Positions 1 through 64,000 of a DNA stretch of 64,000 nucleotides are shown one piece after another (within the stretch, counting starts at the first letter, position 1; each line of letters opens with the position of its first letter). The stretch is from the NCBI RefSeq assembly GCF_024699985.1, contig NZ_JAJONA010000001.1, positions 4,718,501-4,782,500 on the forward strand, read 5' to 3'. Position numbers and translations under genes: made by a program. The notes under the pieces are model-generated. The model was not told the origin of the DNA. It saw only the letters and a list, made by a program, of their open reading frames with translations, and searched no databases. Source of the stretch: Phenylobacterium sp. J367. GTDB lineage: Bacteria > Pseudomonadota > Alphaproteobacteria > Caulobacterales > Caulobacteraceae.

Positions 1-236
1 GCGAGCCGCCGGCGACGGTGCCGACGTTCGCGAAGCCGGTCGGGCAGTCCGCGGCGGGCTGGCCCGGCTGCGGATTGTTGCCGCCGTTGTTTCCGCCATT
101 GTTGCCGCCGTTGTTGGGCGGGAAGGCGCCCTCGCCGGGCGAGGCGACATTGTCCGCACCCCCCGCCGCACGAGGCCAGGGCCGCCGCGCTCAGGGAGAC
201 AAGAAGCAGGTTCTTCAGTTGGTTGACGCCGGTCAT
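1..236 (-). CDS. lipoprotein, N-terminal part only
   Basis: The reading frame starts with ATG at 236 and runs off the left edge of the window. The first residues form a lipoprotein signal peptide: a short basic start, the hydrophobic core LLLVSLSAAALA and a lipobox ending in SCGGG, so the mature protein should be anchored to a membrane by its cysteine. After the lipobox the frame breaks at a run of six C on the plus strand (159-164). Removing one C restores a sensible frame with acidic residues and then a low-complexity Gly/Asn linker made of repeated GGNN units. No functional domain lies within the window, so the role is unknown. Confidence 0.6.
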   Translation of the reverse strand, partial: MTGVNQLKNLLLVSLSAAALASCGGGCGQCRLARRGRLPAQQRRQQWRKQRRQQSAAGPARRGLPDRLRERRHRRRRL

Positions 237-308
237 CGAAAATCTCCCACCGTGGCTCATCGACGGCGCACGCGAGATTCCGACCCTGGCCATCTGCCAA
301 GTAAGCCG

Positions 309-332
309 CCCGCCTGCCCTGGGGCGGGTTTT
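309..332 (+). terminator. terminator-like hairpin with T tract
   Basis: A 6-bp GC stem (CCCGCC 309-314 with GGCGGG 323-328) is followed by TTTT at 329-332. It has the form of a short intrinsic terminator on the plus strand, but no plus-strand gene precedes it in the window. It lies in the leader of the lipoprotein on the other strand, so its function is uncertain. Confidence 0.3.
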
Positions 333-489
333 ATGAGGCGGCGGTGACAGCGACCCGACAGTAAGGTGACAGATATATTGCACCGCTTGGCGAGGCGGCT
401 GCCCGGGTCCGGGCCCCCGCCAACGGACCGACACACGGCTGTCGCCTTGGTTGTGTATCCCCGGCTCACAAGCTGCGGAGTACAGTCAC

Positions 490-699
490 ATGCGGCAGAT
501 CGTTGTGCGGCGCGCCGAGAGCGCCTGGGCCCTTCAGACCGGCGCCGAGACCCGCTACTTCCGGTCCGGAGCCCAGGCCGAGCGGAGCGCCCGTGATCTT
601 GCGGCGGGCATGGCCGCGCGCGGCGTGCCGGCCGAGGTGGCGGTGTTTGACCTGTCCGGCCGTCCCGTCGGTCGCGTCACCTACCCGGCGGCCGCCTGA
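490..699 (+). CDS. small DUF2188-like protein
   Basis: This is a 69-residue protein without signal peptide or membrane segment. Its pattern, a short beta strand, an aromatic-rich strand (WALQTGAETRYF), a helix rich in Ala and Glu and a final strand ending in DLSGRPVGRVTY, resembles small DUF2188-type proteins, which have no known function. I chose the internal ATG at 490 because the longer reading frame adds upstream residues without family character. It stands alone and converges with glcF. The family assignment comes from pattern recognition only. Confidence 0.55.
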   Translation: MRQIVVRRAESAWALQTGAETRYFRSGAQAERSARDLAAGMAARGVPAEVAVFDLSGRPVGRVTYPAAA

Positions 700-712
700 T
701 CCCCGAAAGAAG

Positions 713-738
713 GAGGACCAGACGGGGGCCTGGTCCTC
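713..738. terminator. hairpin between convergent genes
   Basis: GAGGACCAG (713-721) and CTGGTCCTC (730-738) form a perfect 9-bp stem with an 8-base loop. The hairpin sits between the ends of the DUF2188-like gene and glcF. No long T tract follows on the plus strand; the minus-strand side is mildly pyrimidine-rich. It may stop transcription from either side. Confidence 0.4.
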
Positions 739-843
739 AAGGTGCGGGGTACAGACGTCAGAAAGCGAGTTCATCCGGCGCGGGCCCTGGATAAGGGCTG
801 GGCGTGACACCGCCGCGACAGCGCTACGAACTGTTTCTGACGC

Positions 844-2133
844 CTAGAGGAGGCCCCGCGGCGCGGGGCCGCCCGCCGCCCAGTTCAGCAGTTCCACCGT
901 GTGCACGACCGGCACGCGGGTTCCGCCGGCGATCTGGGTGAGGCAGCCGACGTTGCCGGTGGCGATGACGTCGGGCCGAACCGCCTCCAGGGCGCCGACC
1001 TTGCGCTCGCGGAGCCGGCCGGCGATCTCCGGCTGCAGGAGGTTGTAGGTCCCGGCCGAGCCGCAGCAGAGGTGGCTCTCGGCCGACTCCACCACCTCGA
1101 ACCCCGCCGAGCGCAAAAGCTCCACCGGCGCGGCGCGGACCTTCTGGCCGTGCTGCAGCGAACAGGCGGAGTGGTAGGCGACCCGGAGCGGCCGGGCGCT
1201 GGTCGCGGCCCGCATCCCGCCGATCTCGACGACATACTCGCTGACGTCGCGGGCCAGGGCCGAGATCCGCTCGGCCCGCCGCGCCCAGGCGGGCTCGTCC
1301 CGGAACATGTGGGCGTAGTCCTTGACCTGGGTTCCGCAGCCCGAGGCTGTGACCACGATGGCGTCCAGCCCGCCGGACTCCAGTTCGGTGGTCCAGGCCT
1401 CGATGTTGGCGCGCGCGAAGGCCTTGGACGGAGCCTCCTTGCCCAGGTGGTGCGGCAGGGCCCCGCAGCAGCCCGCGCCCTTAGTCACCACCACCTCGAC
1501 GCCCTTGCGGATCAGGAGCTGGATGGCGGCGGTGTTGATCTCGGGTGCGACCACCGTCTGGGCGCAGCCGGCCAGCAGCGCCACCCGGGCCCGGCGCTCG
1601 CCGACCGCCGGGAAGACCGCGGGGATGGCGGCGGGGTCCGGCTTCGGCAGCGCCTTCGGGGCCATGTCCGCCATGCCGCGCAGGCGGCCCGGCAGCAGGG
1701 GCGCGGCGAAGCGGAAGGCCTGGGCCAGCCGGATCGCGGCGCGGAACCGGCCGGGCCTCGGCAGGATCGCCGCCAGCAGGCCGCGCAGCACGCGGTCGGG
1801 CCAGGGCCGCCTGTGGTGCGTCTCGATGTGGGCCCGCGCCTGGTCGATCAGGTGCATGTAGTCGACGCCCGAGGGACAGGTGGTGACGCAGGAGAGGCAG
1901 CTCAGGCAGCGGTCGATGTGTTTGACCGTGGAGGGCGCGGGCGGCCCGCCCTGCTCCAGCATCTCCTTGATCAGGTAGATCCGGCCCCGCGGGCTGTCGA
2001 GCTCGTCGCCCAGGAGGACATAGGTCGGGCAGGTCGCCTGGCAGAAGCCGCAGTGCACGCAGGTGCGGATGATCCCCTCGGCCTCGCGGGTCTTCGGGTC
2101 GGCGCGCTGCGCCTCGGTGAAGCCGGTCTGCAC
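844..2133 (-). CDS. glcF: glycolate oxidase iron-sulfur subunit GlcF
   Basis: GlcF passes electrons from the flavin subunits of glycolate oxidase, which turns glycolate into glyoxylate, to the respiratory chain. The 429-residue protein has two ferredoxin-type cluster motifs, CVHCGFCQATCP at residues 25-36 and CLSCLSCVTTCP at 76-87, each able to hold a [4Fe-4S] cluster. Two CCG-type motifs follow (GCCGALPHH and CCGSAGTYN), as usual for the family. It is the last gene of glcDEF and starts two bases after glcE ends, so the genes are surely cotranscribed. Length and motif order are normal, and nothing suggests an unusual substrate. Confidence 0.93.
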   Translation of the reverse strand: MQTGFTEAQRADPKTREAEGIIRTCVHCGFCQATCPTYVLLGDELDSPRGRIYLIKEMLEQGGPPAPSTVKHIDRCLSCLSCVTTCPSGVDYMHLIDQARAHIETHHRRPWPDRVLRGLLAAILPRPGRFRAAIRLAQAFRFAAPLLPGRLRGMADMAPKALPKPDPAAIPAVFPAVGERRARVALLAGCAQTVVAPEINTAAIQLLIRKGVEVVVTKGAGCCGALPHHLGKEAPSKAFARANIEAWTTELESGGLDAIVVTASGCGTQVKDYAHMFRDEPAWARRAERISALARDVSEYVVEIGGMRAATSARPLRVAYHSACSLQHGQKVRAAPVELLRSAGFEVVESAESHLCCGSAGTYNLLQPEIAGRLRERKVGALEAVRPDVIATGNVGCLTQIAGGTRVPVVHTVELLNWAAGGPAPRGLL

Positions 2134-2135
2134 CG

Positions 2136-3332
2136 TCAGGCCCCCGCGTACATGCGGCCGGGATTCAGCACCCCGCCGGGATCGAACTGCGCCTTGACCC
2201 GGGCGGTCAGGGTTTCCAGCGGAGACCCCGCGCCGTCGAACGGATCGACGGCGGCGCGCGCGCCTTCGGGAGCCCGGACCAGGGTAGCATGGCCGTCGTG
2301 GCCCACCGCGGCGTGGAGCGCAGAACGGACGACCCCGGCGTGGGCGTCAGGCGCGGGCGGCAGTTCCAGCCAGATTCCCCCGCCCGCCCAGTCGAGCAGA
2401 TACCGCCCGCCGAGCCGGGCCGCCAGCCGGGCGCCGAGCGGGCCGTGGCTCGGGGGGACGGAGAGCCGCCAGAGCACGGCGCCGGCGTTCGCAAACGGCG
2501 CCGCGTCGGCGACGGTCTTCCAGACCGCCCGCGTCTCCTCGGGACCCAGGTCGGCGGCGAACGGCTGTCCGGCCAGGGTCGCGCGAAGATGCGCCGCGCG
2601 GGCCGCCACCGACGGCCCGAAGCCCTCCAGCCGGAGCAGGGTCTGCGACGCGCCCGCCGACAGCTCGGCCGGCAGGAAGGCGGCCGCCGACACCTGGGCC
2701 GGCGTGCCCATGGCCTCGGCCATCGCCGTCACCGCCGCCTCCACCGAAAGCCCCTCGAGGCGGAGCGTCACGCTGGTCTCGGGGGCCGGAAGGACCTTCA
2801 CGGTCAGCTCGGTCACGGCGCCGAGGGTCCCGAAGCTGCCGGCGATTAGCTTAGGAAGGTCGAAGCCGGTGACGTTCTTCACCACCCGGCCGCCGCCGGC
2901 ATAGGCGTCGCCGAGCCCGTTCACCGCCTTCACGCCCAGGCAATGGTCGCGCGGGGCCCCGGCGCTGAGCCGACGGGGGCCGCCCCGTCCGCAAAGGATG
3001 GCGCCGCCGATCGTCCCCTGCCCCGTCGGCTGTCCGAACAGCGGGCCCAGGTCCGGCGGTTCGAAGGCCAGCATCTGGCCGCCCTCGGCGAGCAGGGCGT
3101 CGACCTCGGCCATGGGCGTTCCGGGCTTCAGGGTGAGCACCAGTTCCTCGGGTTCGTACCGTACGATCCCCGCGAGACCCGAGAGGTCGAGCACCGTGTC
3201 GGCCGCCACCGGCCGGCCGAAGCCGCGCTTGGTGCCCTGACCCACCAGTTCGAGGGCCTCGCCCGCCGCGGCGGCGGCGCGGATCACCTCGGCCGCCTCC
3301 TGGGCGGTCCAGGCCGTCTGCACCTCAGCCAT
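2136..3332 (-). CDS. glcE: glycolate oxidase FAD-binding subunit GlcE
   Basis: GlcE is the second FAD-binding subunit of glycolate oxidase. The 398-residue protein shows an FAD-binding PCMH fold: an N-terminal Ala-rich helix, the strand-loop VGQGTKRGFG, a central GQGTIGGAI segment and a C-terminus ending FDPGGVLNPGRMYAG, the typical end of this family. The reading frame extends further upstream, but I chose the ATG at 3332 because its A is also the last base of the glcD stop codon (TGATG, one-base overlap), which implies translational coupling. It lacks the long catalytic C-terminus of GlcD, as expected. Confidence 0.92.
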   Translation of the reverse strand: MAEVQTAWTAQEAAEVIRAAAAAGEALELVGQGTKRGFGRPVAADTVLDLSGLAGIVRYEPEELVLTLKPGTPMAEVDALLAEGGQMLAFEPPDLGPLFGQPTGQGTIGGAILCGRGGPRRLSAGAPRDHCLGVKAVNGLGDAYAGGGRVVKNVTGFDLPKLIAGSFGTLGAVTELTVKVLPAPETSVTLRLEGLSVEAAVTAMAEAMGTPAQVSAAAFLPAELSAGASQTLLRLEGFGPSVAARAAHLRATLAGQPFAADLGPEETRAVWKTVADAAPFANAGAVLWRLSVPPSHGPLGARLAARLGGRYLLDWAGGGIWLELPPAPDAHAGVVRSALHAAVGHDGHATLVRAPEGARAAVDPFDGAGSPLETLTARVKAQFDPGGVLNPGRMYAGA

Positions 3333-4819
3333 CAGAACCGCTCCAGCTCGGGGAAGCGGAACTGGCCGCCCTTCACATGCACGCGGCCATACTCGGCGCA
3401 GCGGCAGAGGGTCGGGAACACCTTCCCCGGATTGAGCAGGCCGCTTTCGTCGAAGGCGCACTTCAGGCGCTGCTGCTGGGCCAGATCCTCCGGCCCGAAC
3501 TGGACCTCCATCAGATCGCGCTTCTCGATGCCGACGCCATGCTCGCCGGTGAGCACGCCGCCCACCTCCACGCAGAGCTCGAGGATCGCCGCGCCGAACG
3601 CCTCGGCGCGCTCGAGCTCGCCGGGCTTGTCGGCGTCGTAGAGGATCAGCGGGTGCAGGTTGCCGTCGCCGGCGTGGAAGACATTGGCCACCCTGAGGCC
3701 GAACTCGGCCGACATCGCCTGCATCCGGTTCAGCACTTCGGGCAGGCGATTCCGCGGGATCGTGCCGTCCATGCAGAAATAGTCCGGCGAGATCCGCCCC
3801 ACCGCCGGGAACGCCGCCTTCCGCCCCGCCCAGAACCGCAGGCGCTCCGCCTCGTCGGCCGAGGCGCGGACCGAGGCGCAGCCGTGCTTCGTGGCGATCG
3901 CCTCGACGACAGCGATCAGGTGCGCCACCTCCGCTTCGGGCCCGTCCAGTTCGGCGATCAGCAGGGCCTCGACGTCGAGCGGATAGCCGGCGTGGACGAA
4001 GGCCTCGGCCGCATGGATCGCGGCCCGGTCCATCATTTCCATGGCCGCCGGGATGACGCCCGCCGCGATCACCGCCGCCACCGTCGCGCCGGCCTGTTCA
4101 ACGCTGGGGAAGCCGATCAGCAGGGCGCGCTGGGTCTCGGGCGCCCGCAGGATGCGGACCGTCGCCTCGGTGACCACGCCCAGCAGCCCCTCCGAGCCGC
4201 AGACCACGCCCATGAGGTCGAGCCCGGGCGCGTCGAGATGCTTGCCGCCGAGCCTGAGGATCGTGCCGTCCATCAGCACCATCTCGACGCCCAGTAGATT
4301 GTTCGAGGTCATGCCGTACTTCAGGCAGTGCACCCCGCCGGAATTCTCGGCGATGTTGCCGCCGACGGTGCAGGCGATCTGGCTGGACGGATCGGGGGCG
4401 TAGTAGAAGCCGCGCCCGGCCACCGCCTGGGTCACCGCCAGGTTAGTCACCCCCGGCTGCACCACCGCCACGCGGTTGCCGTAGTCGACCTCCAGCACCC
4501 GGTTGAACTTGGCCATGCCGAGCACGATGCCGTCGGCCAGCGGCAGGGCCCCGCCGGAGAGCGACGTCCCGGCGCCGCGCGGCACCACCTTCACCCCTTC
4601 GCGGTGGCAGTAGGCCAGGACCTGGGAGACCTGCTCCACGGTCTCCGGCAGGACGACGATCAGCGGCTTCTGGCGATAGGCGGTGAGCGCGTCGCACTCG
4701 TAGGCGGCGAGTTCGGCGTCGTCGGCCTTCACGCCTTCGCCGGGCACGATCTTCCTGAGCGCGGTGACCAGTTCACCGCGCCTCGCGATCGTCCGACCGT
4801 CCGGCGCGGGCATCCGCAA
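3332..4819 (-). CDS. glcD: glycolate oxidase catalytic subunit GlcD
   Basis: GlcD is the catalytic flavoprotein subunit that oxidises glycolate or a related 2-hydroxy acid. The 495-residue protein carries the FAD-binding PCMH domain (VVPRGAGTSLSGGA near residue 80, then TVGGNIAENSGG) and the FAD-oxidase C-terminal domain with HAGDGNLHP and GEHGVGIEKR, whose His residues belong to the active site in this family. It is the first gene of the operon and overlaps glcE by one base. The close FAH-family gene upstream on the same strand (12-base gap) may share the transcript. D-lactate dehydrogenases look similar; the glcE and glcF neighbours favour glycolate oxidase. Confidence 0.93.
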   Translation of the reverse strand: MRMPAPDGRTIARRGELVTALRKIVPGEGVKADDAELAAYECDALTAYRQKPLIVVLPETVEQVSQVLAYCHREGVKVVPRGAGTSLSGGALPLADGIVLGMAKFNRVLEVDYGNRVAVVQPGVTNLAVTQAVAGRGFYYAPDPSSQIACTVGGNIAENSGGVHCLKYGMTSNNLLGVEMVLMDGTILRLGGKHLDAPGLDLMGVVCGSEGLLGVVTEATVRILRAPETQRALLIGFPSVEQAGATVAAVIAAGVIPAAMEMMDRAAIHAAEAFVHAGYPLDVEALLIAELDGPEAEVAHLIAVVEAIATKHGCASVRASADEAERLRFWAGRKAAFPAVGRISPDYFCMDGTIPRNRLPEVLNRMQAMSAEFGLRVANVFHAGDGNLHPLILYDADKPGELERAEAFGAAILELCVEVGGVLTGEHGVGIEKRDLMEVQFGPEDLAQQQRLKCAFDESGLLNPGKVFPTLCRCAEYGRVHVKGGQFRFPELERF

Positions 4820-4831
4820 GGGTCGTCTCCG

Positions 4832-5686
4832 TCAGGGAATCCTTCGCCAGGGTACGACGGTCTGCCGCTGCGCGCCCAGCTTATCGATTCCAAGCGTCAT
4901 CACGTCGCCCGCTTTCAGGAAGCGGGGCGGCTTCATCCCCATGCCGACACCGGGCGGCGTGCCGGTGGTGATGATGTCGCCGGGGACCAGGGTCATGAAG
5001 CGGCTGAGGTAGGCGACGAGCTCGGCCACGCCGAACACCATAGTTTTCGTATTGCCCGTCTGGACACGCTCGCCGTTCAGGTCGAGCCACATGCCGAGGT
5101 TCTGCGGGTCGCCCACCTCGTCGGCGGTGACCAGCCAGGGGCCCACCGGACCGAAGGTGTCGCAGCCCTTGCCCTTGTCCCACTGGCTGCCGCGCTCGAG
5201 CTGGTACTCGCGCTCGGAGACGTCGTTCACCACGCAGTAGCCGGCCACGTGGTCCAGCGCCTGGGCTTGCTCCACGTACCGGGCCGTCCGGCCGATCACG
5301 ACGCCGAGCTCGACCTCCCAGTCGGACTTCACGCTGTCCTTCGGCAGCATCACGTCGTCGTCGGGTCCCTGGAGGCAGGAGGTGGCCTTCATGAAGACGA
5401 TCGGCTCCTTGGGCACGGGCATGTTCGATTCCGCCGCGTGGTCCGAATAGTTCAGGCCGATGGCGATGAACTTCGGCACGCCGGCCAAGGGCGGGCCGTA
5501 GCGCACCGGGCCGTCCACCGCCGGCAGGCTGGCCGGGTCGAGGGCCGCCAGCCGCTTCAGCGCATCGGTTGAGAGCTGGTCGGGGGTCAGGTCGCCGATC
5601 TGGCCGGAGAGGTCGCGCACGACGCCGGCGGCGTCCAGGAGTCCAGGCTTCTCGGTCCCGGCTGGACCGAACCGCAACAGTTTCAT
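4832..5686 (-). CDS. fumarylacetoacetate hydrolase family protein
   Basis: This 284-residue protein belongs to the FAH superfamily, which cleaves C-C bonds in diketo or oxo acids with a divalent metal. The core signatures are FIAIGLNYSDHAAE, the metal-site segment DWEVELGVVIG with its two Glu residues, NDVSEREYQ, and the C-terminal DIITTGTPPGVGMG loop. Length and layout fit the subgroup that acts on 2,4-diketo-3-deoxy sugar acids or acylpyruvates. It lies 12 bases upstream of glcD on the same strand, so it may feed pyruvate or glycolate-type fragments into the same metabolism. The exact substrate cannot be read from sequence. Confidence 0.85.
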   Translation of the reverse strand: MKLLRFGPAGTEKPGLLDAAGVVRDLSGQIGDLTPDQLSTDALKRLAALDPASLPAVDGPVRYGPPLAGVPKFIAIGLNYSDHAAESNMPVPKEPIVFMKATSCLQGPDDDVMLPKDSVKSDWEVELGVVIGRTARYVEQAQALDHVAGYCVVNDVSEREYQLERGSQWDKGKGCDTFGPVGPWLVTADEVGDPQNLGMWLDLNGERVQTGNTKTMVFGVAELVAYLSRFMTLVPGDIITTGTPPGVGMGMKPPRFLKAGDVMTLGIDKLGAQRQTVVPWRRIP

Positions 5687-5875
5687 CCTGGGCTCCTCAA
5701 GACGCGTGGGAGCCGCACACTAGCGCGGGGGCGCGACAGGATGCCCGCTATTTCGGGGCGGCGGGCGTGAAGAGCAGGTCCTCGTCGTCGGAGCTGAAAT
5801 CGGCGATCGGCGAGACCAGCGCAGGATCAGGCGCACGATCTTTCCTCAGCCTCCCGATCGGTGGATGGACCTGCC

Positions 5876-7246
5876 CTATCTCGCGGCCGGCGCCGCGGCG
5901 GCTTTCGCCACGCCCATCGGCTCGAACTTCGCCTGGGCGCGCTGCATCCGGGCCTTCATGTCGGCCAGGACGTCGGGATGGGCGGCGGCGAGGTTGTAGC
6001 TCTCGGACGGATCGGCCTGGACGTCGAAGAGGCCCGTCCAGCCCAGCCGGTCGAGGGGCAGGTCGAGATGCCGGTAGTAGCTGCGGCCCACCAGCTTCCA
6101 GCGCTGGGTGCGGATGGCGGCCACCTGTTCGTTGTTGAACAGGATCAGCTCGTCGTGCGGCGAAGGCGCGCGGCGCGTCGTCAGCACCCGTGTCAGGTCC
6201 CGGCCATCCAGCTCCACCGCTGGCGGGGCCTGGCCGGCGAGCGCCAGGAAGGTGGGCAGGAGGTCGATGTTCATGGCGATGGCGTCACTGGTCAGGCCGG
6301 CCGGAATGACCGCCGGATAACGCGCGACGAACGGCACACGATAGCCGCCGTCCCAGCCTGCCCCGCCCTTGCGGTCGCGCAAGGGACCGGCCGAGCCGTC
6401 GAACCAGGGGCCATTGTCGGAGGTGAGGATGACCAGCGTGTCGCGGTCGAGGCCCAGCGCCTTCAGTTTCGCGAGCAGCCGGCCGACCCCGGCGTCCACC
6501 TCCTCCACCACGTCGCCGTAGGCCGCCGCGGGGGAGTGGCCCTTGTGGTCGGGGTGCGGCACGAGCGGCAGGTGGGGCGCGGTGAGCGCCAGCATCAGTA
6601 AGAAGGGCTTCGCCTGCTGGTCCTCTACGAAGGCCAGGCCACGGTCGAAGAACCGCTCGGTGAGCCGCGCCATGTCCACGTCCTCCCGGGTCAGCTCCAC
6701 CCCGGGGCCGGAGGTGAAGAGACCGATAGGCTTCATGTCGTGGCTGTAGGGCAGGCCGAAGAAGACATCGAAGCCCTGGCTGGTCGGCGGCCACCAGGGC
6801 GCCACGTGGCCCAGGTGCCACTTGCCGACCAGGGCGGTGGCATATTCCGGGCGCAGCGCCTCGGCGATCGTCACCTCGCTCTGCGGCAGGCCGCGCGAGG
6901 TGTCGCCCGCCTGGATCACCTCGTGGGCGAGGCCCATGCGGATCGGATAGCGGCCGGTGAGCAGGCCGGCGCGGGACGGCGTGCAGACGTTGGCGGCGGC
7001 GTAGAAGTCGGTGAGCCGGGCGCCCTCGCGCGCCAGCCGGTCGATGTTCGGCGTGCGGATCAGCCGACTGCCGAACACGCCCAGGTCGCCGTAGCCGAGG
7101 TCGTCGCAGAGGATGACAACGATGTTCGGCTTGCGGCGCGGAGCTGCGGCCAGCGGGCCCGCCAGCGTCGCGGCGGCGACCGCCGCGCCAGAGCCCAGCA
7201 ACCGGCGGCGGCTCAGCGCCCGCCTCGGCGTCAACTGCTGCACCAT
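5876..7246 (-). CDS. exported sulfatase (arylsulfatase A type)
   Basis: The 456-residue protein starts with a Tat signal peptide (RRRLLGSGAAVAAATLAGPLAAA), so it should be exported folded. The mature part opens with NIVVILCDDLGYGDLG, the Asp-rich metal site, and has CTPSRAGLLTGRYP, the C-x-P-S-R signature whose Cys is converted to formylglycine. A second metal motif, TSDNGPW, lies near the middle. These are the hallmarks of type I sulfatases, which release sulfate from esters. I rejected the longer upstream frame because the Tat peptide begins at 7246. It is divergent from the peptidyl-prolyl isomerase. No sulfatase-maturating enzyme is visible in the window. Confidence 0.9.
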   Translation of the reverse strand: MVQQLTPRRALSRRRLLGSGAAVAAATLAGPLAAAPRRKPNIVVILCDDLGYGDLGVFGSRLIRTPNIDRLAREGARLTDFYAAANVCTPSRAGLLTGRYPIRMGLAHEVIQAGDTSRGLPQSEVTIAEALRPEYATALVGKWHLGHVAPWWPPTSQGFDVFFGLPYSHDMKPIGLFTSGPGVELTREDVDMARLTERFFDRGLAFVEDQQAKPFLLMLALTAPHLPLVPHPDHKGHSPAAAYGDVVEEVDAGVGRLLAKLKALGLDRDTLVILTSDNGPWFDGSAGPLRDRKGGAGWDGGYRVPFVARYPAVIPAGLTSDAIAMNIDLLPTFLALAGQAPPAVELDGRDLTRVLTTRRAPSPHDELILFNNEQVAAIRTQRWKLVGRSYYRHLDLPLDRLGWTGLFDVQADPSESYNLAAAHPDVLADMKARMQRAQAKFEPMGVAKAAAAPAAR

Positions 7247-7333
7247 CCTGGTTTCCCCTGCCCCGCCCTTGCCTTGGTTGCCGGCATTTAGAGTAGGGTG
7301 CGCGCGGACAGACAAGGACGGAGCGGAGACGGA

Positions 7334-7945
7334 ATGAGCGGCGGGACCATCGAACGTCGGAGTCTGATCGCAGGCGGGGGTCTGGTGCTGGCGTCGCCCG
7401 GGATGGCCTTCGCGGCCGCCAAGCCGCGGGTGGCCATCAAGACGGCCCGGGGGACCATCGTCGTCGAGCTGGAGGACAAGAAGGCCCCGCTGACGACCGC
7501 CAACTTCCTGCGCTATGTGGACGCCAAGGCCTTTGACGACGGAATCTTCTTCCGCGCCGCGCGCACGCCGGGCGTCGAGAAGGACGGCACCATCGTCGGA
7601 TCGCCGCACGCCAAGATCCGCCCCTTCCCGCCGATCCGCCACGAGAGCACCACCAAGACGGGCCTCAAGCACCTGAACGGCACGATCTCGCTCGGCCGCT
7701 TCGCGCCGGGGACGGCGACCAACAACTTCTTCATCTGCATCGGCGACCAGCCGTACCTGGACGCCCATCCGGGCGAGCCGGGCGACAACCTGGGCTACGC
7801 CGCCTTCGGCCGCGTGGTCTCCGGCATGTCGGTGGCCGAGCGGATTCTCCGGCTGCCGACCAACGGCGAGACCAAGTTCAAGGATCAGCGCGGCCAGTGG
7901 CTGAAGCCGCCTGTGCCGATCGTCACCATGCGCCGCGCGACCTGA
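7334..7945 (+). CDS. exported cyclophilin-type peptidyl-prolyl isomerase
   Basis: The 203-residue protein has a Tat-like leader (RRSLIAGGGLVLASPGMAFAAA) followed by a compact cyclophilin domain. Visible landmarks are TARGTIVVELEDKKAP, TTANFLRYVD, FFRA near the catalytic Phe-Arg site and GRFAPGTATNNFFICIGD. It should speed cis-trans proline isomerisation during folding outside the cytoplasm. The ATG at 7334 has a purine-rich ribosome site just before it (gagcggagacgga). The gene diverges from the sulfatase across an 87-base gap that must hold both promoters. Some canonical drug-binding residues are replaced, as is common in bacterial family members. Confidence 0.87.
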   Translation: MSGGTIERRSLIAGGGLVLASPGMAFAAAKPRVAIKTARGTIVVELEDKKAPLTTANFLRYVDAKAFDDGIFFRAARTPGVEKDGTIVGSPHAKIRPFPPIRHESTTKTGLKHLNGTISLGRFAPGTATNNFFICIGDQPYLDAHPGEPGDNLGYAAFGRVVSGMSVAERILRLPTNGETKFKDQRGQWLKPPVPIVTMRRAT

Positions 7946-7952
7946 CCGCACG

Positions 7953-7981
7953 GGCGCGACGAACGGCTTTGTTCGCGCGCC
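7953..7981 (+). terminator. hairpin after the isomerase gene
   Basis: GGCGCG-A-CGAAC (7953-7964) pairs with GTTCGCGCGCC (7971-7981) around a 6-base loop with one bulged A. It begins 8 bases after the isomerase stop codon. There is no T tract, so it may act as a weak terminator or as a 3' end stabiliser. Confidence 0.4.
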
Positions 7982-8083
7982 GACTTCCCGCATCCTAGCC
8001 GGAACGGACGCAAGTTCCAGTGGGGCGGCGATTGAATTCGCTGGGGAATCTTCGGGAGACGAGGTGTCGAGGCGGCCGCCTGA

Positions 8084-8130
8084 GTGCGGATTTCCGCCAG
8101 CGCCGCGGAAACGTGTGCGGAAATCCGCAC
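8084..8130. promoter_or_regulatory. tandem inverted-repeat operators before dctB
   Basis: Two copies of a near-identical palindrome lie here: GTGCGGATTTCCGC at 8084-8097 and GTGCGGAAATCCGCAC at 8115-8130. Their centres are 31 bp apart, about three helical turns, so a bound dimer pair would face the same side of the DNA. The sites end 21 bases before the dctB start codon. DctD-family regulators are known to bind tandem dyad sites at their target genes. Autoregulation by DctD is my inference. Confidence 0.7.
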
Positions 8131-8151
8131 CACTTTGAGGCCTGACCCCGC

Positions 8152-9990
8152 GTGCGCGTGACCCTGGCCAATCTCCGCCCCGAGCCCATCGTCCGGCGCT
8201 GGACGACGTTCTGGATCTGCGCGGCGATCTTCACCCTGACCTGCACCCTGATCTCCGGCGCCGTGGTCGCCCGGCGCGCCCGCGCCGACCTCGCCCATAC
8301 CGCCCGCGCCTCGGCCGCCCTGCACGCCGCCGTGCTTCGCAGCGAGCTCGCCAAGCACCGCTCCCTGCCGTTCGTGCTGGCCCAGGACCCGGATGTCGTC
8401 GCCGTCCTCGCGGCGCCGACCCCCGGACGCCTGGAGGCGCTGAACCGCAAGCTCGAGACCCTGACCCACGGCACCGGCGCGGCGGTGATCTACCTGTTGA
8501 ACGTCGACGGTCTCACGGTGGCGGCCAGCAACTGGCGCGAGCCCACGAGCTTCGTCGGCGTCGACTACAGCTTCCGCTCCTACTACCGCGAGGCCAAGGC
8601 GGACGGCCGCGCAGAGATGTTCGCGCTGGGCACGTCCAGCCGGCGACCCGGCCTCTACATGTCCCAGCGCGTGGACGGGCGCGGCGACGCCATAGGCATC
8701 GTGGTCGTGAAGGCCGAGTTCCAGCAGTTGGAGGCCGACTGGTCCGCCGACGTCCCGGCCTTCGCCGCGGACGCCGACGGGATCATCCTCGTCACGTCCA
8801 TCCCCCAGTGGCGGTTCCACACCCTGACCGCCCTGCCCCCGAACGAGCAGGCGCGGCTGCACGCCGAACAGCGGTTCGGCGCGGCGCCCTTCCGGGTCCT
8901 GCCGACCTCGCCGCACCTGCGCCGGGATGACGAACAGATGCTGACCAGCGTCGCCCTGCCCGGCGGCTCGCCGCAGCGGTTCATGGCCGCCAGCACGCGG
9001 CTGGCCGGGGGGCTGGAACGTGTTCGTGCTCTCGCCCATGGGGGTGACCGTGAACGCCGCGGTCAGCGCCGCCTGGGCGGTGACCCTGCTGGTCTGCGCC
9101 ATGATCGTGGGCCTCTCGGCCTTCATCCTGCGCTGGCGGATGCAGGCCTCGGTCCGCGCCGCCCGCCAGGGAGGCCGCCCGCGCCGAGCTGGAGTTGCGC
9201 GTCCAGGAACGGACCCAGGAACTGCGGAGCACCAACCGGCGGCTGACCGTGGAGATGGAGGAGCGCCGCCGCGCGGAAGCGCACATCCACAGGATGCAGG
9301 ACCAGCTCGTCCAGTCGAACAAGCTGGCGACGCTCGGCCAGATCGCCGCCGGGGTGGCCCACGAGATCAACCAGCCGCTCGCCGCGATCCGCAGCTATGC
9401 CGACAACACCGCCGTCTTCCTGGAGCGCAAGGACGTCGACACGGCGATGGCCAACCTCGGCGTCATCGCCAGCCTGACGATGCGGATCGGCCTGATCACC
9501 GACGAGCTGCGCGCCTTCGGCCGCAAGTCCAGCGCGCCCCCCGGCCCCGGTCGTGGTCGCCGACGCCATCGAGGGCGCGCTGCTGCTGCTCGCGCCACGG
9601 ATCCGGCAGCAGGCGGTCCGCATCACTGTCGAAGCGGAGCAGCCCGGCCTGCAGGCGATGGCCGAGCGGTTCAGGCTGGAGCAGGTGTTGGTGAACCTGC
9701 TGCAGAACGCCCTCGAGGCGCTGGAGGGCGCCCCCTCGCCGCAAATCACCATCCGCGTGGCGTCCCGGAAGAACCAGGTCACCGTCGTCGTCGCCGACAA
9801 TGGACCCGGCCTCACCGAGGAGGCGGCCGGGACGGTCTTCACGCCTTTCGCCACCACCAAGCCGCGGGGCCTCGGCCTGGGCCTGGTGATCAGTCGCGAC
9901 ATCGTCGCCGAATTCGGCGGCGACCTGTCGCTCCAGCGCCCGTTGAACGGCGGAGCGAGCTTCCTCATGACCCTTCGCAAGGCCAGGTAA
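8152..9990 (+). CDS. dctB: DctB-type sensor histidine kinase (three frame breaks)
   Basis: This sensor kinase pairs with the next gene. Repaired, it has about 611 residues: an N-terminal membrane helix (WICAAIFTLTCTLISGAVV), a periplasmic double-Cache sensor region with SYYREAKADG, a second helix (AWAVTLLVCAMIVGLSAFIL), a coiled coil, the phospho-acceptor box GVAHEINQPLAAIRSY and a HATPase domain with NLLQNALEAL and DNGPGL. This is the DctB layout, which senses dicarboxylates or acidic amino acids. The frame is lost at three G/C runs (9007-9012, 9169-9171, 9537-9542), each by one extra base, and returns to the original frame, so this is one intact gene with sequence errors. The start is GTG. 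Confidence 0.85.
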
Positions 9991-11329
9991 TGCTGAGCGC
10001 CATCAACCAAGTCGCCTTCGTCGATGACGACGATGATCTCCGCGGGGCCAATGTGCAGTCCCTGCAGCTCGCCGGCTTCGCGGTCATGGGCTTCGCCTCC
10101 GCCGAGGCGGCAGCCGCCGCCCTGCCCGCAGACTTCCCGGGCGTGGTGGTGACGGACATCCGCATGCCCGGCATGGACGGCCGGCAGCTCTTCCGCCAGC
10201 TCCGCCAGCGCGACGCCGAGCTGCCAGTCATCCTGATCACCGGCCACGCCGACGTGTCCCAGGCCGTCGAGGTGATGCACGAGGGGGCCTACGACTTCGT
10301 GGCCAAGCCCTATCCGGCCGAACGCCTGGTCAGCAGCATCCAGCGCGCCATGGAGACCCGGCGTCTGGTGATCGAGAACCGCAACCTGCGCGCCGCCGTT
10401 CAGGCCGCCCAGAACGACTGGCCGCTGATGGGCCAGACGCCGGTGATGGAGCGGTTGCGCGCAACGCTCCGCCAGCTCGCCCAGGCCGACGTCGATGTCC
10501 TGCTGGAAGGCGAAACGGGTGTCGGCAAGGAGCTCGCCGCCCGCGCCCTGCACAGCTGGAGCGCCCGCAAGCACCGCGAGTTCGTGACCGTCGACTGCGC
10601 CGCCCTGCCGGTCGGCATGATCGAGAGCGAGCTGTTCGGCCACGAGCTGGGGGCCTTCAACGGCGCGGTGCGCGCCCGGACCGGGCGCCTGGCGCTGGCC
10701 GACCGGGGCACTCTCCTGCTCGATGGCGTCGAGACGCTGCCTTCCGAGGCGCAGGGAAAATTCCTGCGGGTGCTTGAGGAGCGCGAGGTCACGCCGCTGG
10801 GCGGCAACGCCGGCCGCAACATCGACGTCCGCTTCGTGGCCGCGGCCCAGGTGGACCTCGCCGACGCGGTCCGCCAGGGGCGCTTCCGGCAGGATCTCTT
10901 CCATCGCCTCGACGTGGTGCGCCTTAGGATCCCGCCGCTCCGCGAACGACGCGACGATATCCCGCTTTTGTTCAGCCACTTCGCCAGCCAGGCGGCCGAA
11001 CGGTTCGGGGCCCGGCGCCGAACATCACCGACGGCGTCCGCTGGAAGCTCATGCACCACGACTGGCCCGGCAATGTCCGCGAGCTCAGCCACTACGCCCA
11101 GCGCGTCGCGCTCGACGTCGAGGACGGCGGCGGCTGTGCGGACGCCGTCGTCCAGGAGGCCCTGCCCCAGCGGGTCGCGGCCTTCGAGGCGCGGCTGATC
11201 CAGGAGACGCTGACGGAGTGCGGCGGGGACGTCCGCTCGGCCCTCGAGGCGCTCGGGATTCCGCGCAAGACCTTCTACGACAAGGTCGCGCGCCACGGCA
11301 TCGACCTGCACGCCTTCCGCACCGTCTGA
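9990..11329 (+). CDS. dctD: DctD-type response regulator (one frame break)
   Basis: The start codon shares its A with the dctB stop (TAATG). The repaired 446-residue protein has a receiver domain with phospho-acceptor Asp in VVVTDIRMPG, an AAA+ domain with Walker A GETGVGKE, and a C-terminal Fis-type helix-turn-helix (ALGIPRKTFYDKVARHGI). It belongs to the DctD group of sigma-54 activators. Two signatures are abnormal: the sigma-54 contact loop reads GAFNGA instead of GAFTGA, and the Walker B segment reads LLLDG where these proteins have LLLDE. One base is missing in GGGGCCC at 11007-11013. It may have lost sigma-54 activation and work as an ordinary DNA-binding regulator. Confidence 0.82.
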
Positions 11330-11415
11330 CGCCGCGCGAGGAAGCCCGCCGGACCGCCGGACCGCGGGGGAATCCGGCCATCGACTCAGGCCCGCGATCC
11401 GCCCGGATGACGCCT

Positions 11416-11463
11416 GTGTGACAGTACGCACCCGCGCCCCCCGCGGTGTGCGGCTTTCCGCTC
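11416..11463. promoter_or_regulatory. probable DctD operator pair before the TonB receptor
   Basis: GTGCGGCTTTCCGC at 11448-11461 matches the palindromes in front of dctB. A weaker copy, GTGTGACAGTACGCAC at 11416-11431, lies with its centre about 32 bp away, repeating the tandem spacing seen at dctB. The pair is about 160-205 bp upstream of the receptor start, a usual distance for an upstream activator. I found no convincing GG-N10-GC sigma-54 promoter in between. Confidence 0.55.
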
Positions 11464-11621
11464 ACCGGTTTGGGTGCGCCCCGCGCCAGCTTCCCTCAAC
11501 CGGCTGAATTCTCGGTCGATTTGTCTTCGGAAGAGCGGGGTCTGCGAACCGTTGCGGGCCGCGCGGTCCTGCGACCAACCTCTCCTGGGAAAAGCGCAAA
11601 GCGCAGACTTGGGAGGGGGAA

Positions 11622-14600
11622 ATGAAGCTCAGAAGCAAACCGCTGTGGCTGATGCACGCCAGCGTCCTGGCGCTCGCCACGATGGCGACCGGGGCGACGG
11701 CCCAGGCGCAGACGACGGCCGGTCAGGATCCGGACGATTCGGTGACCGTGGAGGACGTGCTCGTCATCGGCTCCCAGATCCGCGGCGCCAAGACCACCGG
11801 CGCGCTCCCGGTCACGGTCATCAATCCCGAAACCATGAACGCCGTGGCGCCGGTCTCCAGCGGCGACCTCTTCCGGACCATCCCGCAGGTCGGCGACGTC
11901 GCCTTCAACGAGCAGGCGACCGGTGGGGGTGAACTCCACCCGGGGCGACGTCTCCTCGGTGAGCCTCCGCGGCCTCGGCCTCGGCAACACGCTCCTGCTG
12001 ATCAACAGCCGCCGGGTCGTGCTCCACCCGACCTCCCAGGCGGTGACCGGCATCGTCGACAGCCAGGTTCCGGTGTTCGGATACAACGCCAACACCATCC
12101 CCGTGGCCGGCCTGGAGCGCCTGGAGGTCCTGCGGGACGGCGCCGCCGCCCTCTACGGCTCCGACGCCGTCGCCGGGGTCGTGAACAACGTGCTGCGCTC
12201 CGACTTCGACGGCGCGGAGTTCACCGTCCAGTACGGCGGCGCCGAGGGGACCAGCCAGCGCGAGCTCGAGCTCTCCGGCATCTGGGGCAAGGACTTCCAG
12301 GAAGGCCGCGGCAACATCTCGATCTTCGGCAGCTACTCCGACCGTTCGCGGCTCTACTCGAAGGACCTCGACTACATGGCGAGCTCCGACCGCTCGCGCT
12401 TTGCGGTCGGGACGCCATTCGAGGGCGTCGCCGCCTTCGACGGACGCAGCACGAGCTCGGCCTGGGGCGTCTTCCAAGCGCCGGCCAGTCTGGGCGTCAT
12501 CCGCTCGAACGGCGTGGCCGTCACCAACGGCTCAGCCATGTTCCACATGCAGCCCTCGACCAACCCGGGCTGCCAGCTCGCCAGCAGCACGCCGGGCGTC
12601 TGCTACGACGACGGCAACATCACCACCGGCGTGGCCGACCGCAACACCCGCCTCGACTCCGCGCGCTCGTTCGACAGGATCTCGACGCTGGCCAGTGCGG
12701 AGCGGCTGAACCTGTTCAGCTTCATCAACTACGACCTGACCGAGGACCTGCAGTTCTTCGGCGAGCTCGGGTTCTACACCGCCAAGACCAGCGACATCGG
12801 CGGCTCCGGCGGCGTCGGCACCAATGCGCCGATCACCCTGCCCGCCAACGCCTACTGGAACCCGTTCGGCCCGGTGGGCTCCCCCAACCGCCTGCCCGGC
12901 CTGAACATCGCGGCGGCGGGCGTGCCGCTGACCATCACCTCGTACAACATCGTCGACGCGGGCACGCGCGAGGTCGCGGTCACCAACTACCAGTACCGGT
13001 TCCTCGGCGGCCTGCGCGGCACGTTCGGAGAATGGGACTGGGAATCGGCAGCCCTCTACAACTGGGCGACCGCCAAGGACGTCTCCGACAACGTCTCGAA
13101 CACACTCTTCCAGCAGGCGGTCTCGGGAACGACCTCGGCGGCCTACAACCCCTTCACCGGCGGCGATCCGGCCAATCCGTCCGTGGGCGACATCACGCCC
13201 AACAGTCAGGACATCATCAACAGCTTCCTGATCAAGGGCGTCCGCAAGAGCAAGACCGAGCTGATGCTCTGGGACTTCAAGCTCTCGAACCCCAGCCTGC
13301 TGACCCTTCCGTTCCAGGGCAACCTGGGCGTCGCCACCGGTATCGAGTGGCGGCGGGAGACCTTCCACGACAATCGTGACCCCCGCCAGGACGGCACGAT
13401 CATGTACACCAACGCCGTCACCGGCCTGACCTACACCGACACCGGCAGCAGCCTCAGCCCCGACGTCCGGGGCAAGCGCGACGTGTGGTCGGCCTATGCG
13501 GAAGGCGTGGCCCTGCTGGTCTCGCCGGAACGCGAGGTCCCGTTCGTCCACAACCTCGAGGTCCAGGTCGCCGGACGCTACGAGCGCTACAGCGACATCG
13601 GCTCCGTGGCGAAGCCGAAGATCGCCGGCTCCTGGGACGTGATCGAAGGGGTGCGGCTGCGGACCTCGTGGTCCCAGGGCTTCCGCGCCCCGAACCTGGA
13701 GGTCATCAACCTGACCTTCCTGGAGCGCAGCCAGGGCGGCCGCGACTACCTGTTCTGCGAGGCCGACCTGCGCGCCGGACGGATCAGCAACTGGGCGCAG
13801 TGCAACCGCCCCACGTCGCTCGTGCGCCAGATGATCGGCAACCCGGACCTCAAGCCCGAGGAGTCCGAAAGCCTCAGCTATGGCGCGGTGCTGACCCCGC
13901 CGCTGCCCGCGGGCTTCGGCAGCGCGGTGATCACCATCGACCGCTGGAAGATCGAGCAGAAGAACGCGGTGGGCCTGATCAACGCCCAGGATGCGGTGAA
14001 CCTCGACTACCTCTACCGGGTCCGCGGCAGCCGCAACACGGCCGTCCAGCGCCTCGCGCCAACGACCGACGAACTGGCCCTGTTCGCCGGCACAGGCCTC
14101 GCGCCGGCCGGCCAGCTGCTGAACATGCAGCTGACCTTCGAGAACTTCCTGCCGATCACGGTCGAAGGCCTCGACATCAACGTCGACTACCGGCTGCAGG
14201 ACACGCCGCTCGGCGACTTCTCGGTCAGCGTCAACGCCGCCAAGCTCATCCGCTACCACATGGCGCCCGGCCCTGTGGGCGACGAGCTGGCGGAAGGTCA
14301 GGCGGCCGGCGAGATCAACGCGGGCGTGCCGCTCACCGCCGGGGGCGACTTCGTGGCCAAGAACGGCCGGCCGAAGTGGCGCTACTCGGTGAACGCCAAC
14401 TGGAGCTCCGGTCCGTACCGCGTGGGAGCCTTCGTCAAATACACCGACGCGGTCGACATCATCGATGTGATCGACTCCCAGAATAACCCCTGGGTGCTGA
14501 AGTCCCAGACCACCGTCAACCTCTACGGCCAGTACACCTTTGAGGACACCGACACGGTGTTCAGCGACACCCAGATCCAGGTCGGCGTGCGCAACCTGTT

Positions 14601-14700
14601 CGACAAGGACCCGCCGCTGCACCCGTCGAACGGTTACCTGGCGTCGCTCTACCAGCCGCAGGCGCGCTACTGGTACGCCAGCCTCAAGAAGCGCTTCTGA
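11622..14700 (+). CDS. TonB-dependent receptor (one frame break)
   Basis: This outer-membrane receptor should import a scarce nutrient using TonB energy. The repaired product has about 1025 residues: a signal peptide ending near ATGATAQAQ, a TonB-box-like stretch (VEDVLVIGSQIRG), a plug domain with SLRGLGLGNTLLLINSRR and LEVLRDGAAALYGSDAVAGVVN, and a long beta barrel ending in aromatic YWYASLKKRF, as expected for barrel insertion. One extra G at 11925-11929 breaks the frame near residue 100. The DctD-type operator pair upstream and ggt and dctA downstream suggest a gamma-glutamyl compound, peptide or acidic metabolite as cargo; that is inference. A strong terminator follows. Confidence 0.87.
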
Positions 14701-14706
14701 AGCCCT

Positions 14707-14737
14707 GGCGCGCCGTCGAGAGACGGCGCGCCTTTTT
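14707..14737 (+). terminator. intrinsic terminator
   Basis: GGCGCGCCGTC (14707-14717) and GACGGCGCGCC (14722-14732) form a perfect 11-bp stem with a GAGA loop, followed directly by TTTTT (14733-14737). It begins six bases after the receptor stop codon and should end that transcript. Confidence 0.93.
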
Positions 14738-14792
14738 CTTCCGGGCTCTGCGCCTGGAAGATCGAGAAAGTTCGATGAGGAGGGGGGACAAG

Positions 14793-16692
14793 ATGACAAA
14801 GGCTCCGACGCCGGCTCGGCCGGTTTCCGAGACCATGCCGCTGGTCGGCCGCCGCCAGATGCTGGCGGGCGGACTGGCGGGGGCCGCCGCCGCGGCCATC
14901 ACCGCAAAGGCGCACGCCCAGGCCCCCCAGCCCGGGGTCGTGCAGCCTGGGGTGGGCCGCCAGGCTCCGGACGCCCCCCGTTCCGGAGCCGCCGCCGTCG
15001 TTCAGCACCGCGTCGAGGTACCGGCTCCGAACGGCGCCGTGGCCGCGGGCCACCCCCTCGCTTCCATGGCCGGCCTGCGCATGCTGTTGCAGGGCGGGAC
15101 GGCCGCCGACGCCGCCGTCGCGGCGATGGCCGTGCTGAACGTCGTCGAGCCTTGGGCTTCCAGCGCCGCGGGCAACGGCTTCGCCACCTGCCTCGACGCC
15201 AGGACCGGCCAGGTGATCTCGCTGGCCTTCGCCGGCGCGGCGCCCAGGCTGCTGGACGACAGGTCGAGCGTCGCGGACCTCACCGCCGGGCCCAAGGCCG
15301 CGGTCACGCCCGGCGCCTTCGGCGGGTGGATCGAACTCGCCCGCCGGTTCGGGCGCCTGCCGCTGGCGACGATCCTGGAGCCGGCGATCGGCTATGCCCG
15401 GGACGGCCATCCGCTCGACCCGACGATCGCCTCCACCATCCGGCGGCAACAGGCCCAGCTCGCCAAGTATCCGACGACGGCAGCCATCTTCCTCCCCGGC
15501 GGCCAGCCGCCCGCGCCGCGCAGCCTGTTCAGGAATCCCCCGCTGGCCCGCACCTTCCAGGCGCTCGCCGACGCCGAGACCGCGGCCCTGAAGAGCGGGG
15601 CCGATCGCGACCGCGCCCTCCAGGCGGCCTACGACTATTTCTACTCAGGCCCCATCGCCCAGGAGATGTCGCGCTTCTCGGAGGCCAACGGCGGCTTCCT
15701 GCGCGCCGACGACATGCGCGCCTACAGGCCGAAGTGGGTCGAACCGATCGCTACGAACTATCGCGGCGTCGATGTCTTCTGCTGCCCGGTCACCTCGCGG
15801 ACCGGCCTGGAGATGTGCGAACAGCTCAACCTGATCGAGGGTTACGACCTCGCCGCCATGCCGGCGACCAGCGCCCAGGCGATCCACCTGGTGGCGGAAT
15901 CCATCAAGATCACCAAGGCCGACGTCTACCGCTACGCGGCCGATCCCGCCTTCAGCCCGACGCCCACCGCGACCCTGATCTCGAAGGAGTTCGCCGCCCA
16001 GCGCCGCCGATTGATCAACCCGGCCCAGGCGATCCCCTTCCCCGCGGGAGCCGACATCGCTGGCCCCCGTCCCGGCCCTCGGCCCAGGCGGACCAGCCGC
16101 GGCACGCCCGGCGACACCACCAGCCTCTCGGTCGTGGACAAGGACGGTAACGCCGTCGCCTGCACGACCACCATCGGCGGCGGCTTCGGGACCACCGTGG
16201 TGATGGGCGAGACAGGCCTGCTCTGCAACAACGGGCTCCGCACGGGCTCGACCGCCCCCTACCGCGACCATCCGAACTTCGTGGGCCCGGGCAAGATCCC
16301 CCTGCTCGGCAACTGCCCGACGGTGCTGCTCGACCAGGGCCGGTTGCGGATGATATTCGGCACCCCCGGGGGGCGAAACCATCGGCCAGACGCAATTCCA
16401 GGTGTTGCTGAACGTGGTCGATAGGGGCATGGGCATCCAGCAGGCCATCGAGGCGCCGCGCATCGCGCTCGACGCCGATCCCGGCTTCTACACGCCTGGC
16501 GCGGAGATCACGCTCGACATGGAAAGCCGCTTCCCGCCCGAAACGGTGGCCCAGCTCCGCGCCATGGGCCACAAGGTGGAAACCGTCGGTCCGTTCTCCA
16601 TCGGCTCGATCCAGGGGATTCTCGCTTCGCCAGGCGGCGCGCGCATGGCCGGTGGCGATCCCCGCCGGATGGGATACGCCGTGGGCTACTGA
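14793..16692 (+). CDS. ggt: gamma-glutamyltransferase (one frame break)
   Basis: The enzyme removes gamma-glutamyl groups from glutathione and related compounds, releasing glutamate. The repaired product has about 632 residues. It begins with a Tat-like leader (GRRQMLAGGLAGAAAAAITAKAHA), followed by the family start PNGAVAAGHPLAS and GGTAADAAVAA. The processing site is GDTTSLSVVD, whose Thr becomes the nucleophile at the new N-terminus of the small subunit. FGTPGG and GAxITLDMESRF-type segments close the small subunit. An extra G in the run 16368-16373 breaks the frame. AGGAGG lies 9 bases before the chosen ATG. Placed between a TonB receptor and dctA, it may supply glutamate to the latter. 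Confidence 0.88.
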
Positions 16693-16753
16693 GCCAGCGC
16701 CGCTGCGACACGCCATAGTCCGCGTCCAGGCTGGCCGGGCCGCTCCGTGCGGC

Positions 16754-16769
16754 GCCGGGGCGCCCCGGC
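16754..16769. repeat. perfect GC palindrome upstream of dctA
   Basis: GCCGGGGCGCCCCGGC is a perfect 16-bp palindrome in the 168-base gap between ggt and dctA. It could be part of a terminator for ggt, though no T tract follows, or a protein site. It does not resemble the Dct-type operators described above. Confidence 0.3.
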
Positions 16770-16860
16770 CGCAACCGTACAAGGACCTTCCAGTGCCGAT
16801 CACCTGCCGCCCGCCGCCCGCTCTTGCGGATGCGTTCCAGACGAAGCCGGAGCGCCGCTG

Positions 16861-18171
16861 ATGGTGCGCGCGCTGAAGACCCTCTACGTCCAGGTGCTGA
16901 TCGGCGTGGCGCTCGGCATCCTCGTGGGCTTCCTCTGGCCGACGTTCGGGGCCGGACTGAAACCGCTCGGCGACGCCTTCATCAAGCTCGTGAAGCTGGT
17001 CATCGCCCCGGTGATCTTCTGCACGGTGGCCGCCGGCATCGCCCGGATGAGCGACATCAAGACCTTCGGCCGCGTCGGCGGGAAGGCGCTGATCTATTTC
17101 GAGATCGTCTCGACGCTGGCCCTGGTCGTCGGCCTGATCGTCGGGCGGGTAATCCAGCCCGGGCGCGGCTTCAACATCGACCCCGCCACGCTCGATCCCA
17201 GCGTCGCGGCCGGCTACGTCGAGAAGGCCAAGCACGGCGAGGGGCTGGTCGAATACCTTCTGCACCTGATCCCGGACACCTTCGTCGGGGCCTTTGCCGA
17301 CGGCAACCTGCTGCAGGTGCTGCTGCTGGCTATCCTGGTGGGCTACGCCTGCACCCGTCTGGGGGAGTTCGGGACCCAGACGGCCAACGTCCTCGATCAG
17401 ATCGCCAAGGTCTTCTTCGGCGTGATCCATGTGGTCGTGAGGCTCGCGCCCATCGGGGCGTTCGGCGCCATGGCCTTCACCATCGGCAAGTACGGCGTCG
17501 ACAGCCTGCTGCAGCTCGGCGCCCTGGTCGCCACCTTCTACATCACGGCCCTGCTCTTCGTGATCGTGGTGCTGGGTTCGATCTGCGCCTGGGCCGGGTT
17601 CTCGATCTTCCGTTTCCTGGCCTACATCCGCGAGGAACTGCTGATCGTGGTGGGCACCTCGTCGTCGGAGAGCGTGCTGCCGCAGATGATGGAGAAGCTC
17701 GTCCGGCTGGGCGCCTCGAAGCCGGTGACCGGCCTGGTGATCCCCACGGGCTACAGCTTCAACCTCGACGGCACCAACATCTACATGACGCTGGCGACGC
17801 TCTTCCTGGCGCAGGCGACCAACACACCGCTGACGCTGGGCCAGGAGCTGACCCTGCTGGCCGTCGCCATGCTGACTTCGAAGGGCGCCAGCGGCGTGAC
17901 GGGCGCGGGCTTCATCACGCTCGCGGCCACCCTGGCCGTGGTGCCGCAGGTGCCGATCGCAGCCCTCGCCGTCCTGGTCGGCGTCGACCGGTTCATGAGC
18001 GAATGCCGGGCTCTGACCAACCTCGTGGGCAACGGCGTCGCCACCCTCGTGGTCGCGCGCTGGGAAAACCAGCTCGACCGCGAGAAGCTGCGCCTCGAGC
18101 TGAAGCGCGGCCCCCGCTATGTCGAGGCCGCCCGCGAGAACGAGAGCGTGATCCCGCCGACCGTCGCCTAG
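16861..18171 (+). CDS. dctA: C4-dicarboxylate/proton symporter DctA
   Basis: DctA imports succinate, fumarate, malate and sometimes aspartate-like acids across the inner membrane. The 436-residue protein has the dicarboxylate/amino acid:cation symporter fold: about eight membrane helices, the serine-rich hairpin [13 protein letters not shown], the signature [17 protein letters not shown] and the second hairpin [15 protein letters not shown] with the following [20 protein letters not shown]. All substrate-site motifs are intact. I chose the ATG at 16861; upstream residues in the frame are not family-like. It is the natural target of the DctB/DctD pair nearby. Its stop codon overlaps that of the Nramp gene in a shared CTAG. 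Confidence 0.94.
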
Positions 18172-19584
18172 CCGAGCAGCTTTATGATCTGGTCGCGGAA
18201 GGTCAGGGCCGAGAGCACGCCGAAGAGGCCGACCGACCAGATGAGCGCCGCCAGCCGGAAGCCGCTGACACGGATCGGCGCCGGGAGCGAGCGCCGGTTG
18301 ATGAGGATCAGCAGGATCGAATAGATGAACATCATGAAGCCGGCTGAGACGGCGGAGGTGATCAGCAGGGCGATCGGCTGGCTGAAGCCCGCCAGCAGGA
18401 CGGTGATCCCCACGACGATCAGGGCCCAGACCAGGGCCGCGTAGATCCGGCTCTCGTCGAGGGTGCGCAGGTAGCAGGTCTTCAGGACGTCGGCGGCGAG
18501 GCGGCTCGTGTAGTCGACGATGCCCAAGGCTGCGGCGAAGAGCGAAAATGCCCCCCACGGCCAGGAACAGCACCTGGAACCAGGGCCCCACCCGCGCGCC
18601 CAGCACCTCGGCCTCCAGGCGGATGAAGCTGATGTTGTTCGTGACGTCGTCGCGCCCGAAGACCGTGGCGTAGGCCAGCAGCGACGTGAACAGGATCGTC
18701 ACGAAGGTCACCAGCACGAAGGTGGAGAGCTGCTCGAGGTTGGCGAACCGCCACCAGCCCCGCCAGCGGCGAAGGTTCTCCTCCGTGGGCAGGAAGACGT
18801 ATCCGGTGCTGGGCTGCGCCACCGGCTCGCCGGTCACCGGGCTCACCAGGCGCGGCGCATAGACGCCCATGCCGTAGCCCTTGTCGCGGATCCAGTTGGC
18901 CTGGACGAGGTTCTGGCCGCCGCCCGCGCCGGCGTAGGCGAGCGCGCCGAGCAGGAGGGCGAAGCCGAGCTCCTCGGCGGGGATGCGCGCGTGGGTCACC
19001 ACCTGGGGCAGGGCGCGCCAGGCCGGCGCTTCTATCGCCACGAAGGCCGCGACCACCAGCAGGGTCAGCACGGCCGCGATCTTCAGCATCTGGGCTCGCT
19101 CGAGCGCCACATAGACCACCGGCGCAAGGGTCAGGATCAGGCCGATCGCCACCAGCATGCCGATCGCGATCCACCGGGGCTCGCCGCCGACCATGTAGGA
19201 GAGCAGGGTCGCCGAACTGGACGCCCAGCCCGGCCATAGGTTGGCGAAGCAGGTCATCAGCGCGAAGACCAGGCCCCAGTGGCGCCAGTAGCGGCTGAAG
19301 CCGGTCAGCGCCGTCTCGCCGGTGGCCAGCGCGTAGCGCTCGATCTCCATGTTCAGGAAGAACTGGGTCACCAGGCCCACGAAGGCGGCCCATACGAACA
19401 CCAGCCCCACCTGGGAGGCGATGTAGGGGTAGAGGATGAACTCCCCCGAAGCGAGGCCGACCCCGGCGGCCACCACGCCCGGGCCGATCAGCCGCCAGAA
19501 GTGGCGGGGCGCCTCGGGCATCTCCCGGATTTCGGGCGGCGGCAGGCAATGGGCGGGCAGCCCGCCCGGTCGTGCATCCGCCAT
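18168..19584 (-). CDS. Nramp-family carrier (one frame break)
   Basis: The repaired protein has about 471 residues and some eleven membrane helices. The opening [21 protein letters not shown] resembles the Nramp first helix, but the canonical metal-binding DPGN is replaced by a GLASGE segment, and the usual MPH motif is absent, so manganese or iron transport is doubtful. It is closer to the uncharacterised Nramp-like divalent-ion or organic-solute carriers. An extra base in the C run 18551-18556 breaks the frame; removing it gives [11 protein letters not shown], a sensible helix. The gene converges with dctA, and both stop codons lie in one CTAG. Confidence 0.72.
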
Positions 19585-19779
19585 CGTTCCTTCCCCCGGC
19601 TGATAGCGCTATCCTGCCTGGGCTGGCCGGATGAGCAACCGCCATTCGACCCGGACGCCCCTCAGCAACGGCGACGCCGACCTGAGGCAAAGGCGCTCAC
19701 CCGGGCCACGTCCGTCGCATTCCAACTGTCAAGCTTCGCCATCGCGGTGTAATCGGCATCCAGACGTTGTTTCTCGACG

Positions 19780-20409
19780 ATGGGATGTCGCTTGGTCGAC
19801 GCTGCGCAATTCCGCCTGTCCGAGCTTGAGCTCGATGCCCTGACGGAACTGATCAATATCGGCGTCGGACGCGCCGCTGCGAACCTCGCCACCATGTGCG
19901 GCAACGCCGTGACCCTTTCTGTCCCCGCCGTCTCCACCGTGACGCCGGAGCAGGCCTCCGAGATGGTCGGCGGCCCCCGCATGGGGAAGATGGTCGGCGT
20001 GGAGCAGGACTACGCCGGCGACGTCTACGGGCGCGCCCTGCTGGTGTTTCCGGAGGCGAGCAGCTTCGAGCTCGTGCGCGCCGTGTCAGGCGACGCTGTT
20101 CCGGCCGAGGAGATGCCCGCGCTGGCGCCGGAAGCGTTGCTGGAGACGGGCAATGTAGTCCTGCAGGCCTGTCTCGGCACGATCGCCAACATGCTCAAGC
20201 GGCGACTGGACATCAGCACGCCGAAGCTTGTGGAAGGCCTGCCGCGCGAGTTGTTCCCTCGGGTCTCCAAGGACGCCGTGCTCTTCGTCTATATCAACTT
20301 CTCGCTGCGGGGCCGGCGCATCCGCGGTTACATCGCGCTGCTCATGGACCTCGTCGCCCTCACCGCGCTCAAGCAGCTCGTCGCCGAGTTCGTCGACCGC
20401 GAGACCTAG
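19780..20409 (+). CDS. CheC-like chemotaxis protein
   Basis: This 209-residue soluble protein resembles CheC/CheX phosphatases, which remove phosphate from CheY-type regulators. The segment ALLETGNVVLQACLGTIANML holds the E-x2-N pair of the phosphatase motif, with a Pro about 22 residues later. Only one such motif is seen, whereas classical CheC has two. It is a clear paralogue of the protein at 22711-23361 (both start with a SELELDALTEL-type helix and share ETGNVVL). It faces the chemosensory operon; its stop codon and that of the hybrid kinase share the bases CTAG at 20406-20409. Confidence 0.75.
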   Translation: MGCRLVDAAQFRLSELELDALTELINIGVGRAAANLATMCGNAVTLSVPAVSTVTPEQASEMVGGPRMGKMVGVEQDYAGDVYGRALLVFPEASSFELVRAVSGDAVPAEEMPALAPEALLETGNVVLQACLGTIANMLKRRLDISTPKLVEGLPRELFPRVSKDAVLFVYINFSLRGRRIRGYIALLMDLVALTALKQLVAEFVDRET

Positions 20410-22706
20410 GGTGCGCCCGCGGTCCCGGGCGACTGCGCCGCGACCATCGCCCGGATCTTCTGCGCCAGGGTCTCGGCGGCGAAGGGCTTGGAGATCATCT
20501 CCATACCGGGGCCGAGGAAGTCCGATCGCCGGGACGCGCCGGCGGCGTATCCCGTCATGAACAGGACCGGCAGGTCCGGGCGGACGTCACGGGCCAGTTC
20601 GGCGAGCTGGCGGCCGTTGAGACCGGGCAGACCGATGTCGCTGACCATCAGGTCGACCCGCCGCTGCGACTGCAGGATCGCCAGCGCGTCCTCGGCGCCG
20701 GAGACGTCCAGGGCCACATAGCCAAGGTCACGGAGCAGTTCGACGACCACCGGCCGCACGGCTGGATCGTCCTCGACCACCAGCACCGTCTCGCCGGCCC
20801 CGCGCGGCGCCGGCGCGGCGGCCTTCGGCTCCGCCGCGGGCGCCTCGCCAAGATGGCGCGGGAGGTAGAGCCGGACCGTCGTGCCACGGCCGAGCTCGCT
20901 ATAGATAGTGACGTCGCCGCCGGACTGACGCGCGAAGCCGAACACCATCGACAGCCCCAGGCCGGTCCCCTGCCCCAGCGGCTTGGTGGTGAAGAAGGGA
21001 TCGAACACCCTCCCCATGACGTCGGGGGACATCCCGGTTCCGGTGTCGCTCACGCTGAGCTGCACATAGTCGCCGGGCGCAAGCTCCGACTGCGCGCCCG
21101 CGGCAAGCTGGACATTGACCGTCTCGATGGTCAGCTTGCCGCCGTCCGGCATGGCGTCACGGGCGTTGATCGCCAGGTTGAGAAGCGCGCTTTCCAGCTG
21201 GTTGGCGTCGACGACGGTGCTCCACAACCCGGGATCGAGTTCGATGGCCAGGTCGATCCGTTCACCCAGGGTCCGCCGCAGCAGATCCTCCATCGACAAC
21301 ACGAGGCCATTGGCGTCCACCGCGCTGGGGTCGAGGGTCTGCTGCCGGGAAAAGGCCAGCAGACGATGCGTCAGCGCCGCGGCCCGCTCGGCCGAGGCGA
21401 TCGCGCCCTGGATGAACCTCTGGGCCTCCGCCGGCTTTCCGCTTGCCAGGCGGCGCTGGACCATGTCCAGCCCGCCCAGGATGCCGGTCAGCATATTGTT
21501 GAAGTCGTGCGCGATGCCGCCGGTGAGCTGGCCCACGGCCTCCATCTTCTGGCTCTGGCGGAGCTGTTGTTCGAGCTGCTTGCGCTCGGTCACGTCGCGG
21601 CCCACCGCGTAGAACGCCTCGCCCTGCGGAATGACGGTCCAGTTCACCCACTTCCAGGCGCCGTCCCGCGCCCGCATGCGGACGTCCAGGTCCTCGAGGG
21701 CGACGGCGGCGTCTCCGCCGGACCACATCCGCCCCGCCGCGGCGAGGTCGTCCGCCTGCACGAAGTCCAGGAAGCTGCGGCCCACCACTTCGCTGTCCTC
21801 ATAGCCCAGGAGGCGCAGCCACGCGGGGTTCGCGGCGCGCAGGACACCGTCCTGACCGACGACGCCGAAGAGGTCGCGCGAGGTGCTCCAGAGCCGGTCG
21901 CGCTCCTGGGTGCGGGCCTCGACCCGCTGCTCCAGCGTCGCGGCCAGTTCGCGCAGTTGGGCCTCCGCCGCCTTCGCGGCGGTGATGTCGTAGATGGCCC
22001 CGACGGTCGTCGGGCCCGCGTCGTCGGCGGCGATCCGGCGCTCGCCCTGGATGGCCAGCCATCGCGGCTCGCCCGTGTCGGCCCGGCGGATGCGCACCTC
22101 GGAGCGGAAGGTGGGCTCGGCGTTGGATACGCCGCCGATCAAGGGCGGATCCCCGGGCTCTACAGTGGCGTTGATCGTGCGCACCGAGAGGGTGTCGGCC
22201 ACGCGCAAGCCCAGCAGACGGCAGAACTGATCCGAGACGTCCACCGTGCCGAATCCGTCGACGAACTCGAACGTGCCGACGCCGCCCGCGCTCTGGGCGA
22301 CGTCCAGCCGGTCCTCGACGCGCTTCTGTTCCGTGACGTCGGTGAGGACGCCGCTGAACGACTGCGGCCGGCGGTCCGCCACATGCTCGACCCGCGAGCG
22401 GGCCTGGACCCACCGCACGCCCTCCGTCGTCGTCACCCGGAACTCGCGGGCGAACACCTCCGCGCCCTGCGCGACCCCGGCGACGGCGATCCGGAGGCGG
22501 AGGCGGTCCTCGGGATGCACGCGCGCATAGAGGTCGGCGGCAGCAATGCCCGCCCTGGCCTGGCCGGGGTCGAGGCCGAGCAGGGCCGCAAACCGGGCGT
22601 CGCCGCGCACGCGTTCGTTCGCCAGGTCCCACGTCCACAGCCCCAGGGCGCCGGTCAGGTGTGGCGGCATGTCGGCGCCCGTCGCCATGTCATGCGGCCC
22701 CGCCAA
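20406..22706 (-). CDS. soluble hybrid histidine kinase with PAS sensors
   Basis: The 766-residue protein has no membrane helix. From the N-terminus it shows about three PAS domains (roughly residues 15-115, 125-255 and 275-395; each ends in a PAC-type TDVTEQK, DITAAK or RDVTERK), a dimerisation domain with phospho-acceptor GGIAHDFNNMLTGI, a HATPase domain (NLAINARDAM, DTGTGM, GTGLGLSMVFGF) and a C-terminal receiver with DLMVSDIGLPG. It is the last gene of the chemosensory operon, 4 bases after the CheC-like gene. The terminal receiver could exchange phosphate with the operon's CheY or CheA. The signal sensed is unknown. Confidence 0.87.
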   Translation of the reverse strand: MAGPHDMATGADMPPHLTGALGLWTWDLANERVRGDARFAALLGLDPGQARAGIAAADLYARVHPEDRLRLRIAVAGVAQGAEVFAREFRVTTTEGVRWVQARSRVEHVADRRPQSFSGVLTDVTEQKRVEDRLDVAQSAGGVGTFEFVDGFGTVDVSDQFCRLLGLRVADTLSVRTINATVEPGDPPLIGGVSNAEPTFRSEVRIRRADTGEPRWLAIQGERRIAADDAGPTTVGAIYDITAAKAAEAQLRELAATLEQRVEARTQERDRLWSTSRDLFGVVGQDGVLRAANPAWLRLLGYEDSEVVGRSFLDFVQADDLAAAGRMWSGGDAAVALEDLDVRMRARDGAWKWVNWTVIPQGEAFYAVGRDVTERKQLEQQLRQSQKMEAVGQLTGGIAHDFNNMLTGILGGLDMVQRRLASGKPAEAQRFIQGAIASAERAAALTHRLLAFSRQQTLDPSAVDANGLVLSMEDLLRRTLGERIDLAIELDPGLWSTVVDANQLESALLNLAINARDAMPDGGKLTIETVNVQLAAGAQSELAPGDYVQLSVSDTGTGMSPDVMGRVFDPFFTTKPLGQGTGLGLSMVFGFARQSGGDVTIYSELGRGTTVRLYLPRHLGEAPAAEPKAAAPAPRGAGETVLVVEDDPAVRPVVVELLRDLGYVALDVSGAEDALAILQSQRRVDLMVSDIGLPGLNGRQLAELARDVRPDLPVLFMTGYAAGASRRSDFLGPGMEMISKPFAAETLAQKIRAMVAAQSPGTAGAP

Positions 22707-22710
22707 GCGC

Positions 22711-23361
22711 TCAGACCTCCGCCGCCGCGGACGGGCCGACCACGCGGGCGATGAACTCGGCGATCAGGGTCTTCAGGGAGTCCAGCGAGGACAGATCCAT
22801 GAGCACGGCGATGTAGCCGCGGATGTCCCGCTCGCTGATGGCGAAGTTGATGTAGAGGAACAGGACCACGCCGTCGGCAGTCGCCGCCTCGTCCAGTTGG
22901 AAGAGCCGCGCGCCCTCGCCGCGCATGACGCCGGGCAGCGACATCTCCAGCGGCCGCTGGAGCATGTTGGCCATGGTGGCGAGACAGTTGTTGAGCACCA
23001 CATTGCCCGTCTCCGCCAGCGCCTCGTCCTCGAACTCGCGCATGTCGGCGTCGCTCAGCTCGCCGCCCGTCACCGCCTGGACCAGGGCCATGCTGTTGGC
23101 CTCGGGAAAGATCAGCAGGGCGCGGCCGGCGAAGGCGCCGTCGAAGTCCTGGCGCACCGCCACCAGGCCGCCGGTTTCGCGCTCGGCCATCAGGTTGACG
23201 GCGTCGGCCCGGCCGACCACCTCAACCGAAGGGACCGACAGGAACACCTGGCGACCGACCATCTGGCGCAGGCTGGCGGCGGCGCGGCTGACGCAGATGT
23301 TCACCAGCTCGGTGAGGGCGTCGACCTCGAGCTCGCTGAGATAGATCCGGCCTTCGGTCAT
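22711..23361 (-). CDS. CheC-like chemotaxis protein (operon copy)
   Basis: This 216-residue CheC-family protein has the helix SELEVDALTELVNI at the start and the phosphatase-type segment AETGNVVLNNCLATMANML near residue 125. It is a paralogue of the 19780 gene. It overlaps the CheY-like gene by 4 bases, so the two products are made together, which fits a phosphatase acting on that very regulator. As in its paralogue only one E-x2-N motif is visible. The role is inferred from family and context. Confidence 0.77.
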   Translation of the reverse strand: MTEGRIYLSELEVDALTELVNICVSRAAASLRQMVGRQVFLSVPSVEVVGRADAVNLMAERETGGLVAVRQDFDGAFAGRALLIFPEANSMALVQAVTGGELSDADMREFEDEALAETGNVVLNNCLATMANMLQRPLEMSLPGVMRGEGARLFQLDEAATADGVVLFLYINFAISERDIRGYIAVLMDLSSLDSLKTLIAEFIARVVGPSAAAEV

Positions 23362-23738
23362 TTCCCGGCCTGACGCAGCTTGAGCGCCGCGCCGGAGAGG
23401 AAGCCTCGGAGACTGTCCTCGGTGATCGGCTTGGGCACAAAGGTCGCGCCGGCCGCGCGGGCCCGGCCGATGACCTCGTCCTGAACGTTGGCGGTGGCGA
23501 GCGCGATCGGCATCTCGGGAGAGCGAGCGCGCAGTTCCTCCGCCAGTTCCAGCCCATTGCGGCCCGGCATGTTGAAATCAAGCACCACCACATCGACTTG
23601 GTGGGCTTCCAGCACCGCCAGGGCCTCGTCGGCGTTGCCGGCTTCGAGGCGGGTCCACTCAGGCTGCAGAGCGGCCACGGCCTTGCCGACCACGATGCGG
23701 GCCAGCTTGCTGTCGTCAACGATGAGGACAGTCGTCAA
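23358..23738 (-). CDS. CheY-like single-domain response regulator
   Basis: The 126-residue protein is one receiver domain. It has the acidic pair in LIVDDSKLAR, the phospho-acceptor Asp in VVLDFNMPG, the conserved Thr/Ala position in IALATANV and the Lys in FVPKPIT. It carries no output domain, so it should act by binding a partner once phosphorylated by CheA. It overlaps both neighbours by 4 bases. Whether it addresses a flagellar motor or another target cannot be told; no motility genes lie in the window. Confidence 0.88.
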   Translation of the reverse strand: MTTVLIVDDSKLARIVVGKAVAALQPEWTRLEAGNADEALAVLEAHQVDVVVLDFNMPGRNGLELAEELRARSPEMPIALATANVQDEVIGRARAAGATFVPKPITEDSLRGFLSGAALKLRQAGK

Positions 23739-24058
23739 ATCCGAACTCCTTCAATCCTTTCGCTCCCGGGGGCGGAAGGGGCTGCTTCCTTATCGCCCAC
23801 AAGGGCGCTTGTCGTCATGTGGGCGTCGCCGGCGAGCGCCGGCAAGAGATGGTCTCGCAGGAACGCCTCGTCGGGCGCGCCGCGCAGCTGGGGGCGCCAG
23901 GCCAGCAACACCTGGACGACGGCGGCGTGCAACCCCTGGCAGCGCGAGAGATCGACGACGCCGGCGCCGGCGCCCAGGTGCCCGGCCAGCACCTCGGCTT
24001 CCTCGACCCGGCAGACGCCTTCCAGCCAGGCGATGTTGTCCTCCCGACGAACGGTCAT
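23735..24058 (-). CDS. small STAS-like protein of the chemosensory operon
   Basis: This 107-residue protein sits between CheA and the CheY-like gene with 4-base overlaps on both sides. The middle (LAGHLGAGAGVVDLSRCQGLHAAVVQVLL split over residues 24-52) has the strand-loop-helix rhythm of STAS domains, with DLSRCQGLHAA in place of the usual Asp-Ser loop that is phosphorylated in anti-anti-sigma factors. The C-terminal 40 residues look disordered. The family call is tentative; it may be a scaffold or switch partner of CheA. Confidence 0.5.
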   Translation of the reverse strand: MTVRREDNIAWLEGVCRVEEAEVLAGHLGAGAGVVDLSRCQGLHAAVVQVLLAWRPQLRGAPDEAFLRDHLLPALAGDAHMTTSALVGDKEAAPSAPGSERIEGVRI

Positions 24059-25992
24059 CCGATCAGCTCCGGGATGTCGAGGACCATCAGAACGCGGCCA
24101 TCGCCCAACAGGCTGCTGCCGAGCACCCCCGGGACGCGGGCGAGCACGCCGGCCAGCGGGCGGAGCGGCGCTTCGATACGGTCGCCGAAGGCGTCCACGC
24201 TGACGGCGGCGAGCTCGTCGCCGGAGCGGATGATCATCACCTTCAGGTCACGCTCGGCCGGGTCCGGCCCGGGCATCGCCAGCAGCCCCGCGAGGGACAG
24301 CAGGGGCACCGGGCGGTCGCGCCAGACGAGCGCTCGCCCCGCGCGGACGGGCGTCAGGCTGCCGGGCGCCACCTGGGTCGCCTCGACGACGCTCTCCAGC
24401 GGCACGCCGAATGTCTCGCCGGCGGCCTCCACCATCATGAGACGCGCCAGCCTCACCCGAACCGGGAGGCGAAGGACGAAGCGCGTCCCGCGCTCCCGTA
24501 TGGTGTGAACGCTCACCTCCCCGCCCAGGGCGGCGGTGCGGGCGCGGACCGCATCCAGGCCCACGCCCCGTCCCGAAAGCTCGGTGACCGACGCCGCCGT
24601 CGAGAAGCCCGGCCGGAAGATCAGGTCCGCGGCGAGATCGTCCGACATGGCGGCCAGGGCTTCGGCCGAGGCCAGTCCCCGGCGAACCGCGGTGGACCTG
24701 ACACGGGCGATGTCGAGGCCGCGACCGTCGTCGGCGAGCTCGATGACGATCTGGTCGCCCGCCGGCATGGCGGAGAGCCTGAGGAGCGCCGGAACCGGCT
24801 TGCCCGCCGCGCGCCGCTCGGCGGTGGGCTCGATCCCATGGTCGATGGCGTTGCGGATGAGGTGCAGCAGCGGCTCGTGGAGTCCGTCGGCAATGGCCTT
24901 GTCGACCTCCGCGCCCTCGCCCGAAAGGACCAGGTCCACGGACTTGCCGAGACTGGCCGCGAGCTGCCGCACGATGGGCGGGAATCGCCGGAACAGGGGC
25001 GCGAGCGGGACAAGGCGCATCCGGCCGATGGTCTCGTGCAGCCGCGCGATGCGCCGGTCGAGGTCCGCCTGGGCTGCGGCGAGGCTGCGCGCCAGGCCGG
25101 GCGGCGACGTCGCGGCGGCCTGCGCGAGCAGTTGGGTGAGCGCGTTCTTGGCGACCACGAGGTCGTCCGCGCTGGCGGCGAGCGCGTCGACGCGTGCGGC
25201 GTCGACCCGCAGCGATCGCGCCTGCGGCTCGGTCCCGGACCGTGCGGCGAGGGGCGGCTCGCCTTGGGAAACCCGCTCGGCCGGCTCGGCGAACGCCACC
25301 TGGTCCGCGACGAAGCGGAAGGCGGCCTGCAGGGCCGTGAGCGGAGCGGCGCTGAGGCCGCTCAGTACGAGATTGCAGGTGAACGGATCATAGGCCGGGT
25401 CGGGCTCCGGCGGCGTCCGGCTGTCGAGGCGCAGGTGGACGAGGCCGGGGACGGTGGCGACCACGGCGACCGGATCGTCCCCCGAGAAGTAGACGCCCGC
25501 ATTCGGGGTGTAACGGAAGGCGATCAGCGGGCCCGCAACGCCCGGCGCCTCGCGCCGCAACGCTTCCGCCCAGTCGGCGGTGGGCGCGCGGTCGGGGGCC
25601 GCCGCGGCGGCGTCCATGGCCCCGAGCCGCGCGACGAGGGCCGAGCTCTCTACGGCGGCGTCGCCGGGCAGTTCGCCGCTCGCGGCGATGGCCTCCACCC
25701 AGAGCTCGGCCTGTTCAACGGCCGCCGCCAGCGCGCCGACGAGGCCAGGGTCGATCTGGCGCGCGCCCTGCCGCACCTCGCTCAGCCGGTCTTCGGCGGC
25801 ATGGAAGGCCTGCTCCAGCGCCGTGAAGCCGATCAGTCCGCCCGAACCCTTCAGCGTATGGGTCGCCCGGAACAGCCCTTCCAGGGCGGCGGTGTCGTCG
25901 GGCCCTCGCTCCAGGGCCAGCAGGTCGTCCGCCGCCTGGTCCAGGAGCTCCCTCGCCTCCTCGACGAAGGCGGCCAGCAGGTCGTCGCTCAT
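24055..25992 (-). CDS. cheA: chemotaxis histidine kinase CheA
   Basis: The 645-residue kinase starts with an HPt domain whose phospho-acceptor His lies in ATHTLKGSGG near residue 45. A less conserved region of some 200 residues follows, then the dimerisation helices, the HATPase domain (HLIRNAIDHGIE, ADDGRGLD, GRGVGLDAV) and a C-terminal CheW-like domain ending MVLDIPELIG. All catalytic boxes are intact. There is no receiver domain attached. It overlaps the STAS-like gene and cheR by 4 bases each. It should phosphorylate the CheY-like protein and CheB of the same operon. Confidence 0.94.
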   Translation of the reverse strand: MSDDLLAAFVEEARELLDQAADDLLALERGPDDTAALEGLFRATHTLKGSGGLIGFTALEQAFHAAEDRLSEVRQGARQIDPGLVGALAAAVEQAELWVEAIAASGELPGDAAVESSALVARLGAMDAAAAAPDRAPTADWAEALRREAPGVAGPLIAFRYTPNAGVYFSGDDPVAVVATVPGLVHLRLDSRTPPEPDPAYDPFTCNLVLSGLSAAPLTALQAAFRFVADQVAFAEPAERVSQGEPPLAARSGTEPQARSLRVDAARVDALAASADDLVVAKNALTQLLAQAAATSPPGLARSLAAAQADLDRRIARLHETIGRMRLVPLAPLFRRFPPIVRQLAASLGKSVDLVLSGEGAEVDKAIADGLHEPLLHLIRNAIDHGIEPTAERRAAGKPVPALLRLSAMPAGDQIVIELADDGRGLDIARVRSTAVRRGLASAEALAAMSDDLAADLIFRPGFSTAASVTELSGRGVGLDAVRARTAALGGEVSVHTIRERGTRFVLRLPVRVRLARLMMVEAAGETFGVPLESVVEATQVAPGSLTPVRAGRALVWRDRPVPLLSLAGLLAMPGPDPAERDLKVMIIRSGDELAAVSVDAFGDRIEAPLRPLAGVLARVPGVLGSSLLGDGRVLMVLDIPELIG

Positions 25993-26828
25993 GCGTCGTC
26001 CTCCGGACGCTGGTAGACGACCGCGTCCTTGAACCGCCGCACTTTGAACCGCTCGGAAATGCGCGTCATCGACTCTGTGTGGCCAAGGCAGATGAAGCCG
26101 CCGGGCTGCAGGGCCGTGTAGAGATTGTCGACCGCACGGGCGCGCGCCGCGTCGTCGAAGTAGATCAGCACATTGCGGCAGAAGATCACCTCGAACCGGC
26201 CGTGCGCGGCGAGCGTCGAGCTTTCCATCAGGTTGGCCGACGAGAAGGTGACGGACTCCCTCAGATCCTGGATGATCTCCCGTTCCCCGTTGACCGCCGG
26301 CTCGAAGTACCGTTGCGCGACATCCTGGGGCAGCCGCGCCAGCGCGCGTTCGCCGTAGCGCCCCAGGCGGGCCTGGGCGAGCGCGGCGGCGTCGATGTCC
26401 GAGCCGGCGATCTCCACATGATAAGCGTCGACCATCGGCCAGTTCTCGAGCAGCCAGATGGCGATGGAGTAGGCTTCCTCCCCGGTCGAACAGGGCAGCG
26501 ACCAGATGCGGACCTTGTCGCCGGGCCCCTTGTGGCGGACGATCTCCGGCAGCAGGTTCTGCGACAGGCAGCGGAGCTGATGCTCCTCCCGGTAGAAATA
26601 GGTCTCGTTGACGGTGAAGGCGCTGATGAAGGCCGCCAGCTCGGCCGGGTCGGCGCGGAGCCGGGCGAGGTAGCCGCTGAAGGCCGGTTCGTTCGCCGCC
26701 GCCATGCGGTCGGCCACCCGCCGCTCGACGTAGTAGCGCTTGCTCTCGCCGTAGACCATTCCGGTGCGGTCGTAGAGATAGCGGCAGATCCGCTCCAGGT
26801 CGGCCGGCGTGAGGGCGGTCTCGCTCAT
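25989..26828 (-). CDS. cheR: chemoreceptor methyltransferase CheR
   Basis: CheR methylates glutamates of chemoreceptors with S-adenosylmethionine. The 279-residue protein has the N-terminal helical domain (RICRYLYDRTGMVY, YYVERRVADRM), the active-site segment TVNETYFYRE and the Rossmann-type methyltransferase core with WSLPCSTGEEAYSIA, SDIDAAAL and FCRNVLIYFD. I took the ATG at 26828, which gives the typical length and a 4-base overlap with cheB. The C-terminus is short and carries no TPR domain. Confidence 0.94.
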   Translation of the reverse strand: MSETALTPADLERICRYLYDRTGMVYGESKRYYVERRVADRMAAANEPAFSGYLARLRADPAELAAFISAFTVNETYFYREEHQLRCLSQNLLPEIVRHKGPGDKVRIWSLPCSTGEEAYSIAIWLLENWPMVDAYHVEIAGSDIDAAALAQARLGRYGERALARLPQDVAQRYFEPAVNGEREIIQDLRESVTFSSANLMESSTLAAHGRFEVIFCRNVLIYFDDAARARAVDNLYTALQPGGFICLGHTESMTRISERFKVRRFKDAVVYQRPEDDA

Positions 26829-27925
26829 CGGGGCGCCGCCAGGAGGGCCGCGGAGATCTCCTCGAGCGGGGCGACCACCGTGGCGCCGCCCGCCCGCACC
26901 AACTCGCCGGGCATGCCCCAGACGACCGCCGTCTCCTCCGATTCGGCGCAGGTCCAGCCGCCGTCGGCCCGGAGCTGCGCCATCGCCCGCGCGCCGTCCG
27001 ACCCCATCCCGGTCATCAGGACGCCGGCCAGCTGCTGGGCCGGCAGCACGCCGCGCGCGCTCTCCATCAGGCGTTCGACGCTCGGATGCCAACGATGGTC
27101 GGGGTGGGCCGGGGCCGACAGCGCGAAGATGCCCTCCGCGCGCCGCACCAGGATCATGTCGGCGTCGCCACGGGCGATGTAGACCTTGCCCGGCTCGACG
27201 CGCGTCGGCGCCGTCACCTCGGTCACCTCCAGCGCGCAGAGGCCATCGAGCCGCCGCGCCAGCGGCCCCGTGAAGGCGCGCGGCATATGCTGGGCGACGA
27301 GGATCGGCCAGGGGAAGTCGGCCGGCAGCGGCGCGAGCAGCGCGTCGAGCGCAGGCGGCCCGCCTGTCGAACAGCCCACCACGACCAGGCCGGCTTCCGA
27401 CGACGTCGCCGGCCCAGCGACGCCCAGCCGGGCCGGCCGCCGACTGGTGCGGGCCCGGTCGCGCGGCCGCGGCTCCACGGCCGCGGCCAGACTGCTGCGG
27501 ACCCGCTCGGCCAGCCGGTGGGTCCGCCGGATCCGGGCGCGCGCGGCGGTGCGCACCGTCTCCAGGAGCAGCGGTCCGAAGGCTTCGATCTCCAGCGACA
27601 TGGCCCGGGACGGCTTGGCGACCACGTCGACCGCGCCGAGCGCCAGAGCCTCCACGGTCTCGGCGGCGCCTTCCGCTGTGAGCGAGGACAGCATGACCAC
27701 GGGGGTGGGTCGTTCCACCATGATCCGATCCAGGCAGGCCAGCCCGTTGAGCCTCGGCATCTGCACGTCGAGCGTGATCACGTGGGGCTCGAAGGACTTC
27801 AGCATCTCGAGCGCCTCGACGCCGTCGCGCGCGAAGGCGACCTCGAAGTCTCCGGCCGCCCGGAACACTTCGGCCAGCAGACGTCGGACCAGCGGCGAGT
27901 CGTCGACGACCAGGATGCGGATCAC
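26825..27925 (-). CDS. cheB: chemoreceptor methylesterase/deamidase CheB
   Basis: CheB removes methyl groups from chemoreceptors when phosphorylated. The 366-residue protein has an N-terminal receiver with VDDSPLVRR and the phospho-acceptor in ITLDVQMPR, an Arg-rich linker, and a methylesterase domain with the catalytic Ser in VGCSTGGP, His in AQHMPRAF and Asp in GMGSDGARAM. All three catalytic residues are present. It overlaps cheR and the CheW-repeat gene by 4 bases each, giving a strictly coupled operon. Confidence 0.94.
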   Translation of the reverse strand: MIRILVVDDSPLVRRLLAEVFRAAGDFEVAFARDGVEALEMLKSFEPHVITLDVQMPRLNGLACLDRIMVERPTPVVMLSSLTAEGAAETVEALALGAVDVVAKPSRAMSLEIEAFGPLLLETVRTAARARIRRTHRLAERVRSSLAAAVEPRPRDRARTSRRPARLGVAGPATSSEAGLVVVGCSTGGPPALDALLAPLPADFPWPILVAQHMPRAFTGPLARRLDGLCALEVTEVTAPTRVEPGKVYIARGDADMILVRRAEGIFALSAPAHPDHRWHPSVERLMESARGVLPAQQLAGVLMTGMGSDGARAMAQLRADGGWTCAESEETAVVWGMPGELVRAGGATVVAPLEEISAALLAAPR

Positions 27926-29349
27926 GGGCCGGCCGACGCCTCGCGCACGAGGTCGGCGATCAGGTCGGCCTCCGCCCGCTCCAGCAGGGCCTGCGGATCG
28001 ACCACCAGCAAGACGCGCCCCTTGTCGTCAAGCCGGACCACGCGATCGAACACCTGGCCGGAACCGGCGAGCTCGGGCGCCTTTCCCAGAAGTTCCTCGC
28101 GGACCTCCAGGATTTCGGTCACGGCGTCGACCGCGAAACCGGCGACAAGGTCGCCCAGGCGGCAGACCACGACCCGGGGCCGGCCGGCCGGCGCCGCCGC
28201 TTCGACGCCGAACCGCTGGCGCTGGGCGATGACCGGGATCACCGCGCCGCGGAGCGCCATAACCCCCAGCACATAGGCCGGCGCCCTCGGCAGACGCGAG
28301 AGCGTATCGGGCATGGGGGCGACTTCCTCCACCTGCTCGATCGGCAGGCCGTAGGCCTCGTCGCCAAGGGTGAAGATCAGGAGCTTGCGCACGGCGGTCG
28401 GCACGGCGCCCTCGGTCGTCGCTTCCATGGCCTTGGCCCTCCGACCGTCTTCCAGGATCTGCGCCACGCTCGCTTCGCGGAACAGCCGCTCGGGCGTCAG
28501 CACCGAAACCAGCCGCCCGCCGGGCAGGCGCAGCATGGAGTCGACCTGAGCTTCGCCGGCCGCGCGGTTCAGGACCCGAGGCACCGGGCCGAGCGCGTCC
28601 GGCGGCGCGCGCAGGATGGAGGTCAGGCGGTCCACGACGAGGCCGATAAGCGCGTCGCCCAGCACCGCCACGATCACCCGTGAGCCCGGGCCAGGCGGCT
28701 GCGGCGGCAGGCCGAGCAGGACGGCCGTGGACACCAGCGGCAACAGCGCCCCGCGCAGGGTCGTGACGCCGAGCATCGCCCCGTCGGTCCGCGGCAGCGC
28801 CGAGATCTCCGGCGGGAGGGCCAGCACCTCGCGCGCCTGTTCCAGTGGCAGGGCATAGGGTTGGCCCGCCAGTTCGAAGCCGAGCAGAGCCAGCTCCGCG
28901 GCGGCGCTCGACGCCTCTGGCGCGGCGCCGCCCTGGCCGCCGCCCGTCCGGGCGCGCGACCGGCTCAGGCCGGCGAACGCCGCCTCCAGCATCGTATCGA
29001 GCGCCAGAATCCGAGCCTCGCCCTCGTCGGTGAGCAGCAGGGCGCCAGGCTCGGCATAGCCGTCGGCGAGTCCCGTCACCTCATCCACCGCCAGACCCAG
29101 CGGCGGCGTGCCGCTCAGCACCACGAGCCGGCGACCGGCGGCGTCCCCGCCTGGGACGTCGAGAAGGGAGTCCAGCGCCACCACCGGCAGCACCTGGCCG
29201 CGCAGGCTGGTCACGCCCGCCACCGCCGCCGGAGCGTGGGGCACTCGCGTCACCGGGGGCGGACGCACCACCTCCGTCACGTCGGCCGCGGCCACCGCCA
29301 GGCGCCGGTCGCCGACGCGGAAGGTGAGGAGCGCCCGGTCGGGCGACAT
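27922..29349 (-). CDS. scaffold protein with three CheW domains
   Basis: The 475-residue protein is made of three CheW domains in a row, roughly residues 1-130, 150-290 and 320-460. Each repeats the CheW pattern: a strand such as LLTFRVGDRRLAV, LLGFELAGQPYAL or LLIFTLGDEAYGL, and later a GVTSLRG, GVTTLRG or GVMALRG turn followed by a hydrophobic strand. There is no receiver, so it is not CheV. The ATG at 29349 starts right at the first domain. One chain could bridge several CheA and receptor units. No separate single-domain cheW gene is seen in the operon. Confidence 0.88.
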   Translation of the reverse strand: MSPDRALLTFRVGDRRLAVAAADVTEVVRPPPVTRVPHAPAAVAGVTSLRGQVLPVVALDSLLDVPGGDAAGRRLVVLSGTPPLGLAVDEVTGLADGYAEPGALLLTDEGEARILALDTMLEAAFAGLSRSRARTGGGQGGAAPEASSAAAELALLGFELAGQPYALPLEQAREVLALPPEISALPRTDGAMLGVTTLRGALLPLVSTAVLLGLPPQPPGPGSRVIVAVLGDALIGLVVDRLTSILRAPPDALGPVPRVLNRAAGEAQVDSMLRLPGGRLVSVLTPERLFREASVAQILEDGRRAKAMEATTEGAVPTAVRKLLIFTLGDEAYGLPIEQVEEVAPMPDTLSRLPRAPAYVLGVMALRGAVIPVIAQRQRFGVEAAAPAGRPRVVVCRLGDLVAGFAVDAVTEILEVREELLGKAPELAGSGQVFDRVVRLDDKGRVLLVVDPQALLERAEADLIADLVREASAGP

Positions 29350-29354
29350 CTCCC

Positions 29355-31286
29355 TCAAGCCTCTTCTGTCTGCAGGGCGTCGGCGAGTTCCGCGATCTCT
29401 TCGATGGCGCCGGCGAGATCCTCCGCGCCGCGCGCCTGCTGCCGAGCGGCAGCGGCGCATTGGGCCGCCGCGCCGCCGGCTTGCTCCGCGGCCGAGGCGA
29501 TCTGCTGCATCCCGGCCGCGACCTCGCCCGACGAACGGGTGATCGCGCCAGACGCCGTCACCGTCTCGTCGGCGGCGCCGCGCACGACGTCCACCTCCTG
29601 AACGACGGTGGCGAGCCGCTCGCCGATCGCGGCATTCTTCGCCACCTCCGCCTCCATCGCCAGGGCGCCCTGGTCGAGGTCCCGCCGCACGGCGGCGATC
29701 TGGGACTGCAGCGCGCGGACCACGTCCTTCACCCGGTCGGCGTTCTCCGCGGATCTGCGCGCGAGCGTCCTGATGTCGCCCGAGACGGTGGCGAAGCCGA
29801 GGCCCGCCTCGCCCGCCCTCGCCGCCTCCACGGCCCCGGAGACCGCCAGCATGGTCGTCTGAACCGCGATCAGGGAAATCGCGTCCACCAGCTTGTCGAT
29901 CCGGTGGCCGGCGTCTTCGAGCGACGCCGCCCGGGCGGAGCCGTCACGGGTGTCCTGCAGGGCTGCGCCGACCCCGTCGATCATAGCCGCGATTGCGGAG
30001 CGGCCCTCGTCCAATCCCCGCTGAACGGCGTCCACGCCCTCGAGCGCGTGCGTCGCCGCCTCGCGGGTTCTGGCCGCCGATCGCTCGATCTGGGCCATGG
30101 CGGCGCTGGCCTGCTGGGTCGCGGCAGCCTGGCCCTGGGCGCCCGGCTGATCTGGTCGATGGCGACCAGGATCTCTGCGGCGGCCGAAGAGAGCTCCTGC
30201 ACCGCGGCCGACAACTCCTCCGCCGCGGCCGCGACCTCGACGCTGCGGACCCGGTTCTGGCCTTCGTCCTGCAGGGCCTCGGCCATCTCGGCGAGCACAT
30301 GGGCCGTGCGATCGCTCTCCTCCAGCGCGCCCGCCTGCTGCTGAACGGCGCGCTGGGCCTCGGCGGCGGCGGCGGACTGCTCCTCCGCGGCGCTGGAGAT
30401 GGTCTCCGCGCCCCGTTGCGCCTCACGGGCCGCGCCGTCGGCCTCGACCGCAGCGAGGGAGGATGTCCTGCGCCCCATCGACCAGGGCCGCCATACGGGT
30501 GCGGATGCCGATCAGCGTCTCGGAAACGGCAGCGCCGGCCGCGGATCCGGCGGCAGCGCGCGTGGCCGCGTCGCGGATCGTCTGGGCGAGCAGGCGCACG
30601 TCCTGAAGGATCTCGCCGGCCAAGACGCCCACATCGCGCGAGCGGCGTTCGGCCGTTTCGGCGAGCGCGCGAACCTCGTCCGCCACGACGGCGAAGCCGC
30701 GCCCATGGTCGCCGGCGCGGGCGGCTTCCAGGGCGGCGTTCAGCGCCAGCAGGCTGGTCTGGTCGGACATGTCGGCGACCGCCGCGGTGATCTCGCCGAT
30801 CGCGGCGGCCTGCGCTTCGAGCGCGGCGACGACCTCGACCGAGGCGAGCTGCCGCTCGGCGTTGGCCTTCACGGCGGCGACGGACGCGTCCGCCTGAGCG
30901 ACGGTCTCCGTGACAAGGGTCTGCAGGGTCTCGATACGGCGGCGCGACTCGTCGGCCCGCTCGCGGGCCTGGGCGAAACCCGCGGCCAGCGCGCCGACCG
31001 CGATCAGCGATCCATGGCTCGCCTTGGCGGCCTCTTCGGCGGCGCTGGAAATCTGTTCCAGGGCGCGCCGCAGTTCCTCGGCGGCGGAGGCCGACTGGGC
31101 GATGCCGCTGGCCAGTTCCTGGGTCGCGGCGCCGATGCGCTCGGCGGCGGTGTTTGCGCGGACATGCCGGACGCGCTTGCGGGGCGCAGGCGGCGCAGGC
31201 GCAGGCGCAGGCGCAGGTTTCGGCGGCTCCGCGGCCTCAGGCCGCCCGACCTTCTTGGCCAAGGTTGAACGCTTCACCAGCGCCAT
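29355..31286 (-). CDS. soluble methyl-accepting chemotaxis protein with two signalling tips (two frame breaks)
   Basis: The repaired product has about 643 residues, no membrane helix and a Pro/Ala-rich basic N-terminus. It contains two receptor hairpin tips: a canonical one ([20 protein letters not shown]) and a divergent one ([20 protein letters not shown]) some 300 residues later, with long heptad-repeat coiled coil around both. It would therefore be a cytoplasmic receptor with two CheA/CheW contact sites in one chain. The frame gains a base near 30457-30462 and loses one at 30142-30144, restoring the original frame. It is the first gene of the operon, five bases before the triple-CheW gene, a matching multivalent partner. 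Confidence 0.8.
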
Positions 31287-31435
31287 TACACGATCCCCCG
31301 CGTCCCCCGACGCCGCTGAATGGAGCCCGCGACGGCGCGCGGTCCAAGGTCCGCGCAACAAGCCCCTCAAGTTCGGGAAACTCAAGCTCCGCCGTAAAGT
31401 TCCCCGCTCGTCACGAATTCAGGCGGCGCTCCGGC

Positions 31436-32248
31436 TCAGGCGGTCTTACTGACCCCGCCCGCCTCCGCGATCGCGAACGCCTGGGCGACGAGCCGCGCCG
31501 TGCCGAAGACGCTCATGAAGGCGATGTCCGCCGCATCGCGCCCGGCGGCGACCCGGACCAGCCCACTGACCGGCGCCTTTCCCGTCGGGTCGACGAGCCA
31601 CCACCGGTCGCCCAGGTAGACCTCGGCGACGGCGTGCAGGTCGGGCGGCTCCAGCCTCCAGGCATAGGCGCTGACGGCGCGGGCCGGGATGTCGCTGGCC
31701 CGGCAGATCGAGATCGCCAGGTGGGCGAAGTCCCGGCACACCCCCGCCCGGTCGACAAAGGTGTCGAGCGCCGTTGTGCCGGAGTTGCTGACGCCAGGCT
31801 GGTAGTCCAGATGCCGCCCGATCCAGTCCACCATCGCGGCCACCCGGGCGCCGCCCGAGAGGGTCCCGAACTCGCGCGCGGCGAAGCGCTCGAAGCGGTC
31901 CGATGGGCAGAACCGGCTGGGTCGCAGATAGGCCAGGGCGTCATGCGGCAGGTCGCGGATCGCCACCTGCCCGGCGTCCTGGTAGGCGCCATCCTCGCGC
32001 TGCACGTCGACCGTCGCCGCGTACTGGATGCGGACGCGTCCGGCGGTGTCGAGAACGGCCCGCCGCTCGCCGGCCCCGTCGTCGTCCAATCGCGCGACCG
32101 CCGCGTCGGGATCGATGGTGAGCGTTTCGCTGACAACCAACTGGTCCGGCCCCTGGGCGGCCTCGATCAGCAGCAGCGTCTCGCACCGGATCGGGAAGTC
32201 GTAGGTCAGGTCCGCGAGGATGTCGAAGCGCATGCTGAGCCAACGCAC
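31436..32248 (-). CDS. transglutaminase-like protein
   Basis: The 270-residue protein has the papain-like transglutaminase fold. The catalytic Cys lies in DRAGVCRDFAHL, the His in DLHAVAEVYLG and the Asp in WWLVDPTGKAP, in the right order and spacing. An N-terminal beta-rich region of some 150 residues precedes them, as in many bacterial members that act as proteases or amidases rather than cross-linkers. An alternative start lies five codons in (32233). There is no signal peptide, so it is probably cytoplasmic. It is separated from the MCP gene by 149 bases; I see no functional link with either side. Confidence 0.82.
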   Translation of the reverse strand: MRWLSMRFDILADLTYDFPIRCETLLLIEAAQGPDQLVVSETLTIDPDAAVARLDDDGAGERRAVLDTAGRVRIQYAATVDVQREDGAYQDAGQVAIRDLPHDALAYLRPSRFCPSDRFERFAAREFGTLSGGARVAAMVDWIGRHLDYQPGVSNSGTTALDTFVDRAGVCRDFAHLAISICRASDIPARAVSAYAWRLEPPDLHAVAEVYLGDRWWLVDPTGKAPVSGLVRVAAGRDAADIAFMSVFGTARLVAQAFAIAEAGGVSKTA

Positions 32249-32341
32249 CGGACTGGCCGCCGATCCCTGCGGTCACAGAGATGAGGCGGCGAACCGACGG
32301 CCCGAGCGAACCCGCCTCTAGCTATCCGCCGAAATGGCGAT

Positions 32342-32357
32342 ACTTTGATATCTAACG
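32342..32357. promoter_or_regulatory. island operator, copy A
   Basis: ACTTTGATATCTAACG matches 13 of 16 positions of the consensus ACTTAGATATCTAAGT. It lies 15 bases before the start of the oxidoreductase gene, partly over a -10-like GATACT (32339-32344) and just before the ribosome site TTGGAGGG. A bound protein would block transcription start or elongation. Confidence 0.7.
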
Positions 32358-32372
32358 AATTGGAGGGAGCCC

Positions 32373-33365
32373 GTGCGCAAGACCGTTGTCCGGCTGAGGG
32401 CCCGCCCCTCCGGCCTGCCGCAGGCAAGCGACTGGGACATCCGCCAGGAGGAGGTCGCGGCGCCGAGCGACGGCGAGGTCCTGGTCGCGGTCCGCTATGT
32501 CTCGGTCTCGCCCTCGCTGCGCAACCAGATGGAGGCCGGCGGCGCCTATCTGCCGCCGCTGCAGCTTGGCGACACGCCGCGGGCCCGGGCGGTCGGCGAG
32601 GTGCTGGAAAGCCGCTCTCCGGACTACGCCCCCGGCGACCATGTGGAGGGCCTGCTGGGCGTCCAGAGTCACTTCACCGGCCCCACGACCACGCTGATGA
32701 AGGTCGATCCCGCGGTCGCGCCCCTGCCCCGCTACCTCGGGGCGCTCGGCATGACCGGCTTTACCGCCTATTTCGGCCTGCTGGATATCGGGCAGCCGAA
32801 GCCGGGCGAGACGGTCGTGGTCTCCGCGGCGGCGGGGGCGGTGGGCAGCATCGCCGGCCAGATCGCCAGGGTGAAAGGGTGCCGCGTCATCGGCATCGCC
32901 GGCGGGCCCGAGAAGTGCGCCCACGTGGTCCGCGACCTGGGCTTCGACGACTGCATCGACTATCGCGACGGCCGGCTGAGCGAGCGGCTGGCCCAGGCCG
33001 CGCCCAAGGGCGTCGACGTCTTCTTCGACAACGTCGGCGGCGAGGTGCTGGACGAGGTGCTGCTGCATCTCGCCTTCAAGGCGCGGATCCCGCTCTGCGG
33101 CGGGATCGCCCATTACAACGCCGTGGGCCAGTTCGGCCTGAAGAACCACCTGAAGCTCCTCGAGACACGCGGCCGGATGGAGGGCTTCTCGGTCTACGAC
33201 TACGGCCCCCGCCACCTCGAAGCCCGCGACGCGCTGGCGGCCTGGCTGGCCGACGGCTCGATCGTCACGCACGAGCATGTCGAGGACGGGCTGGTGCGGT
33301 TTCCCGAGGTTCTGAGGCTGCTGTTCGGCGGCGGCCAGGTTGGCAAACTCATGGTGAGGGTCTGA
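32373..33365 (+). CDS. NADPH-dependent zinc-free medium-chain oxidoreductase
   Basis: The 330-residue enzyme belongs to the zinc-independent MDR group that includes prostaglandin/2-alkenal reductases and CurA. The N-terminal GroES-like part has YVSVSPSLRNQM, and the Rossmann part has the nucleotide-binding loop VSAAAGAVGSIAGQIA followed by GCRVIGIAGGPEKC. No catalytic zinc ligands are present. Such enzymes reduce activated double bonds of enones or enoyl compounds with NADPH. The gene starts with GTG behind TTGGAGGG and is directly preceded by operator copy A, so it belongs to the island regulon. The substrate is unknown. Confidence 0.86.
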   Translation: MRKTVVRLRARPSGLPQASDWDIRQEEVAAPSDGEVLVAVRYVSVSPSLRNQMEAGGAYLPPLQLGDTPRARAVGEVLESRSPDYAPGDHVEGLLGVQSHFTGPTTTLMKVDPAVAPLPRYLGALGMTGFTAYFGLLDIGQPKPGETVVVSAAAGAVGSIAGQIARVKGCRVIGIAGGPEKCAHVVRDLGFDDCIDYRDGRLSERLAQAAPKGVDVFFDNVGGEVLDEVLLHLAFKARIPLCGGIAHYNAVGQFGLKNHLKLLETRGRMEGFSVYDYGPRHLEARDALAAWLADGSIVTHEHVEDGLVRFPEVLRLLFGGGQVGKLMVRV

Positions 33366-33370
33366 AGAGG

Positions 33371-33868
33371 ATGAGCGAGTTGGATTTCGGCGGCCGGAGC
33401 CTGAAGAGCGAGCCCCTGTGCGTCGCCGCGTTCGAGGTGGGGGACATCATGGCGCTCGGGCCCTCGCCGTTCCGCAACCGGCGTGTGGGCTATGTGACCG
33501 GCGGCCGGTTCGAGGGCCCGCGCCTGACCGGCGACATCCTGCCGGGCGGCGGCAACTGGCCTGAGAGCGGGACCGCTGTGGACGGGGCGGCGCTGGGGAC
33601 CTTCGACGCCCGCTCCGTCTGGAGGACCGACGACGGGGCGGTGATCTATGTGACCTACACCGGCCGCAGCGTGGTGCCGGCCGACGTCGGCGCGGCGTTC
33701 CGCGACCCGGCCAAGCCGGAAGTGGACCCCAGCCGCTATTCGATCCGCGTGGCCTTCGTCTTCGAGACCGGGGACCCGCGCTACGACTGGCTGAACGGCC
33801 TGCTGGCGGTGGGTTGCGGCGAGCGGGTCGAGGGCGGCGTCCGTCACTACATCCACGCCATCGGCTGA
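33371..33868 (+). CDS. DUF3237-family protein
   Basis: This 165-residue protein starts five bases after the oxidoreductase and is surely in the same transcript. It has a beta-barrel-like pattern with GYVTGGRFEGPRLTGDILPG (residues about 40-59), VWRTDDGAVIYVTYTG and FETGDPRYDWLNG, the hallmarks of DUF3237 proteins. That family has no settled function but occurs often in aromatic and xenobiotic degradation clusters. No signal peptide is present. Confidence 0.75.
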   Translation: MSELDFGGRSLKSEPLCVAAFEVGDIMALGPSPFRNRRVGYVTGGRFEGPRLTGDILPGGGNWPESGTAVDGAALGTFDARSVWRTDDGAVIYVTYTGRSVVPADVGAAFRDPAKPEVDPSRYSIRVAFVFETGDPRYDWLNGLLAVGCGERVEGGVRHYIHAIG

Positions 33869-33884
33869 CCGCTTCCGGAGCCGG

Positions 33885-34353
33885 CTATTCCGAGGGCTCC
33901 GCCGACAGGCGCCGCGCCTCGGCGGCCAGGTTGTCGGCCACCTTCTGGAGCACCGCCAGGCAGGTCGCGAGGTCCGCCTCCGACACCCCAGCGGCCGCGA
34001 CGCGGTTGATTCCGATCGCGATCGGGATGAGCTCGTGCTCCAGCGCCCGGGCGCGCGGGGTCAGGGAAACGTTGATCTTGCGCCGGTCGTCGGCATTGCG
34101 GACGCGCTTGATCAGGCCCAGCCGGTCCATGGCCGACAGCACGGTCACGGCGGTCGGCTCGGTGACGTTGGTGAGCTGCGCCAGCCGCTTCTGGGTGACG
34201 CCGTCCTCGGTCCAGAGCGCCCTCAGGAAGTACCAGAAGCCGCTGGAGAAGCCCTCGCGGGCGAGGCGCGCGTTCAGCACACGGTCGAACGCGCGATGGC
34301 AGCGGCGGACCTGGAAGCCGAGGCTCCGGTCGGGGGGGGAGCATCGTCTCCAT
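33885..34353 (-). CDS. MarR-family regulator 1 (one frame break)
   Basis: The repaired product has about 155 residues and the winged-helix MarR fold: GFSSGFWYFLRALW, the recognition region RLAQLTNVTEPTAVTVLSAM and the wing with NADDRRKINVSLT. Its ATG shares one base with the stop of the decarboxylase-like gene (TGATG), so it is the third gene of that operon. A run of eight G at 34332-34339 has one base too many; with seven the N-terminus reads METMLPPDRSLGFQVRRC and continues in frame. It is a candidate reader of the island palindrome, with aromatic acids as likely effectors in this family. Confidence 0.82.
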
Positions 34354-35345
34354 CAGATCTTGAACGTCTCGAAGGTTTCCGGGGCGAAGAGCTCGTCGGG
34401 CTGCAGGCGCCGCGACGAGAGGCCCTGCTCGTAGTGGTAGCGCAGAAAGGTGTCCAGCACGCTGCGGTTACGCGCGAAGCCGTAGGGCCACCAGTCGTCG
34501 CCCAGCTCGGCGCGGGCTTCCTCCACCGCGGCGACCTGCCAGGGCAGCATGGTCGTGTGCGCCGAGGTGACGGCGAGGTTGTCGTAGGTGATCGCCTGCG
34601 CCGCGCTGAACGCCTTGAACAGCGACTGGGCGATCCAGCGGTTGGCCTCGTAGACCTCCCGGCGGATCGCGACCACGTGCATGATCGGGAAGATGCCGGT
34701 TCGCCGGAAGTAGGCCTTCTCCACCTCGACGAAGTTCGGGAACAGGCGCTTCACGTCGTCAGGGCGGGAATAGAAGGTCGAGGGCGTGCGGGCGGTATGC
34801 AGCGCGTCGATTTCGCCGTCCGCGAGCATCTGGGCCAGCGTCTGTTCCGGCCCGATGGGCGTGACCTTGAACTTCGGCGGAAGGTTCAGCTTCAGCTTCT
34901 CGTCGCGCCCGGGCTCCTCCTCGCCGCCGGTGAAGTAGTGCTGGCCGGCCGGGTCGACGCCATACTCGTCGGCGAGGATGCCGCGGATCCAGACCGGCGC
35001 GGTCATCTGGTACTCCGGCACCCCGAAGCGCTTGCCGGCGAGGTCCGCCGGTTCGCGGATGCCACTCTTCGCCGAGACGAAGATGCAGGAGTGGCGGAAG
35101 AACCGCGACGGGAACACCGGGATGGCGATGAACGCCGGGTTCTCCCGCGTCAGCGAGACGCAGTAGGACGACAGCGACATCTCGGCCACGTCGAACTCCC
35201 GGTTCCGCAGCATCCGGAAGAAGGTCTCCTCCACGTGCAGCGGCAGGAAGTTGAGGTCGATGCCTTCCGGCTGGACGCGGCCGTCGGCGAGCGCCCGCGT
35301 GCGGTCGTAGTCCCAGCAGGCCAGGGTCAGCCGGAGTTTGCTCAT
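34353..35345 (-). CDS. 4,5-dihydroxyphthalate decarboxylase-like protein
   Basis: The 330-residue protein looks like Pht5/OphC, which removes a carboxyl group from 4,5-dihydroxyphthalate, a fold related to periplasmic solute-binding proteins. The start LRLTLACWDYDRTRALADG and the following VQPEGIDLNFLP are typical, as are RNREFDVAEMSLSSY and HTARTPSTFY. There is no signal peptide, which argues against a transporter component. Its place between a Gfo/Idh dehydrogenase (4-base overlap) and a MarR gene, beside a phthalate-type Rieske oxygenase, repeats the known phthalate gene set. The true substrate may be a different aromatic diacid. Confidence 0.8.
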   Translation of the reverse strand: MSKLRLTLACWDYDRTRALADGRVQPEGIDLNFLPLHVEETFFRMLRNREFDVAEMSLSSYCVSLTRENPAFIAIPVFPSRFFRHSCIFVSAKSGIREPADLAGKRFGVPEYQMTAPVWIRGILADEYGVDPAGQHYFTGGEEEPGRDEKLKLNLPPKFKVTPIGPEQTLAQMLADGEIDALHTARTPSTFYSRPDDVKRLFPNFVEVEKAYFRRTGIFPIMHVVAIRREVYEANRWIAQSLFKAFSAAQAITYDNLAVTSAHTTMLPWQVAAVEEARAELGDDWWPYGFARNRSVLDTFLRYHYEQGLSSRRLQPDELFAPETFETFKI

Positions 35346-36506
35346 GTCGCGTTCCAGGTTTCGGTGATGTCGATCTCGCGGCCTTCGGCGGCCGAGCGGA
35401 GGATGGCGAGGCAGACGGCGAGGTTCTCCGCCCCCCAGGCGCCGGAATGCAGTGGCGGGCGGCCCTCAACGACGGCGGCCCAGAGCTCGTCGATCACGCC
35501 GTGCCGCGTCGCCGGCCCCACCGGGACCTCGACGGTGCGACGCTCTGTCGGACCGTAGACCTCGACGCCGGTGGCCGTGAGCCGCAGGTCGCCGCGCTCG
35601 CAGGCGACAATGGCCAGGCCGAAATGTTCGTGGCCCACGGGCCGGGCGCGCGCCCGGCGCGGTCCCATAGGCCCGGGCGGCCTTCAGCTCCTCCTCCGGC
35701 ACGCTCTGCAGGCGCCGGCGCGCGACCGCATAGGCCGCAGGATCCTTCGCGACGCCCGTCTCGCCCACCCAGCCCATCAGGGCGTCGGTGTCGTAGCGGC
35801 CGTAGCCGGAATAGGTCAGGGCCGCCGACCCGCCGCCCTCGAAGGTCAGGAAGGCCTGGTACGCGCCCTCGGTCGGCCGCGCCGGGTCCCAGGCGCCCAC
35901 GGTGGCCCGGACGCTCCGCACGGGCGCGTCCATCAGCCGCCGGACCACGTCAACCTGGTGCGCCGCCTGGCTGAACACCACGCCGCCGCCCTGGGCGGTC
36001 TCCAGCTCGGCCGGCCGCCGTGGCCGATAGAGAAAGTCGGTGAAGGTGGTGAGCGTGACCATCCGCGGCCGCCCGAGCTCGCCGGACGCGATCAGGTCGG
36101 CGGCGGCGGCCACCGGCGGGTCGAAGCCGTGGCTCGGCCCCACCACGAGGGCCACGCCCGCCGCCTCGGCCGCCTGCGTCATCGCCCGGCAGTCGGCGAC
36201 GCTGAGCGCCATCGGCTTCTCGACCAGCACGGCGAGGCCCTGCCTCGCCGCGGCGATCGCCAGCTCCGCGTGGCTCTCATGAGGGGTGGCGATGTAGACC
36301 GCGTTCAGGCCGCCTGAGCGATAGAGCGCGTCCGCGGTGTCGAAGGCCGCAACACCGAACTCCGATTCGAACGCGGCGCGGGCTTCCGCGCGCGGGTCCG
36401 CCGCGCCGGCCACGACCACGCGCGGGTCGGCGACCAGGGTTGGCCGGGTCAGGTCGAACCCGCGGCTCAGACCCACCACGCCGAGACGGAGCACACGCCC
36501 GGACAT
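35342..36506 (-). CDS. Gfo/Idh/MocA-family dehydrogenase (one frame break)
   Basis: The repaired product has about 387 residues. The N-terminus has the Rossmann fold (RVLRLGVVGLSRGFD), then NAVYIATPHESHAELA and the family signature VLVEKPMALSVADC with the catalytic Lys. The C-terminal beta-sheet domain follows. In phthalate degradation a member of this family oxidises the cis-dihydrodiol made by the oxygenase, and this gene is first in an operon with the decarboxylase-like protein, divergent from the Rieske gene. One extra base lies somewhere in 35630-35668. The start is ATG at 36506; TTG at 36518 is an alternative. Confidence 0.8.
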
Positions 36507-36548
36507 ACGCTGCGGCAACCCCCCTCAACCCTTCGTGGCGCCGGCCGC

Positions 36549-36593
36549 TGGACAGCGGCCACGTCCCTCCATAAAATACTTCGATATCTAAGT
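36549..36593 (+). promoter_or_regulatory. promoter with island operator, copy B
   Basis: TGGACA (36549-36554) and TAAAAT (36572-36577) form a good -35/-10 pair with a 17-base spacer, pointing at the Rieske oxygenase gene. Immediately downstream lies ACTTCGATATCTAAGT (36578-36593), 15 of 16 matches to the island consensus. The operator would cover the transcription start, a classical repressor arrangement. The same site may control the divergent dehydrogenase operon. Confidence 0.78.
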
Positions 36594-36611
36594 CTTTTGC
36601 AATGAGAGCCG

Positions 36612-37889
36612 ATGAGACCCGCCGACAACGAACTTCTCTGCCGGGTGGAGGGCGAGGCCCCGATGGGCCGGGTCATGCGCCAGCACTGGCTGCCCGCCTG
36701 CATGAGCGAGGAAGTGGCCGAGGCCGACGGGACACCGGTGAAGGCCCGTCTGCTGGGCATCGACCTGGTGGTGTTCCGCGACACCAAGGGACGCGTCGGC
36801 GTGCTGGACGAGAAGTGCCCGCACCGTGGGGCCTCCCTGGTCTTCGGCCGGAATGAGAACTGCGGCCTGCGCTGCCTCTACCACGGCTGGAAGTTCGGGG
36901 TGGAGGGCGAGATCCAGGAGATGGCGTCCGAGCCGCCCGGCAGCCGGATGATGAACCTGAAGCACCGCGCCTATCCCGTTGAGGAGTCGGCAGGCTTCGT
37001 CTGGGTCTGGATGGGCGATCCCGAGGCCGTCGCGCCCTTCGAGACGCCGTCCTGGGCGCCGACCTCCACCGGAACGATCTCCATCGTGAAGATGCACGCG
37101 GCCTGCAACTGGGCCCAGGTGCTGGAGGGCTCGATCGACAGCGCCCACTCCTCCAGCCTGCACTCCACCAACATGCCGACCGCCGAGGTCGAGGGCTCCA
37201 CGGCCACCGAGACCGCCTGGCTGCGTCCGTCGAACGACAAGGCGCCGAAGCTGGAGGTGGAGGCCACGGACTTCGGCTTCCACTACGCCGCGATCCGCCG
37301 GCCCATCCGAGATCCGGAGACCCACGTCTACATCCGCACGACGGTGTTCATCGCGCCCTTCACGGTGCTGATCCCGCCGAATGACCAGTACAACCTCGCC
37401 CAGATGCTGGTGCCGATCGATGATGTGAACTGCATGTTCTACTGGATCGCCTGGCACCCCACGAAGGGCATCGGCCAGGACGCCTGGCGGAAGTTCTGCG
37501 GGGCGGAGGTCGGCCCCGACCTGAACCCCGACTTCACCAAGAAGCGGAACCTCGCCAACCGCTACGAGCAGGACCGCGCGGCCATGAAGGCCGGCGACTT
37601 CACCGGCATCACCGGCATCCCGACCCAGGACATGGCCATGTGGGAGAGCATGGGGCCGATCGCCGACCGCAGCGAGGACCACCTCGGCTCGTCGGACGCC
37701 GCGATCATCCAGTTCCGCCGCCAGATGGTGGCCGCCGCCAAGGCCTGCGCGGCCGGCGAACCGGCGATCGGAACCCGCAGCGCCACGCCGCGCGTCGACC
37801 TGGCCTCCTTCGAGGGCGTGGTGCCGAAGACCGCCGACTGGCGGGGCTTCACGACCCGTGCCCGCGTGGCCAACGCCGCCGCCGAATAG
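36612..37889 (+). CDS. phthalate-type Rieske oxygenase, large subunit
   Basis: The 425-residue protein should be the terminal oxygenase of an aromatic ring-hydroxylating system. It has the Rieske [2Fe-2S] site CPHRGASL and CLYHGWKF (residues about 60-95) and the mononuclear iron site in NWAQVLEGSIDSAHSSSLHS, with bridging Asp and two His. The opening LLCRVEGEAPMGRVMRQHWLP is typical of phthalate 4,5-dioxygenase-like alpha subunits, which work as trimers without a beta subunit. No ferredoxin reductase gene lies in the window, so electrons must come from elsewhere. It has its own promoter and operator copy B. Confidence 0.9.
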   Translation: MRPADNELLCRVEGEAPMGRVMRQHWLPACMSEEVAEADGTPVKARLLGIDLVVFRDTKGRVGVLDEKCPHRGASLVFGRNENCGLRCLYHGWKFGVEGEIQEMASEPPGSRMMNLKHRAYPVEESAGFVWVWMGDPEAVAPFETPSWAPTSTGTISIVKMHAACNWAQVLEGSIDSAHSSSLHSTNMPTAEVEGSTATETAWLRPSNDKAPKLEVEATDFGFHYAAIRRPIRDPETHVYIRTTVFIAPFTVLIPPNDQYNLAQMLVPIDDVNCMFYWIAWHPTKGIGQDAWRKFCGAEVGPDLNPDFTKKRNLANRYEQDRAAMKAGDFTGITGIPTQDMAMWESMGPIADRSEDHLGSSDAAIIQFRRQMVAAAKACAAGEPAIGTRSATPRVDLASFEGVVPKTADWRGFTTRARVANAAAE

Positions 37890-37953
37890 GGCCGCTTTGA
37901 CAACGGCGGCCAAGCACCCCACCAAGGCTCGGGGGACGGGAGGCTTGGCCGAC

Positions 37954-38421
37954 GTGACGGCGGACGACGATATCCGGCATCTGCTGCTGTCGCTGCTCCA
38001 GGGCTTCTACTGGTGCGACGAGAGTCTTCAGAACTATCTGCGGACCCGCGGCTGGCCGTCGGTGACGCGGCCGCAGTCCATGGTGATGGCCAATGTCGCG
38101 CTGGGCGTCCGCAGGCCGTCCGACATCGCGCGCCGCCTGGGCGTCAGCCGCCAGGCGATCCACGCCACGATCATCCAGATGGCGAAGCTCGGCATCGTCG
38201 AACTCGCCAACGACCCGACCAACCGGCGCGTGAAGGTGGTCGCCCTCACCGCTCAGGGCGAGGCCATGCGGGCCGACGCGCAGAAGGCCATGGTGCTGAT
38301 GGGCGAGGCGCTCTTCGAACGCTTCGGCAGGGCGCAGGTCCTGAAGACCGCCCATCTCCTGGGCGAGGACTGGGGGCCGCCGCTGACCTTCGGCCCGCCT
38401 GAGCCGAAGGCCGGCGGCTGA
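37954..38421 (+). CDS. MarR-family regulator 2
   Basis: The 155-residue protein has a winged-helix domain with RRPSDIARRLGVSRQAIHAT as the recognition region and DPTNRRVKVVALTAQG as the wing. It differs from the other two MarR proteins of the island, which lack the long N-terminal YWCDESLQNYLRTRGWP segment. The frame is open further upstream into the Rieske gene, but GTG at 37954 has GGGAGG ten bases before it. It follows the Rieske gene by 64 bases and converges with the hydrolase gene. A small hairpin (GGCCGC 37890-37895 with GCGGCC 37906-37911) lies between. Confidence 0.8.
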   Translation: MTADDDIRHLLLSLLQGFYWCDESLQNYLRTRGWPSVTRPQSMVMANVALGVRRPSDIARRLGVSRQAIHATIIQMAKLGIVELANDPTNRRVKVVALTAQGEAMRADAQKAMVLMGEALFERFGRAQVLKTAHLLGEDWGPPLTFGPPEPKAGG

Positions 38422-38425
38422 ACCG

Positions 38426-39556
38426 CTAGCGCTTGGCGGCGACCCAGTCGGCCAGCAGGTCGGCGGCCGTGTCGCGCTCCTGGCGGCTGTCCTCGAAATA
38501 GTGGAGCCCTTGATCAGCTCGAGCTGCTTGTCGGTCGAGCCGATGTTGTCGAAGATCTTCCGGGCGTCGCTCGGGAACACCCCGGTGTCGGCCAGCCCCT
38601 GCACCACCAGGCTCGGCAGCGTGAACTTGGCGAGCTGCTCGGCGCCCTGGCACTTCGAGGTTTCCAGGCTCCACATGGAGAGCCAGGTCTTCAGGTTGTT
38701 CGCGCGGCCGATCGAGGGCGTGCGGTTCGCCACCGCCGGATGGCCGCGGTAGCACATGGGCGTCTGGCGCTCGGACGGATCGATGGAGCCGTCCATCATC
38801 CGCAGGTCGCCCCAGCAGCGGAACAGCGGGAACAGGCGGTCCGGGATGCCGGCGTCGTTCAGGCGCTTCAGCTCCGCCTTCGCCCAGTCGGTGATCCGCT
38901 GGTTGCGGGCCCGCTGGGCCGCGCGGTAGCGGGCGATGAACTCTTCCGAGTAGGGCGGGCCGTTGTCCGGGTTGAAGGGGTTCAGGCTCTCGTCGGTGGC
39001 CACCGGATCGAACTCGTCGACCACAGAGGCGTCCATCCAGTCGGTCAGCACCTCGGGCCGGCCCTGGTGGGCGTTGAAGGAGACGTAGAGCTCGGCCTTG
39101 GGAAGCGTGTTCAGGGCCTCGAGGCCCGGGCCGGTCAGCAGGTCGCCGAGCGTCGGCTGGATCGCCTCGGCCAGGTAGGCGCCCATCAGCGACCCGCCGC
39201 CCGAGTTGCCGAGGATGACGATGGTCTCGACGCCCCGCTCGCGGAGCCAGCGCATGCCCACCCCGATGTCGATGACCGCGTGCTCCAGCAGGAACTGGTC
39301 CTCGGCGCCGCGATAGCGGGTGTTCCAGCCCAGGAAGCCGTAGCCCCGCGCGGCGAGGTAGGGCGCGATGTAGTGCTCGGAAAAGTCGACGTTGTAGTGC
39401 GTGGCGATGAAGGCGGTCTTGGGCTTCTGGCCCTTCGGCGTCGTATAGATGCCCTGGCAGGGATGGCCCCCGGCCTGGATGCGCGGCGCGGTCGGGGGAG
39501 ACCACACCGATGAACTCGCGGTCCACCTTCGCCATCAGGTCGCTGTCGTCGATCAC
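38426..39556 (-). CDS. alpha/beta hydrolase (two frame breaks)
   Basis: The repaired product has about 376 residues. The nucleophile elbow is ILGNSGGGSLMGAYL with Ser in G-N-S-G-G, preceded by the N-terminal sheet (KTAFIATHYNVDFSEHY). The probable acid lies in LADTGVFPSDA, and the His in GLHYFEDSRQ near the C-terminus. A long lid of about 120 residues separates elbow and acid. The frame gains a base at 39494-39498 and loses one at 38507-38509. A GTG at 39556 behind GGGGAG is the better start; ATG at 39571 is also possible. Operator copy C lies between this gene and the divergent acyl-CoA ligase. Confidence 0.78.
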   Translation of the reverse strand: MIDDSDLMAKVDREFIGVVSPDRAAHPGRGPSLPGHLYDAEGPEAQDRLHRHALQRRLFRALHRALPRRAGLRLPGLEHPLSRRRGPVPAGARGHRHRGGHALAPRAGRRDHRHPRQLGRRVADGRLPGRGDPADARRPADRPGPRGPEHASQGRALRLLQRPPGPARGADRLDGRLCGRRVRSGGHRREPEPLQPGQRPALLGRVHRPLPRGPAGPQPADHRLGEGGAEAPERRRHPGPPVPAVPLLGRPADDGRLHRSVRAPDAHVLPRPSGGGEPHALDRPREQPEDLALHVEPGNLEVPGRRAARQVHAAEPGGAGAGRHRGVPERRPEDLRQHRLDRQAARADQGLHYFEDSRQERDTAADLLADWVAAKR

Positions 39557-39600
39557 GCTCGCTCTCCCCATTCCTCGACGCCGTTTGCCGGCGTATCGAC

Positions 39601-39616
39601 ACTTCGTAATCTAAGT
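39601..39616. promoter_or_regulatory. island operator, copy C
   Basis: ACTTCGTAATCTAAGT matches 13 of 16 positions of the consensus. It sits in the divergent gap between the alpha/beta hydrolase and the acyl-CoA ligase and overlaps a TAATCT that could be a -10 box for the ligase, with TTGCCG (39585-39590) sixteen bases upstream. Confidence 0.68.
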
Positions 39617-39662
39617 ATTATGCCCACTTCATAGGCCACGTGAGGGAAAGGACGCAAGCCGG

Positions 39663-41292
39663 ATGCGCGCGCTGATGCAGGAGTGGTCGCTGACCCTGGA
39701 CAAGCTGCTGGACCACGCCGCCCGCTGGCACGGCGAACGCGAGATCGTGACGCGCTCCGTGGAAGGCCCGGTCACCCGCAGCACCTGGGCCGACATCCAC
39801 CGGCGCGCCAAACAGGTCTCCCACGGGCTCCTGGAACTCGGCGTGAAGCCGGGCGACCGGGTCGCCACCATGGGCTGGAACTCCGACCGCCACCTGGAGG
39901 CCTGGTACGGCGCCGTGGGCATCGGCGCGGTGCTCCACACCCTGAACCCGCGGCTCTTCCTCGAGCAGATCGCCTATATCGCCAATCACGCCGGCGACGA
40001 GATCCTGCTGGCCGATCCCGCGTGCGCGCCGCTGCTGGAGGAGCTGCTTCCCCAGTGCCCGACGATCCGGAAGGTGATCTTCCTCAGCGAGGAGGTCCCA
40101 CCCGCCTCGTTCGCCGCCGAGGCCTTTGAGCCCTGGCTCGCCGGGCGGCCCACGGACACGCCCTGGGGGCGGCTTCGACGAAAACGCGGCGGCGGGCCTC
40201 TGCTACACCTCGGGCACCACCGGCAATCCCAAGGGCGTGCTCTACGGACACCGGTCCAACTACCTGCACGCCATGATGACGCTGCAGCCCGACGCCCTGA
40301 ACCTGTCGGCGCGCGACACCATCCTGCTGATCGTGCCGATGTACCACGCCAACGCCTGGGGGGTGATGTACTCGGCCCCGCTGGTCGGCGCGAAGCTGGT
40401 GCTGCCGGGCCAGAAGCTGGACGGCGCCTCCCTGCACGAGCTGATCGAGACCGAGGGCGTCACCTACTCAGCCGGCGTGCCGACCATCTGGCAGATGCTG
40501 CTGGCGCACCTGAAGGAGACCAAGGGGAAGCTGACGACCCTCCAGCGGGTCACGGTCGGAGGCTCGGCCTGCCCGGAATCGATCATCCGTACGCTGCACG
40601 ATGACTACGGCGTGGACGTGATCCAGGGCTGGGGCATGACCGAGACCTCGCCCCTGGCGACGATATCGGTCCCCAAGCGTCCGGGCCTCAGCTTCGAGGA
40701 CTCCATCCCCGGCAAGCTCAAGCAGGGCCGCCTGCTGGGCAATCTCGACCTGAAGCTGGTGGACGACGCGGGGAAGCGCCTACCGCACGACGGCAAGACC
40801 TTTGGCCGCCTGATGATCAAGGGACCGACCATCGCCAGCGCCTACTACGGCTCACCGCCCGGTTCGGCGCTCGACGAGGAAGGCTTCTTCGACACCGGCG
40901 ACGTGGCGACGATCGACGCCGACGGCGACATGCAGATCACCGATCGGGCCAAGGACGTCATCAAGTCCGGCGGCGAATGGATCAGCTCGATCGACGTGGA
41001 GAACATCGCCGTCGGCCACCCGAAGGCGGCGCTCTGCGCGGTGCTGGGCGTCGTGCATCCGAAGTGGGACGAGCGGCCAGTGCTGCTGGTCCAGCTTGAG
41101 CCTGGCCAGGCGGCGGACAAGCAGGAGTTCCTGGACTTCCTGGATGGCAAGATCGCCCGCTGGTGGATGCCGGACGACGTGGTCTTCGTGGAGCAAATCC
41201 CCCTCGGGCCCACCGGCAAGATCGACAAGAAGCTGCTACGCCAGACGCTGACGGGCTACCAGCTCCCCTTCGATCCGAACCTCAAGCGCTGA
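39663..41292 (+). CDS. medium/long-chain acyl-CoA ligase (one frame break)
   Basis: This AMP-forming ligase activates a carboxylic acid to its CoA thioester. The repaired product has about 542 residues with the P-loop YTSGTTGNPKGVLYGHRS, the adenylate-site motif QGWGMTETSPLA, FDTGDVATIDADGDMQITDR and the C-terminal Lys motif GPTGKIDKKLLRQ. The N-terminus (WSLTLDKLLDHAARWHGER) is typical of medium-chain fatty acyl-CoA ligases. An extra G in the run 40165-40169 breaks the frame near residue 168. Operator copy C precedes it, so it is part of the regulon and may activate the side chain of the island's substrate. Confidence 0.88.
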
Positions 41293-41294
41293 CC

Positions 41295-41882
41295 CTAGCT
41301 GGTCGGGGGCTGGAGCTTTTCGGCGAGCTCGATCACGCGGGCGACCGTCATACCCAGGATCTGGGCCGGCAGCGGTTCCTTGAGCGCGCCCGTCTCGTCG
41401 AAGGCGTTCTGGGCGAAGGGGATCAGCACCTGCTCGGTCGCCACCACCGTCTGGATGGTGCCCAGGATCTGGCGCAGCTGCAGCACCCCGCGCAGGCCGC
41501 CGAAGGGACTGATCGAGGCGGCCATCACCCCGGCCACCTTCCCGCGGAAGGCCGAGAGCGTCACCATCGTCTCGCCGTCGGTCGGACGCGACGCCCAGTC
41601 GATGGCGTTCTTGAGCAGCGAGGTCACCGAGCCGTTGTGCTCCGGCGTGGCGATCAGGAAGCCGTGGTGGGCGCGCATCAGCGCCTTCAGCTCCCGCGCC
41701 GCGTCGGGGAACGCCTGCGCCTCCAGGTCGCCGTCGTAGATCGGCAGGTCGAAGTCCGACAGCCGGATGGCCGTCACCTCGGCGCCGCGGCTCTCGGCCT
41801 CCCGCACCGCGAGGTCCAGCAGGGCCTGGTTCAGCGAGCCTGTGCGGGTCGAGCCTGAGAAGGCGAGCAGTCGGACTGTCAT
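41295..41882 (-). CDS. NAD(P)H-dependent FMN reductase
   Basis: The 195-residue flavodoxin-like protein has the phosphate-binding start AFSGSTRTGSLNQALLD, the flavin loop ATPEHNGSVTSLLKNAIDW and the Gly-rich SPFGGLRGVLQLRQIL. This is the YieF/SsuE-type NADPH-dependent FMN reductase family, which reduces free flavin, quinones or nitro compounds. It lies 15 bases downstream of MarR 3 on the same strand and is likely cotranscribed with it. It could supply reduced flavin to a monooxygenase, but none is seen here; it is not the plant-type reductase that a Rieske oxygenase needs. Confidence 0.88.
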   Translation of the reverse strand: MTVRLLAFSGSTRTGSLNQALLDLAVREAESRGAEVTAIRLSDFDLPIYDGDLEAQAFPDAARELKALMRAHHGFLIATPEHNGSVTSLLKNAIDWASRPTDGETMVTLSAFRGKVAGVMAASISPFGGLRGVLQLRQILGTIQTVVATEQVLIPFAQNAFDETGALKEPLPAQILGMTVARVIELAEKLQPPTS

Positions 41883-41897
41883 CCGTTTTCCCTGTTT

Positions 41898-42377
41898 TCA
41901 GACGGCGCTGTCGGTCGGAAACTCGTCGACCGCGGCGGGGGAGAGATTGCGGCCGACCTGAGCCAGCGCCCGGCGCAGCACCTCGATCTCGGCCTCGGTG
42001 AGCCCGGCCAGCGCGATACGATTCACCTCGGCGACCGCCGGCATCAGCACCGCCTCCAGCGCCTTGGCCTCGGGCGTCAGATAGACGTGCATCTTGCGCC
42101 GGTCGTCGGTCTGCTTGCGTCGCTCCACGAAGCCGCTGCGCTCCAGGCTCTTCAGCGCGATCACCGTGGTCGGCTCGCGCATCCCGACCCGTCGGGACAG
42201 CTCGCGCTGGGTCAGGCCGTCTTCGCGCCATAGCACGCGCAGGAAGCGCCACTGCCCGCTCGAGACGCCGTGCGGCGCGGTGCGTTCCTCCAGCGCCCGC
42301 GAGAAGGCGCGGAAGGCGATGCGGGTGAGATAGCCGATCGAGTTGTTGGGATCGGCGTAGAACCGAGTGTCCTTCAT
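41898..42377 (-). CDS. MarR-family regulator 3
   Basis: The 159-residue protein has the classic MarR fold: SSGQWRFLRVLWREDG, the recognition region RELSRRVGMREPTTVIALKS and the wing KQTDDRRKMHVYLT. It resembles MarR 1 closely in pattern (GFSSGFWYFLRALWTEDG, NADDRRKINVSLT), suggesting paralogues that could share a recognition sequence. The start ATG at 42377 gives the usual length. Operator copy D lies about 80 bases upstream in the gap shared with the MetE-like gene, which would suit autoregulation. Confidence 0.86.
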   Translation of the reverse strand: MKDTRFYADPNNSIGYLTRIAFRAFSRALEERTAPHGVSSGQWRFLRVLWREDGLTQRELSRRVGMREPTTVIALKSLERSGFVERRKQTDDRRKMHVYLTPEAKALEAVLMPAVAEVNRIALAGLTEAEIEVLRRALAQVGRNLSPAAVDEFPTDSAV

Positions 42378-42453
42378 CGTAGCGACTTTTCCATCCCCGC
42401 CCCGGCGCCGCAATCGCATGCGTTGACAGCTTCCGCGCCCGTTCCTACGGAAT

Positions 42454-42469
42454 ACATAGAATTCTAATC
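42454..42469. promoter_or_regulatory. island operator, copy D
   Basis: ACATAGAATTCTAATC matches 11 of 16 consensus positions and keeps the inner palindrome TAGAATTCTA. It is the second weakest copy. It lies 17 bases before the MetE-like gene, just upstream of its ribosome site, with TTGACA at 42423-42428 about 25 bases before it. It may serve both that gene and the divergent MarR 3. Confidence 0.55.
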
Positions 42470-42486
42470 AATTTGGAAAGACCCGG

Positions 42487-43536
42487 ATGTCGATCCTCGG
42501 CCTGCCCCTCCTGCCCACCACCATCGTCGGCAGCTATCCCCAACCGGACTGGCTGATCGACCGCGAGGGGCTGAAGTCGCGCCTGCCGCCCCGGGTCCGG
42601 GCCAAGGAGCTGTGGCGCATTCCCGAGGGCCTGCTTGCCGACGCGCAGGAGGCCGCAACCCTCGTGGCGATCAGCGACCAGAAGCTGGCCGGCATCGACA
42701 TCGTCGGCGACGGCGAGATGCGCCGCGAGAGCTATTCCAACCGCCTGGCCACCGCGCTGTCTGGCATCGAAACCGATCCCCCGGGCATGGCCATGGACCG
42801 CACCGGGGCCATGAACCCTGTCCCGCGCGTCGCCGGCCCGATTCGCCGGACCGGCCCGATCGAGTCCCAGGACGCCGCCTTCCTGAAGGGCCGCGCCGGC
42901 GTGCCGGTGAAGATCACCATCCCGGGTCCCTTCACCATGACCCAGCAGGCGCAGAACGATCACTATCCGGACGACCGGTCGCTGGCCCTCGACTACGCCG
43001 ACGCGGTCAACGCCGAGGCCCGCGACCTGTTCGCCGCCGGGGTCGACATCGTCCAGCTCGACGAGCCCTACCTCCAGGCCAAGGCCGACCAGGCGCGGTC
43101 GTTCGCCATCGAGGCGATCAACCGGGCGGTGAAGGGGCTGCCCGGCCTGACCGCGCTGCACATCTGCTTCGGCTACGCCCACGTCCACAAGGGCGCGTCC
43201 AAGCCCGGCGGCTACGCCTTCCTCGAGGAGCTGGAGGCCTCGGACGTGGACATCATCTCCATCGAGGCGGCCCAGCCGAAGCTCGACCCGTCGATCCTTC
43301 GCGAACTGCCGTCCAAGCACATCATGTACGGCGTGATCGACATGAACGACCCGAATGTGGAGACCGCGGAGACCGTGGCCGCCCGCATCCGCGAGGCCCT
43401 GCCCTACATCGACGCCGAGCGCCTGATCGTCGCCCCCGACTGCGGGATGAAGTACATCAGCCGGGAGGTCGCCTTCGGCAAGCTGAAGGCCATGGCCGAC
43501 GGCGCGGCCATCGTCCGCAGGGAGCTCGGCGGCTAG
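42487..43536 (+). CDS. MetE C-terminal-domain-like protein
   Basis: The 349-residue protein is a single TIM barrel like the catalytic C-terminal half of cobalamin-independent methionine synthase. It starts PLLPTTIVGSYPQPDWLIDR and keeps the zinc site: His and Cys in LHICFGYAHV and a Cys in APDCGMKYI, plus the Glu-rich SIEAAQPKLDPS. The N-terminal half of MetE is absent. Stand-alone relatives include core methionine synthases and epoxyalkane:coenzyme M transferases, which activate a thiol on zinc. In a catabolic island under operator copy D, transfer of a methyl or alkyl group from the substrate to a thiol is possible. That is inference. Confidence 0.8.
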   Translation: MSILGLPLLPTTIVGSYPQPDWLIDREGLKSRLPPRVRAKELWRIPEGLLADAQEAATLVAISDQKLAGIDIVGDGEMRRESYSNRLATALSGIETDPPGMAMDRTGAMNPVPRVAGPIRRTGPIESQDAAFLKGRAGVPVKITIPGPFTMTQQAQNDHYPDDRSLALDYADAVNAEARDLFAAGVDIVQLDEPYLQAKADQARSFAIEAINRAVKGLPGLTALHICFGYAHVHKGASKPGGYAFLEELEASDVDIISIEAAQPKLDPSILRELPSKHIMYGVIDMNDPNVETAETVAARIREALPYIDAERLIVAPDCGMKYISREVAFGKLKAMADGAAIVRRELGG

Positions 43537-43551
43537 GCCCAGGCGCGCCCG

Positions 43552-43942
43552 TCAGCCCGGATATCGCTCGAACGCTGGCAGCCCGTGCGCCGTGGCCATC
43601 CAGCTGATGCGCTCGGCGACCTGGATGTGCGCCGTGGGCTGGAGGGCGGCGGGATCGTCCAGCGTCGCCGTTTGCACGTCGATCAGGCCCGGGAAGACGG
43701 CCTCATTCGTGTAGAACAGGCCCGTACCGCAGGCTTCGCAGAAATGGCGCCGGCCGTGTTCGGACGACGCGTAGATCCGCGTCGCGCCATCGATCTTCAT
43801 CTGGTCGGCGGGGACCATGGCCCACGCGACCATGGGCCCCCGAGGCGCGCCGGCAATCGGTGCAGTGGCACAGCGCGTGGTGGATCGTCTCCGCGGGCAT
43901 TTCATAGGTGACCGCCCCGCAGTGGCATCGTCCGGCGAGCAT
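43552..43942 (-). CDS. GFA-family zinc protein (one frame break)
   Basis: The repaired product has about 129 residues. It has the CENP-V/GFA zinc pattern: CHCGAVTYEM, CHCTDCRRASG and HFCEACGTGLFY, which bind two zinc ions. Members were first described as glutathione-dependent formaldehyde-activating enzymes; most are uncharacterised, and some act on glutathione adducts. One extra base in the C run 43837-43841 breaks the frame. It converges with the MetE-like gene. Formaldehyde or glutathione-adduct handling would fit an island with GST and demethylation-type proteins, but this is not shown. Confidence 0.8.
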
Positions 43943-44051
43943 CGGCTAATCCCTCTTTCGGTTGCTTTCCGGATGAGATTAGCACCGGGCCTGCTGCCAG
44001 CGCTGTGGCGGCAATCTCGGGGTAGATGACCGCGAGCGGCGGCAGCGCGCC

Positions 44052-44762
44052 TTACGCGCCGCCGTGCTCGGCAAGCCAGTCGGCCAGCAGGCGGTTCACC
44101 GTCTCCGGCGCCTCGAGCGTCGGCAGGTGGCCGCACCCCGCGATCTCCACGAAGCGGGCGTGCGGGATCCCGGCCAAAATCTCGTCCTGCTGGGCCTGGG
44201 TGGTGATGCCGTCCGCGTCGCCGCGGATGACCAGGGTCGGGACCCTGATGCTGCCCAGCGACGGGCGGCTGTCGGCCCGCGCCATGATCGCCCGCTGCTG
44301 GCCGAGGAAGCCCTCGGCCCCGGTGTCGGCGGCCATCTGCCGGATAAGGCCGAGCAGGGCCTCGTCACCGCGGCGGTCGGGATGCACCAGCATCGGAATG
44401 CGCTCCTCGGCCACCTGGTCGAAACGGCCGGATTCCACCAGGCGGATGTAGCCCAAGCGGCGCTCGGTCTGGGCCGGGCCGTCGTTGGCGGCGAGCGTCG
44501 CGATCAGGGCCAGGCTGATCACGCGCTCGGGCGCGCGCCGCATCACCTCGAAGGCGGTGAAGCCGCCCATGGCGTGGGCCACCAGATGGAAGCGCGCCGG
44601 CGCCGCCGCCAGCAGGCGGTCCGCCATGCCGGCGATGGTGTCGTCCTGCCGGTGGTCGGCGACGATCAGCTCGTAGTCCTCGGCCAGCGCCGCAAGCTGG
44701 GGCTCCCAGATGGCCTCGGTCAGCAGTTGGCCGGAGGCGAAGACCACGGTCGGACGATCCAT
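44052..44762 (-). CDS. alpha/beta-fold protein lacking the nucleophile serine
   Basis: The 236-residue protein has a clean alpha/beta hydrolase fold: TVVFASGQLLTEAIWEPQL, the elbow LVAHAMGGFTAF, an acid in VIRGDADGITT and the His in AGCGHLPTLEAP. The elbow normally reads G-H-S-M-G-G; here Ala (codon GCC) replaces the Ser. Acid and His are kept. Ester hydrolysis by the usual mechanism is not possible, so the protein may act as a lyase, decarboxylase-like enzyme or binding protein. It is the last gene of a four-gene operon; its start codon shares one base with the dehydrogenase stop (TGATG). Confidence 0.83.
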   Translation of the reverse strand: MDRPTVVFASGQLLTEAIWEPQLAALAEDYELIVADHRQDDTIAGMADRLLAAAPARFHLVAHAMGGFTAFEVMRRAPERVISLALIATLAANDGPAQTERRLGYIRLVESGRFDQVAEERIPMLVHPDRRGDEALLGLIRQMAADTGAEGFLGQQRAIMARADSRPSLGSIRVPTLVIRGDADGITTQAQQDEILAGIPHARFVEIAGCGHLPTLEAPETVNRLLADWLAEHGGA

Positions 44763-45709
44763 CAGGCCACCTGGTTGTTGAGCGGTTCGCCGGCGGCGAG
44801 CCGGCGGCAGTTCTCGAAGGCGGCCGCCAGGCTGCGCTCCAGGGTCTCCGGCGTGAGCCAGGCCATGTGCGGGGCGACCACCACATTGGGCAGGGCCAGC
44901 AGCGGGTTGGCCGGATCCACCGGCTCCTCCGCAAAGACGTCGAGGCCGGCCCCTGAGAGCCGGCCCGAGCGCAGGGCGTCCGCCAGCGCCGCCTCGTCCA
45001 CCAGACCGCCGCGGGCGGTGTTCACGAGGACGGCGCCGGGCTTCATGGACGCCAGGGCCGTGGCGTCGATCATCCGGTCGGTCTCGGGCGTCAGCGGCAC
45101 GTGCAGGGAGACGATGTCGGCGGTGCTCAGCAGCTCCTCGCGGCTGACGAACCGCCCAGGCAGGTCCGGCTTCGCCGACCGCGCGGTGTAGATCACCTCC
45201 GCGCCCAGCGCCTGCAGCGCCGCCCCCAGCCGCGACGCCGAGCCGCCGTAGCCCATGAAGCCGACGGTGCGTCCCGCGATCTCGCCGGTTCCGTCGATCT
45301 GCACCGGATCGGGCGACCATCCCTCCCCGCGCCGCGTCAGCGGGTCGAGGTAGGAGAGCCGGCGCAGCACGGCCAGCATCAGGGCGAGCGCCATCTCCGC
45401 CACCGCCTGGCTGTTGACGCCGGGCATGTTGGCGACCGTCACGCCGGCCGCTTTAGCCGCCTCCAGGTCGATGGTGTTCACGCCGACGCCGAGCTTCTGG
45501 ATCAGTCTCAGCCTCGGGCCCTGGGCGATGACCTCGGCGGTGATCGGTTTCAGCACGTGAAGGAAGACATCGGTGTCCGCGAGTTCGCGGGTCAGCGCCG
45601 CATCGTCGTCCTCGTCGACGACCACGGCCTCGATGCCGAACTCGGCGGCGTAGCGGTCGAGCATGGCCCGGAAGCCGGGGCTCGCGCGGTACTGCAGCAG
45701 CGCCTTCAC
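44762..45709 (-). CDS. D-2-hydroxyacid dehydrogenase (PGDH-like)
   Basis: The 315-residue NAD-dependent enzyme has the family layout: an N-terminal catalytic part, the NAD fold with VGFMGYGGSASRLGAAL, and the active-site residues Arg in VNTARGGLVDE, Glu in GLDVFAEEPVD and His in APHMAWLT. It resembles 3-phosphoglycerate dehydrogenases without the regulatory C-terminal domain. It starts with GTG at 45709, overlapping the enolase-like stop by 4 bases (GTGA). In the operon it would reduce a 2-oxo acid or oxidise a 2-hydroxy acid derived from the enolase-like step. Confidence 0.88.
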   Translation of the reverse strand: MKALLQYRASPGFRAMLDRYAAEFGIEAVVVDEDDDAALTRELADTDVFLHVLKPITAEVIAQGPRLRLIQKLGVGVNTIDLEAAKAAGVTVANMPGVNSQAVAEMALALMLAVLRRLSYLDPLTRRGEGWSPDPVQIDGTGEIAGRTVGFMGYGGSASRLGAALQALGAEVIYTARSAKPDLPGRFVSREELLSTADIVSLHVPLTPETDRMIDATALASMKPGAVLVNTARGGLVDEAALADALRSGRLSGAGLDVFAEEPVDPANPLLALPNVVVAPHMAWLTPETLERSLAAAFENCRRLAAGEPLNNQVA

Positions 45710-47007
45710 TTGAGCCCCGCCGCCACCGACGGCGCGAAGGCCGAGGGGCCAGCGAACACCGCGTCGGCGCCCATCGCCTCCTCGATCCGGATCAACTCGT
45801 TCCACTTCGCCATGCGCTCGGAGCGCGTGAAGCTGCCGACCTTGAGCTGGCCCGCGTCCCAGCCGACCGAGAGGTGGGTGATCGAGACGTCCTCGGTCTC
45901 GCCGGAGCGGGCGGAGACGATCGTCGCCCAGTCCCGCGACCGGGCCGCGTCGAGCGCCGCCTTGGCGCGGGTGACGGTGCCGGCCTGGTTGACCTTCACC
46001 AGCACCGCGTTGCCGCCGCCGGCCGCCGCCGCGCGCGCCACGCGCTCGGCGTTGGTCACCAGGATGTCGTCGCCGATCACCTGCACCCGCGCCCCGTATG
46101 CCTTCGTCGCGCGGGCGAAGCCGTCCAGGTCGTCCTGGCTCACCGGGTCCTCGATCGAAAGGATCGGATAGCGGTCGACCCAGCCCGCCACGCGCTCGAC
46201 CATCTCGGCGCTGGACAGGTCTGCCTTGTCGAGGCTCATCCGGTAGCGGCCGTCGCCGCGGTCCAGCTCGTTGGCGGCGATGTCGAGCGAGATGAAGACG
46301 TCCTCCCCGGGCCGATGGCCCGAGCGCTCGATAGCCCGCACCAGGTCGTCGAGCGCCTGCTCGTTACTGTCGAACACCGGCCACCAGCCGCCTTCGTCCG
46401 CCGCGCCCGCCAGCCGTCCGCTCTCGGCCATGATCTCGCCCGCCGCGCGGAACACGTCGGCCGTCACCTCGAAGACCTCGCGCACGCTCCCGGCCTTCGG
46501 GACCATGATCATGAAGTCCTGCAGGTCCGTGCGGCGGCCCGCATGCGCCCCACCCCCGAAGATCTGGATCTCCGGCAGCGGGATACGCACCTTCCGCCCC
46601 TCCGCGAGATGGGCCCACAGCGGCAGGCCCTCCGCGGCGGCCGCGGCGTGCAGCGCCGCCAGCGACACGGCCACCACCGCATTGCCGCCCAGGCGGGCGA
46701 AGTTCGGCGTGCCGTCCGCGTCAGCCATCGCCTCGTCCAGCCCGGCCTGGTCGCGCACGTCGCGGCCCTTGAGCAGGCCGGCGATCTCGCCGTTCACCGC
46801 GGCCACGGCCTTGTCGACGCCCATGCCGCCGAACCGCGCGCCGCCGTCGCGCAGGTCGATGGCCTCGTGGGAGCCACGCGACGCCCCGGCTGGAGCCAGG
46901 GCCCGGCCCATGGCGCCGCCGGCCAGCGTCACCTCCGCCTCGACCGTTGGCCGGCCGCGCGAATCCCACACCTGGCGGGCGCGGACGCTGGTGATCTCGG
47001 TCTTCAT
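45706..47007 (-). CDS. enolase paralogue with altered active site
   Basis: The 433-residue protein is full-length enolase-like. It keeps the metal ligands (SLDIAANE, LSIEDPV, VIGDDIL), the base Lys in LVKVNQAG, the Glu in ADEGGWWP and the His in GGAHAG. It differs from housekeeping enolases in SARSGETED (Ala for the conserved His of SHRSGETED), the mobile loop PAGASRG (for PSGASTG) and LQDFMI (Asp for Glu). It should therefore still abstract a proton next to a carboxylate, but probably on a different substrate than 2-phosphoglycerate. It overlaps the kinase gene and the dehydrogenase gene by 4 bases each. A housekeeping eno should lie elsewhere in the genome. Confidence 0.87.
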   Translation of the reverse strand: MKTEITSVRARQVWDSRGRPTVEAEVTLAGGAMGRALAPAGASRGSHEAIDLRDGGARFGGMGVDKAVAAVNGEIAGLLKGRDVRDQAGLDEAMADADGTPNFARLGGNAVVAVSLAALHAAAAAEGLPLWAHLAEGRKVRIPLPEIQIFGGGAHAGRRTDLQDFMIMVPKAGSVREVFEVTADVFRAAGEIMAESGRLAGAADEGGWWPVFDSNEQALDDLVRAIERSGHRPGEDVFISLDIAANELDRGDGRYRMSLDKADLSSAEMVERVAGWVDRYPILSIEDPVSQDDLDGFARATKAYGARVQVIGDDILVTNAERVARAAAAGGGNAVLVKVNQAGTVTRAKAALDAARSRDWATIVSARSGETEDVSITHLSVGWDAGQLKVGSFTRSERMAKWNELIRIEEAMGADAVFAGPSAFAPSVAAGLK

Positions 47008-48008
47008 CGTTCCTCCAGCGCCCTGGCCCAGGCCTGCGCGAGTTCGCCGAGGCTGGCCGGCGTTTCGGCGATCAGCCGCCGCGCGGCCCCCCGCACGAAC
47101 GCCCGGTCGGCCTCGTCCTGCAGATATTCCACCGGCGACTTGCCATCCACCCGCGCCAGAAGCAGCGCGGCCGTCAGCTCCGCCGCCCGCGTCTCCAGCG
47201 CCGCCTGAGGCTCCCAGCCGACCGCCGGGCGGTAGGCCGCGTGGAAGGTGGCGAGGCTCTCCAGATAGGCGGCCGTGTGCGCCGGCTTCCAGACGGGCTT
47301 CAGCAGCAGGTGGGTCGAGCAGAAGGCCACGTCAAACGCGGGATCGCCATACCAGGCGCACTCCGCGTCCAGCAGCACCGGGCCCTCCGGCCCCTGCAGG
47401 ATGTTCTTCGGGCTCACGTCGCCGTGCACCAGGCTGATCCGCGACGCGGCCGTCCGGTCGGCCAGCGCGGTCAGCCGCCCGGCCAGGTCCGGATGCCGCC
47501 TGGCCGTCTCGCGCAGATAGGGATCGAGGCGCAGGTCCTCGAAGAGCGCCGTCGTGGGAAACTGCTCCGCGATCTCGCTGGAGCCGGCGCAGCCGGCATG
47601 GATCCGCCCCAGCATGGCGCCCAGCCGCCCGGCGAAGGCCACGTCGATGCGGCCCGCCGCCAGCTCGGACTTCCAGACCGCGTGGGTCGCGGGATCGAAG
47701 AAGGTCATGACGAACAGGCTGGCGTCCCGGTCCTCCAGCAGCACCTCGGGGACGCCCTTTCCGACCAGCGGCCGGGCGGTCCGGAGCCACGCCACCTCGA
47801 AGTGCGACCGCTCCACCGGCGCGCGCCAGTCGGCGGCCACGCGCAGCTTGCCCAGCGCCCGCTTCACGCAGACGGGCCCGTTGGGCGTCTCCAGCCAATA
47901 GACCTCGCTCGAGACCCCGCCGGTCAACGGCTCCAGCACCGCGTCGGCATCCGGCGGCAGCAGGCCTCCGGCCCGCAGGGTCTGCATGATCACGGCATCG
48001 TGTGGCAC
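47004..48008 (-). CDS. APH-fold small-molecule kinase
   Basis: The 334-residue protein belongs to the aminoglycoside phosphotransferase/choline kinase fold. The catalytic loop is LVHGDVSPKNIL (H-G-D-x4-N), the metal site is LLDAECAWYGDPAFDVAF, and the N-lobe has PLTGGVSSEVYWLE with the ATP-site Lys in VCVKRALG. This fold also covers methylthioribose, choline, fructosamine and hydroxyacid kinases, so resistance to aminoglycosides need not be the role. It is the first gene of the operon with the enolase paralogue, dehydrogenase and alpha/beta protein, which suggests that it phosphorylates the pathway substrate. It starts with GTG behind AAGGAA. Confidence 0.82.
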   Translation of the reverse strand: MPHDAVIMQTLRAGGLLPPDADAVLEPLTGGVSSEVYWLETPNGPVCVKRALGKLRVAADWRAPVERSHFEVAWLRTARPLVGKGVPEVLLEDRDASLFVMTFFDPATHAVWKSELAAGRIDVAFAGRLGAMLGRIHAGCAGSSEIAEQFPTTALFEDLRLDPYLRETARRHPDLAGRLTALADRTAASRISLVHGDVSPKNILQGPEGPVLLDAECAWYGDPAFDVAFCSTHLLLKPVWKPAHTAAYLESLATFHAAYRPAVGWEPQAALETRAAELTAALLLARVDGKSPVEYLQDEADRAFVRGAARRLIAETPASLGELAQAWARALEER

Positions 48009-48015
48009 CGGAATT

Positions 48016-48031
48016 CCTTAGAATACGAAGC
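48016..48031. promoter_or_regulatory. island operator, copy G
   Basis: On the minus strand this reads GCTTCGTATTCTAAGG, 10 of 16 matches to the consensus but 13 of 16 to copy C. It lies 7 bases before the GTG of the kinase gene, overlapping its ribosome site. It is the weakest copy and is called mainly because of its position at the head of the operon. Confidence 0.45.
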
Positions 48032-48154
48032 GATCGGGGTCCAGCGCGGCCCTAGGAGCGTCAAGGAAATTGACGTATCTGCGTTTCAGGCGGATGATCC
48101 CTGGAGAAGAACGGCGGTCCGGACCAGCCAGACCGCGCCACCGAGGAGGATCCG

Positions 48155-48775
48155 ATGGCCGCTCCGATCAACCGCGAATTCGACATCCGCGGCGTCAATC
48201 ACCTGGCGCTCGTGTGCAAGGACATGGCGAAGACCGTCGAGTTCTACCGCGACATCCTGGGGATGCCGCTGGTGAAGACCATCGACCTGCCGAACGGCAT
48301 GGGCCAGCACTTCTTCTTCGACATCGGCAACGGCGACTCGCTGGCCTTCTTCTGGTTCCCCAACGCCCCGGCGGCGGTCCCCGGCGTCTCGGCGCCCGCT
48401 CAGCTCCCCGGCGGCGGCGACATCCGCTCGGCGCACGGCTCGATGAACCACATCGCCTTCAACGTGCCGGCCGAGAAGTTCGACGAGTACCTCGTCAAGC
48501 TGGAGGCCAAGGGCGTGCAGCTCGGCAAGGTGCTGAACCATGACGACTCGCCGATGCAGCACACCGATGAGCTCCACGACGGCGTCTTCGTGCGCTCGGT
48601 CTACTTCTGGGATCCGGACGGCGTGATGCTCGAGTTCGCCTCCTGGACGCACAACGGTTTCACCGAGAAGGACGTCGCCCACGAGGCCGTGGACGCCGCC
48701 GGCGCGAAGTCGCGCAACGTGGTGCTGAAGGCCCTCGCCGAGAACGACGAGAAGGTCCTCGAAACGGCCAAATAG
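48155..48775 (+). CDS. VOC-family (glyoxalase/extradiol dioxygenase) protein
   Basis: The 206-residue protein has two beta-alpha-beta modules of the vicinal oxygen chelate fold. Probable metal ligands are the His in GVNHLALVCKD, the His in SMNHIAFNVP and the Glu in GVMLEFASWT, which gives the two-His one-Glu site of extradiol dioxygenases and glyoxalase-like enzymes. TVEFYRDILGMPLVK is the usual first helix. Length suits a one-domain dioxygenase or an isomerase. The gene stands in the gap between the kinase operon and the TonB receptor operon; ring cleavage of a catecholic intermediate is one possibility. Confidence 0.82.
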   Translation: MAAPINREFDIRGVNHLALVCKDMAKTVEFYRDILGMPLVKTIDLPNGMGQHFFFDIGNGDSLAFFWFPNAPAAVPGVSAPAQLPGGGDIRSAHGSMNHIAFNVPAEKFDEYLVKLEAKGVQLGKVLNHDDSPMQHTDELHDGVFVRSVYFWDPDGVMLEFASWTHNGFTEKDVAHEAVDAAGAKSRNVVLKALAENDEKVLETAK

Positions 48776-48784
48776 TGGCGCCGG

Positions 48785-48822
48785 CGCCGCAGCGTGAGGC
48801 GACATGCATCCACGCTGCGGCG
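48785..48822 (+). terminator. perfect 12-bp hairpin after the VOC gene
   Basis: CGCCGCAGCGTG (48785-48796) and CACGCTGCGGCG (48811-48822) pair perfectly around a 14-base loop. No T tract follows, and the next bases lead straight into the TTGACA box of the receptor promoter. It may insulate that promoter from read-through. Confidence 0.45.
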
Positions 48823-48827
48823 ATCCG

Positions 48828-48855
48828 TTGACACCAACACTTAGATATCTAATTT
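48828..48855 (+). promoter_or_regulatory. promoter with island operator, copy E
   Basis: TTGACA (48828-48833) and TAATTT (48850-48855) form a -35/-10 pair with a 16-base spacer. ACTTAGATATCTAATT (48839-48854), 15 of 16 matches to the consensus, fills the spacer and covers the -10 box. This is a textbook repressor position and one of the two best copies. It drives the TonB-receptor gene. Confidence 0.82.
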
Positions 48856-48979
48856 TGGGTCTAAGGATCGGAGCCTGACAGAGGTCTCCGGCCCCGGCGC
48901 GAAGAGCGCCTGACCAAGGTCCGATCAAGATCCGTGCGCAGAACGCGGCTTGACGCAAAACAGGGGGAGGCAGCGCAGA

Positions 48980-51178
48980 ATGAACGTCCGGATTCTATTC
49001 GCGACCACCATGCTGGCCGGCGGGCTGGCTACGGCGACGATGGCGCAAGAGGCCACCAGCATCGGCGAAGTCGTCGTGACCGCCCAGAAGCGGGCCGAGA
49101 ACGTCCAGGAGGTGCCGATCTCCATGGAGGTGGTGTCGGCCCAGACCATCGAAGACTTCCACTCCGACACCTTCCGCCAGCTCAGCGTGCCGAACGTCAA
49201 CGTCGGCAACATCGGCGGCAACGACGTCATCTACATCCGCGGCTTCGGCTCGCCGTCGCAGAACTACTCGTTCGACCAGGCGGTCAGCCTCTACGTCGAT
49301 GGGGTCTATGCGGGGCGCAGCCGGCAGTTCATGGCCCCCTTCTTCGACCTGCAGCGGGTCGAAGTGCTGCGCGGGCCGCAGGGCGCGCTGTTCGGCAAGA
49401 ACACCGCCGCCGGCGCCATCAGCATCATCTCCGCCATGCCGACCCGCGAATTCGAGGGCTCGGTGACGGGGGTCTACAATTTCGACGAGAAGGGTCCCGG
49501 CGCGTGGGGCTACGTCTCCGGGCCGATCACCGACAGCCTGGGCATCCGCCTGGCGGCCAAGCTGCTCGACAAGGACGGCTACGTGGAGAACCTCGGCCAG
49601 AACGGCCGGGACGAAGTCACCAACAAGCAGGCGCTGGTGCGCGGGATCCTGCGCTACGAGCCGAACGACGTCTTCGACTACACCGGCAAGGTCGAGTACA
49701 GCCAGGCGATCCAGCTCGGCAACGCCACCGTGGCCGGACCGGTGACCGGCGGCCAGCAGCCGAAGCTGACCCGCTTCACCACCGATGGTCCGCTCGGCGA
49801 GGCGGGCTTCGACACCTTCTCCTGGAACGTCGCCGGCACGGGCAACCTGCAGGTGGGCGACCTGACGCTGGTCTCGGTCAGCGGCTTCTCCTGGTTCAAG
49901 GCCAAGCACGTCAACGACTTCGACCAGACGAACCCGGCGGGCGGCGTCTTCCCGCACACCGTGTCGAACAACTACCCCGAACGGTTCCAGCAGTGGTCGC
50001 AGGAGTTCCGCCTGCAATCGCCCGGCGGCGAGCGCCTCGACTGGATCGTGGGCGCCTACTACGACAATCAGCAGTACATGGTGGATCAGTACAACCACTA
50101 TGGGATCGCCGGCCTCGGCCAGTTCACGATGTACAGCCACTTCAAGCAGCAGGCGGAGAGCTGGTCGGTCTTCGGCCAGGGCACCTTCAACGTCTCCGAA
50201 GAGCTGCGCCTGCTGGGCTCGCTGCGCTACTCCCACACCAGCAAGCGCGGCGACTTCACGACCAAGTCCCTGCGCGGCCCCTTCCCGTTCCGCCCGATCA
50301 CCTCGGCGCGCGACAACATCTCGGAAGGCAATGTCGACCCGTCGATCACCGTCCAGTACGACGTGGCGCCGCGCATCATGGTCTACGCCACCTACGGCCA
50401 GGGCTCGAAGTCCGGCGGCTTCGTGTCGAACACCTACGGCACCACCAACGCCACCTTCACCTTCAAGCCTGAGAAGTCGGAGAACTTCGAGGCCGGCGTG
50501 AAGAGCACCCTGGCCGACGGCCGGCTGGTGCTGAACGCCGCGGTCTACAAGACCAGCTTCGAGGACCTGCAGGTCTCCACCTACAACTCGAACGTCCAGA
50601 GCTACATCGTCGGCAACGCCGCGGAAGCCAGCAGCACGGGCATCGAGGGCTCCGCCGTCTGGAACCCGATCCGCAACCTCACCGTGACCGCCAACGGCGC
50701 CTACCAGGACGTGAAGTACGACGACTATCCGGGCGCCCAGTGCCTGGCGACGCAGCCGATCAGCGAGTGCAATCCGACGGTCCCGGCCAGCGTGGCGGCG
50801 AACAACCTGAAGGGCTACCCGCTGCCGAACATCTCCAAATGGAGCGGCACGCTGCGCGTGCAGTACGTGGCCGAGCTGCCGAACGGCCTGAACCTCACGA
50901 CCATGCTCGCCGCCAACGGCCGCTCGAAGCACTTCAACTCGGACGACCAGAGCATCGAGTACGGCCTGCAGGAGGGCTACACCAAGCTCGACGGCCGCAT
51001 CGAGCTCGCCCCCGCCGACGGCCCCTGGCACGTCGCGCTGGTCGGCACCAACCTGACGGACGAGATCACCACCAGCGGCTCCTTCCGGCTTCCCGCGCCG
51101 ATCGCACCGGTCACCCGCGCGCTCTACTGGGTGGAGCCCGGCCGCAACGTGGCGATCGAGGCCGGCGTGAAGTTCTGA
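48980..51178 (+). CDS. TonB-dependent receptor of the catabolic island
   Basis: The 732-residue outer-membrane receptor has a signal peptide (RILFATTMLAGGLATATMA), a TonB box region GEVVVTAQKRAENVQEVP, a plug with VEVLRGPQGALFGKNTAAGAIS and a 22-strand-type barrel ending RNVAIEAGVKF. It belongs to the large group found in sphingomonads and Caulobacterales next to degradation genes. ATG at 48980 follows GGGGGAGG. With operator copy E in its promoter it should be made only when the inducer is present, and it probably imports the island's substrate. A terminator follows at 51185. Confidence 0.92.
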   Translation: MNVRILFATTMLAGGLATATMAQEATSIGEVVVTAQKRAENVQEVPISMEVVSAQTIEDFHSDTFRQLSVPNVNVGNIGGNDVIYIRGFGSPSQNYSFDQAVSLYVDGVYAGRSRQFMAPFFDLQRVEVLRGPQGALFGKNTAAGAISIISAMPTREFEGSVTGVYNFDEKGPGAWGYVSGPITDSLGIRLAAKLLDKDGYVENLGQNGRDEVTNKQALVRGILRYEPNDVFDYTGKVEYSQAIQLGNATVAGPVTGGQQPKLTRFTTDGPLGEAGFDTFSWNVAGTGNLQVGDLTLVSVSGFSWFKAKHVNDFDQTNPAGGVFPHTVSNNYPERFQQWSQEFRLQSPGGERLDWIVGAYYDNQQYMVDQYNHYGIAGLGQFTMYSHFKQQAESWSVFGQGTFNVSEELRLLGSLRYSHTSKRGDFTTKSLRGPFPFRPITSARDNISEGNVDPSITVQYDVAPRIMVYATYGQGSKSGGFVSNTYGTTNATFTFKPEKSENFEAGVKSTLADGRLVLNAAVYKTSFEDLQVSTYNSNVQSYIVGNAAEASSTGIEGSAVWNPIRNLTVTANGAYQDVKYDDYPGAQCLATQPISECNPTVPASVAANNLKGYPLPNISKWSGTLRVQYVAELPNGLNLTTMLAANGRSKHFNSDDQSIEYGLQEGYTKLDGRIELAPADGPWHVALVGTNLTDEITTSGSFRLPAPIAPVTRALYWVEPGRNVAIEAGVKF

Positions 51179-51184
51179 TCCCGA

Positions 51185-51225
51185 GGCGGCGGGCCGGCAT
51201 GGGCGGGCCCGCCGCCTTCCTTTTT
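51185..51225 (+). terminator. intrinsic terminator
   Basis: GGCGGCGGGCC (51185-51195) and GGCCCGCCGCC (51206-51216) form a perfect 11-bp stem with a 10-base loop, followed by TTCCTTTTT (51217-51225). It starts six bases after the receptor stop codon and separates it, at least partly, from the GST gene. Confidence 0.88.
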
Positions 51226-51251
51226 CCCGTAAGCGTCCGCGGAGCCGCCGC

Positions 51252-52001
51252 ATGATCGACGTCCACTTCGTGCCCACGCCGAACGGGCGGAAGGTGACGA
51301 TCATGCTGGAGGAGGTCGGTCTCCCCTACCGCGTGATCCCCTACAACATGCTCGAGGGCGAGCACCTCACGCCCGAGTTCCGCAGGATCAATCCCAACGG
51401 CCGCCTGCCGGCCATCGTCGACCATGAGCCGATCGGCGACGGCGCCCCGTTCGCCGTCATGGAATCGGGCGCGATCCTGCTCTACCTCTCCGAGAAGGCC
51501 GGCGGGGCTCTCGTGCCCCCCGATCCTCGAGGCCGCTCCGAGGCTGTCCAATGGCTGATGTGGCAGATGGCCGGCCTCGGCCCGATGCACGGCCAGGCCC
51601 ACCACTTCATCCGCTACGCTCCCGAGGGTCAGGACTACGGCGTCGCCCGCTACGGCAATGAGGCGCGCCGGCTGCTGTCCGTGCTGGAAGCGCGGCTGTC
51701 CGAGACCGAGTATCTGGCCGGCGACTACTCGGTCGCCGACATCGCCGCCTGGCCCTGGGTCGGCGCGACCTACGCCATCGGCTTCGAACTGGACCCCTAC
51801 CCCGCCACGCGGCGCTGGATGGCGTCGATCGCCGAACGTCCGGCCGTGAAGCGCGCCACCGAGGCCAAGAACGCCGCCAACCTCCAGAGCCGCCGCCCGG
51901 TGCTGACGCCCGAGCAGTGGTCCAACCTGTTCGGCGAGAACATGCTGAAGGGGTCCGGCGTCGCCGACCCGCAAGCCGGGAGCCTCACGAGAACGCCATG
52001 A
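51252..52001 (+). CDS. glutathione S-transferase (YfcG/YghU-like)
   Basis: The 249-residue protein has an N-terminal thioredoxin-like domain with the probable glutathione-contact TPNGRKVTIMLEEVGL, NPNGRLPAIVDHE with the cis-Pro, and VMESGAILLYLSEKAG with the Glu-Ser pair that binds the gamma-glutamyl part. The helical C-terminal domain has YSVADIAAWPWV. T/S-P-N-G at the start is the signature of the Nu-class enzymes, which act as disulfide reductases or conjugate electrophiles. It overlaps the transporter gene by 4 bases (ATGA), so the two form an operon. Confidence 0.9.
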   Translation: MIDVHFVPTPNGRKVTIMLEEVGLPYRVIPYNMLEGEHLTPEFRRINPNGRLPAIVDHEPIGDGAPFAVMESGAILLYLSEKAGGALVPPDPRGRSEAVQWLMWQMAGLGPMHGQAHHFIRYAPEGQDYGVARYGNEARRLLSVLEARLSETEYLAGDYSVADIAAWPWVGATYAIGFELDPYPATRRWMASIAERPAVKRATEAKNAANLQSRRPVLTPEQWSNLFGENMLKGSGVADPQAGSLTRTP

Positions 52002-53312
52002 CCTCACCCGCCACGGCCGTTCCTGCCGCCGCCTCCGCCATCGCCGCCAAGCCGGGCCGGATCCTCGCCCTCGTCCTGCTGACCGCGGTCGGCACGACCA
52101 ACTTCATGGACCGGCAGATCCTGTCGGTCCTGGCCGAGCCGATCCGCCAGGACCTTGGCTTGACCGACACCCAGCTCGGCCTGCTGACCGGCCTCGCCTT
52201 CGCGTTCTTCTATGCGATCATGGGCGTGCCCGCGGCCATGCTGGCCGACCGCACCAACCGTGTGCGGCTCGTCGGCCTCTGCTGCATGGTCTGGAGCTTC
52301 TTCACCGGGGCCTGCGCCTTCGCGAACTCGTTCGTGCACCTGGCGTTCGCCCGGTTTGGCGTGGGCGTCGGCGAGGCCGGCGGCACCGCCCCATCCCTCT
52401 CCATCCTGGCCGACTACTACCCGCCCCGGATGCGGCCGGCGATCATCGGCCTCTTCACCGCCAACGGCCCGCTGGGCGTCTTCGTGGGCGCCAGCTTCGG
52501 CGGCTGGGCCGCCGCCGAGTACGGCTGGCGGACAGCCTTCCTGCTGGTCGCCGGCGTTGGCGTGATCGCCTCTATCCTCCTCATGCTGTTCGTCCGCGAG
52601 CCCGCCCGCGGGGGGCTGGATCCGGTCCCCAGGACGCCGATGAAACCCCAGCCGCTGGGCGCCACGGCCAAGGTGTTCATCTCCCGCCCCACCCTGCGCT
52701 GGCTGGTCGTGGCGAGCGCGCTGGCCGCCTTTGTCAGCACCGGGATGCTGGCCTGGATCCCCGCCTATCTGATGCGCGTCCAGGGAATGCCGCTGACCGA
52801 GGTCGCCAAGTGGTTCGGCCCCGCGGCGGGCATCTGCTTCGGCATCGGCATCGCCGGCGGCGGCCTGCTGGTGAACTGGGCCTCGCGCCACAGCCTGAAG
52901 GCCTACGCTTGGATCCCCCGGCCTCTCGATGCTGCTGACCGCGCCGACCATGGCGCTGGCCCTCGTCGCCCCGAACTGGGAGACGGCGCTCGCCCTGCTG
53001 ATCGTGCCGATGATCCTGTCGACCATCTATGTCGCCCCGGCGCTCGCCCTGGTGCAGAACCTGTCGCCGGTGGCCGCGCGCGCCACGGTGACGGCGCTCC
53101 TCATGCTGGCCTTCAACATCATCGGCCAGGGCGGCGGCCCGTTCGCGACCGGCCTGCTTAGCGACATCCTGGCCGCCCGGGGCGTGGCCGACTCCCTGCG
53201 GGTCGCCATGCTGGGGGTGACGCCCGTCGCGGTGATCGCGGCGCTCTGCTACTTCGCCCAGCTCCGCCACGTGATCGACGACGCCGCGGCCGTGGAGCGC
53301 GACGCCGCCTGA
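51998..53312 (+). CDS. MFS transporter (one frame break)
   Basis: The repaired product has about 437 residues and twelve predicted helices. It begins with VGTTNFMDRQILSVLAEPI, followed by the loop DLGLTDTQLGLLTGLAF and the signature GVGVGEAGGTAPSLSILAD, all typical of the MFS subgroup annotated as spinster-like or aromatic-acid type carriers, common in alphaproteobacterial degradation clusters. An extra C in 52915-52919 breaks the frame near residue 307. It overlaps the GST by 4 bases. Uptake of the compound that the TonB receptor brings into the periplasm is a reasonable guess. Confidence 0.85.
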
Positions 53313-53322
53313 CGCAGGCCGG

Positions 53323-53697
53323 TCAGGACCAGAAGTCGTCCCAGTGGGCCTGGTCGCCGACGCTTTCCCAGTGATCGGTCAGCTTGCCGTCCTCGAAGCG
53401 CCAGAGGCCGAAGCCCCAGGTGGCGAGCTTCTTGCCTTTCCGCTCGGCGGTCATCCAGTGGACCACCAGGCCCCAGGTGTCGTCGGCGAAGTAGGTGCCC
53501 TGCAGACTCTCGTGGAAGGTGTTGTTGGTCTCGGCGTGGATCCGGGCGATGTGCGCCTTGAAGGCCTCAGGCCCCACATAGGTCCCGGCCAGGATGTTGT
53601 TGCCCGGCGAGTGGACGGTGAAGTCCTCGCGCATGTTGCCCCAGAGGACCTCGCGGTCCTTGGCGTAGATGCGCTTGAGCATTTCGAGATTGTCCAT
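53323..53697 (-). CDS. SnoaL-like (NTF2-fold) protein
   Basis: The 124-residue protein has the cone-shaped NTF2 fold pattern: LKRIYAKDREVLWGNM, FTVHSPGNNILAGTYVGPEA, HESLQGTYFADDTWGLVVHW and WRFEDGKLTDHWES. SnoaL-like proteins act as small isomerases, cyclases or dehydratases, and the Asp/His pair in DHWES often forms the active site. It is the last gene of a leftward operon, 14 bases after the SDR gene. The substrate is unknown. Confidence 0.78.
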   Translation of the reverse strand: MDNLEMLKRIYAKDREVLWGNMREDFTVHSPGNNILAGTYVGPEAFKAHIARIHAETNNTFHESLQGTYFADDTWGLVVHWMTAERKGKKLATWGFGLWRFEDGKLTDHWESVGDQAHWDDFWS

Positions 53698-53711
53698 GTG
53701 CGCCCTCCGCC

Positions 53712-54482
53712 TCAGTTGGCCATGCCGCCGCCGTCCACGGCGATGTCGGCCCCGGTGATGAAGCCGCTCTCGTCCGACGCCAGGAACAGCGCCGCCTGAG
53801 CCACATCCTCGGGCTCGCCGATCCGCTTGAGGAGCTGGCGGGCGATGGCGCGTTCGGTCCAGCCCTCCTGCTTCATCAGAGGCTCGGTCTGGGCCGAGCG
53901 GATCATGCCGGGCGAGATGGTGTTGGCGCGGATGAAGTGCTTGCCGCCTTCGGACGCATACTGCCGCGTCATGGCGGTGACCGCGCCCTTCGCCGCGGAG
54001 TGCGCCAGCATCCCCTGCGCGGTGGAGCCCTTCTTCGCCGCCGTCGAGGCCGTGTTGATGATCGAGCCGCCGCCGCGCGCCACGAGGTGCGGCCAGGCCG
54101 CCCGGCAGAGGTGGAAGATGATGTCCACCTCCTCGCGCTGGGTCCTGTTGAAGGTCTCGTAGTCCATGTCCGGGACAAACGCGAAATAGGCCATGGCGGC
54201 GTTGTTGTAGACCACGTCGATCGCGCCGTAGTTCTCCAGCGCGAAGGCCACCAGCCGCTCGGCGCCTTCCGGGACCGACAGGTCGACCGGCTGCAGCGAG
54301 ACCATCTGGCCGCCCTCGGCGCGCACCTCTTCGGCGGTCTGGCCGCCCGCCGGGTTGATGTCGCAGCCCACCACCTTGGCCCCCTCGCGCGCGAACAGCC
54401 GGGCGGCGGCGCGGCCCATGCCGCTCCCCGTGCCGGTGATGATCGCGACCTTTCCGTCCAGGCGTCCCGGCATCGGCTTCAC
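53712..54482 (-). CDS. short-chain dehydrogenase lacking the catalytic tyrosine
   Basis: The 256-residue protein has the classical SDR layout: VAIITGTGSGMGRAAARLF for the cofactor, VYNNAAM, the Ser in SIINTASTAA, and GGGMAN at the end. The active-site motif, normally Y-x3-K, reads HSAAK in GMLAHSAAKGAV: a His codon (CAC) stands where a Tyr codon (TAC) is expected. The Lys is kept. The enzyme may be impaired, use another acid, or the base may be a sequencing error. It overlaps the upstream double-SnoaL gene by 4 bases. Confidence 0.82.
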   Translation of the reverse strand: MKPMPGRLDGKVAIITGTGSGMGRAAARLFAREGAKVVGCDINPAGGQTAEEVRAEGGQMVSLQPVDLSVPEGAERLVAFALENYGAIDVVYNNAAMAYFAFVPDMDYETFNRTQREEVDIIFHLCRAAWPHLVARGGGSIINTASTAAKKGSTAQGMLAHSAAKGAVTAMTRQYASEGGKHFIRANTISPGMIRSAQTEPLMKQEGWTERAIARQLLKRIGEPEDVAQAALFLASDESGFITGADIAVDGGGMAN

Positions 54483-55608
54483 TCCCCTGACTTGCGATCG
54501 AGCAACGGCGCGACGACCGGGCGCGCCACGTCGGCGTCGCCGCGCTGGCCCCGGAACTGAGCCGGAACGCCGCCCAGGCCGCCGTCACGCACCGGCTGGT
54601 CGTGACGCCATTCCACGAGCGTCTGGCGCTCGGCGATCTTCCAACGGCCGTCGCGCTTCTCCAGACGGTCTACGTAGCGGCCGGCGCCGATCCCTTCGTA
54701 GGGCTCCTCGCGCCCGCCCCAGAAGGCGCCGGCCGGGCCGTCGTCGGGACGGCATGGAAGGCCGTGACGTAGGTCTCGGCCCAGGCGGTGTCGCCCTCCA
54801 CCCGGATCAGCATGTTGCCCGTCTGGTGCAGGGTGGCGGTGAGCGGGCCCAGCAGGTTGCGGCCGTTGGCCAGGAACTGGTCGATGGTGCGGACGGAATC
54901 CAGGAACCGCGTCGTGGCGTCCTTGTGGAAGACGTCGTCCACCAGGTCCCACTGGTGACGGTCGACCATGTGGGCGAAGCGGTTGATCACGTCGGCGATC
55001 TCGGCGCGGGCGGCCAGCACCTCCAGGGTCGGCGCGGCCGGCGGCCGGGCGTCCCGCCAGGGCGCGATCACCGGGGCGGCCACGTCGGCGTCGCCCCACT
55101 CGCCGCGGAACTTCTCGGGCGTGTCCACGAGCCCGCCTTCGGCCACCGGCCGATAGTGCCGGTATTCCGAGCGCGACTGCCGCTCGGCGATCTTCCAGAC
55201 GCCGTTCCGCTTCTCGAACCGGTCGACGTAGCGGGCGCCGAAGACTGCGTCATAGGCCTCCCCCGTACCCCCGAACGGCCCGCCCCGCGGGGCATCGGCC
55301 GGCACCCGGTGGAAGGCGGTGAGGTAGGTCTCGCTGTGGGCCACGTCGCCGTCCAGGGCGATCAGGATGTTGCCGACCTGGTGGTGGGTCACGCCGACGG
55401 GCTTCAGCAACGCCTCGCCCTGCCGGACGAACTCGCGCCAGTCGCCGCCGATCACCGAAAGCTGGCAGGTGGCGTCCTCGTGGAACACCGTGTCCATCAG
55501 CCACCACTGCCTGCGGTCGGTGGCATGGCAGTAGCGGTAGATCACGTCGGTGATCTCGGCCCGCGCGGCCAGCGCTTCCAGTCCGTAGTCGGACGAATTG
55601 GTCGCCAT
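54479..55608 (-). CDS. tandem SnoaL-like protein (one frame break)
   Basis: The repaired product has about 376 residues and consists of two copies of one NTF2-type domain. Copy 1 (residues about 10-180) and copy 2 (about 195-370) share the same landmarks in order: ALAARAEITDVIYRY versus VLAARAEIADVINRF, FHEDATC versus FHKDATT, ARYVDRFEKRNGVWKIAERQ versus GRYVDRLEKRDGRWKIAERQ, and FRGEWGDADVAAPV versus FRGQRGDADVARPV. Each copy holds the usual Tyr, Asp and His positions of this family of hydratases. It is an internal gene duplication. A missing G near 54746-54748 breaks the frame in the second copy. Operator copy F precedes it. Confidence 0.8.
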
Positions 55609-55650
55609 GGCGTTCCTCCCGCCTCACGTCCGCGTGGACCGCGGAACATC

Positions 55651-55692
55651 ACTTAGACATCTAACTAAAGTGCAGTTATCGTCTGAATGCAA
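55651..55692 (-). promoter_or_regulatory. promoter with island operator, copy F
   Basis: On the minus strand TTGCAT (55687-55692) and TTTAGT (55664-55669) form a -35/-10 pair with a 17-base spacer. ACTTAGACATCTAACT (55651-55666 on the plus strand) matches 14 of 16 consensus positions and overlaps the -10 box and start site. It heads the operon of double SnoaL, SDR and SnoaL genes, and lies in the gap shared with the next SnoaL gene on the plus strand. Confidence 0.72.
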
Positions 55693-55775
55693 CTCGACGG
55701 ACGCGCCGCGAACCGTAAATCTTGTTGACGCTAAGAGGCGGCCGCCAAGGCCCGCCCATTACCGGGAGGACGAGC

Positions 55776-56165
55776 ATGTTTGACGAAGCCGCCATGCGGG
55801 CCCTGGCCAAGCATTTCTTCGACTGCGTGGAGAAGGGCGACGTGGACGGCCTGGTGGCCTGCTACGCCCCCGACGCCGAGATCTGGCACAACACCGACGG
55901 CCTGGTTCAGGGCCCCGAGGACAACCGCAAGGGCCTGCAGGGCATGACCAAGCGGATCTCCGACCGGGTCTACGACGAGCGCCGGGTCTATGTGTATCCC
56001 GAGGGCTTCACCCACCAGCACGTGCTGCGCGGCACGCGCACCCACGACGGCGCCCGGCTCGCCCTCGACGCCTGCATTGTCTGCCGGGTGAAAGACGGCA
56101 AGATCACCCGCCTGGACGAGTACTTCGATAGCGCCCAGGTGGCGGAGTTCCGCAAGTTCGCCTGA
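55776..56165 (+). CDS. SnoaL-like (NTF2-fold) protein
   Basis: The 129-residue protein is a single NTF2-fold domain: MRALAKHFFDCVEKGDVDGL, YAPDAEIWHNTDG, and the closing CRVKDGKITRLDEYFDSAQVAEF, which is the usual polyketide-cyclase-like end. ATG at 55776 follows GGGAGG. It is divergent from the operon headed by operator copy F and may answer to the same site. Together with 53323 and the double protein it makes four domains of this fold within 3 kb. Confidence 0.82.
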   Translation: MFDEAAMRALAKHFFDCVEKGDVDGLVACYAPDAEIWHNTDGLVQGPEDNRKGLQGMTKRISDRVYDERRVYVYPEGFTHQHVLRGTRTHDGARLALDACIVCRVKDGKITRLDEYFDSAQVAEFRKFA

Positions 56166-56168
56166 CGG

Positions 56169-57581
56169 CTACCGCGCCCCGTGCGCCGCCAGGACCAGGG
56201 CGGTGCAGGTGGTCACCCGCTTGCCCATCTCGATGTGCAGGAATTCGTTCGGGCCGTGCGCGTTGGAGTGCGGCCCGAGCACGCCTGTGATCAGGAACTG
56301 GGCCTTGGGGAACTTCTCGCCGAGCATCCCCATGAAGGGGATCGTGCCCCCCTCGCCCATCATCACCGCCGGGCGGCCGAACACCGCCTGCGAGGCCTCC
56401 TGCACAGCGGTCTCCAGCCAGGGCGAGAGCGGCGGCGCGTTCCAGCCCGGGCTCGCCTGCTGGCCGTCCCAAGAGATCTCGGCGCCCTGCGGCGCGTCGG
56501 CGGTCAGGGTCTCGGCCAGCGCCGCCTGGGCCTTCGTCGGGTCCGCCGTCGGCGGCAGGCGCACGCTGAGCTTCAGGGTGGTCGAGGGCCTGAGCACATT
56601 GCCCGCCTGCTCCGGCTCGGGCAGGCCGCCCGCGCCCACCACCGCGAGCTGCGGCCGCCAGGTGCGGTTCAGCACCAGCTCGGTCCCGTCGAGGCTCGGC
56701 GGCCGGGTCTTCCCGGCGAACGGGAACTTCCGCCACACCTCCTCGCCCAGCACCTCGGCCGCCGCCTGCGCCTGCTCACGCCGCTCCGGCGGGATCTGCA
56801 CGTTCAGCGCCGGCAGCCGCACCTCGCCCGTCGCCTCGTCCTCCAGCCGCTCCACCAGCGCGCGGGCCAGGCGGAAGCTGTCCGGCACGATCCCCGACGC
56901 ATCGCCCGAGTGCACGCCCTCGTTCAGCACCTGGACGGTCAAGAGCCCGCCGGCCAGGCCGCGCAGCGAGGTGGTCAGCCAGAGCTGGTCGTAGTTGCCG
57001 CAACCGCTGTCCAGGCAGATCACCAGCGACGGCTGGCCGATCCGGTCGGCGAGGTGGTCCACGTAGTACGGCAGGTCGTAGCTGCCGCTTTCCTCGCAGG
57101 CCTCGATGAGCACCACCGCCCGGCCGCGCGGAATCCCCTGCCGCTGCAGCGCCAGCAGCGCGGTGACGCTGGCGTAGATCGCATAGCCGTCGTCGGCGCC
57201 GCCCCGGCCATAGAGCTTGCCGTCCTTCAGCACCGGCTCCCAGGGCCCCAACCCCTCGGCCCAGCCGACCATCTCCGGCTGCTTGTCCAGGTGGCCGTAG
57301 AGCAGGACCGTGTCGTCCAGGTCGCCCGGCGCCTCGATCAGGATCGTCGGGGTCCGGCCTTCCAGCCGCACCACCTCGATGGTCGCCCCTGGCAGCTCGG
57401 CCAGCTTGCCCTCCGCCCAGCGGACCATCTGGTCGACGGCGCGGTCGATGTGGCCGTTGGCCTGCCACTGTGGATCGAAGTGCGGCGACTTCGCCGGGAT
57501 GCGGATGTACTCGACGAGTTCCGGCACGATCTCCTCGTCCCAGAGGCCTGAGACGAAGTCCTGGGCGGCTGTCAGGTCCAT
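56169..57581 (-). CDS. M20-family dipeptidase
   Basis: The 470-residue metallopeptidase has the M20 zinc ligands in LLYGHLDKQPEM (His, Asp), GRGGADDGYA (bridging Asp), EACEESGSYDLP (catalytic Glu and Glu ligand) and the C-terminal His in PHSNAHGPNEFLH. The dimerisation domain, with GVHSGDASGIVPDSF, lies in the middle. It resembles cytosolic non-specific dipeptidase and carnosinase-type enzymes. There is no signal peptide. It converges with the SnoaL gene, 3 bases apart. A link to the catabolic island is not evident. Confidence 0.9.
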   Translation of the reverse strand: MDLTAAQDFVSGLWDEEIVPELVEYIRIPAKSPHFDPQWQANGHIDRAVDQMVRWAEGKLAELPGATIEVVRLEGRTPTILIEAPGDLDDTVLLYGHLDKQPEMVGWAEGLGPWEPVLKDGKLYGRGGADDGYAIYASVTALLALQRQGIPRGRAVVLIEACEESGSYDLPYYVDHLADRIGQPSLVICLDSGCGNYDQLWLTTSLRGLAGGLLTVQVLNEGVHSGDASGIVPDSFRLARALVERLEDEATGEVRLPALNVQIPPERREQAQAAAEVLGEEVWRKFPFAGKTRPPSLDGTELVLNRTWRPQLAVVGAGGLPEPEQAGNVLRPSTTLKLSVRLPPTADPTKAQAALAETLTADAPQGAEISWDGQQASPGWNAPPLSPWLETAVQEASQAVFGRPAVMMGEGGTIPFMGMLGEKFPKAQFLITGVLGPHSNAHGPNEFLHIEMGKRVTTCTALVLAAHGAR

Positions 57582-57689
57582 CGGAACCCCTCACGCGCTG
57601 ACATTGGCGGCCATCTCGGCCCTGCGCCTGGGGATTACCCGAGGCGGCCCGCCGCCGGAAGCCGTGTCATGGGCGCCGCCGCGACGGGC

Positions 57690-58582
57690 CTACCGCACGA
57701 CCGCCGGCCGATCGCCGAAGCCGGCCTTGGCCAGTTCCCGCTCCGCCTGGGTGAAGCCGTAAGCCGGCACGATCTCGGCCGAACGGTCCGCCGCCCGGTC
57801 CCAGTTGGCGGCGAGGCGCTCGCCCGCGTCGGCGTCGGCGCCCGCGTAGAAGCCGTCGGTCAGGGTCACATGGGCGGCGGCGAAGTTGCCCGCGCCCGCG
57901 CAGAGGATCGCCCGGGTCGGCGCGTCCTCCCCGACCAGCGCCAGCAGGCCCGGGCTGACCAGCGACGGCTCCAGGAGCTGCACGCTCTCGTCGGAGAGCA
58001 CGCCGTGGGTCATCTGGGTGGCCGCCGTGGGGGGCCAGGGAATTGACCCGGATGTCGTGCTTCGCACCCTCGATGGCGAGCGTCTGCATCAGGCCGACCA
58101 GCGCCATCTTGGCCGCGCCGTAGTTGGCCTGGCCGAAGTTGCCGTAGAGGCCCGACGACGACGTGGTCATCACGATCCGGCCGTACCCTTGGCTGCGCAT
58201 GGCGTCCCAGACCGCCTTGCAGCAGATGGCGGCGCCGATCAGGTGGACGTCCACCACCAGGCGGAAGTCGTCGATGGTCATCTTGGCGAAGCTCTTGTCG
58301 CGCAGGATGCCGGCGTTGTTCACCAGGATGTCGACCCGCCCCCAGGTGGCCAGCGTCGTCTCGACCATCGCCGCCACGCCAGCCTCGTCGGTCACCGACG
58401 CCGCAACCCCGATGGCCTCGCCGCCGGCCGCGACGATCTCGGCGGCGACGCGGTCGGCCGCCTCCCTGCGCGAGGTCGTTGACCACCACCTTCGCGCCCT
58501 TGGACGCCAAGTAGAGCGCATGGGCCCGACCGAGCCCTCCGCCCGAGCCCGTGACGATCGCGACCCGGCCTTGCAGCACCAT
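57690..58582 (-). CDS. short-chain dehydrogenase, hydroxyacyl type (two frame breaks)
   Basis: The repaired product has about 296 residues. It has the cofactor site AIVTGSGGGLGRAHALYLA, NNAGILRDKSFAKM, the catalytic Ser in TTSSSGLYG and Tyr and Lys in NYGAAKMALVGL. The RDKSF segment and the C-terminal extension (VLSDESVQLLEPSLVSPGLL) are those of the 3-hydroxyacyl-CoA dehydrogenase branch related to peroxisomal multifunctional enzyme 2. Extra bases at 58464-58466 and 58029-58034 break the frame twice. It may act on CoA thioesters made by an acyl-CoA ligase such as the one at 39663. Confidence 0.82.
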
Positions 58583-58672
58583 GGAATGTCCCCTCGCTAT
58601 TGTTGTTCACTCACACGTTAGCGAATGTCTTCCACCTGCGGAACCCTGCGCATAAGCCGCCGCGGACGCGGC

Positions 58673-59971
58673 TTAGCGCCCGGCCCGGCGGGCGCGCATG
58701 GCGAGCGCTGCCGTGCAGGCTAGCGACAGGGCGCAAGCGCCCGCGAGATAGATCGAGATCGGCAGGCTGGAGTTGAACTCCTCGTAGAGCGCCGTGGCCA
58801 CGATCGGCGCGAACCCCCCGCCCAGCACCGAACCGAGCTGATATCCCAGCGAAGCGCCGGAGTAGCGCAGCTCCACCGGGAAGAGCTCGGCGAACAGCGC
58901 GGCCTGCGGTCCGTACATCATGCTGATGAAGACGAGCGACCCGCTGACCGCCGTGGCGATCAGCACCGGCGAAGCGGTCTCGATGAGCGGAAAGAAGGCG
59001 AAGGCCCAGACGCCGCAGAGCGCCGCCCCCCACATGAACGGTCGACGCCGGCCCCAGTGATCGGACACCCAGCCGCAGAGGATCAGCGCCGGGACCATGA
59101 TCACGCTGCCGATCATCACGGCGCTCAGCATGACGTTGCGCGAGAGCCCGAGCGTCGCCGTGCCGTAGGCCACCACATAGGTGATGGCGATGTAGAAGCA
59201 GGTGTTGTTGGCGATGAACGCCCCGCCGGCCAGGAACACCTCGGCGGGGTGCTGCCGCAGAACCTTCAGGATCGGCGACCGGGTCGGCGCGTCGTCGGCA
59301 GGCGGCGGGGCGCGCTCGTCGAACTCGGCGGACTCCTCGAGATTGAGCTGGACGTAGAGGCCGATGCCGACGAGGCCCAGGCTGAGCAGGAACGGAACGC
59401 GCCAGCCCCACGCCAGGAAGGCGTCCGGCGCCACCATCTCCCCGATCACCAGGAACACCACATTGGCCAGCAGCACACCCAGGGGCACGCCGATCTGCAC
59501 GAAGCTCGAGAAGTAGCCGCGTCGGTGCGCGGGCGCGGATTCCAGCGCCAGTAGCGCCGCCCCGCCCCACTGGCCGCCGACCGCGAAACCCTGGACGAAC
59601 CGCAGCGTCACCAGCATCAGCGGCGCGATCACGCCGGCCGTCGCATAGGACGGCAGCAGGCCGATCGCCGCCGTGGCGATTCCCATCGTGACCAGGGCCG
59701 CCACGAGGGCGCGTTTGCGGCCCACGATGTCCCCGAAATGGCCGAACACCGCCCCGCCCACGGGCCGCGCGAAGAAGCCCACCGCGAAGGTGGCGAAGGC
59801 CCCGATCTGGGCCACGAAGGGGGGCAGGTCGGCCGGGAAGAACAGCTTCGGGAACACCAGCGCGGCGGCCGTCCCGTAGATGAAGAAGTCGTACCACTCG
59901 ATGCTGGCGCCCGCCGAGGCGGTGAGCGCGACCTTGAGCGGTGAGTGCGCCTTGCCGGGCCGCGCGCTCAT
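58673..59971 (-). CDS. MHS-family major facilitator transporter
   Basis: The 432-residue protein has twelve predicted helices. The opening ASAGASIEWYDFFIYGTAAAL and the loop VGGAVFGHFGDIVGRKRAL are the signature of the metabolite:H+ symporter (MHS) group, which includes the shikimate, alpha-ketoglutarate and proline/betaine carriers. RFVQGFAVGGQWGGAALLALE in helix 4-5 and a charged central loop also fit. It overlaps the M28-like gene by 4 bases, so both are coexpressed. The cargo cannot be deduced; organic acids are typical. Confidence 0.9.
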   Translation of the reverse strand: MSARPGKAHSPLKVALTASAGASIEWYDFFIYGTAAALVFPKLFFPADLPPFVAQIGAFATFAVGFFARPVGGAVFGHFGDIVGRKRALVAALVTMGIATAAIGLLPSYATAGVIAPLMLVTLRFVQGFAVGGQWGGAALLALESAPAHRRGYFSSFVQIGVPLGVLLANVVFLVIGEMVAPDAFLAWGWRVPFLLSLGLVGIGLYVQLNLEESAEFDERAPPPADDAPTRSPILKVLRQHPAEVFLAGGAFIANNTCFYIAITYVVAYGTATLGLSRNVMLSAVMIGSVIMVPALILCGWVSDHWGRRRPFMWGAALCGVWAFAFFPLIETASPVLIATAVSGSLVFISMMYGPQAALFAELFPVELRYSGASLGYQLGSVLGGGFAPIVATALYEEFNSSLPISIYLAGACALSLACTAALAMRARRAGR

Positions 59972-61258
59972 GCGGCCTGGCCCAGGCTGGCGGCGATCGC
60001 CGCACGGAAGGCGGCGGCGACCGGCGCGACGAGGTCGCCCGACACGCAGCGCATGTCGTCGCCCGGCGCATGGAAGTAGCGATGGCCGCCGTAGAGGCCG
60101 ATGGCCGGCGTGTAGCCCGCGGCGATGACGTTCACGAGCTCACCGCCGGCGTTGGCGCGGTCGGCGGGATAGACGGCCTCCAGGCCGCTAAGGCCCTTGA
60201 AGGCCCGGCGCGTCGCCTCGATCACCTCGGGCGTGGCGGTCAGCACGCGCTGGGAGTCGGCGCTGGGGAGCGGCCGGAGCGTGGCCAGCTCGTGCCAGTC
60301 GCGGGCCGCGGCGCTGGCCCCGACGTGAACCCACATCCAGGTGTCCGCCGGCTTCGGCGCGTGGTGCTCCAGGTACTGCTCGCCCCCCAGGTAGATGTAC
60401 TCGTGGCCGCTGGTGGCGACGAATTCGAGGTTCACGCCAGGCTTCGCGGCGGCCAGCCAGCGGGCCAGCGACAGCCAGACCGCCACGCCCGCCCCCCGCT
60501 CGGCCGCGCAGGTGAACCAGCCCGAGCGCGGCGTGGTGACGATCAGGGTCTTTCGGGCCCCGCGGTCGAGGCGGCCGATCAGGTTGTAGGCCGGCCGCCG
60601 GCCCACCTCCGCGTCGACGGTCAGGGTCGCGGTCTGGCCGGTCGCGGCGGCCGCGACGAAGGGCTGGGCGTCCCTGGGGGGCCAGCAGGGCGACCGGCTT
60701 CTGGAAGCCCGGCTGCGTGGCGCTGACGTTCAGCGCGATCACCTCCCGCGTCGGGCCCGTGGTCACCAGCACGGCCGCGGCCGCGCCGCGCGCGAAGGCG
60801 TCGGCGAGCGGCCGGTTCGCCTCCGGGTCGCCCAGGAAGCCCCAGCGCTTGAAGGGCAGCACGATCAGCGCGATGGCGCCGGCCAAGCTGCCCGGCGCGC
60901 TGGCCAGCCGGAGCGGCGCGGTCAGCCCGCCCGCCCCGGTGGTCCTGACGATCGCCTGGGGGAACACCGGCGCGGCGGCGCCGCCGACCGCCAGTGTGGC
61001 CGTGCGGACGTCCGCGTACGGCACGTCGAAGGACGGCTTCGAACAGACGTAGCCGAGCGCCGCCAGTTCGCCCTCCAGCCAGACGCCGCTGGCCGTGTCG
61101 CCGGGGCCGCCGGACGCCTTGATCCCGAAGCCGGCGAAGCGTTCGAGCAGGCCCTGGAGCCAGGCTGCGTCGGCCGGGGGGGACGTCGCCGCCCCGGCCG
61201 GACCGGCCGCCGCGAGCGCTCCCGCCCCTACGAACAATTCACGACGCGACGCACCCAT
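59968..61258 (-). CDS. exported M28-peptidase-like protein without zinc ligands (one frame break)
   Basis: The repaired product has about 429 residues with a Tat-type leader (SRRELFVGAGALAAAGPAGA). The fold pattern follows aminopeptidases of family M28: a PA-type insert (residues about 80-200) and the region YNLIGRLDRG. The metal ligands look lost: the usual H-x-D after the first strand reads TTPRSGWFTC, the D-N-x-S-G site reads AAERGAGVAV, and the Glu-Glu pair is replaced in ATSGHEYIYLGGEQYL. It may bind rather than cut peptides or use a different chemistry. One extra base lies in the G run 60676-60681. Confidence 0.75.
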
Positions 61259-61400
61259 GGCGATCCCCTCTCGCTCGGCCGACTGCAGATAGATCACATT
61301 CGCGCCGAAGGTCCGAGGCGGCCGACCGCGGATTGTTGGCCCGATCCGATTCCAGCGCCAGAATGTCAGGACACAGCGTTCTCTTCTTCAGGCGTCGAAC

Positions 61401-62423
61401 ATGCCGGACACCCGCGACCTCTCGCGCCGCAGCCTGCTCGCGGCCGGCGCCGCCTTCGCAGCCGGCCCGGTCTTCGCCGCCGAGCCGGACCTGCAGCCCG
61501 TCCTGGACTACGTCGAGGGCCAGAAGACCACCGGCTTCCTGGTGGTCCAGGCCGGCAAGACCCTGGTCGAGAAGAACTGGCCCCTGCCCCCGACGCCGGC
61601 GCCTTCCGCGCCGCCTTCGCGAGCTATGGGACCAGCCGCGACGGCGCCCTCCTGGAGGACGTGGCGTCCCAGCAGAAGAGCTTCGTCGCGGTCCTGGCCG
61701 CCATCGCCACGGACAAGGGCCTGCTCGATGTGGAGACGCCGGTCTCCGACCACATCGGCGCCGGCTGGTCGAAGGCCTCGTCCGGCCAGGAGCAAGCGAT
61801 CCGGGTGAGCCACCTCCTAACCATGACCTCCGGCCTGACCGAGGCCCTGACCTTCGCGGGCCCGCCCGGCCAGGCGTTCTTCTACAACACGCCCGCCTAC
61901 GCGATGACCAAGCGGGTCCTCGCCGCCGCGGCGAAGCGGCCGCTGGAAACCCTGACCCGCGACTGGCTGGCCGCGCCCGCCGGCATGGTCGACACGGCCT
62001 GGCGCCAGAGGCCGGCCGCGCTGGCGGACGTGGGCAACCCGACGGGTCTGGTCACCTCGCCGCGCGACGTCGCCCGGTTCGGCCAGCTCGTGCTCGATCG
62101 CGGCGTCGCCGCCGACGGCCGCCGCGTGGTCTCCGAAACGGCGCTGGCGGCCCTCTTCGCGCGGACCGCGACCAACCCGGCCTATGGCCGTCTCTGGTGG
62201 CTGAACGGCTCGGCCGAGACCGTCCGTCCGCTGGCCAACCGGACCGCGGGATCGTTGATCCCCACGGCGCCGGCCGACCTCGTGGCCGCGCTCGGCGCCA
62301 TGGACCGCAAGCTCTACGTCGTACCGAGCCGCAAGCTGGTCGTGGTCCGCATGGGGCAGGCCGCCCCCCGACAAGGCCTTCGACCGGGAACTCTGGCTGC
62401 GGCTTTCCCGGGCGCTCGCCTAG
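61401..62423 (+). CDS. exported beta-lactamase-family serine hydrolase (two frame breaks)
   Basis: The repaired product has about 340 residues. It has a Tat-like leader (LSRRSLLAAGAAFAAGPVFAA) and a class C beta-lactamase/esterase fold. The catalytic Ser and Lys lie in DVASQQKSFVAVL (S-x-x-K), and the Tyr in FFYNTPAYAMTKRVL (Y-x-N position). SHLLTMTSGL is the usual next landmark. Such proteins hydrolyse esters, peptides or beta-lactams; this one cannot be narrowed further. The frame loses one C at 61587-61591 and gains one C at 62364-62369. The tRNA gene follows on the other strand. Confidence 0.83.
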
Positions 62424-62451
62424 CCTCCCGACCGTCAGCCCTCGGGTGCGC

Positions 62452-62527
62452 TGGTGGGCCCGGCAGGACTCGAACCTGCAACCAGACCGTTATGAGCGGC
62501 CGGCTCTAACCATTGAGCTACAGGCCC
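62452..62527 (-). tRNA. tRNA-Ile2 (anticodon CAT)
   Basis: The minus strand folds into a full tRNA: acceptor GGGCCTG with CGGGCCC, D arm GCTC-AATGGTTA-GAGC, anticodon stem GGCCG/CGGTC around the loop CTCATAA, T arm GCAGG-TTCGAGT-CCTGC, discriminator A and an encoded CCA. The anticodon is CAT. The D-loop AATGGTTA and the overall pattern match the tRNA-Ile that is modified to lysidine and reads ATA codons, rather than elongator or initiator Met. TilS specificity cannot be tested from here, so elongator Met remains a minor alternative. Confidence 0.88.
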
Positions 62528-62633
62528 CTGCAGCACAGCGAAGATCGCGGTTACCACGGGCTGCACGGGCCTTAAAGCCTACGTTCAGGTAGAGGTTGCC
62601 AGCCTAGTGGACGTTCCATCCCCGGAGTTTTCA

Positions 62634-63375
62634 ATGAAGACCTTCCTGCGCGCTGCGCTCGTCGCCGCACTACTTTCGGCCACTGCGGCTCCCGCGGTCC
62701 TCGCCCAGGGCGCCGCCGCCGGCGGCCGACACCATGTTCCGCGCGACCACCCTCAATCTCTCCGCCTACGGTGAGACGCGCGTCGCGCCCGACATGGCGA
62801 CCATCACGCTCGGCGTCATGACCGAGGCCGACACCGCCCAGGCGGCCATGCAGGCCAACGCCCAGAAGATGAGCGCGGTCATGGCGGCGCTGAAGCGGGG
62901 CGGGATCGCCGAGAAGGACATCCAGACCTCGAACCTGAACCTCTCGCCCCGCTACCAGTACGTCGAGAACCTGCCGCCGAAGCTGATCGGCTACCAGACC
63001 TCGAACCAGGTGACCGTGACGGTGCACGACCTGAAGAAGCTCGGCCAGGCGGTGGACGCCACGGTGAACGCCGGGGCCAACCAGGTGCACGGCATCAGCT
63101 TCGGCCTGGATGACCCGACGGCGGCCGAGAACGCCGCCCGCGAGTCGGCCGTGAAGGCGCTGGCCGCCAAGGCCGACCTCTATGCGCGTGCCACCGGCCA
63201 CCGCGTGGTCCGGCTGGTGACCCTGTCGGAAGGCGCGTCGAGCTACCCCGTCCCGCCGCCGATGCCGATGGCCGCCATGGCCTCGTTCCGCAAGGAAGCC
63301 GCCGACACCTCGGTGGCGCCGGGCGAGCTGAAGGTCCGGGTGGACATCACCGGCCTCTACGAACTGGGCCGCTGA
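62634..63375 (+). CDS. SIMPL-domain (DUF541) exported protein (one frame break)
   Basis: The repaired product has about 246 residues with a Sec signal peptide (MKTFLRAALVAALLSATAAP). The mature part is a SIMPL domain: LNLSAYGETRVAPDMATITL, QTSNLNLSPRYQY, GYQTSNQVTVTVHDL and the closing ELKVRVDITGLYEL. Such periplasmic proteins form oligomeric rings and are linked with oxidative-stress tolerance in some bacteria. An extra base around 62721-62727 breaks the frame just after the signal peptide; without it the junction reads AGADTMFRATT. Confidence 0.85.
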
Positions 63376-63382
63376 TCCCGCG

Positions 63383-63898
63383 CTAGGGCTGCTCGGGCGA
63401 AAGGCCGGCTCTCGTCCAGGCGCGCGAGAGCCGGTCGGCCATCATCAGGCCGGGGAACACCCGGTTGCCTTCCATGACGGCGGCGTAGACCAGCGGCTTT
63501 TCACCTTGCGCGCCGGCGATCGGCCCGGCCGCCCAGCTCACGCCGCGCGAACCGTCGGGCGTCGTGTTGCAGGAGAGGTTGCGGGCCTGGCCGTCCGCCA
63601 CGGCCCGTTCCAGCAGGTCCTTGAGCTTGCGCGAGCCCGCCGTGTCGCAGGCCGGCCACTCGCGGTCGCAGGTGGTGGCGGTGTTGTAACGATAGACCGT
63701 GCGACCGCTGTCGCGCTCGGCGATCAGCACGCAGGTGTTGGGGTCGCCGATCGCCCGGGAGACGGCTTCGTCGAGGGTGGCCTTGTCGCTGCCCTTCGGG
63801 GCTCCGGGCGCGCAGCCGGCCAGCAGCAGAGCGGGAACCAGGACCGCCACGGCGGCGGCCCGGACGGCCTCAGGCGGCCTTCTTGATCTCGTTGGCAT
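63383..63898 (-). CDS. lipoprotein of unknown function
   Basis: The 171-residue protein has a basic start followed by the hydrophobic stretch [13 protein letters not shown], a lipobox with the anchoring Cys. The mature part has six Cys residues counting the lipid-bearing one and no family that I recognise; [19 protein letters not shown] and [20 protein letters not shown] suggest a small globular domain with disulfides. ATG at 63898 gives a signal peptide of normal length but overlaps the end of panD by 29 bases; a later GTG inside the hydrophobic core would shorten it. It is probably cotranscribed with panD. Confidence 0.65.
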
Positions 63899-64000
63899 CG
63901 TCCAGCAACACGACAGTGGGCGCATAGTTGCGGGCCTCCTCGGCCGGCAGCATCCCATAGGTCACCACGATGACCTTGTCGCCCTTCTGCACGAGGCGCG
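63870..64000 (-). CDS. panD: aspartate 1-decarboxylase PanD, C-terminal end
   Basis: Only the last 43 codons are inside the window. They read [18 protein letters not shown], then [19 protein letters not shown] and a stop, the typical C-terminus of alphaproteobacterial PanD. The enzyme makes beta-alanine for coenzyme A from aspartate, using a pyruvoyl group formed by self-cleavage at a Gly-Ser site that lies outside the window. The downstream lipoprotein gene starts inside its end. Confidence 0.85.

Follow-up and report, generated by a model that had tools for sequence, protein, structure and literature searches.

A palindrome shared by promoter regions of a Phenylobacterium catabolic cluster, with a MarR-family protein as its candidate reader

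Genes and palindromes of the cluster

The window, the 64,000-nucleotide stretch of Phenylobacterium sp. J367 DNA analysed here, holds a cluster of catabolic genes, which we identified by Pfam except where another match is named. At one end lies an MDR-type reductase (ADH_N_2, ADH_zinc_N; 32373..33365, forward strand), whose nearest NCBIfam model is curcumin reductase, with a score below the model cut-off. The reverse strand then carries a Gfo/Idh/MocA dehydrogenase resembling 4,5-dihydroxyphthalate dehydrogenase (35466..36518), a 4,5-dihydroxyphthalate decarboxylase-like gene (34353..35345; PDB 9jp7, E 3.5e-90, residues 1-330 of 330) and, as the last gene of this unit and in a PhtR-like position, the MarR-like gene MarR1 (33885-34280). 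On the forward strand stands a Rieske oxygenase of the phthalate-dioxygenase type (LigXa_C; 36612..37889) that matches PDB 7fjl (E 2.6e-167), the PDO of Comamonas testosteroni KF-1 (PMC12445004, available to us in part, like all articles cited here). The orthologue of the Gfo dehydrogenase at locus L092 matches PDB 7wzd, '4,5-dihydroxyphthalate dehydrogenase' (E 5.3e-123), and with this match the predicted Rieske oxygenase, dihydrodiol dehydrogenase and 4,5-dihydroxyphthalate decarboxylase are all represented.

Next to these genes, a single reverse-strand open frame (37849..39507) encodes, at residues about 1-335, an alpha/beta hydrolase and, at residues about 380-546 (about 37849-38370), a third MarR-like protein. 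The two are separate ORFs in the congeners L092 and L095; the third MarR also adjoins ligase/hydrolase genes in L092 and L156. The AMP-forming acyl-CoA ligase (39663..41292, forward) is split between two frames of the assembly (39663-40604, 40126-41292) and is a single 552-aa ORF in L095. It is followed on the reverse strand by an NADPH-dependent FMN reductase (41295..41882) and MarR2 (41898-42377; 159 aa, start placed by orthologues, recognition helix GMREPTTVIALKSLERSGFV), and on the forward strand by a short MetE-like methyltransferase (42487..43536; PDB 3rpd). A reverse-strand kinase-enolase-dehydrogenase-hydrolase unit is headed by an APH-type kinase (47004..48008) and includes an enolase paralogue (45706..47007) and a D-2-hydroxyacid dehydrogenase (44762..45805). 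Beyond it lie, on the forward strand, a VOC/glyoxalase-fold protein (48155..48775), a TonB-dependent receptor (48980..51178, start read from the sequence), a GST-like protein (51252..52001) and an MFS transporter (51917..53161), and finally an SDR dehydrogenase (53712..54482, reverse), a SnoaL protein with two matched stretches (54670..55608, reverse) and a SnoaL-like protein (55722..56165, forward).

The active site of the enolase paralogue is changed. In an alignment of 61 sequences, the window's included, all 61 have D and A at two catalytic positions, which we take to correspond to E168 and H373 of yeast enolase, and all keep E, K and K at three further ones, presumably E211, K345 and K396. 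We rejected a glycolytic role for this protein, because a second enolase, 42% identical to it, is encoded in the genome and because the two key positions differ throughout the alignment.

Seven 16-mers lie where the preliminary description had placed them, all intergenic and heading transcription units, as judged from the ORFs and Pfam hits. Site 1 (ACTTTGATATCTAACG, 32342..32357) is 15 nt before the start of the MDR reductase; site 2 (ACTTCGATATCTAAGT, 36578..36593) is in the Gfo|Rieske gap, site 3 (ACTTCGTAATCTAAGT, 39601..39616) between hydrolase and AMP ligase, site 4 (ACATAGAATTCTAATC, 42454..42469) between MarR2 and the MetE-like gene, site 5 (CCTTAGAATACGAAGC, 48016..48031) between kinase and VOC gene, site 6 (ACTTAGATATCTAATT, 48839..48854) between VOC gene and TonB receptor, and site 7 (ACTTAGACATCTAACT, 55651..55666) between the two divergent SnoaL genes. 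Their matches to the consensus, 13, 15, 13, 11, 10, 15 and 14 of 16 in this order (3, 1, 3, 5, 6, 1 and 2 mismatches), were reproduced. The putative operator motif can be written as ACTTAG-N4-CTAAGT, with 12 fixed positions, from which sites 3 and 7 deviate at one; the exact core TTAG-N4-CTAA occurs in the window only at sites 6 and 7.

The sites overlap -35/-10-like elements of core promoters at fixed spacing. Site 2 is directly 3' of the promoter-like pair TGGACA-17-TAAAAT (36549-36554, 36572-36577), and site 4, for which the evidence is weak, is just 3' of TTGACA-17-TACGGA (42423-42428, 42446-42451). Site 6 occupies the spacer after TTGACA (48828-48833) and extends into the presumed -10 element (48851-48856); TTGACA followed by 5 nt precedes this position in 11 of 11 rows, the window included.

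The motif in the genome and in relatives

Five of the window sites have at most 3 mismatches of 16, a level reached by none in 100 dinucleotide shuffles of the window. Across the genome this level was found at six places, these five and C1:1700924, and the backwards pattern gave none. For the 4.95-Mb scan we used an improved search motif, ACTTAGNNNNCTAAGT. At up to one mismatch of 12 it has four places in the genome, all inside the window, whereas at up to two it has 16 versus 19 for the backwards control, the latter a total not broken down by mismatch number; two mismatches are thus genome-wide background, and we rejected the addition of regulon members by a search at this level. Equally good sites at random genome positions, which the preliminary description had named as evidence against a regulon, were not seen in this search, made with a pattern and not with a weight matrix: the best sites are confined to the window. 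Sites 1, 4 and 5, with 3 mismatches of 12 each, are too degenerate to stand out genome-wide and were accepted because copies are present in the orthologous gaps of relatives, the case being weakest for site 4.

The sixth genomic place, C1:1700924 (L004), is 45 nt before an SDR gene, of which no orthologue was found in the other genomes among 60 at E 1e-100, with at most 44 first-look candidates scored per genome.

Conservation upstream of the orthologous genes of relatives, the lack of which had been set beforehand as a refuting finding, was present, also in rearranged clusters. Counting gaps with at most 2 mismatches of 12, and leaving the window out, the motif was found in the Gfo|Rieske gap of 12 of 13 relatives, in kinase|VOC in 10 of 10 (two with no mismatch), in VOC|TonB in 9 of 10 and in SnoaL|SnoaL in 3 of 3, each with one mismatch. 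The AMP-ligase gap (3/13; 11/13 with shuffle p <=0.05) and the MarR2|MetE gap (7/23; 13/23 with p <=0.05) were weaker. For site 1, the MDR reductase has orthologues at E 1e-110 in 2 of 99 relatives: in one (G031) a site with 3 mismatches lies ahead of it, and in the other (G039) a 1-mismatch site heads an apparent two-gene unit that includes it. In these counts genome G036 was entered once, 12 loci whose contigs matched in length G contigs already counted were left out (L088, L089, L095, L096, L098, L100-L104, L107, L111), L093 and L097 were both kept, though they look near-identical, and the identity thresholds for orthologues were chosen by us gene by gene.

Eight kinds of control gap gave, pooled, 0 of 154 rows at this level: FMNred|AMP ligase (0/11), MetE|hydrolase (0/51), TonB|GST (0/8), GST|MFS (0/5), decarboxylase|MarR1 (0/9), Gfo|decarboxylase (0/14), SnoaLx2|SDR (0/3) and enolase|dehydrogenase (0/53). 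Nine control rows in all had p <=0.05, as single rows in six of the eight kinds. The MarR2|FMNred gap, entered as a ninth control, had 5 of 53, all among the more distant MarR2 loci L112-L167, and we read these five as true sites.

With the best sites concentrated in the window and conserved before orthologues, the regulon is supported, as far as sequence comparison goes. Nothing but the shortness of the motif speaks for a chance origin or for the recent copying of a single promoter; with no such sites in the 100 shuffles, and with flanks that vary from promoter to promoter around a motif retained ahead of orthologues, we consider this origin extremely improbable.

Candidate readers of the motif

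The three MarR-like proteins that had been reported for the window were confirmed. MarR2 is a MarR winged-helix protein (PF01047, 51 bits against a cut-off of 24.6) that falls outside SlyA proper (NCBIfam SlyA equivalog, 43.3 bits against a cut-off of 120) and matches SlyA models and structures weakly. It is 43% identical to MarR1, and the recognition helices of the two have EPT in common.

Among 99 relatives, a site with no more than 2 mismatches of 16 was present in 9 of the 12 genomes bearing a MarR2 orthologue (E <=1e-50, a cut-off of our choice) and in 4 of the 87 others (Fisher p 8e-8, the relatives not being independent). The three MarR2-bearing genomes without such a site are G036, G044 and G051, of which G036 and G051 have 3-mismatch sites; the four genomes that have such sites without MarR2 compare with a background seen in the backwards control as well (9 of 100 genomes). 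Within 300 nt upstream of MarR2, the exact core is present at 40 of the 79 loci for which the sequence sufficed, against a shuffle mean of 0.07 and 1 for the reversed motif; 37 of the 40 are among the 56 more distant loci L112-L167. Many distant MarR2 loci have a further core in the MarR2|FMN-reductase gap. Among L088-L111, mostly Phenylobacterium, the core precedes MarR2 in only 3 of 23 loci; because of this count and the 7 of 23 MarR2|MetE gaps, autoregulation of MarR2 is weakly supported within this genus.

The overlap with -35/-10-like elements would also fit conserved promoter or nucleoid-protein elements that are no MarR operators. The rarity of the motif in the genome, the dyad symmetry kept in many copies, the link with MarR2 across orders and the likeness to the SlyA box described below make this very improbable.

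Another reading gives all sites to MarR1 and leaves MarR2 in control of something else. MarR1 shares a unit with the dehydrogenase and decarboxylase, the pht cluster of Sphingobium yanoikuyae SHJ has a MarR gene in the same place (PMC6051330, available text), and the core is kept at distant Rieske genes. However, no MarR1 orthologue was found in the congeners G011 (97% complete) and G026 (89%), both of which have MarR2 and a Rieske site with 1 mismatch; among L112-L167, within the stretches examined, only L167 has a second MarR1/2-like gene, yet the core lies before MarR2 in 37 of 56. We regard control by MarR1 alone as unlikely.

The motif does not belong to MarR2 alone, as the distant Rieske genes show: the core is kept at 9 of 13 of these short loci, and only 4 of the 13 have a nearby MarR (37-45% identical to MarR2). 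The two proteins may be sister repressors that share operators and cross-read them, MarR1 mainly at the Rieske promoter and MarR2 at the rest, which would give two overlapping regulons. Their identity and common EPT agree with this, one half of the Rieske site often reads ACTTCG, and in S. witflariensis the Gfo|Rieske gap contains ACTTCTATATAGAAGT and adjoins a MarR1-like gene. Against it, the half-sites differ little and ACTTCG is found at the AMP-ligase site as well, and we hold such a division possible but rather doubtful. The candidates may be narrowed to MarR2 as main reader, with its sister MarR1 as a possible co-reader; the presence of the third MarR next to ligase/hydrolase genes in L092 and L156 as well weighs against MarR2 as main reader.

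Proposed regulation and known systems

We think it likely, from the sequences compared, that the palindromes serve a MarR-family repressor as operators, chiefly MarR2, whose control would extend to its own promoter. Bound as a dimer to TTAG-N4-CTAA inside the core promoters, MarR2 would block RNA polymerase at the TonB receptor, acyl-CoA ligase/hydrolase, kinase-enolase, MetE-like, SnoaL/SDR and MDR units, and at the phthalate-type Rieske/dehydrogenase/decarboxylase units. Its release would be brought about by an aromatic substrate or the CoA ester of that substrate, and uptake and catabolism would be switched on together; MarR1 is a probable reader of the Rieske operator and perhaps of others. 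The preliminary description had proposed a single induced pathway. Of this, the sequence comparison supports a regulon; recognizable joint chemistry is confined to the phthalate-type oxygenase, dehydrogenase and decarboxylase, and a single substrate for the whole cluster can at most be inferred.

This type of operator is already known in kind. TTAG-N4-CTAA resembles the box of SlyA, a MarR-family protein of Salmonella and E. coli (TTAGCAAGCTAA / TTAN6TAA; PMC5797941, available text), with TTAG/CTAA half-sites at an identical 4-bp spacing; unlike that box, the one here has an AC/GT extension, and its regulon is a local catabolic cluster. S. yanoikuyae SHJ has the gene order phtR-phtC-phtB|phtAa, that is, MarR-decarboxylase-dehydrogenase|Rieske as here, and in the part of the report available phtR owes its assigned role to genome annotation (PMC6051330); here, by comparison, an operator is defined and is common to a much larger cluster with its own MarR2. 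CouR, responsive to p-coumaroyl-CoA, is a MarR repressor of an aromatic-acid pathway, as we propose here (PMC4737184, available text), although the genes differ. PheR of Sphingobium SHPJ-2 controls both TonB uptake and aromatic catabolism but, unlike MarR2, belongs to the IclR family and has a GCAACG element (PMC13273656, available text). Our literature search, which largely covered journals outside subscription, turned up no MarR operator defined for a phthalate-type pathway and nothing on the wider gene set; TTAGATATCTAA had one match, in an article that in its available part concerns Synechocystis, and four other spellings none, and literature on other regulator families had no bearing on the motif.

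More tentatively, and with the odds somewhat against it, TTAG-N4-CTAA may have persisted ahead of phthalate-type Rieske genes throughout the Alphaproteobacteria and been reused, so that MarR1 and MarR2 would jointly control the old module and the large kinase-enolase-CoA-ligase-TonB cluster, the regulons being fused by a shared operator and not by a shared operon.

The findings give a sequence-defined regulon, with a likely repressor named, for a catabolic cluster found repeatedly in Phenylobacterium and partly in sphingomonads. On the basis of the operators, scattered genes, among them those of the changed enolase and the APH-type kinase, are predicted to act jointly; the operators also offer a candidate aromatic-acid biosensor.

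Palindromes in the genome

The preliminary description had placed seven copies of a 16-bp palindrome at 32342, 36578, 39601, 42454, 48016, 48839 and 55651, and direct inspection of the 16-mers found all of them, with match counts identical to those claimed. At up to three mismatches the window contains five such places, compared with none in 100 shuffles, and the whole genome (4.95 Mb searched, two contigs, completeness 83%) contains six, five of them within the window; the backwards pattern gave none. The sixth (G000:C1:1700924-1700939 of the organism's own genome; L004:1501-1516) lies far from the cluster, 45 nt before an SDR gene and beside ORFs that we take to be ruvC and ruvA, and could be a trans member or a chance match.

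Since comparison with relatives revealed that the middle four bases are variable, we took the motif as ACTTAG-N4-CTAAGT. With at most one mismatch it occurs four times in the whole genome, each time in the window. The 12 further genome places with two mismatches are background (the backwards control gave 19 at up to two). One two-mismatch copy, at G000:C1:712652-712667, has in its vicinity a further MarR-like gene (712000-712380; 32% identity with MarR2) and may be chance. Sites 32342, 42454 and 48016, with 3/12 mismatches each, need support from relatives.

Conservation in relatives

Among 100 genomes (own plus 99 relatives), 14 contained a site with no more than 2/16 mismatches, and the backwards control matched in 9. 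With the own genome excluded, such sites were found in 9 of the 12 relatives in which MarR2 has an ortholog (E of 1e-50 or lower, a cut-off of our choosing), compared with 4 of the 87 others (Fisher p 8e-8).

Clusters are rearranged in congeners; nonetheless, the sites remain in the same intergenic gaps. The expected conservation before orthologous genes was borne out: at no more than 2/12 mismatches, leaving out the window and counting relatives that are related rather than independent, the site was present in the gaps Gfo-Rieske (12/13), kinase-VOC (10/10), VOC-TonB (9/10) and SnoaL-SnoaL (3/3). It was weaker at hydrolase-AMP ligase (3/13; 11/13 with shuffle p at most 0.05) and MarR2-MetE (7/23; 13/23 with p at most 0.05). 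In control gaps of eight kinds the count was 0/154. A ninth kind, MarR2-FMN reductase, gave 5/53; all five belong to the distant set L112-L167, and there the gap seems to hold a genuine second operator. The MDR site was kept in both relatives having the ortholog (E 1e-110), in one of them heading what looks like a two-gene unit. In one relative (G036, contig C1) the same Rieske/TonB stretch occurs at both contig ends, with frames broken in one; the circular assembly was probably left unclosed, with redundant ends.

Genes and promoters behind the sites

Site 36578 separates the genes for a Gfo/Idh/MocA dehydrogenase, a decarboxylase and MarR1 from the gene for a Rieske oxygenase. Also behind sites are a hydrolase and AMP ligase; MarR2 and a MetE-like protein; a kinase, enolase paralog, 2-hydroxyacid dehydrogenase and hydrolase; a VOC protein; a TonB receptor with GST and MFS; SnoaL/SDR genes; and an MDR reductase. 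In sequence comparisons the Rieske oxygenase matches solved structure 7fjl (given as PDO in PMC12445004), the decarboxylase 9jp7, and the dehydrogenase, through its ortholog in locus L092, 7wzd; these three cluster proteins are predicted phthalate-type enzymes. The enolase paralog of the kinase unit (45706-47007, minus strand) has D and A at two catalytic-residue positions in 61/61 sequences and an arginine in the AGASRG loop in 58/61, with the base-lysine positions kept, and probably acts on a new substrate. The AMP ligase gene (39663-41292) is broken into two frames; MarR1 (33885-34280, minus strand) lacks an in-frame start matching that of its orthologs. Both may be assembly indel errors.

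Promoters here are presumed ones, assigned by consensus reading. An exact TTGACA stands 5 nt before the operator in 11/11 TonB promoters, the window's included, and the operator therefore occupies the spacer and extends to the presumed -10. In the window, the operator immediately follows TGGACA-17-TAAAAT at the Rieske promoter, and follows TTGACA-17-TACGGA at the MetE-like one. Read from sequence, this layout is the geometry of a repressor that would block polymerase from the operator; we infer repression, a ligand and a single, unified pathway. An extra half-site, TCTAAGG, lies just downstream in the TonB promoters of the window (48839-48866) and of relatives G002, G031 and G045, forming in the latter three two overlapping palindromes 12 bp apart; cooperative binding is possible at such promoters.

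Candidate readers of the operator

We rate MarR2 (41898-42377, minus strand) as the best candidate for main reader because of the co-occurrence, its recognition helix, near-invariant across orthologs, and the core that precedes the MarR2 gene in many of the distant loci. A named-genome scan with MarR2 alignment listed 80 of 101 confirmed loci, including Sphingopyxis, Novosphingobium and Sphingosinicella. Among those listed, 79 extended far enough upstream, and 40 of these had the exact core TTAG-N4-CTAA in the 300 nt before MarR2 (shuffles averaged 0.07, with a maximum of 1; reversed motif 1): 37/56 in L112-L167 and 3/23 in the mostly Phenylobacterium L088-L111. Many L112-L167 loci have an extra core copy in the MarR2-FMN reductase gap and one some kilobases upstream. 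Autoregulation of MarR2 within L088-L111 is poorly supported, which counts against our rating, as does a third MarR-like protein of the cluster (about 37849-38370), a possible further reader.

MarR1 is a sister of MarR2, with EPT common to both recognition helices, and its gene sits behind the decarboxylase, as does a MarR gene in the Sphingobium yanoikuyae SHJ pht cluster (PMC6051330). Two congeners without detected MarR1 retain the Rieske site. Taken together, these points argue for MarR2 as main reader, with MarR1 likely cross-reading at the Rieske promoter.

The SlyA box TTAGCAAGCTAA, as given in PMC5797941, shares half-sites and spacing with TTAG-N4-CTAA; MarR2 as SlyA proper was ruled out by the NCBIfam cut-off. 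The literature searched held no description of the regulon as such.

Rieske orthologs (E at most 1e-120, 52-64% identity) occurred in 13 genomes besides the own in a 385-genome class sample, with a MarR gene nearby in 4/13. In 9 of these 13 distant loci an exact core stands no more than 200 nt upstream of the gene (shuffles averaged 0.033 and never exceeded 1), so an operator in front of Rieske genes of this type seems to be old.
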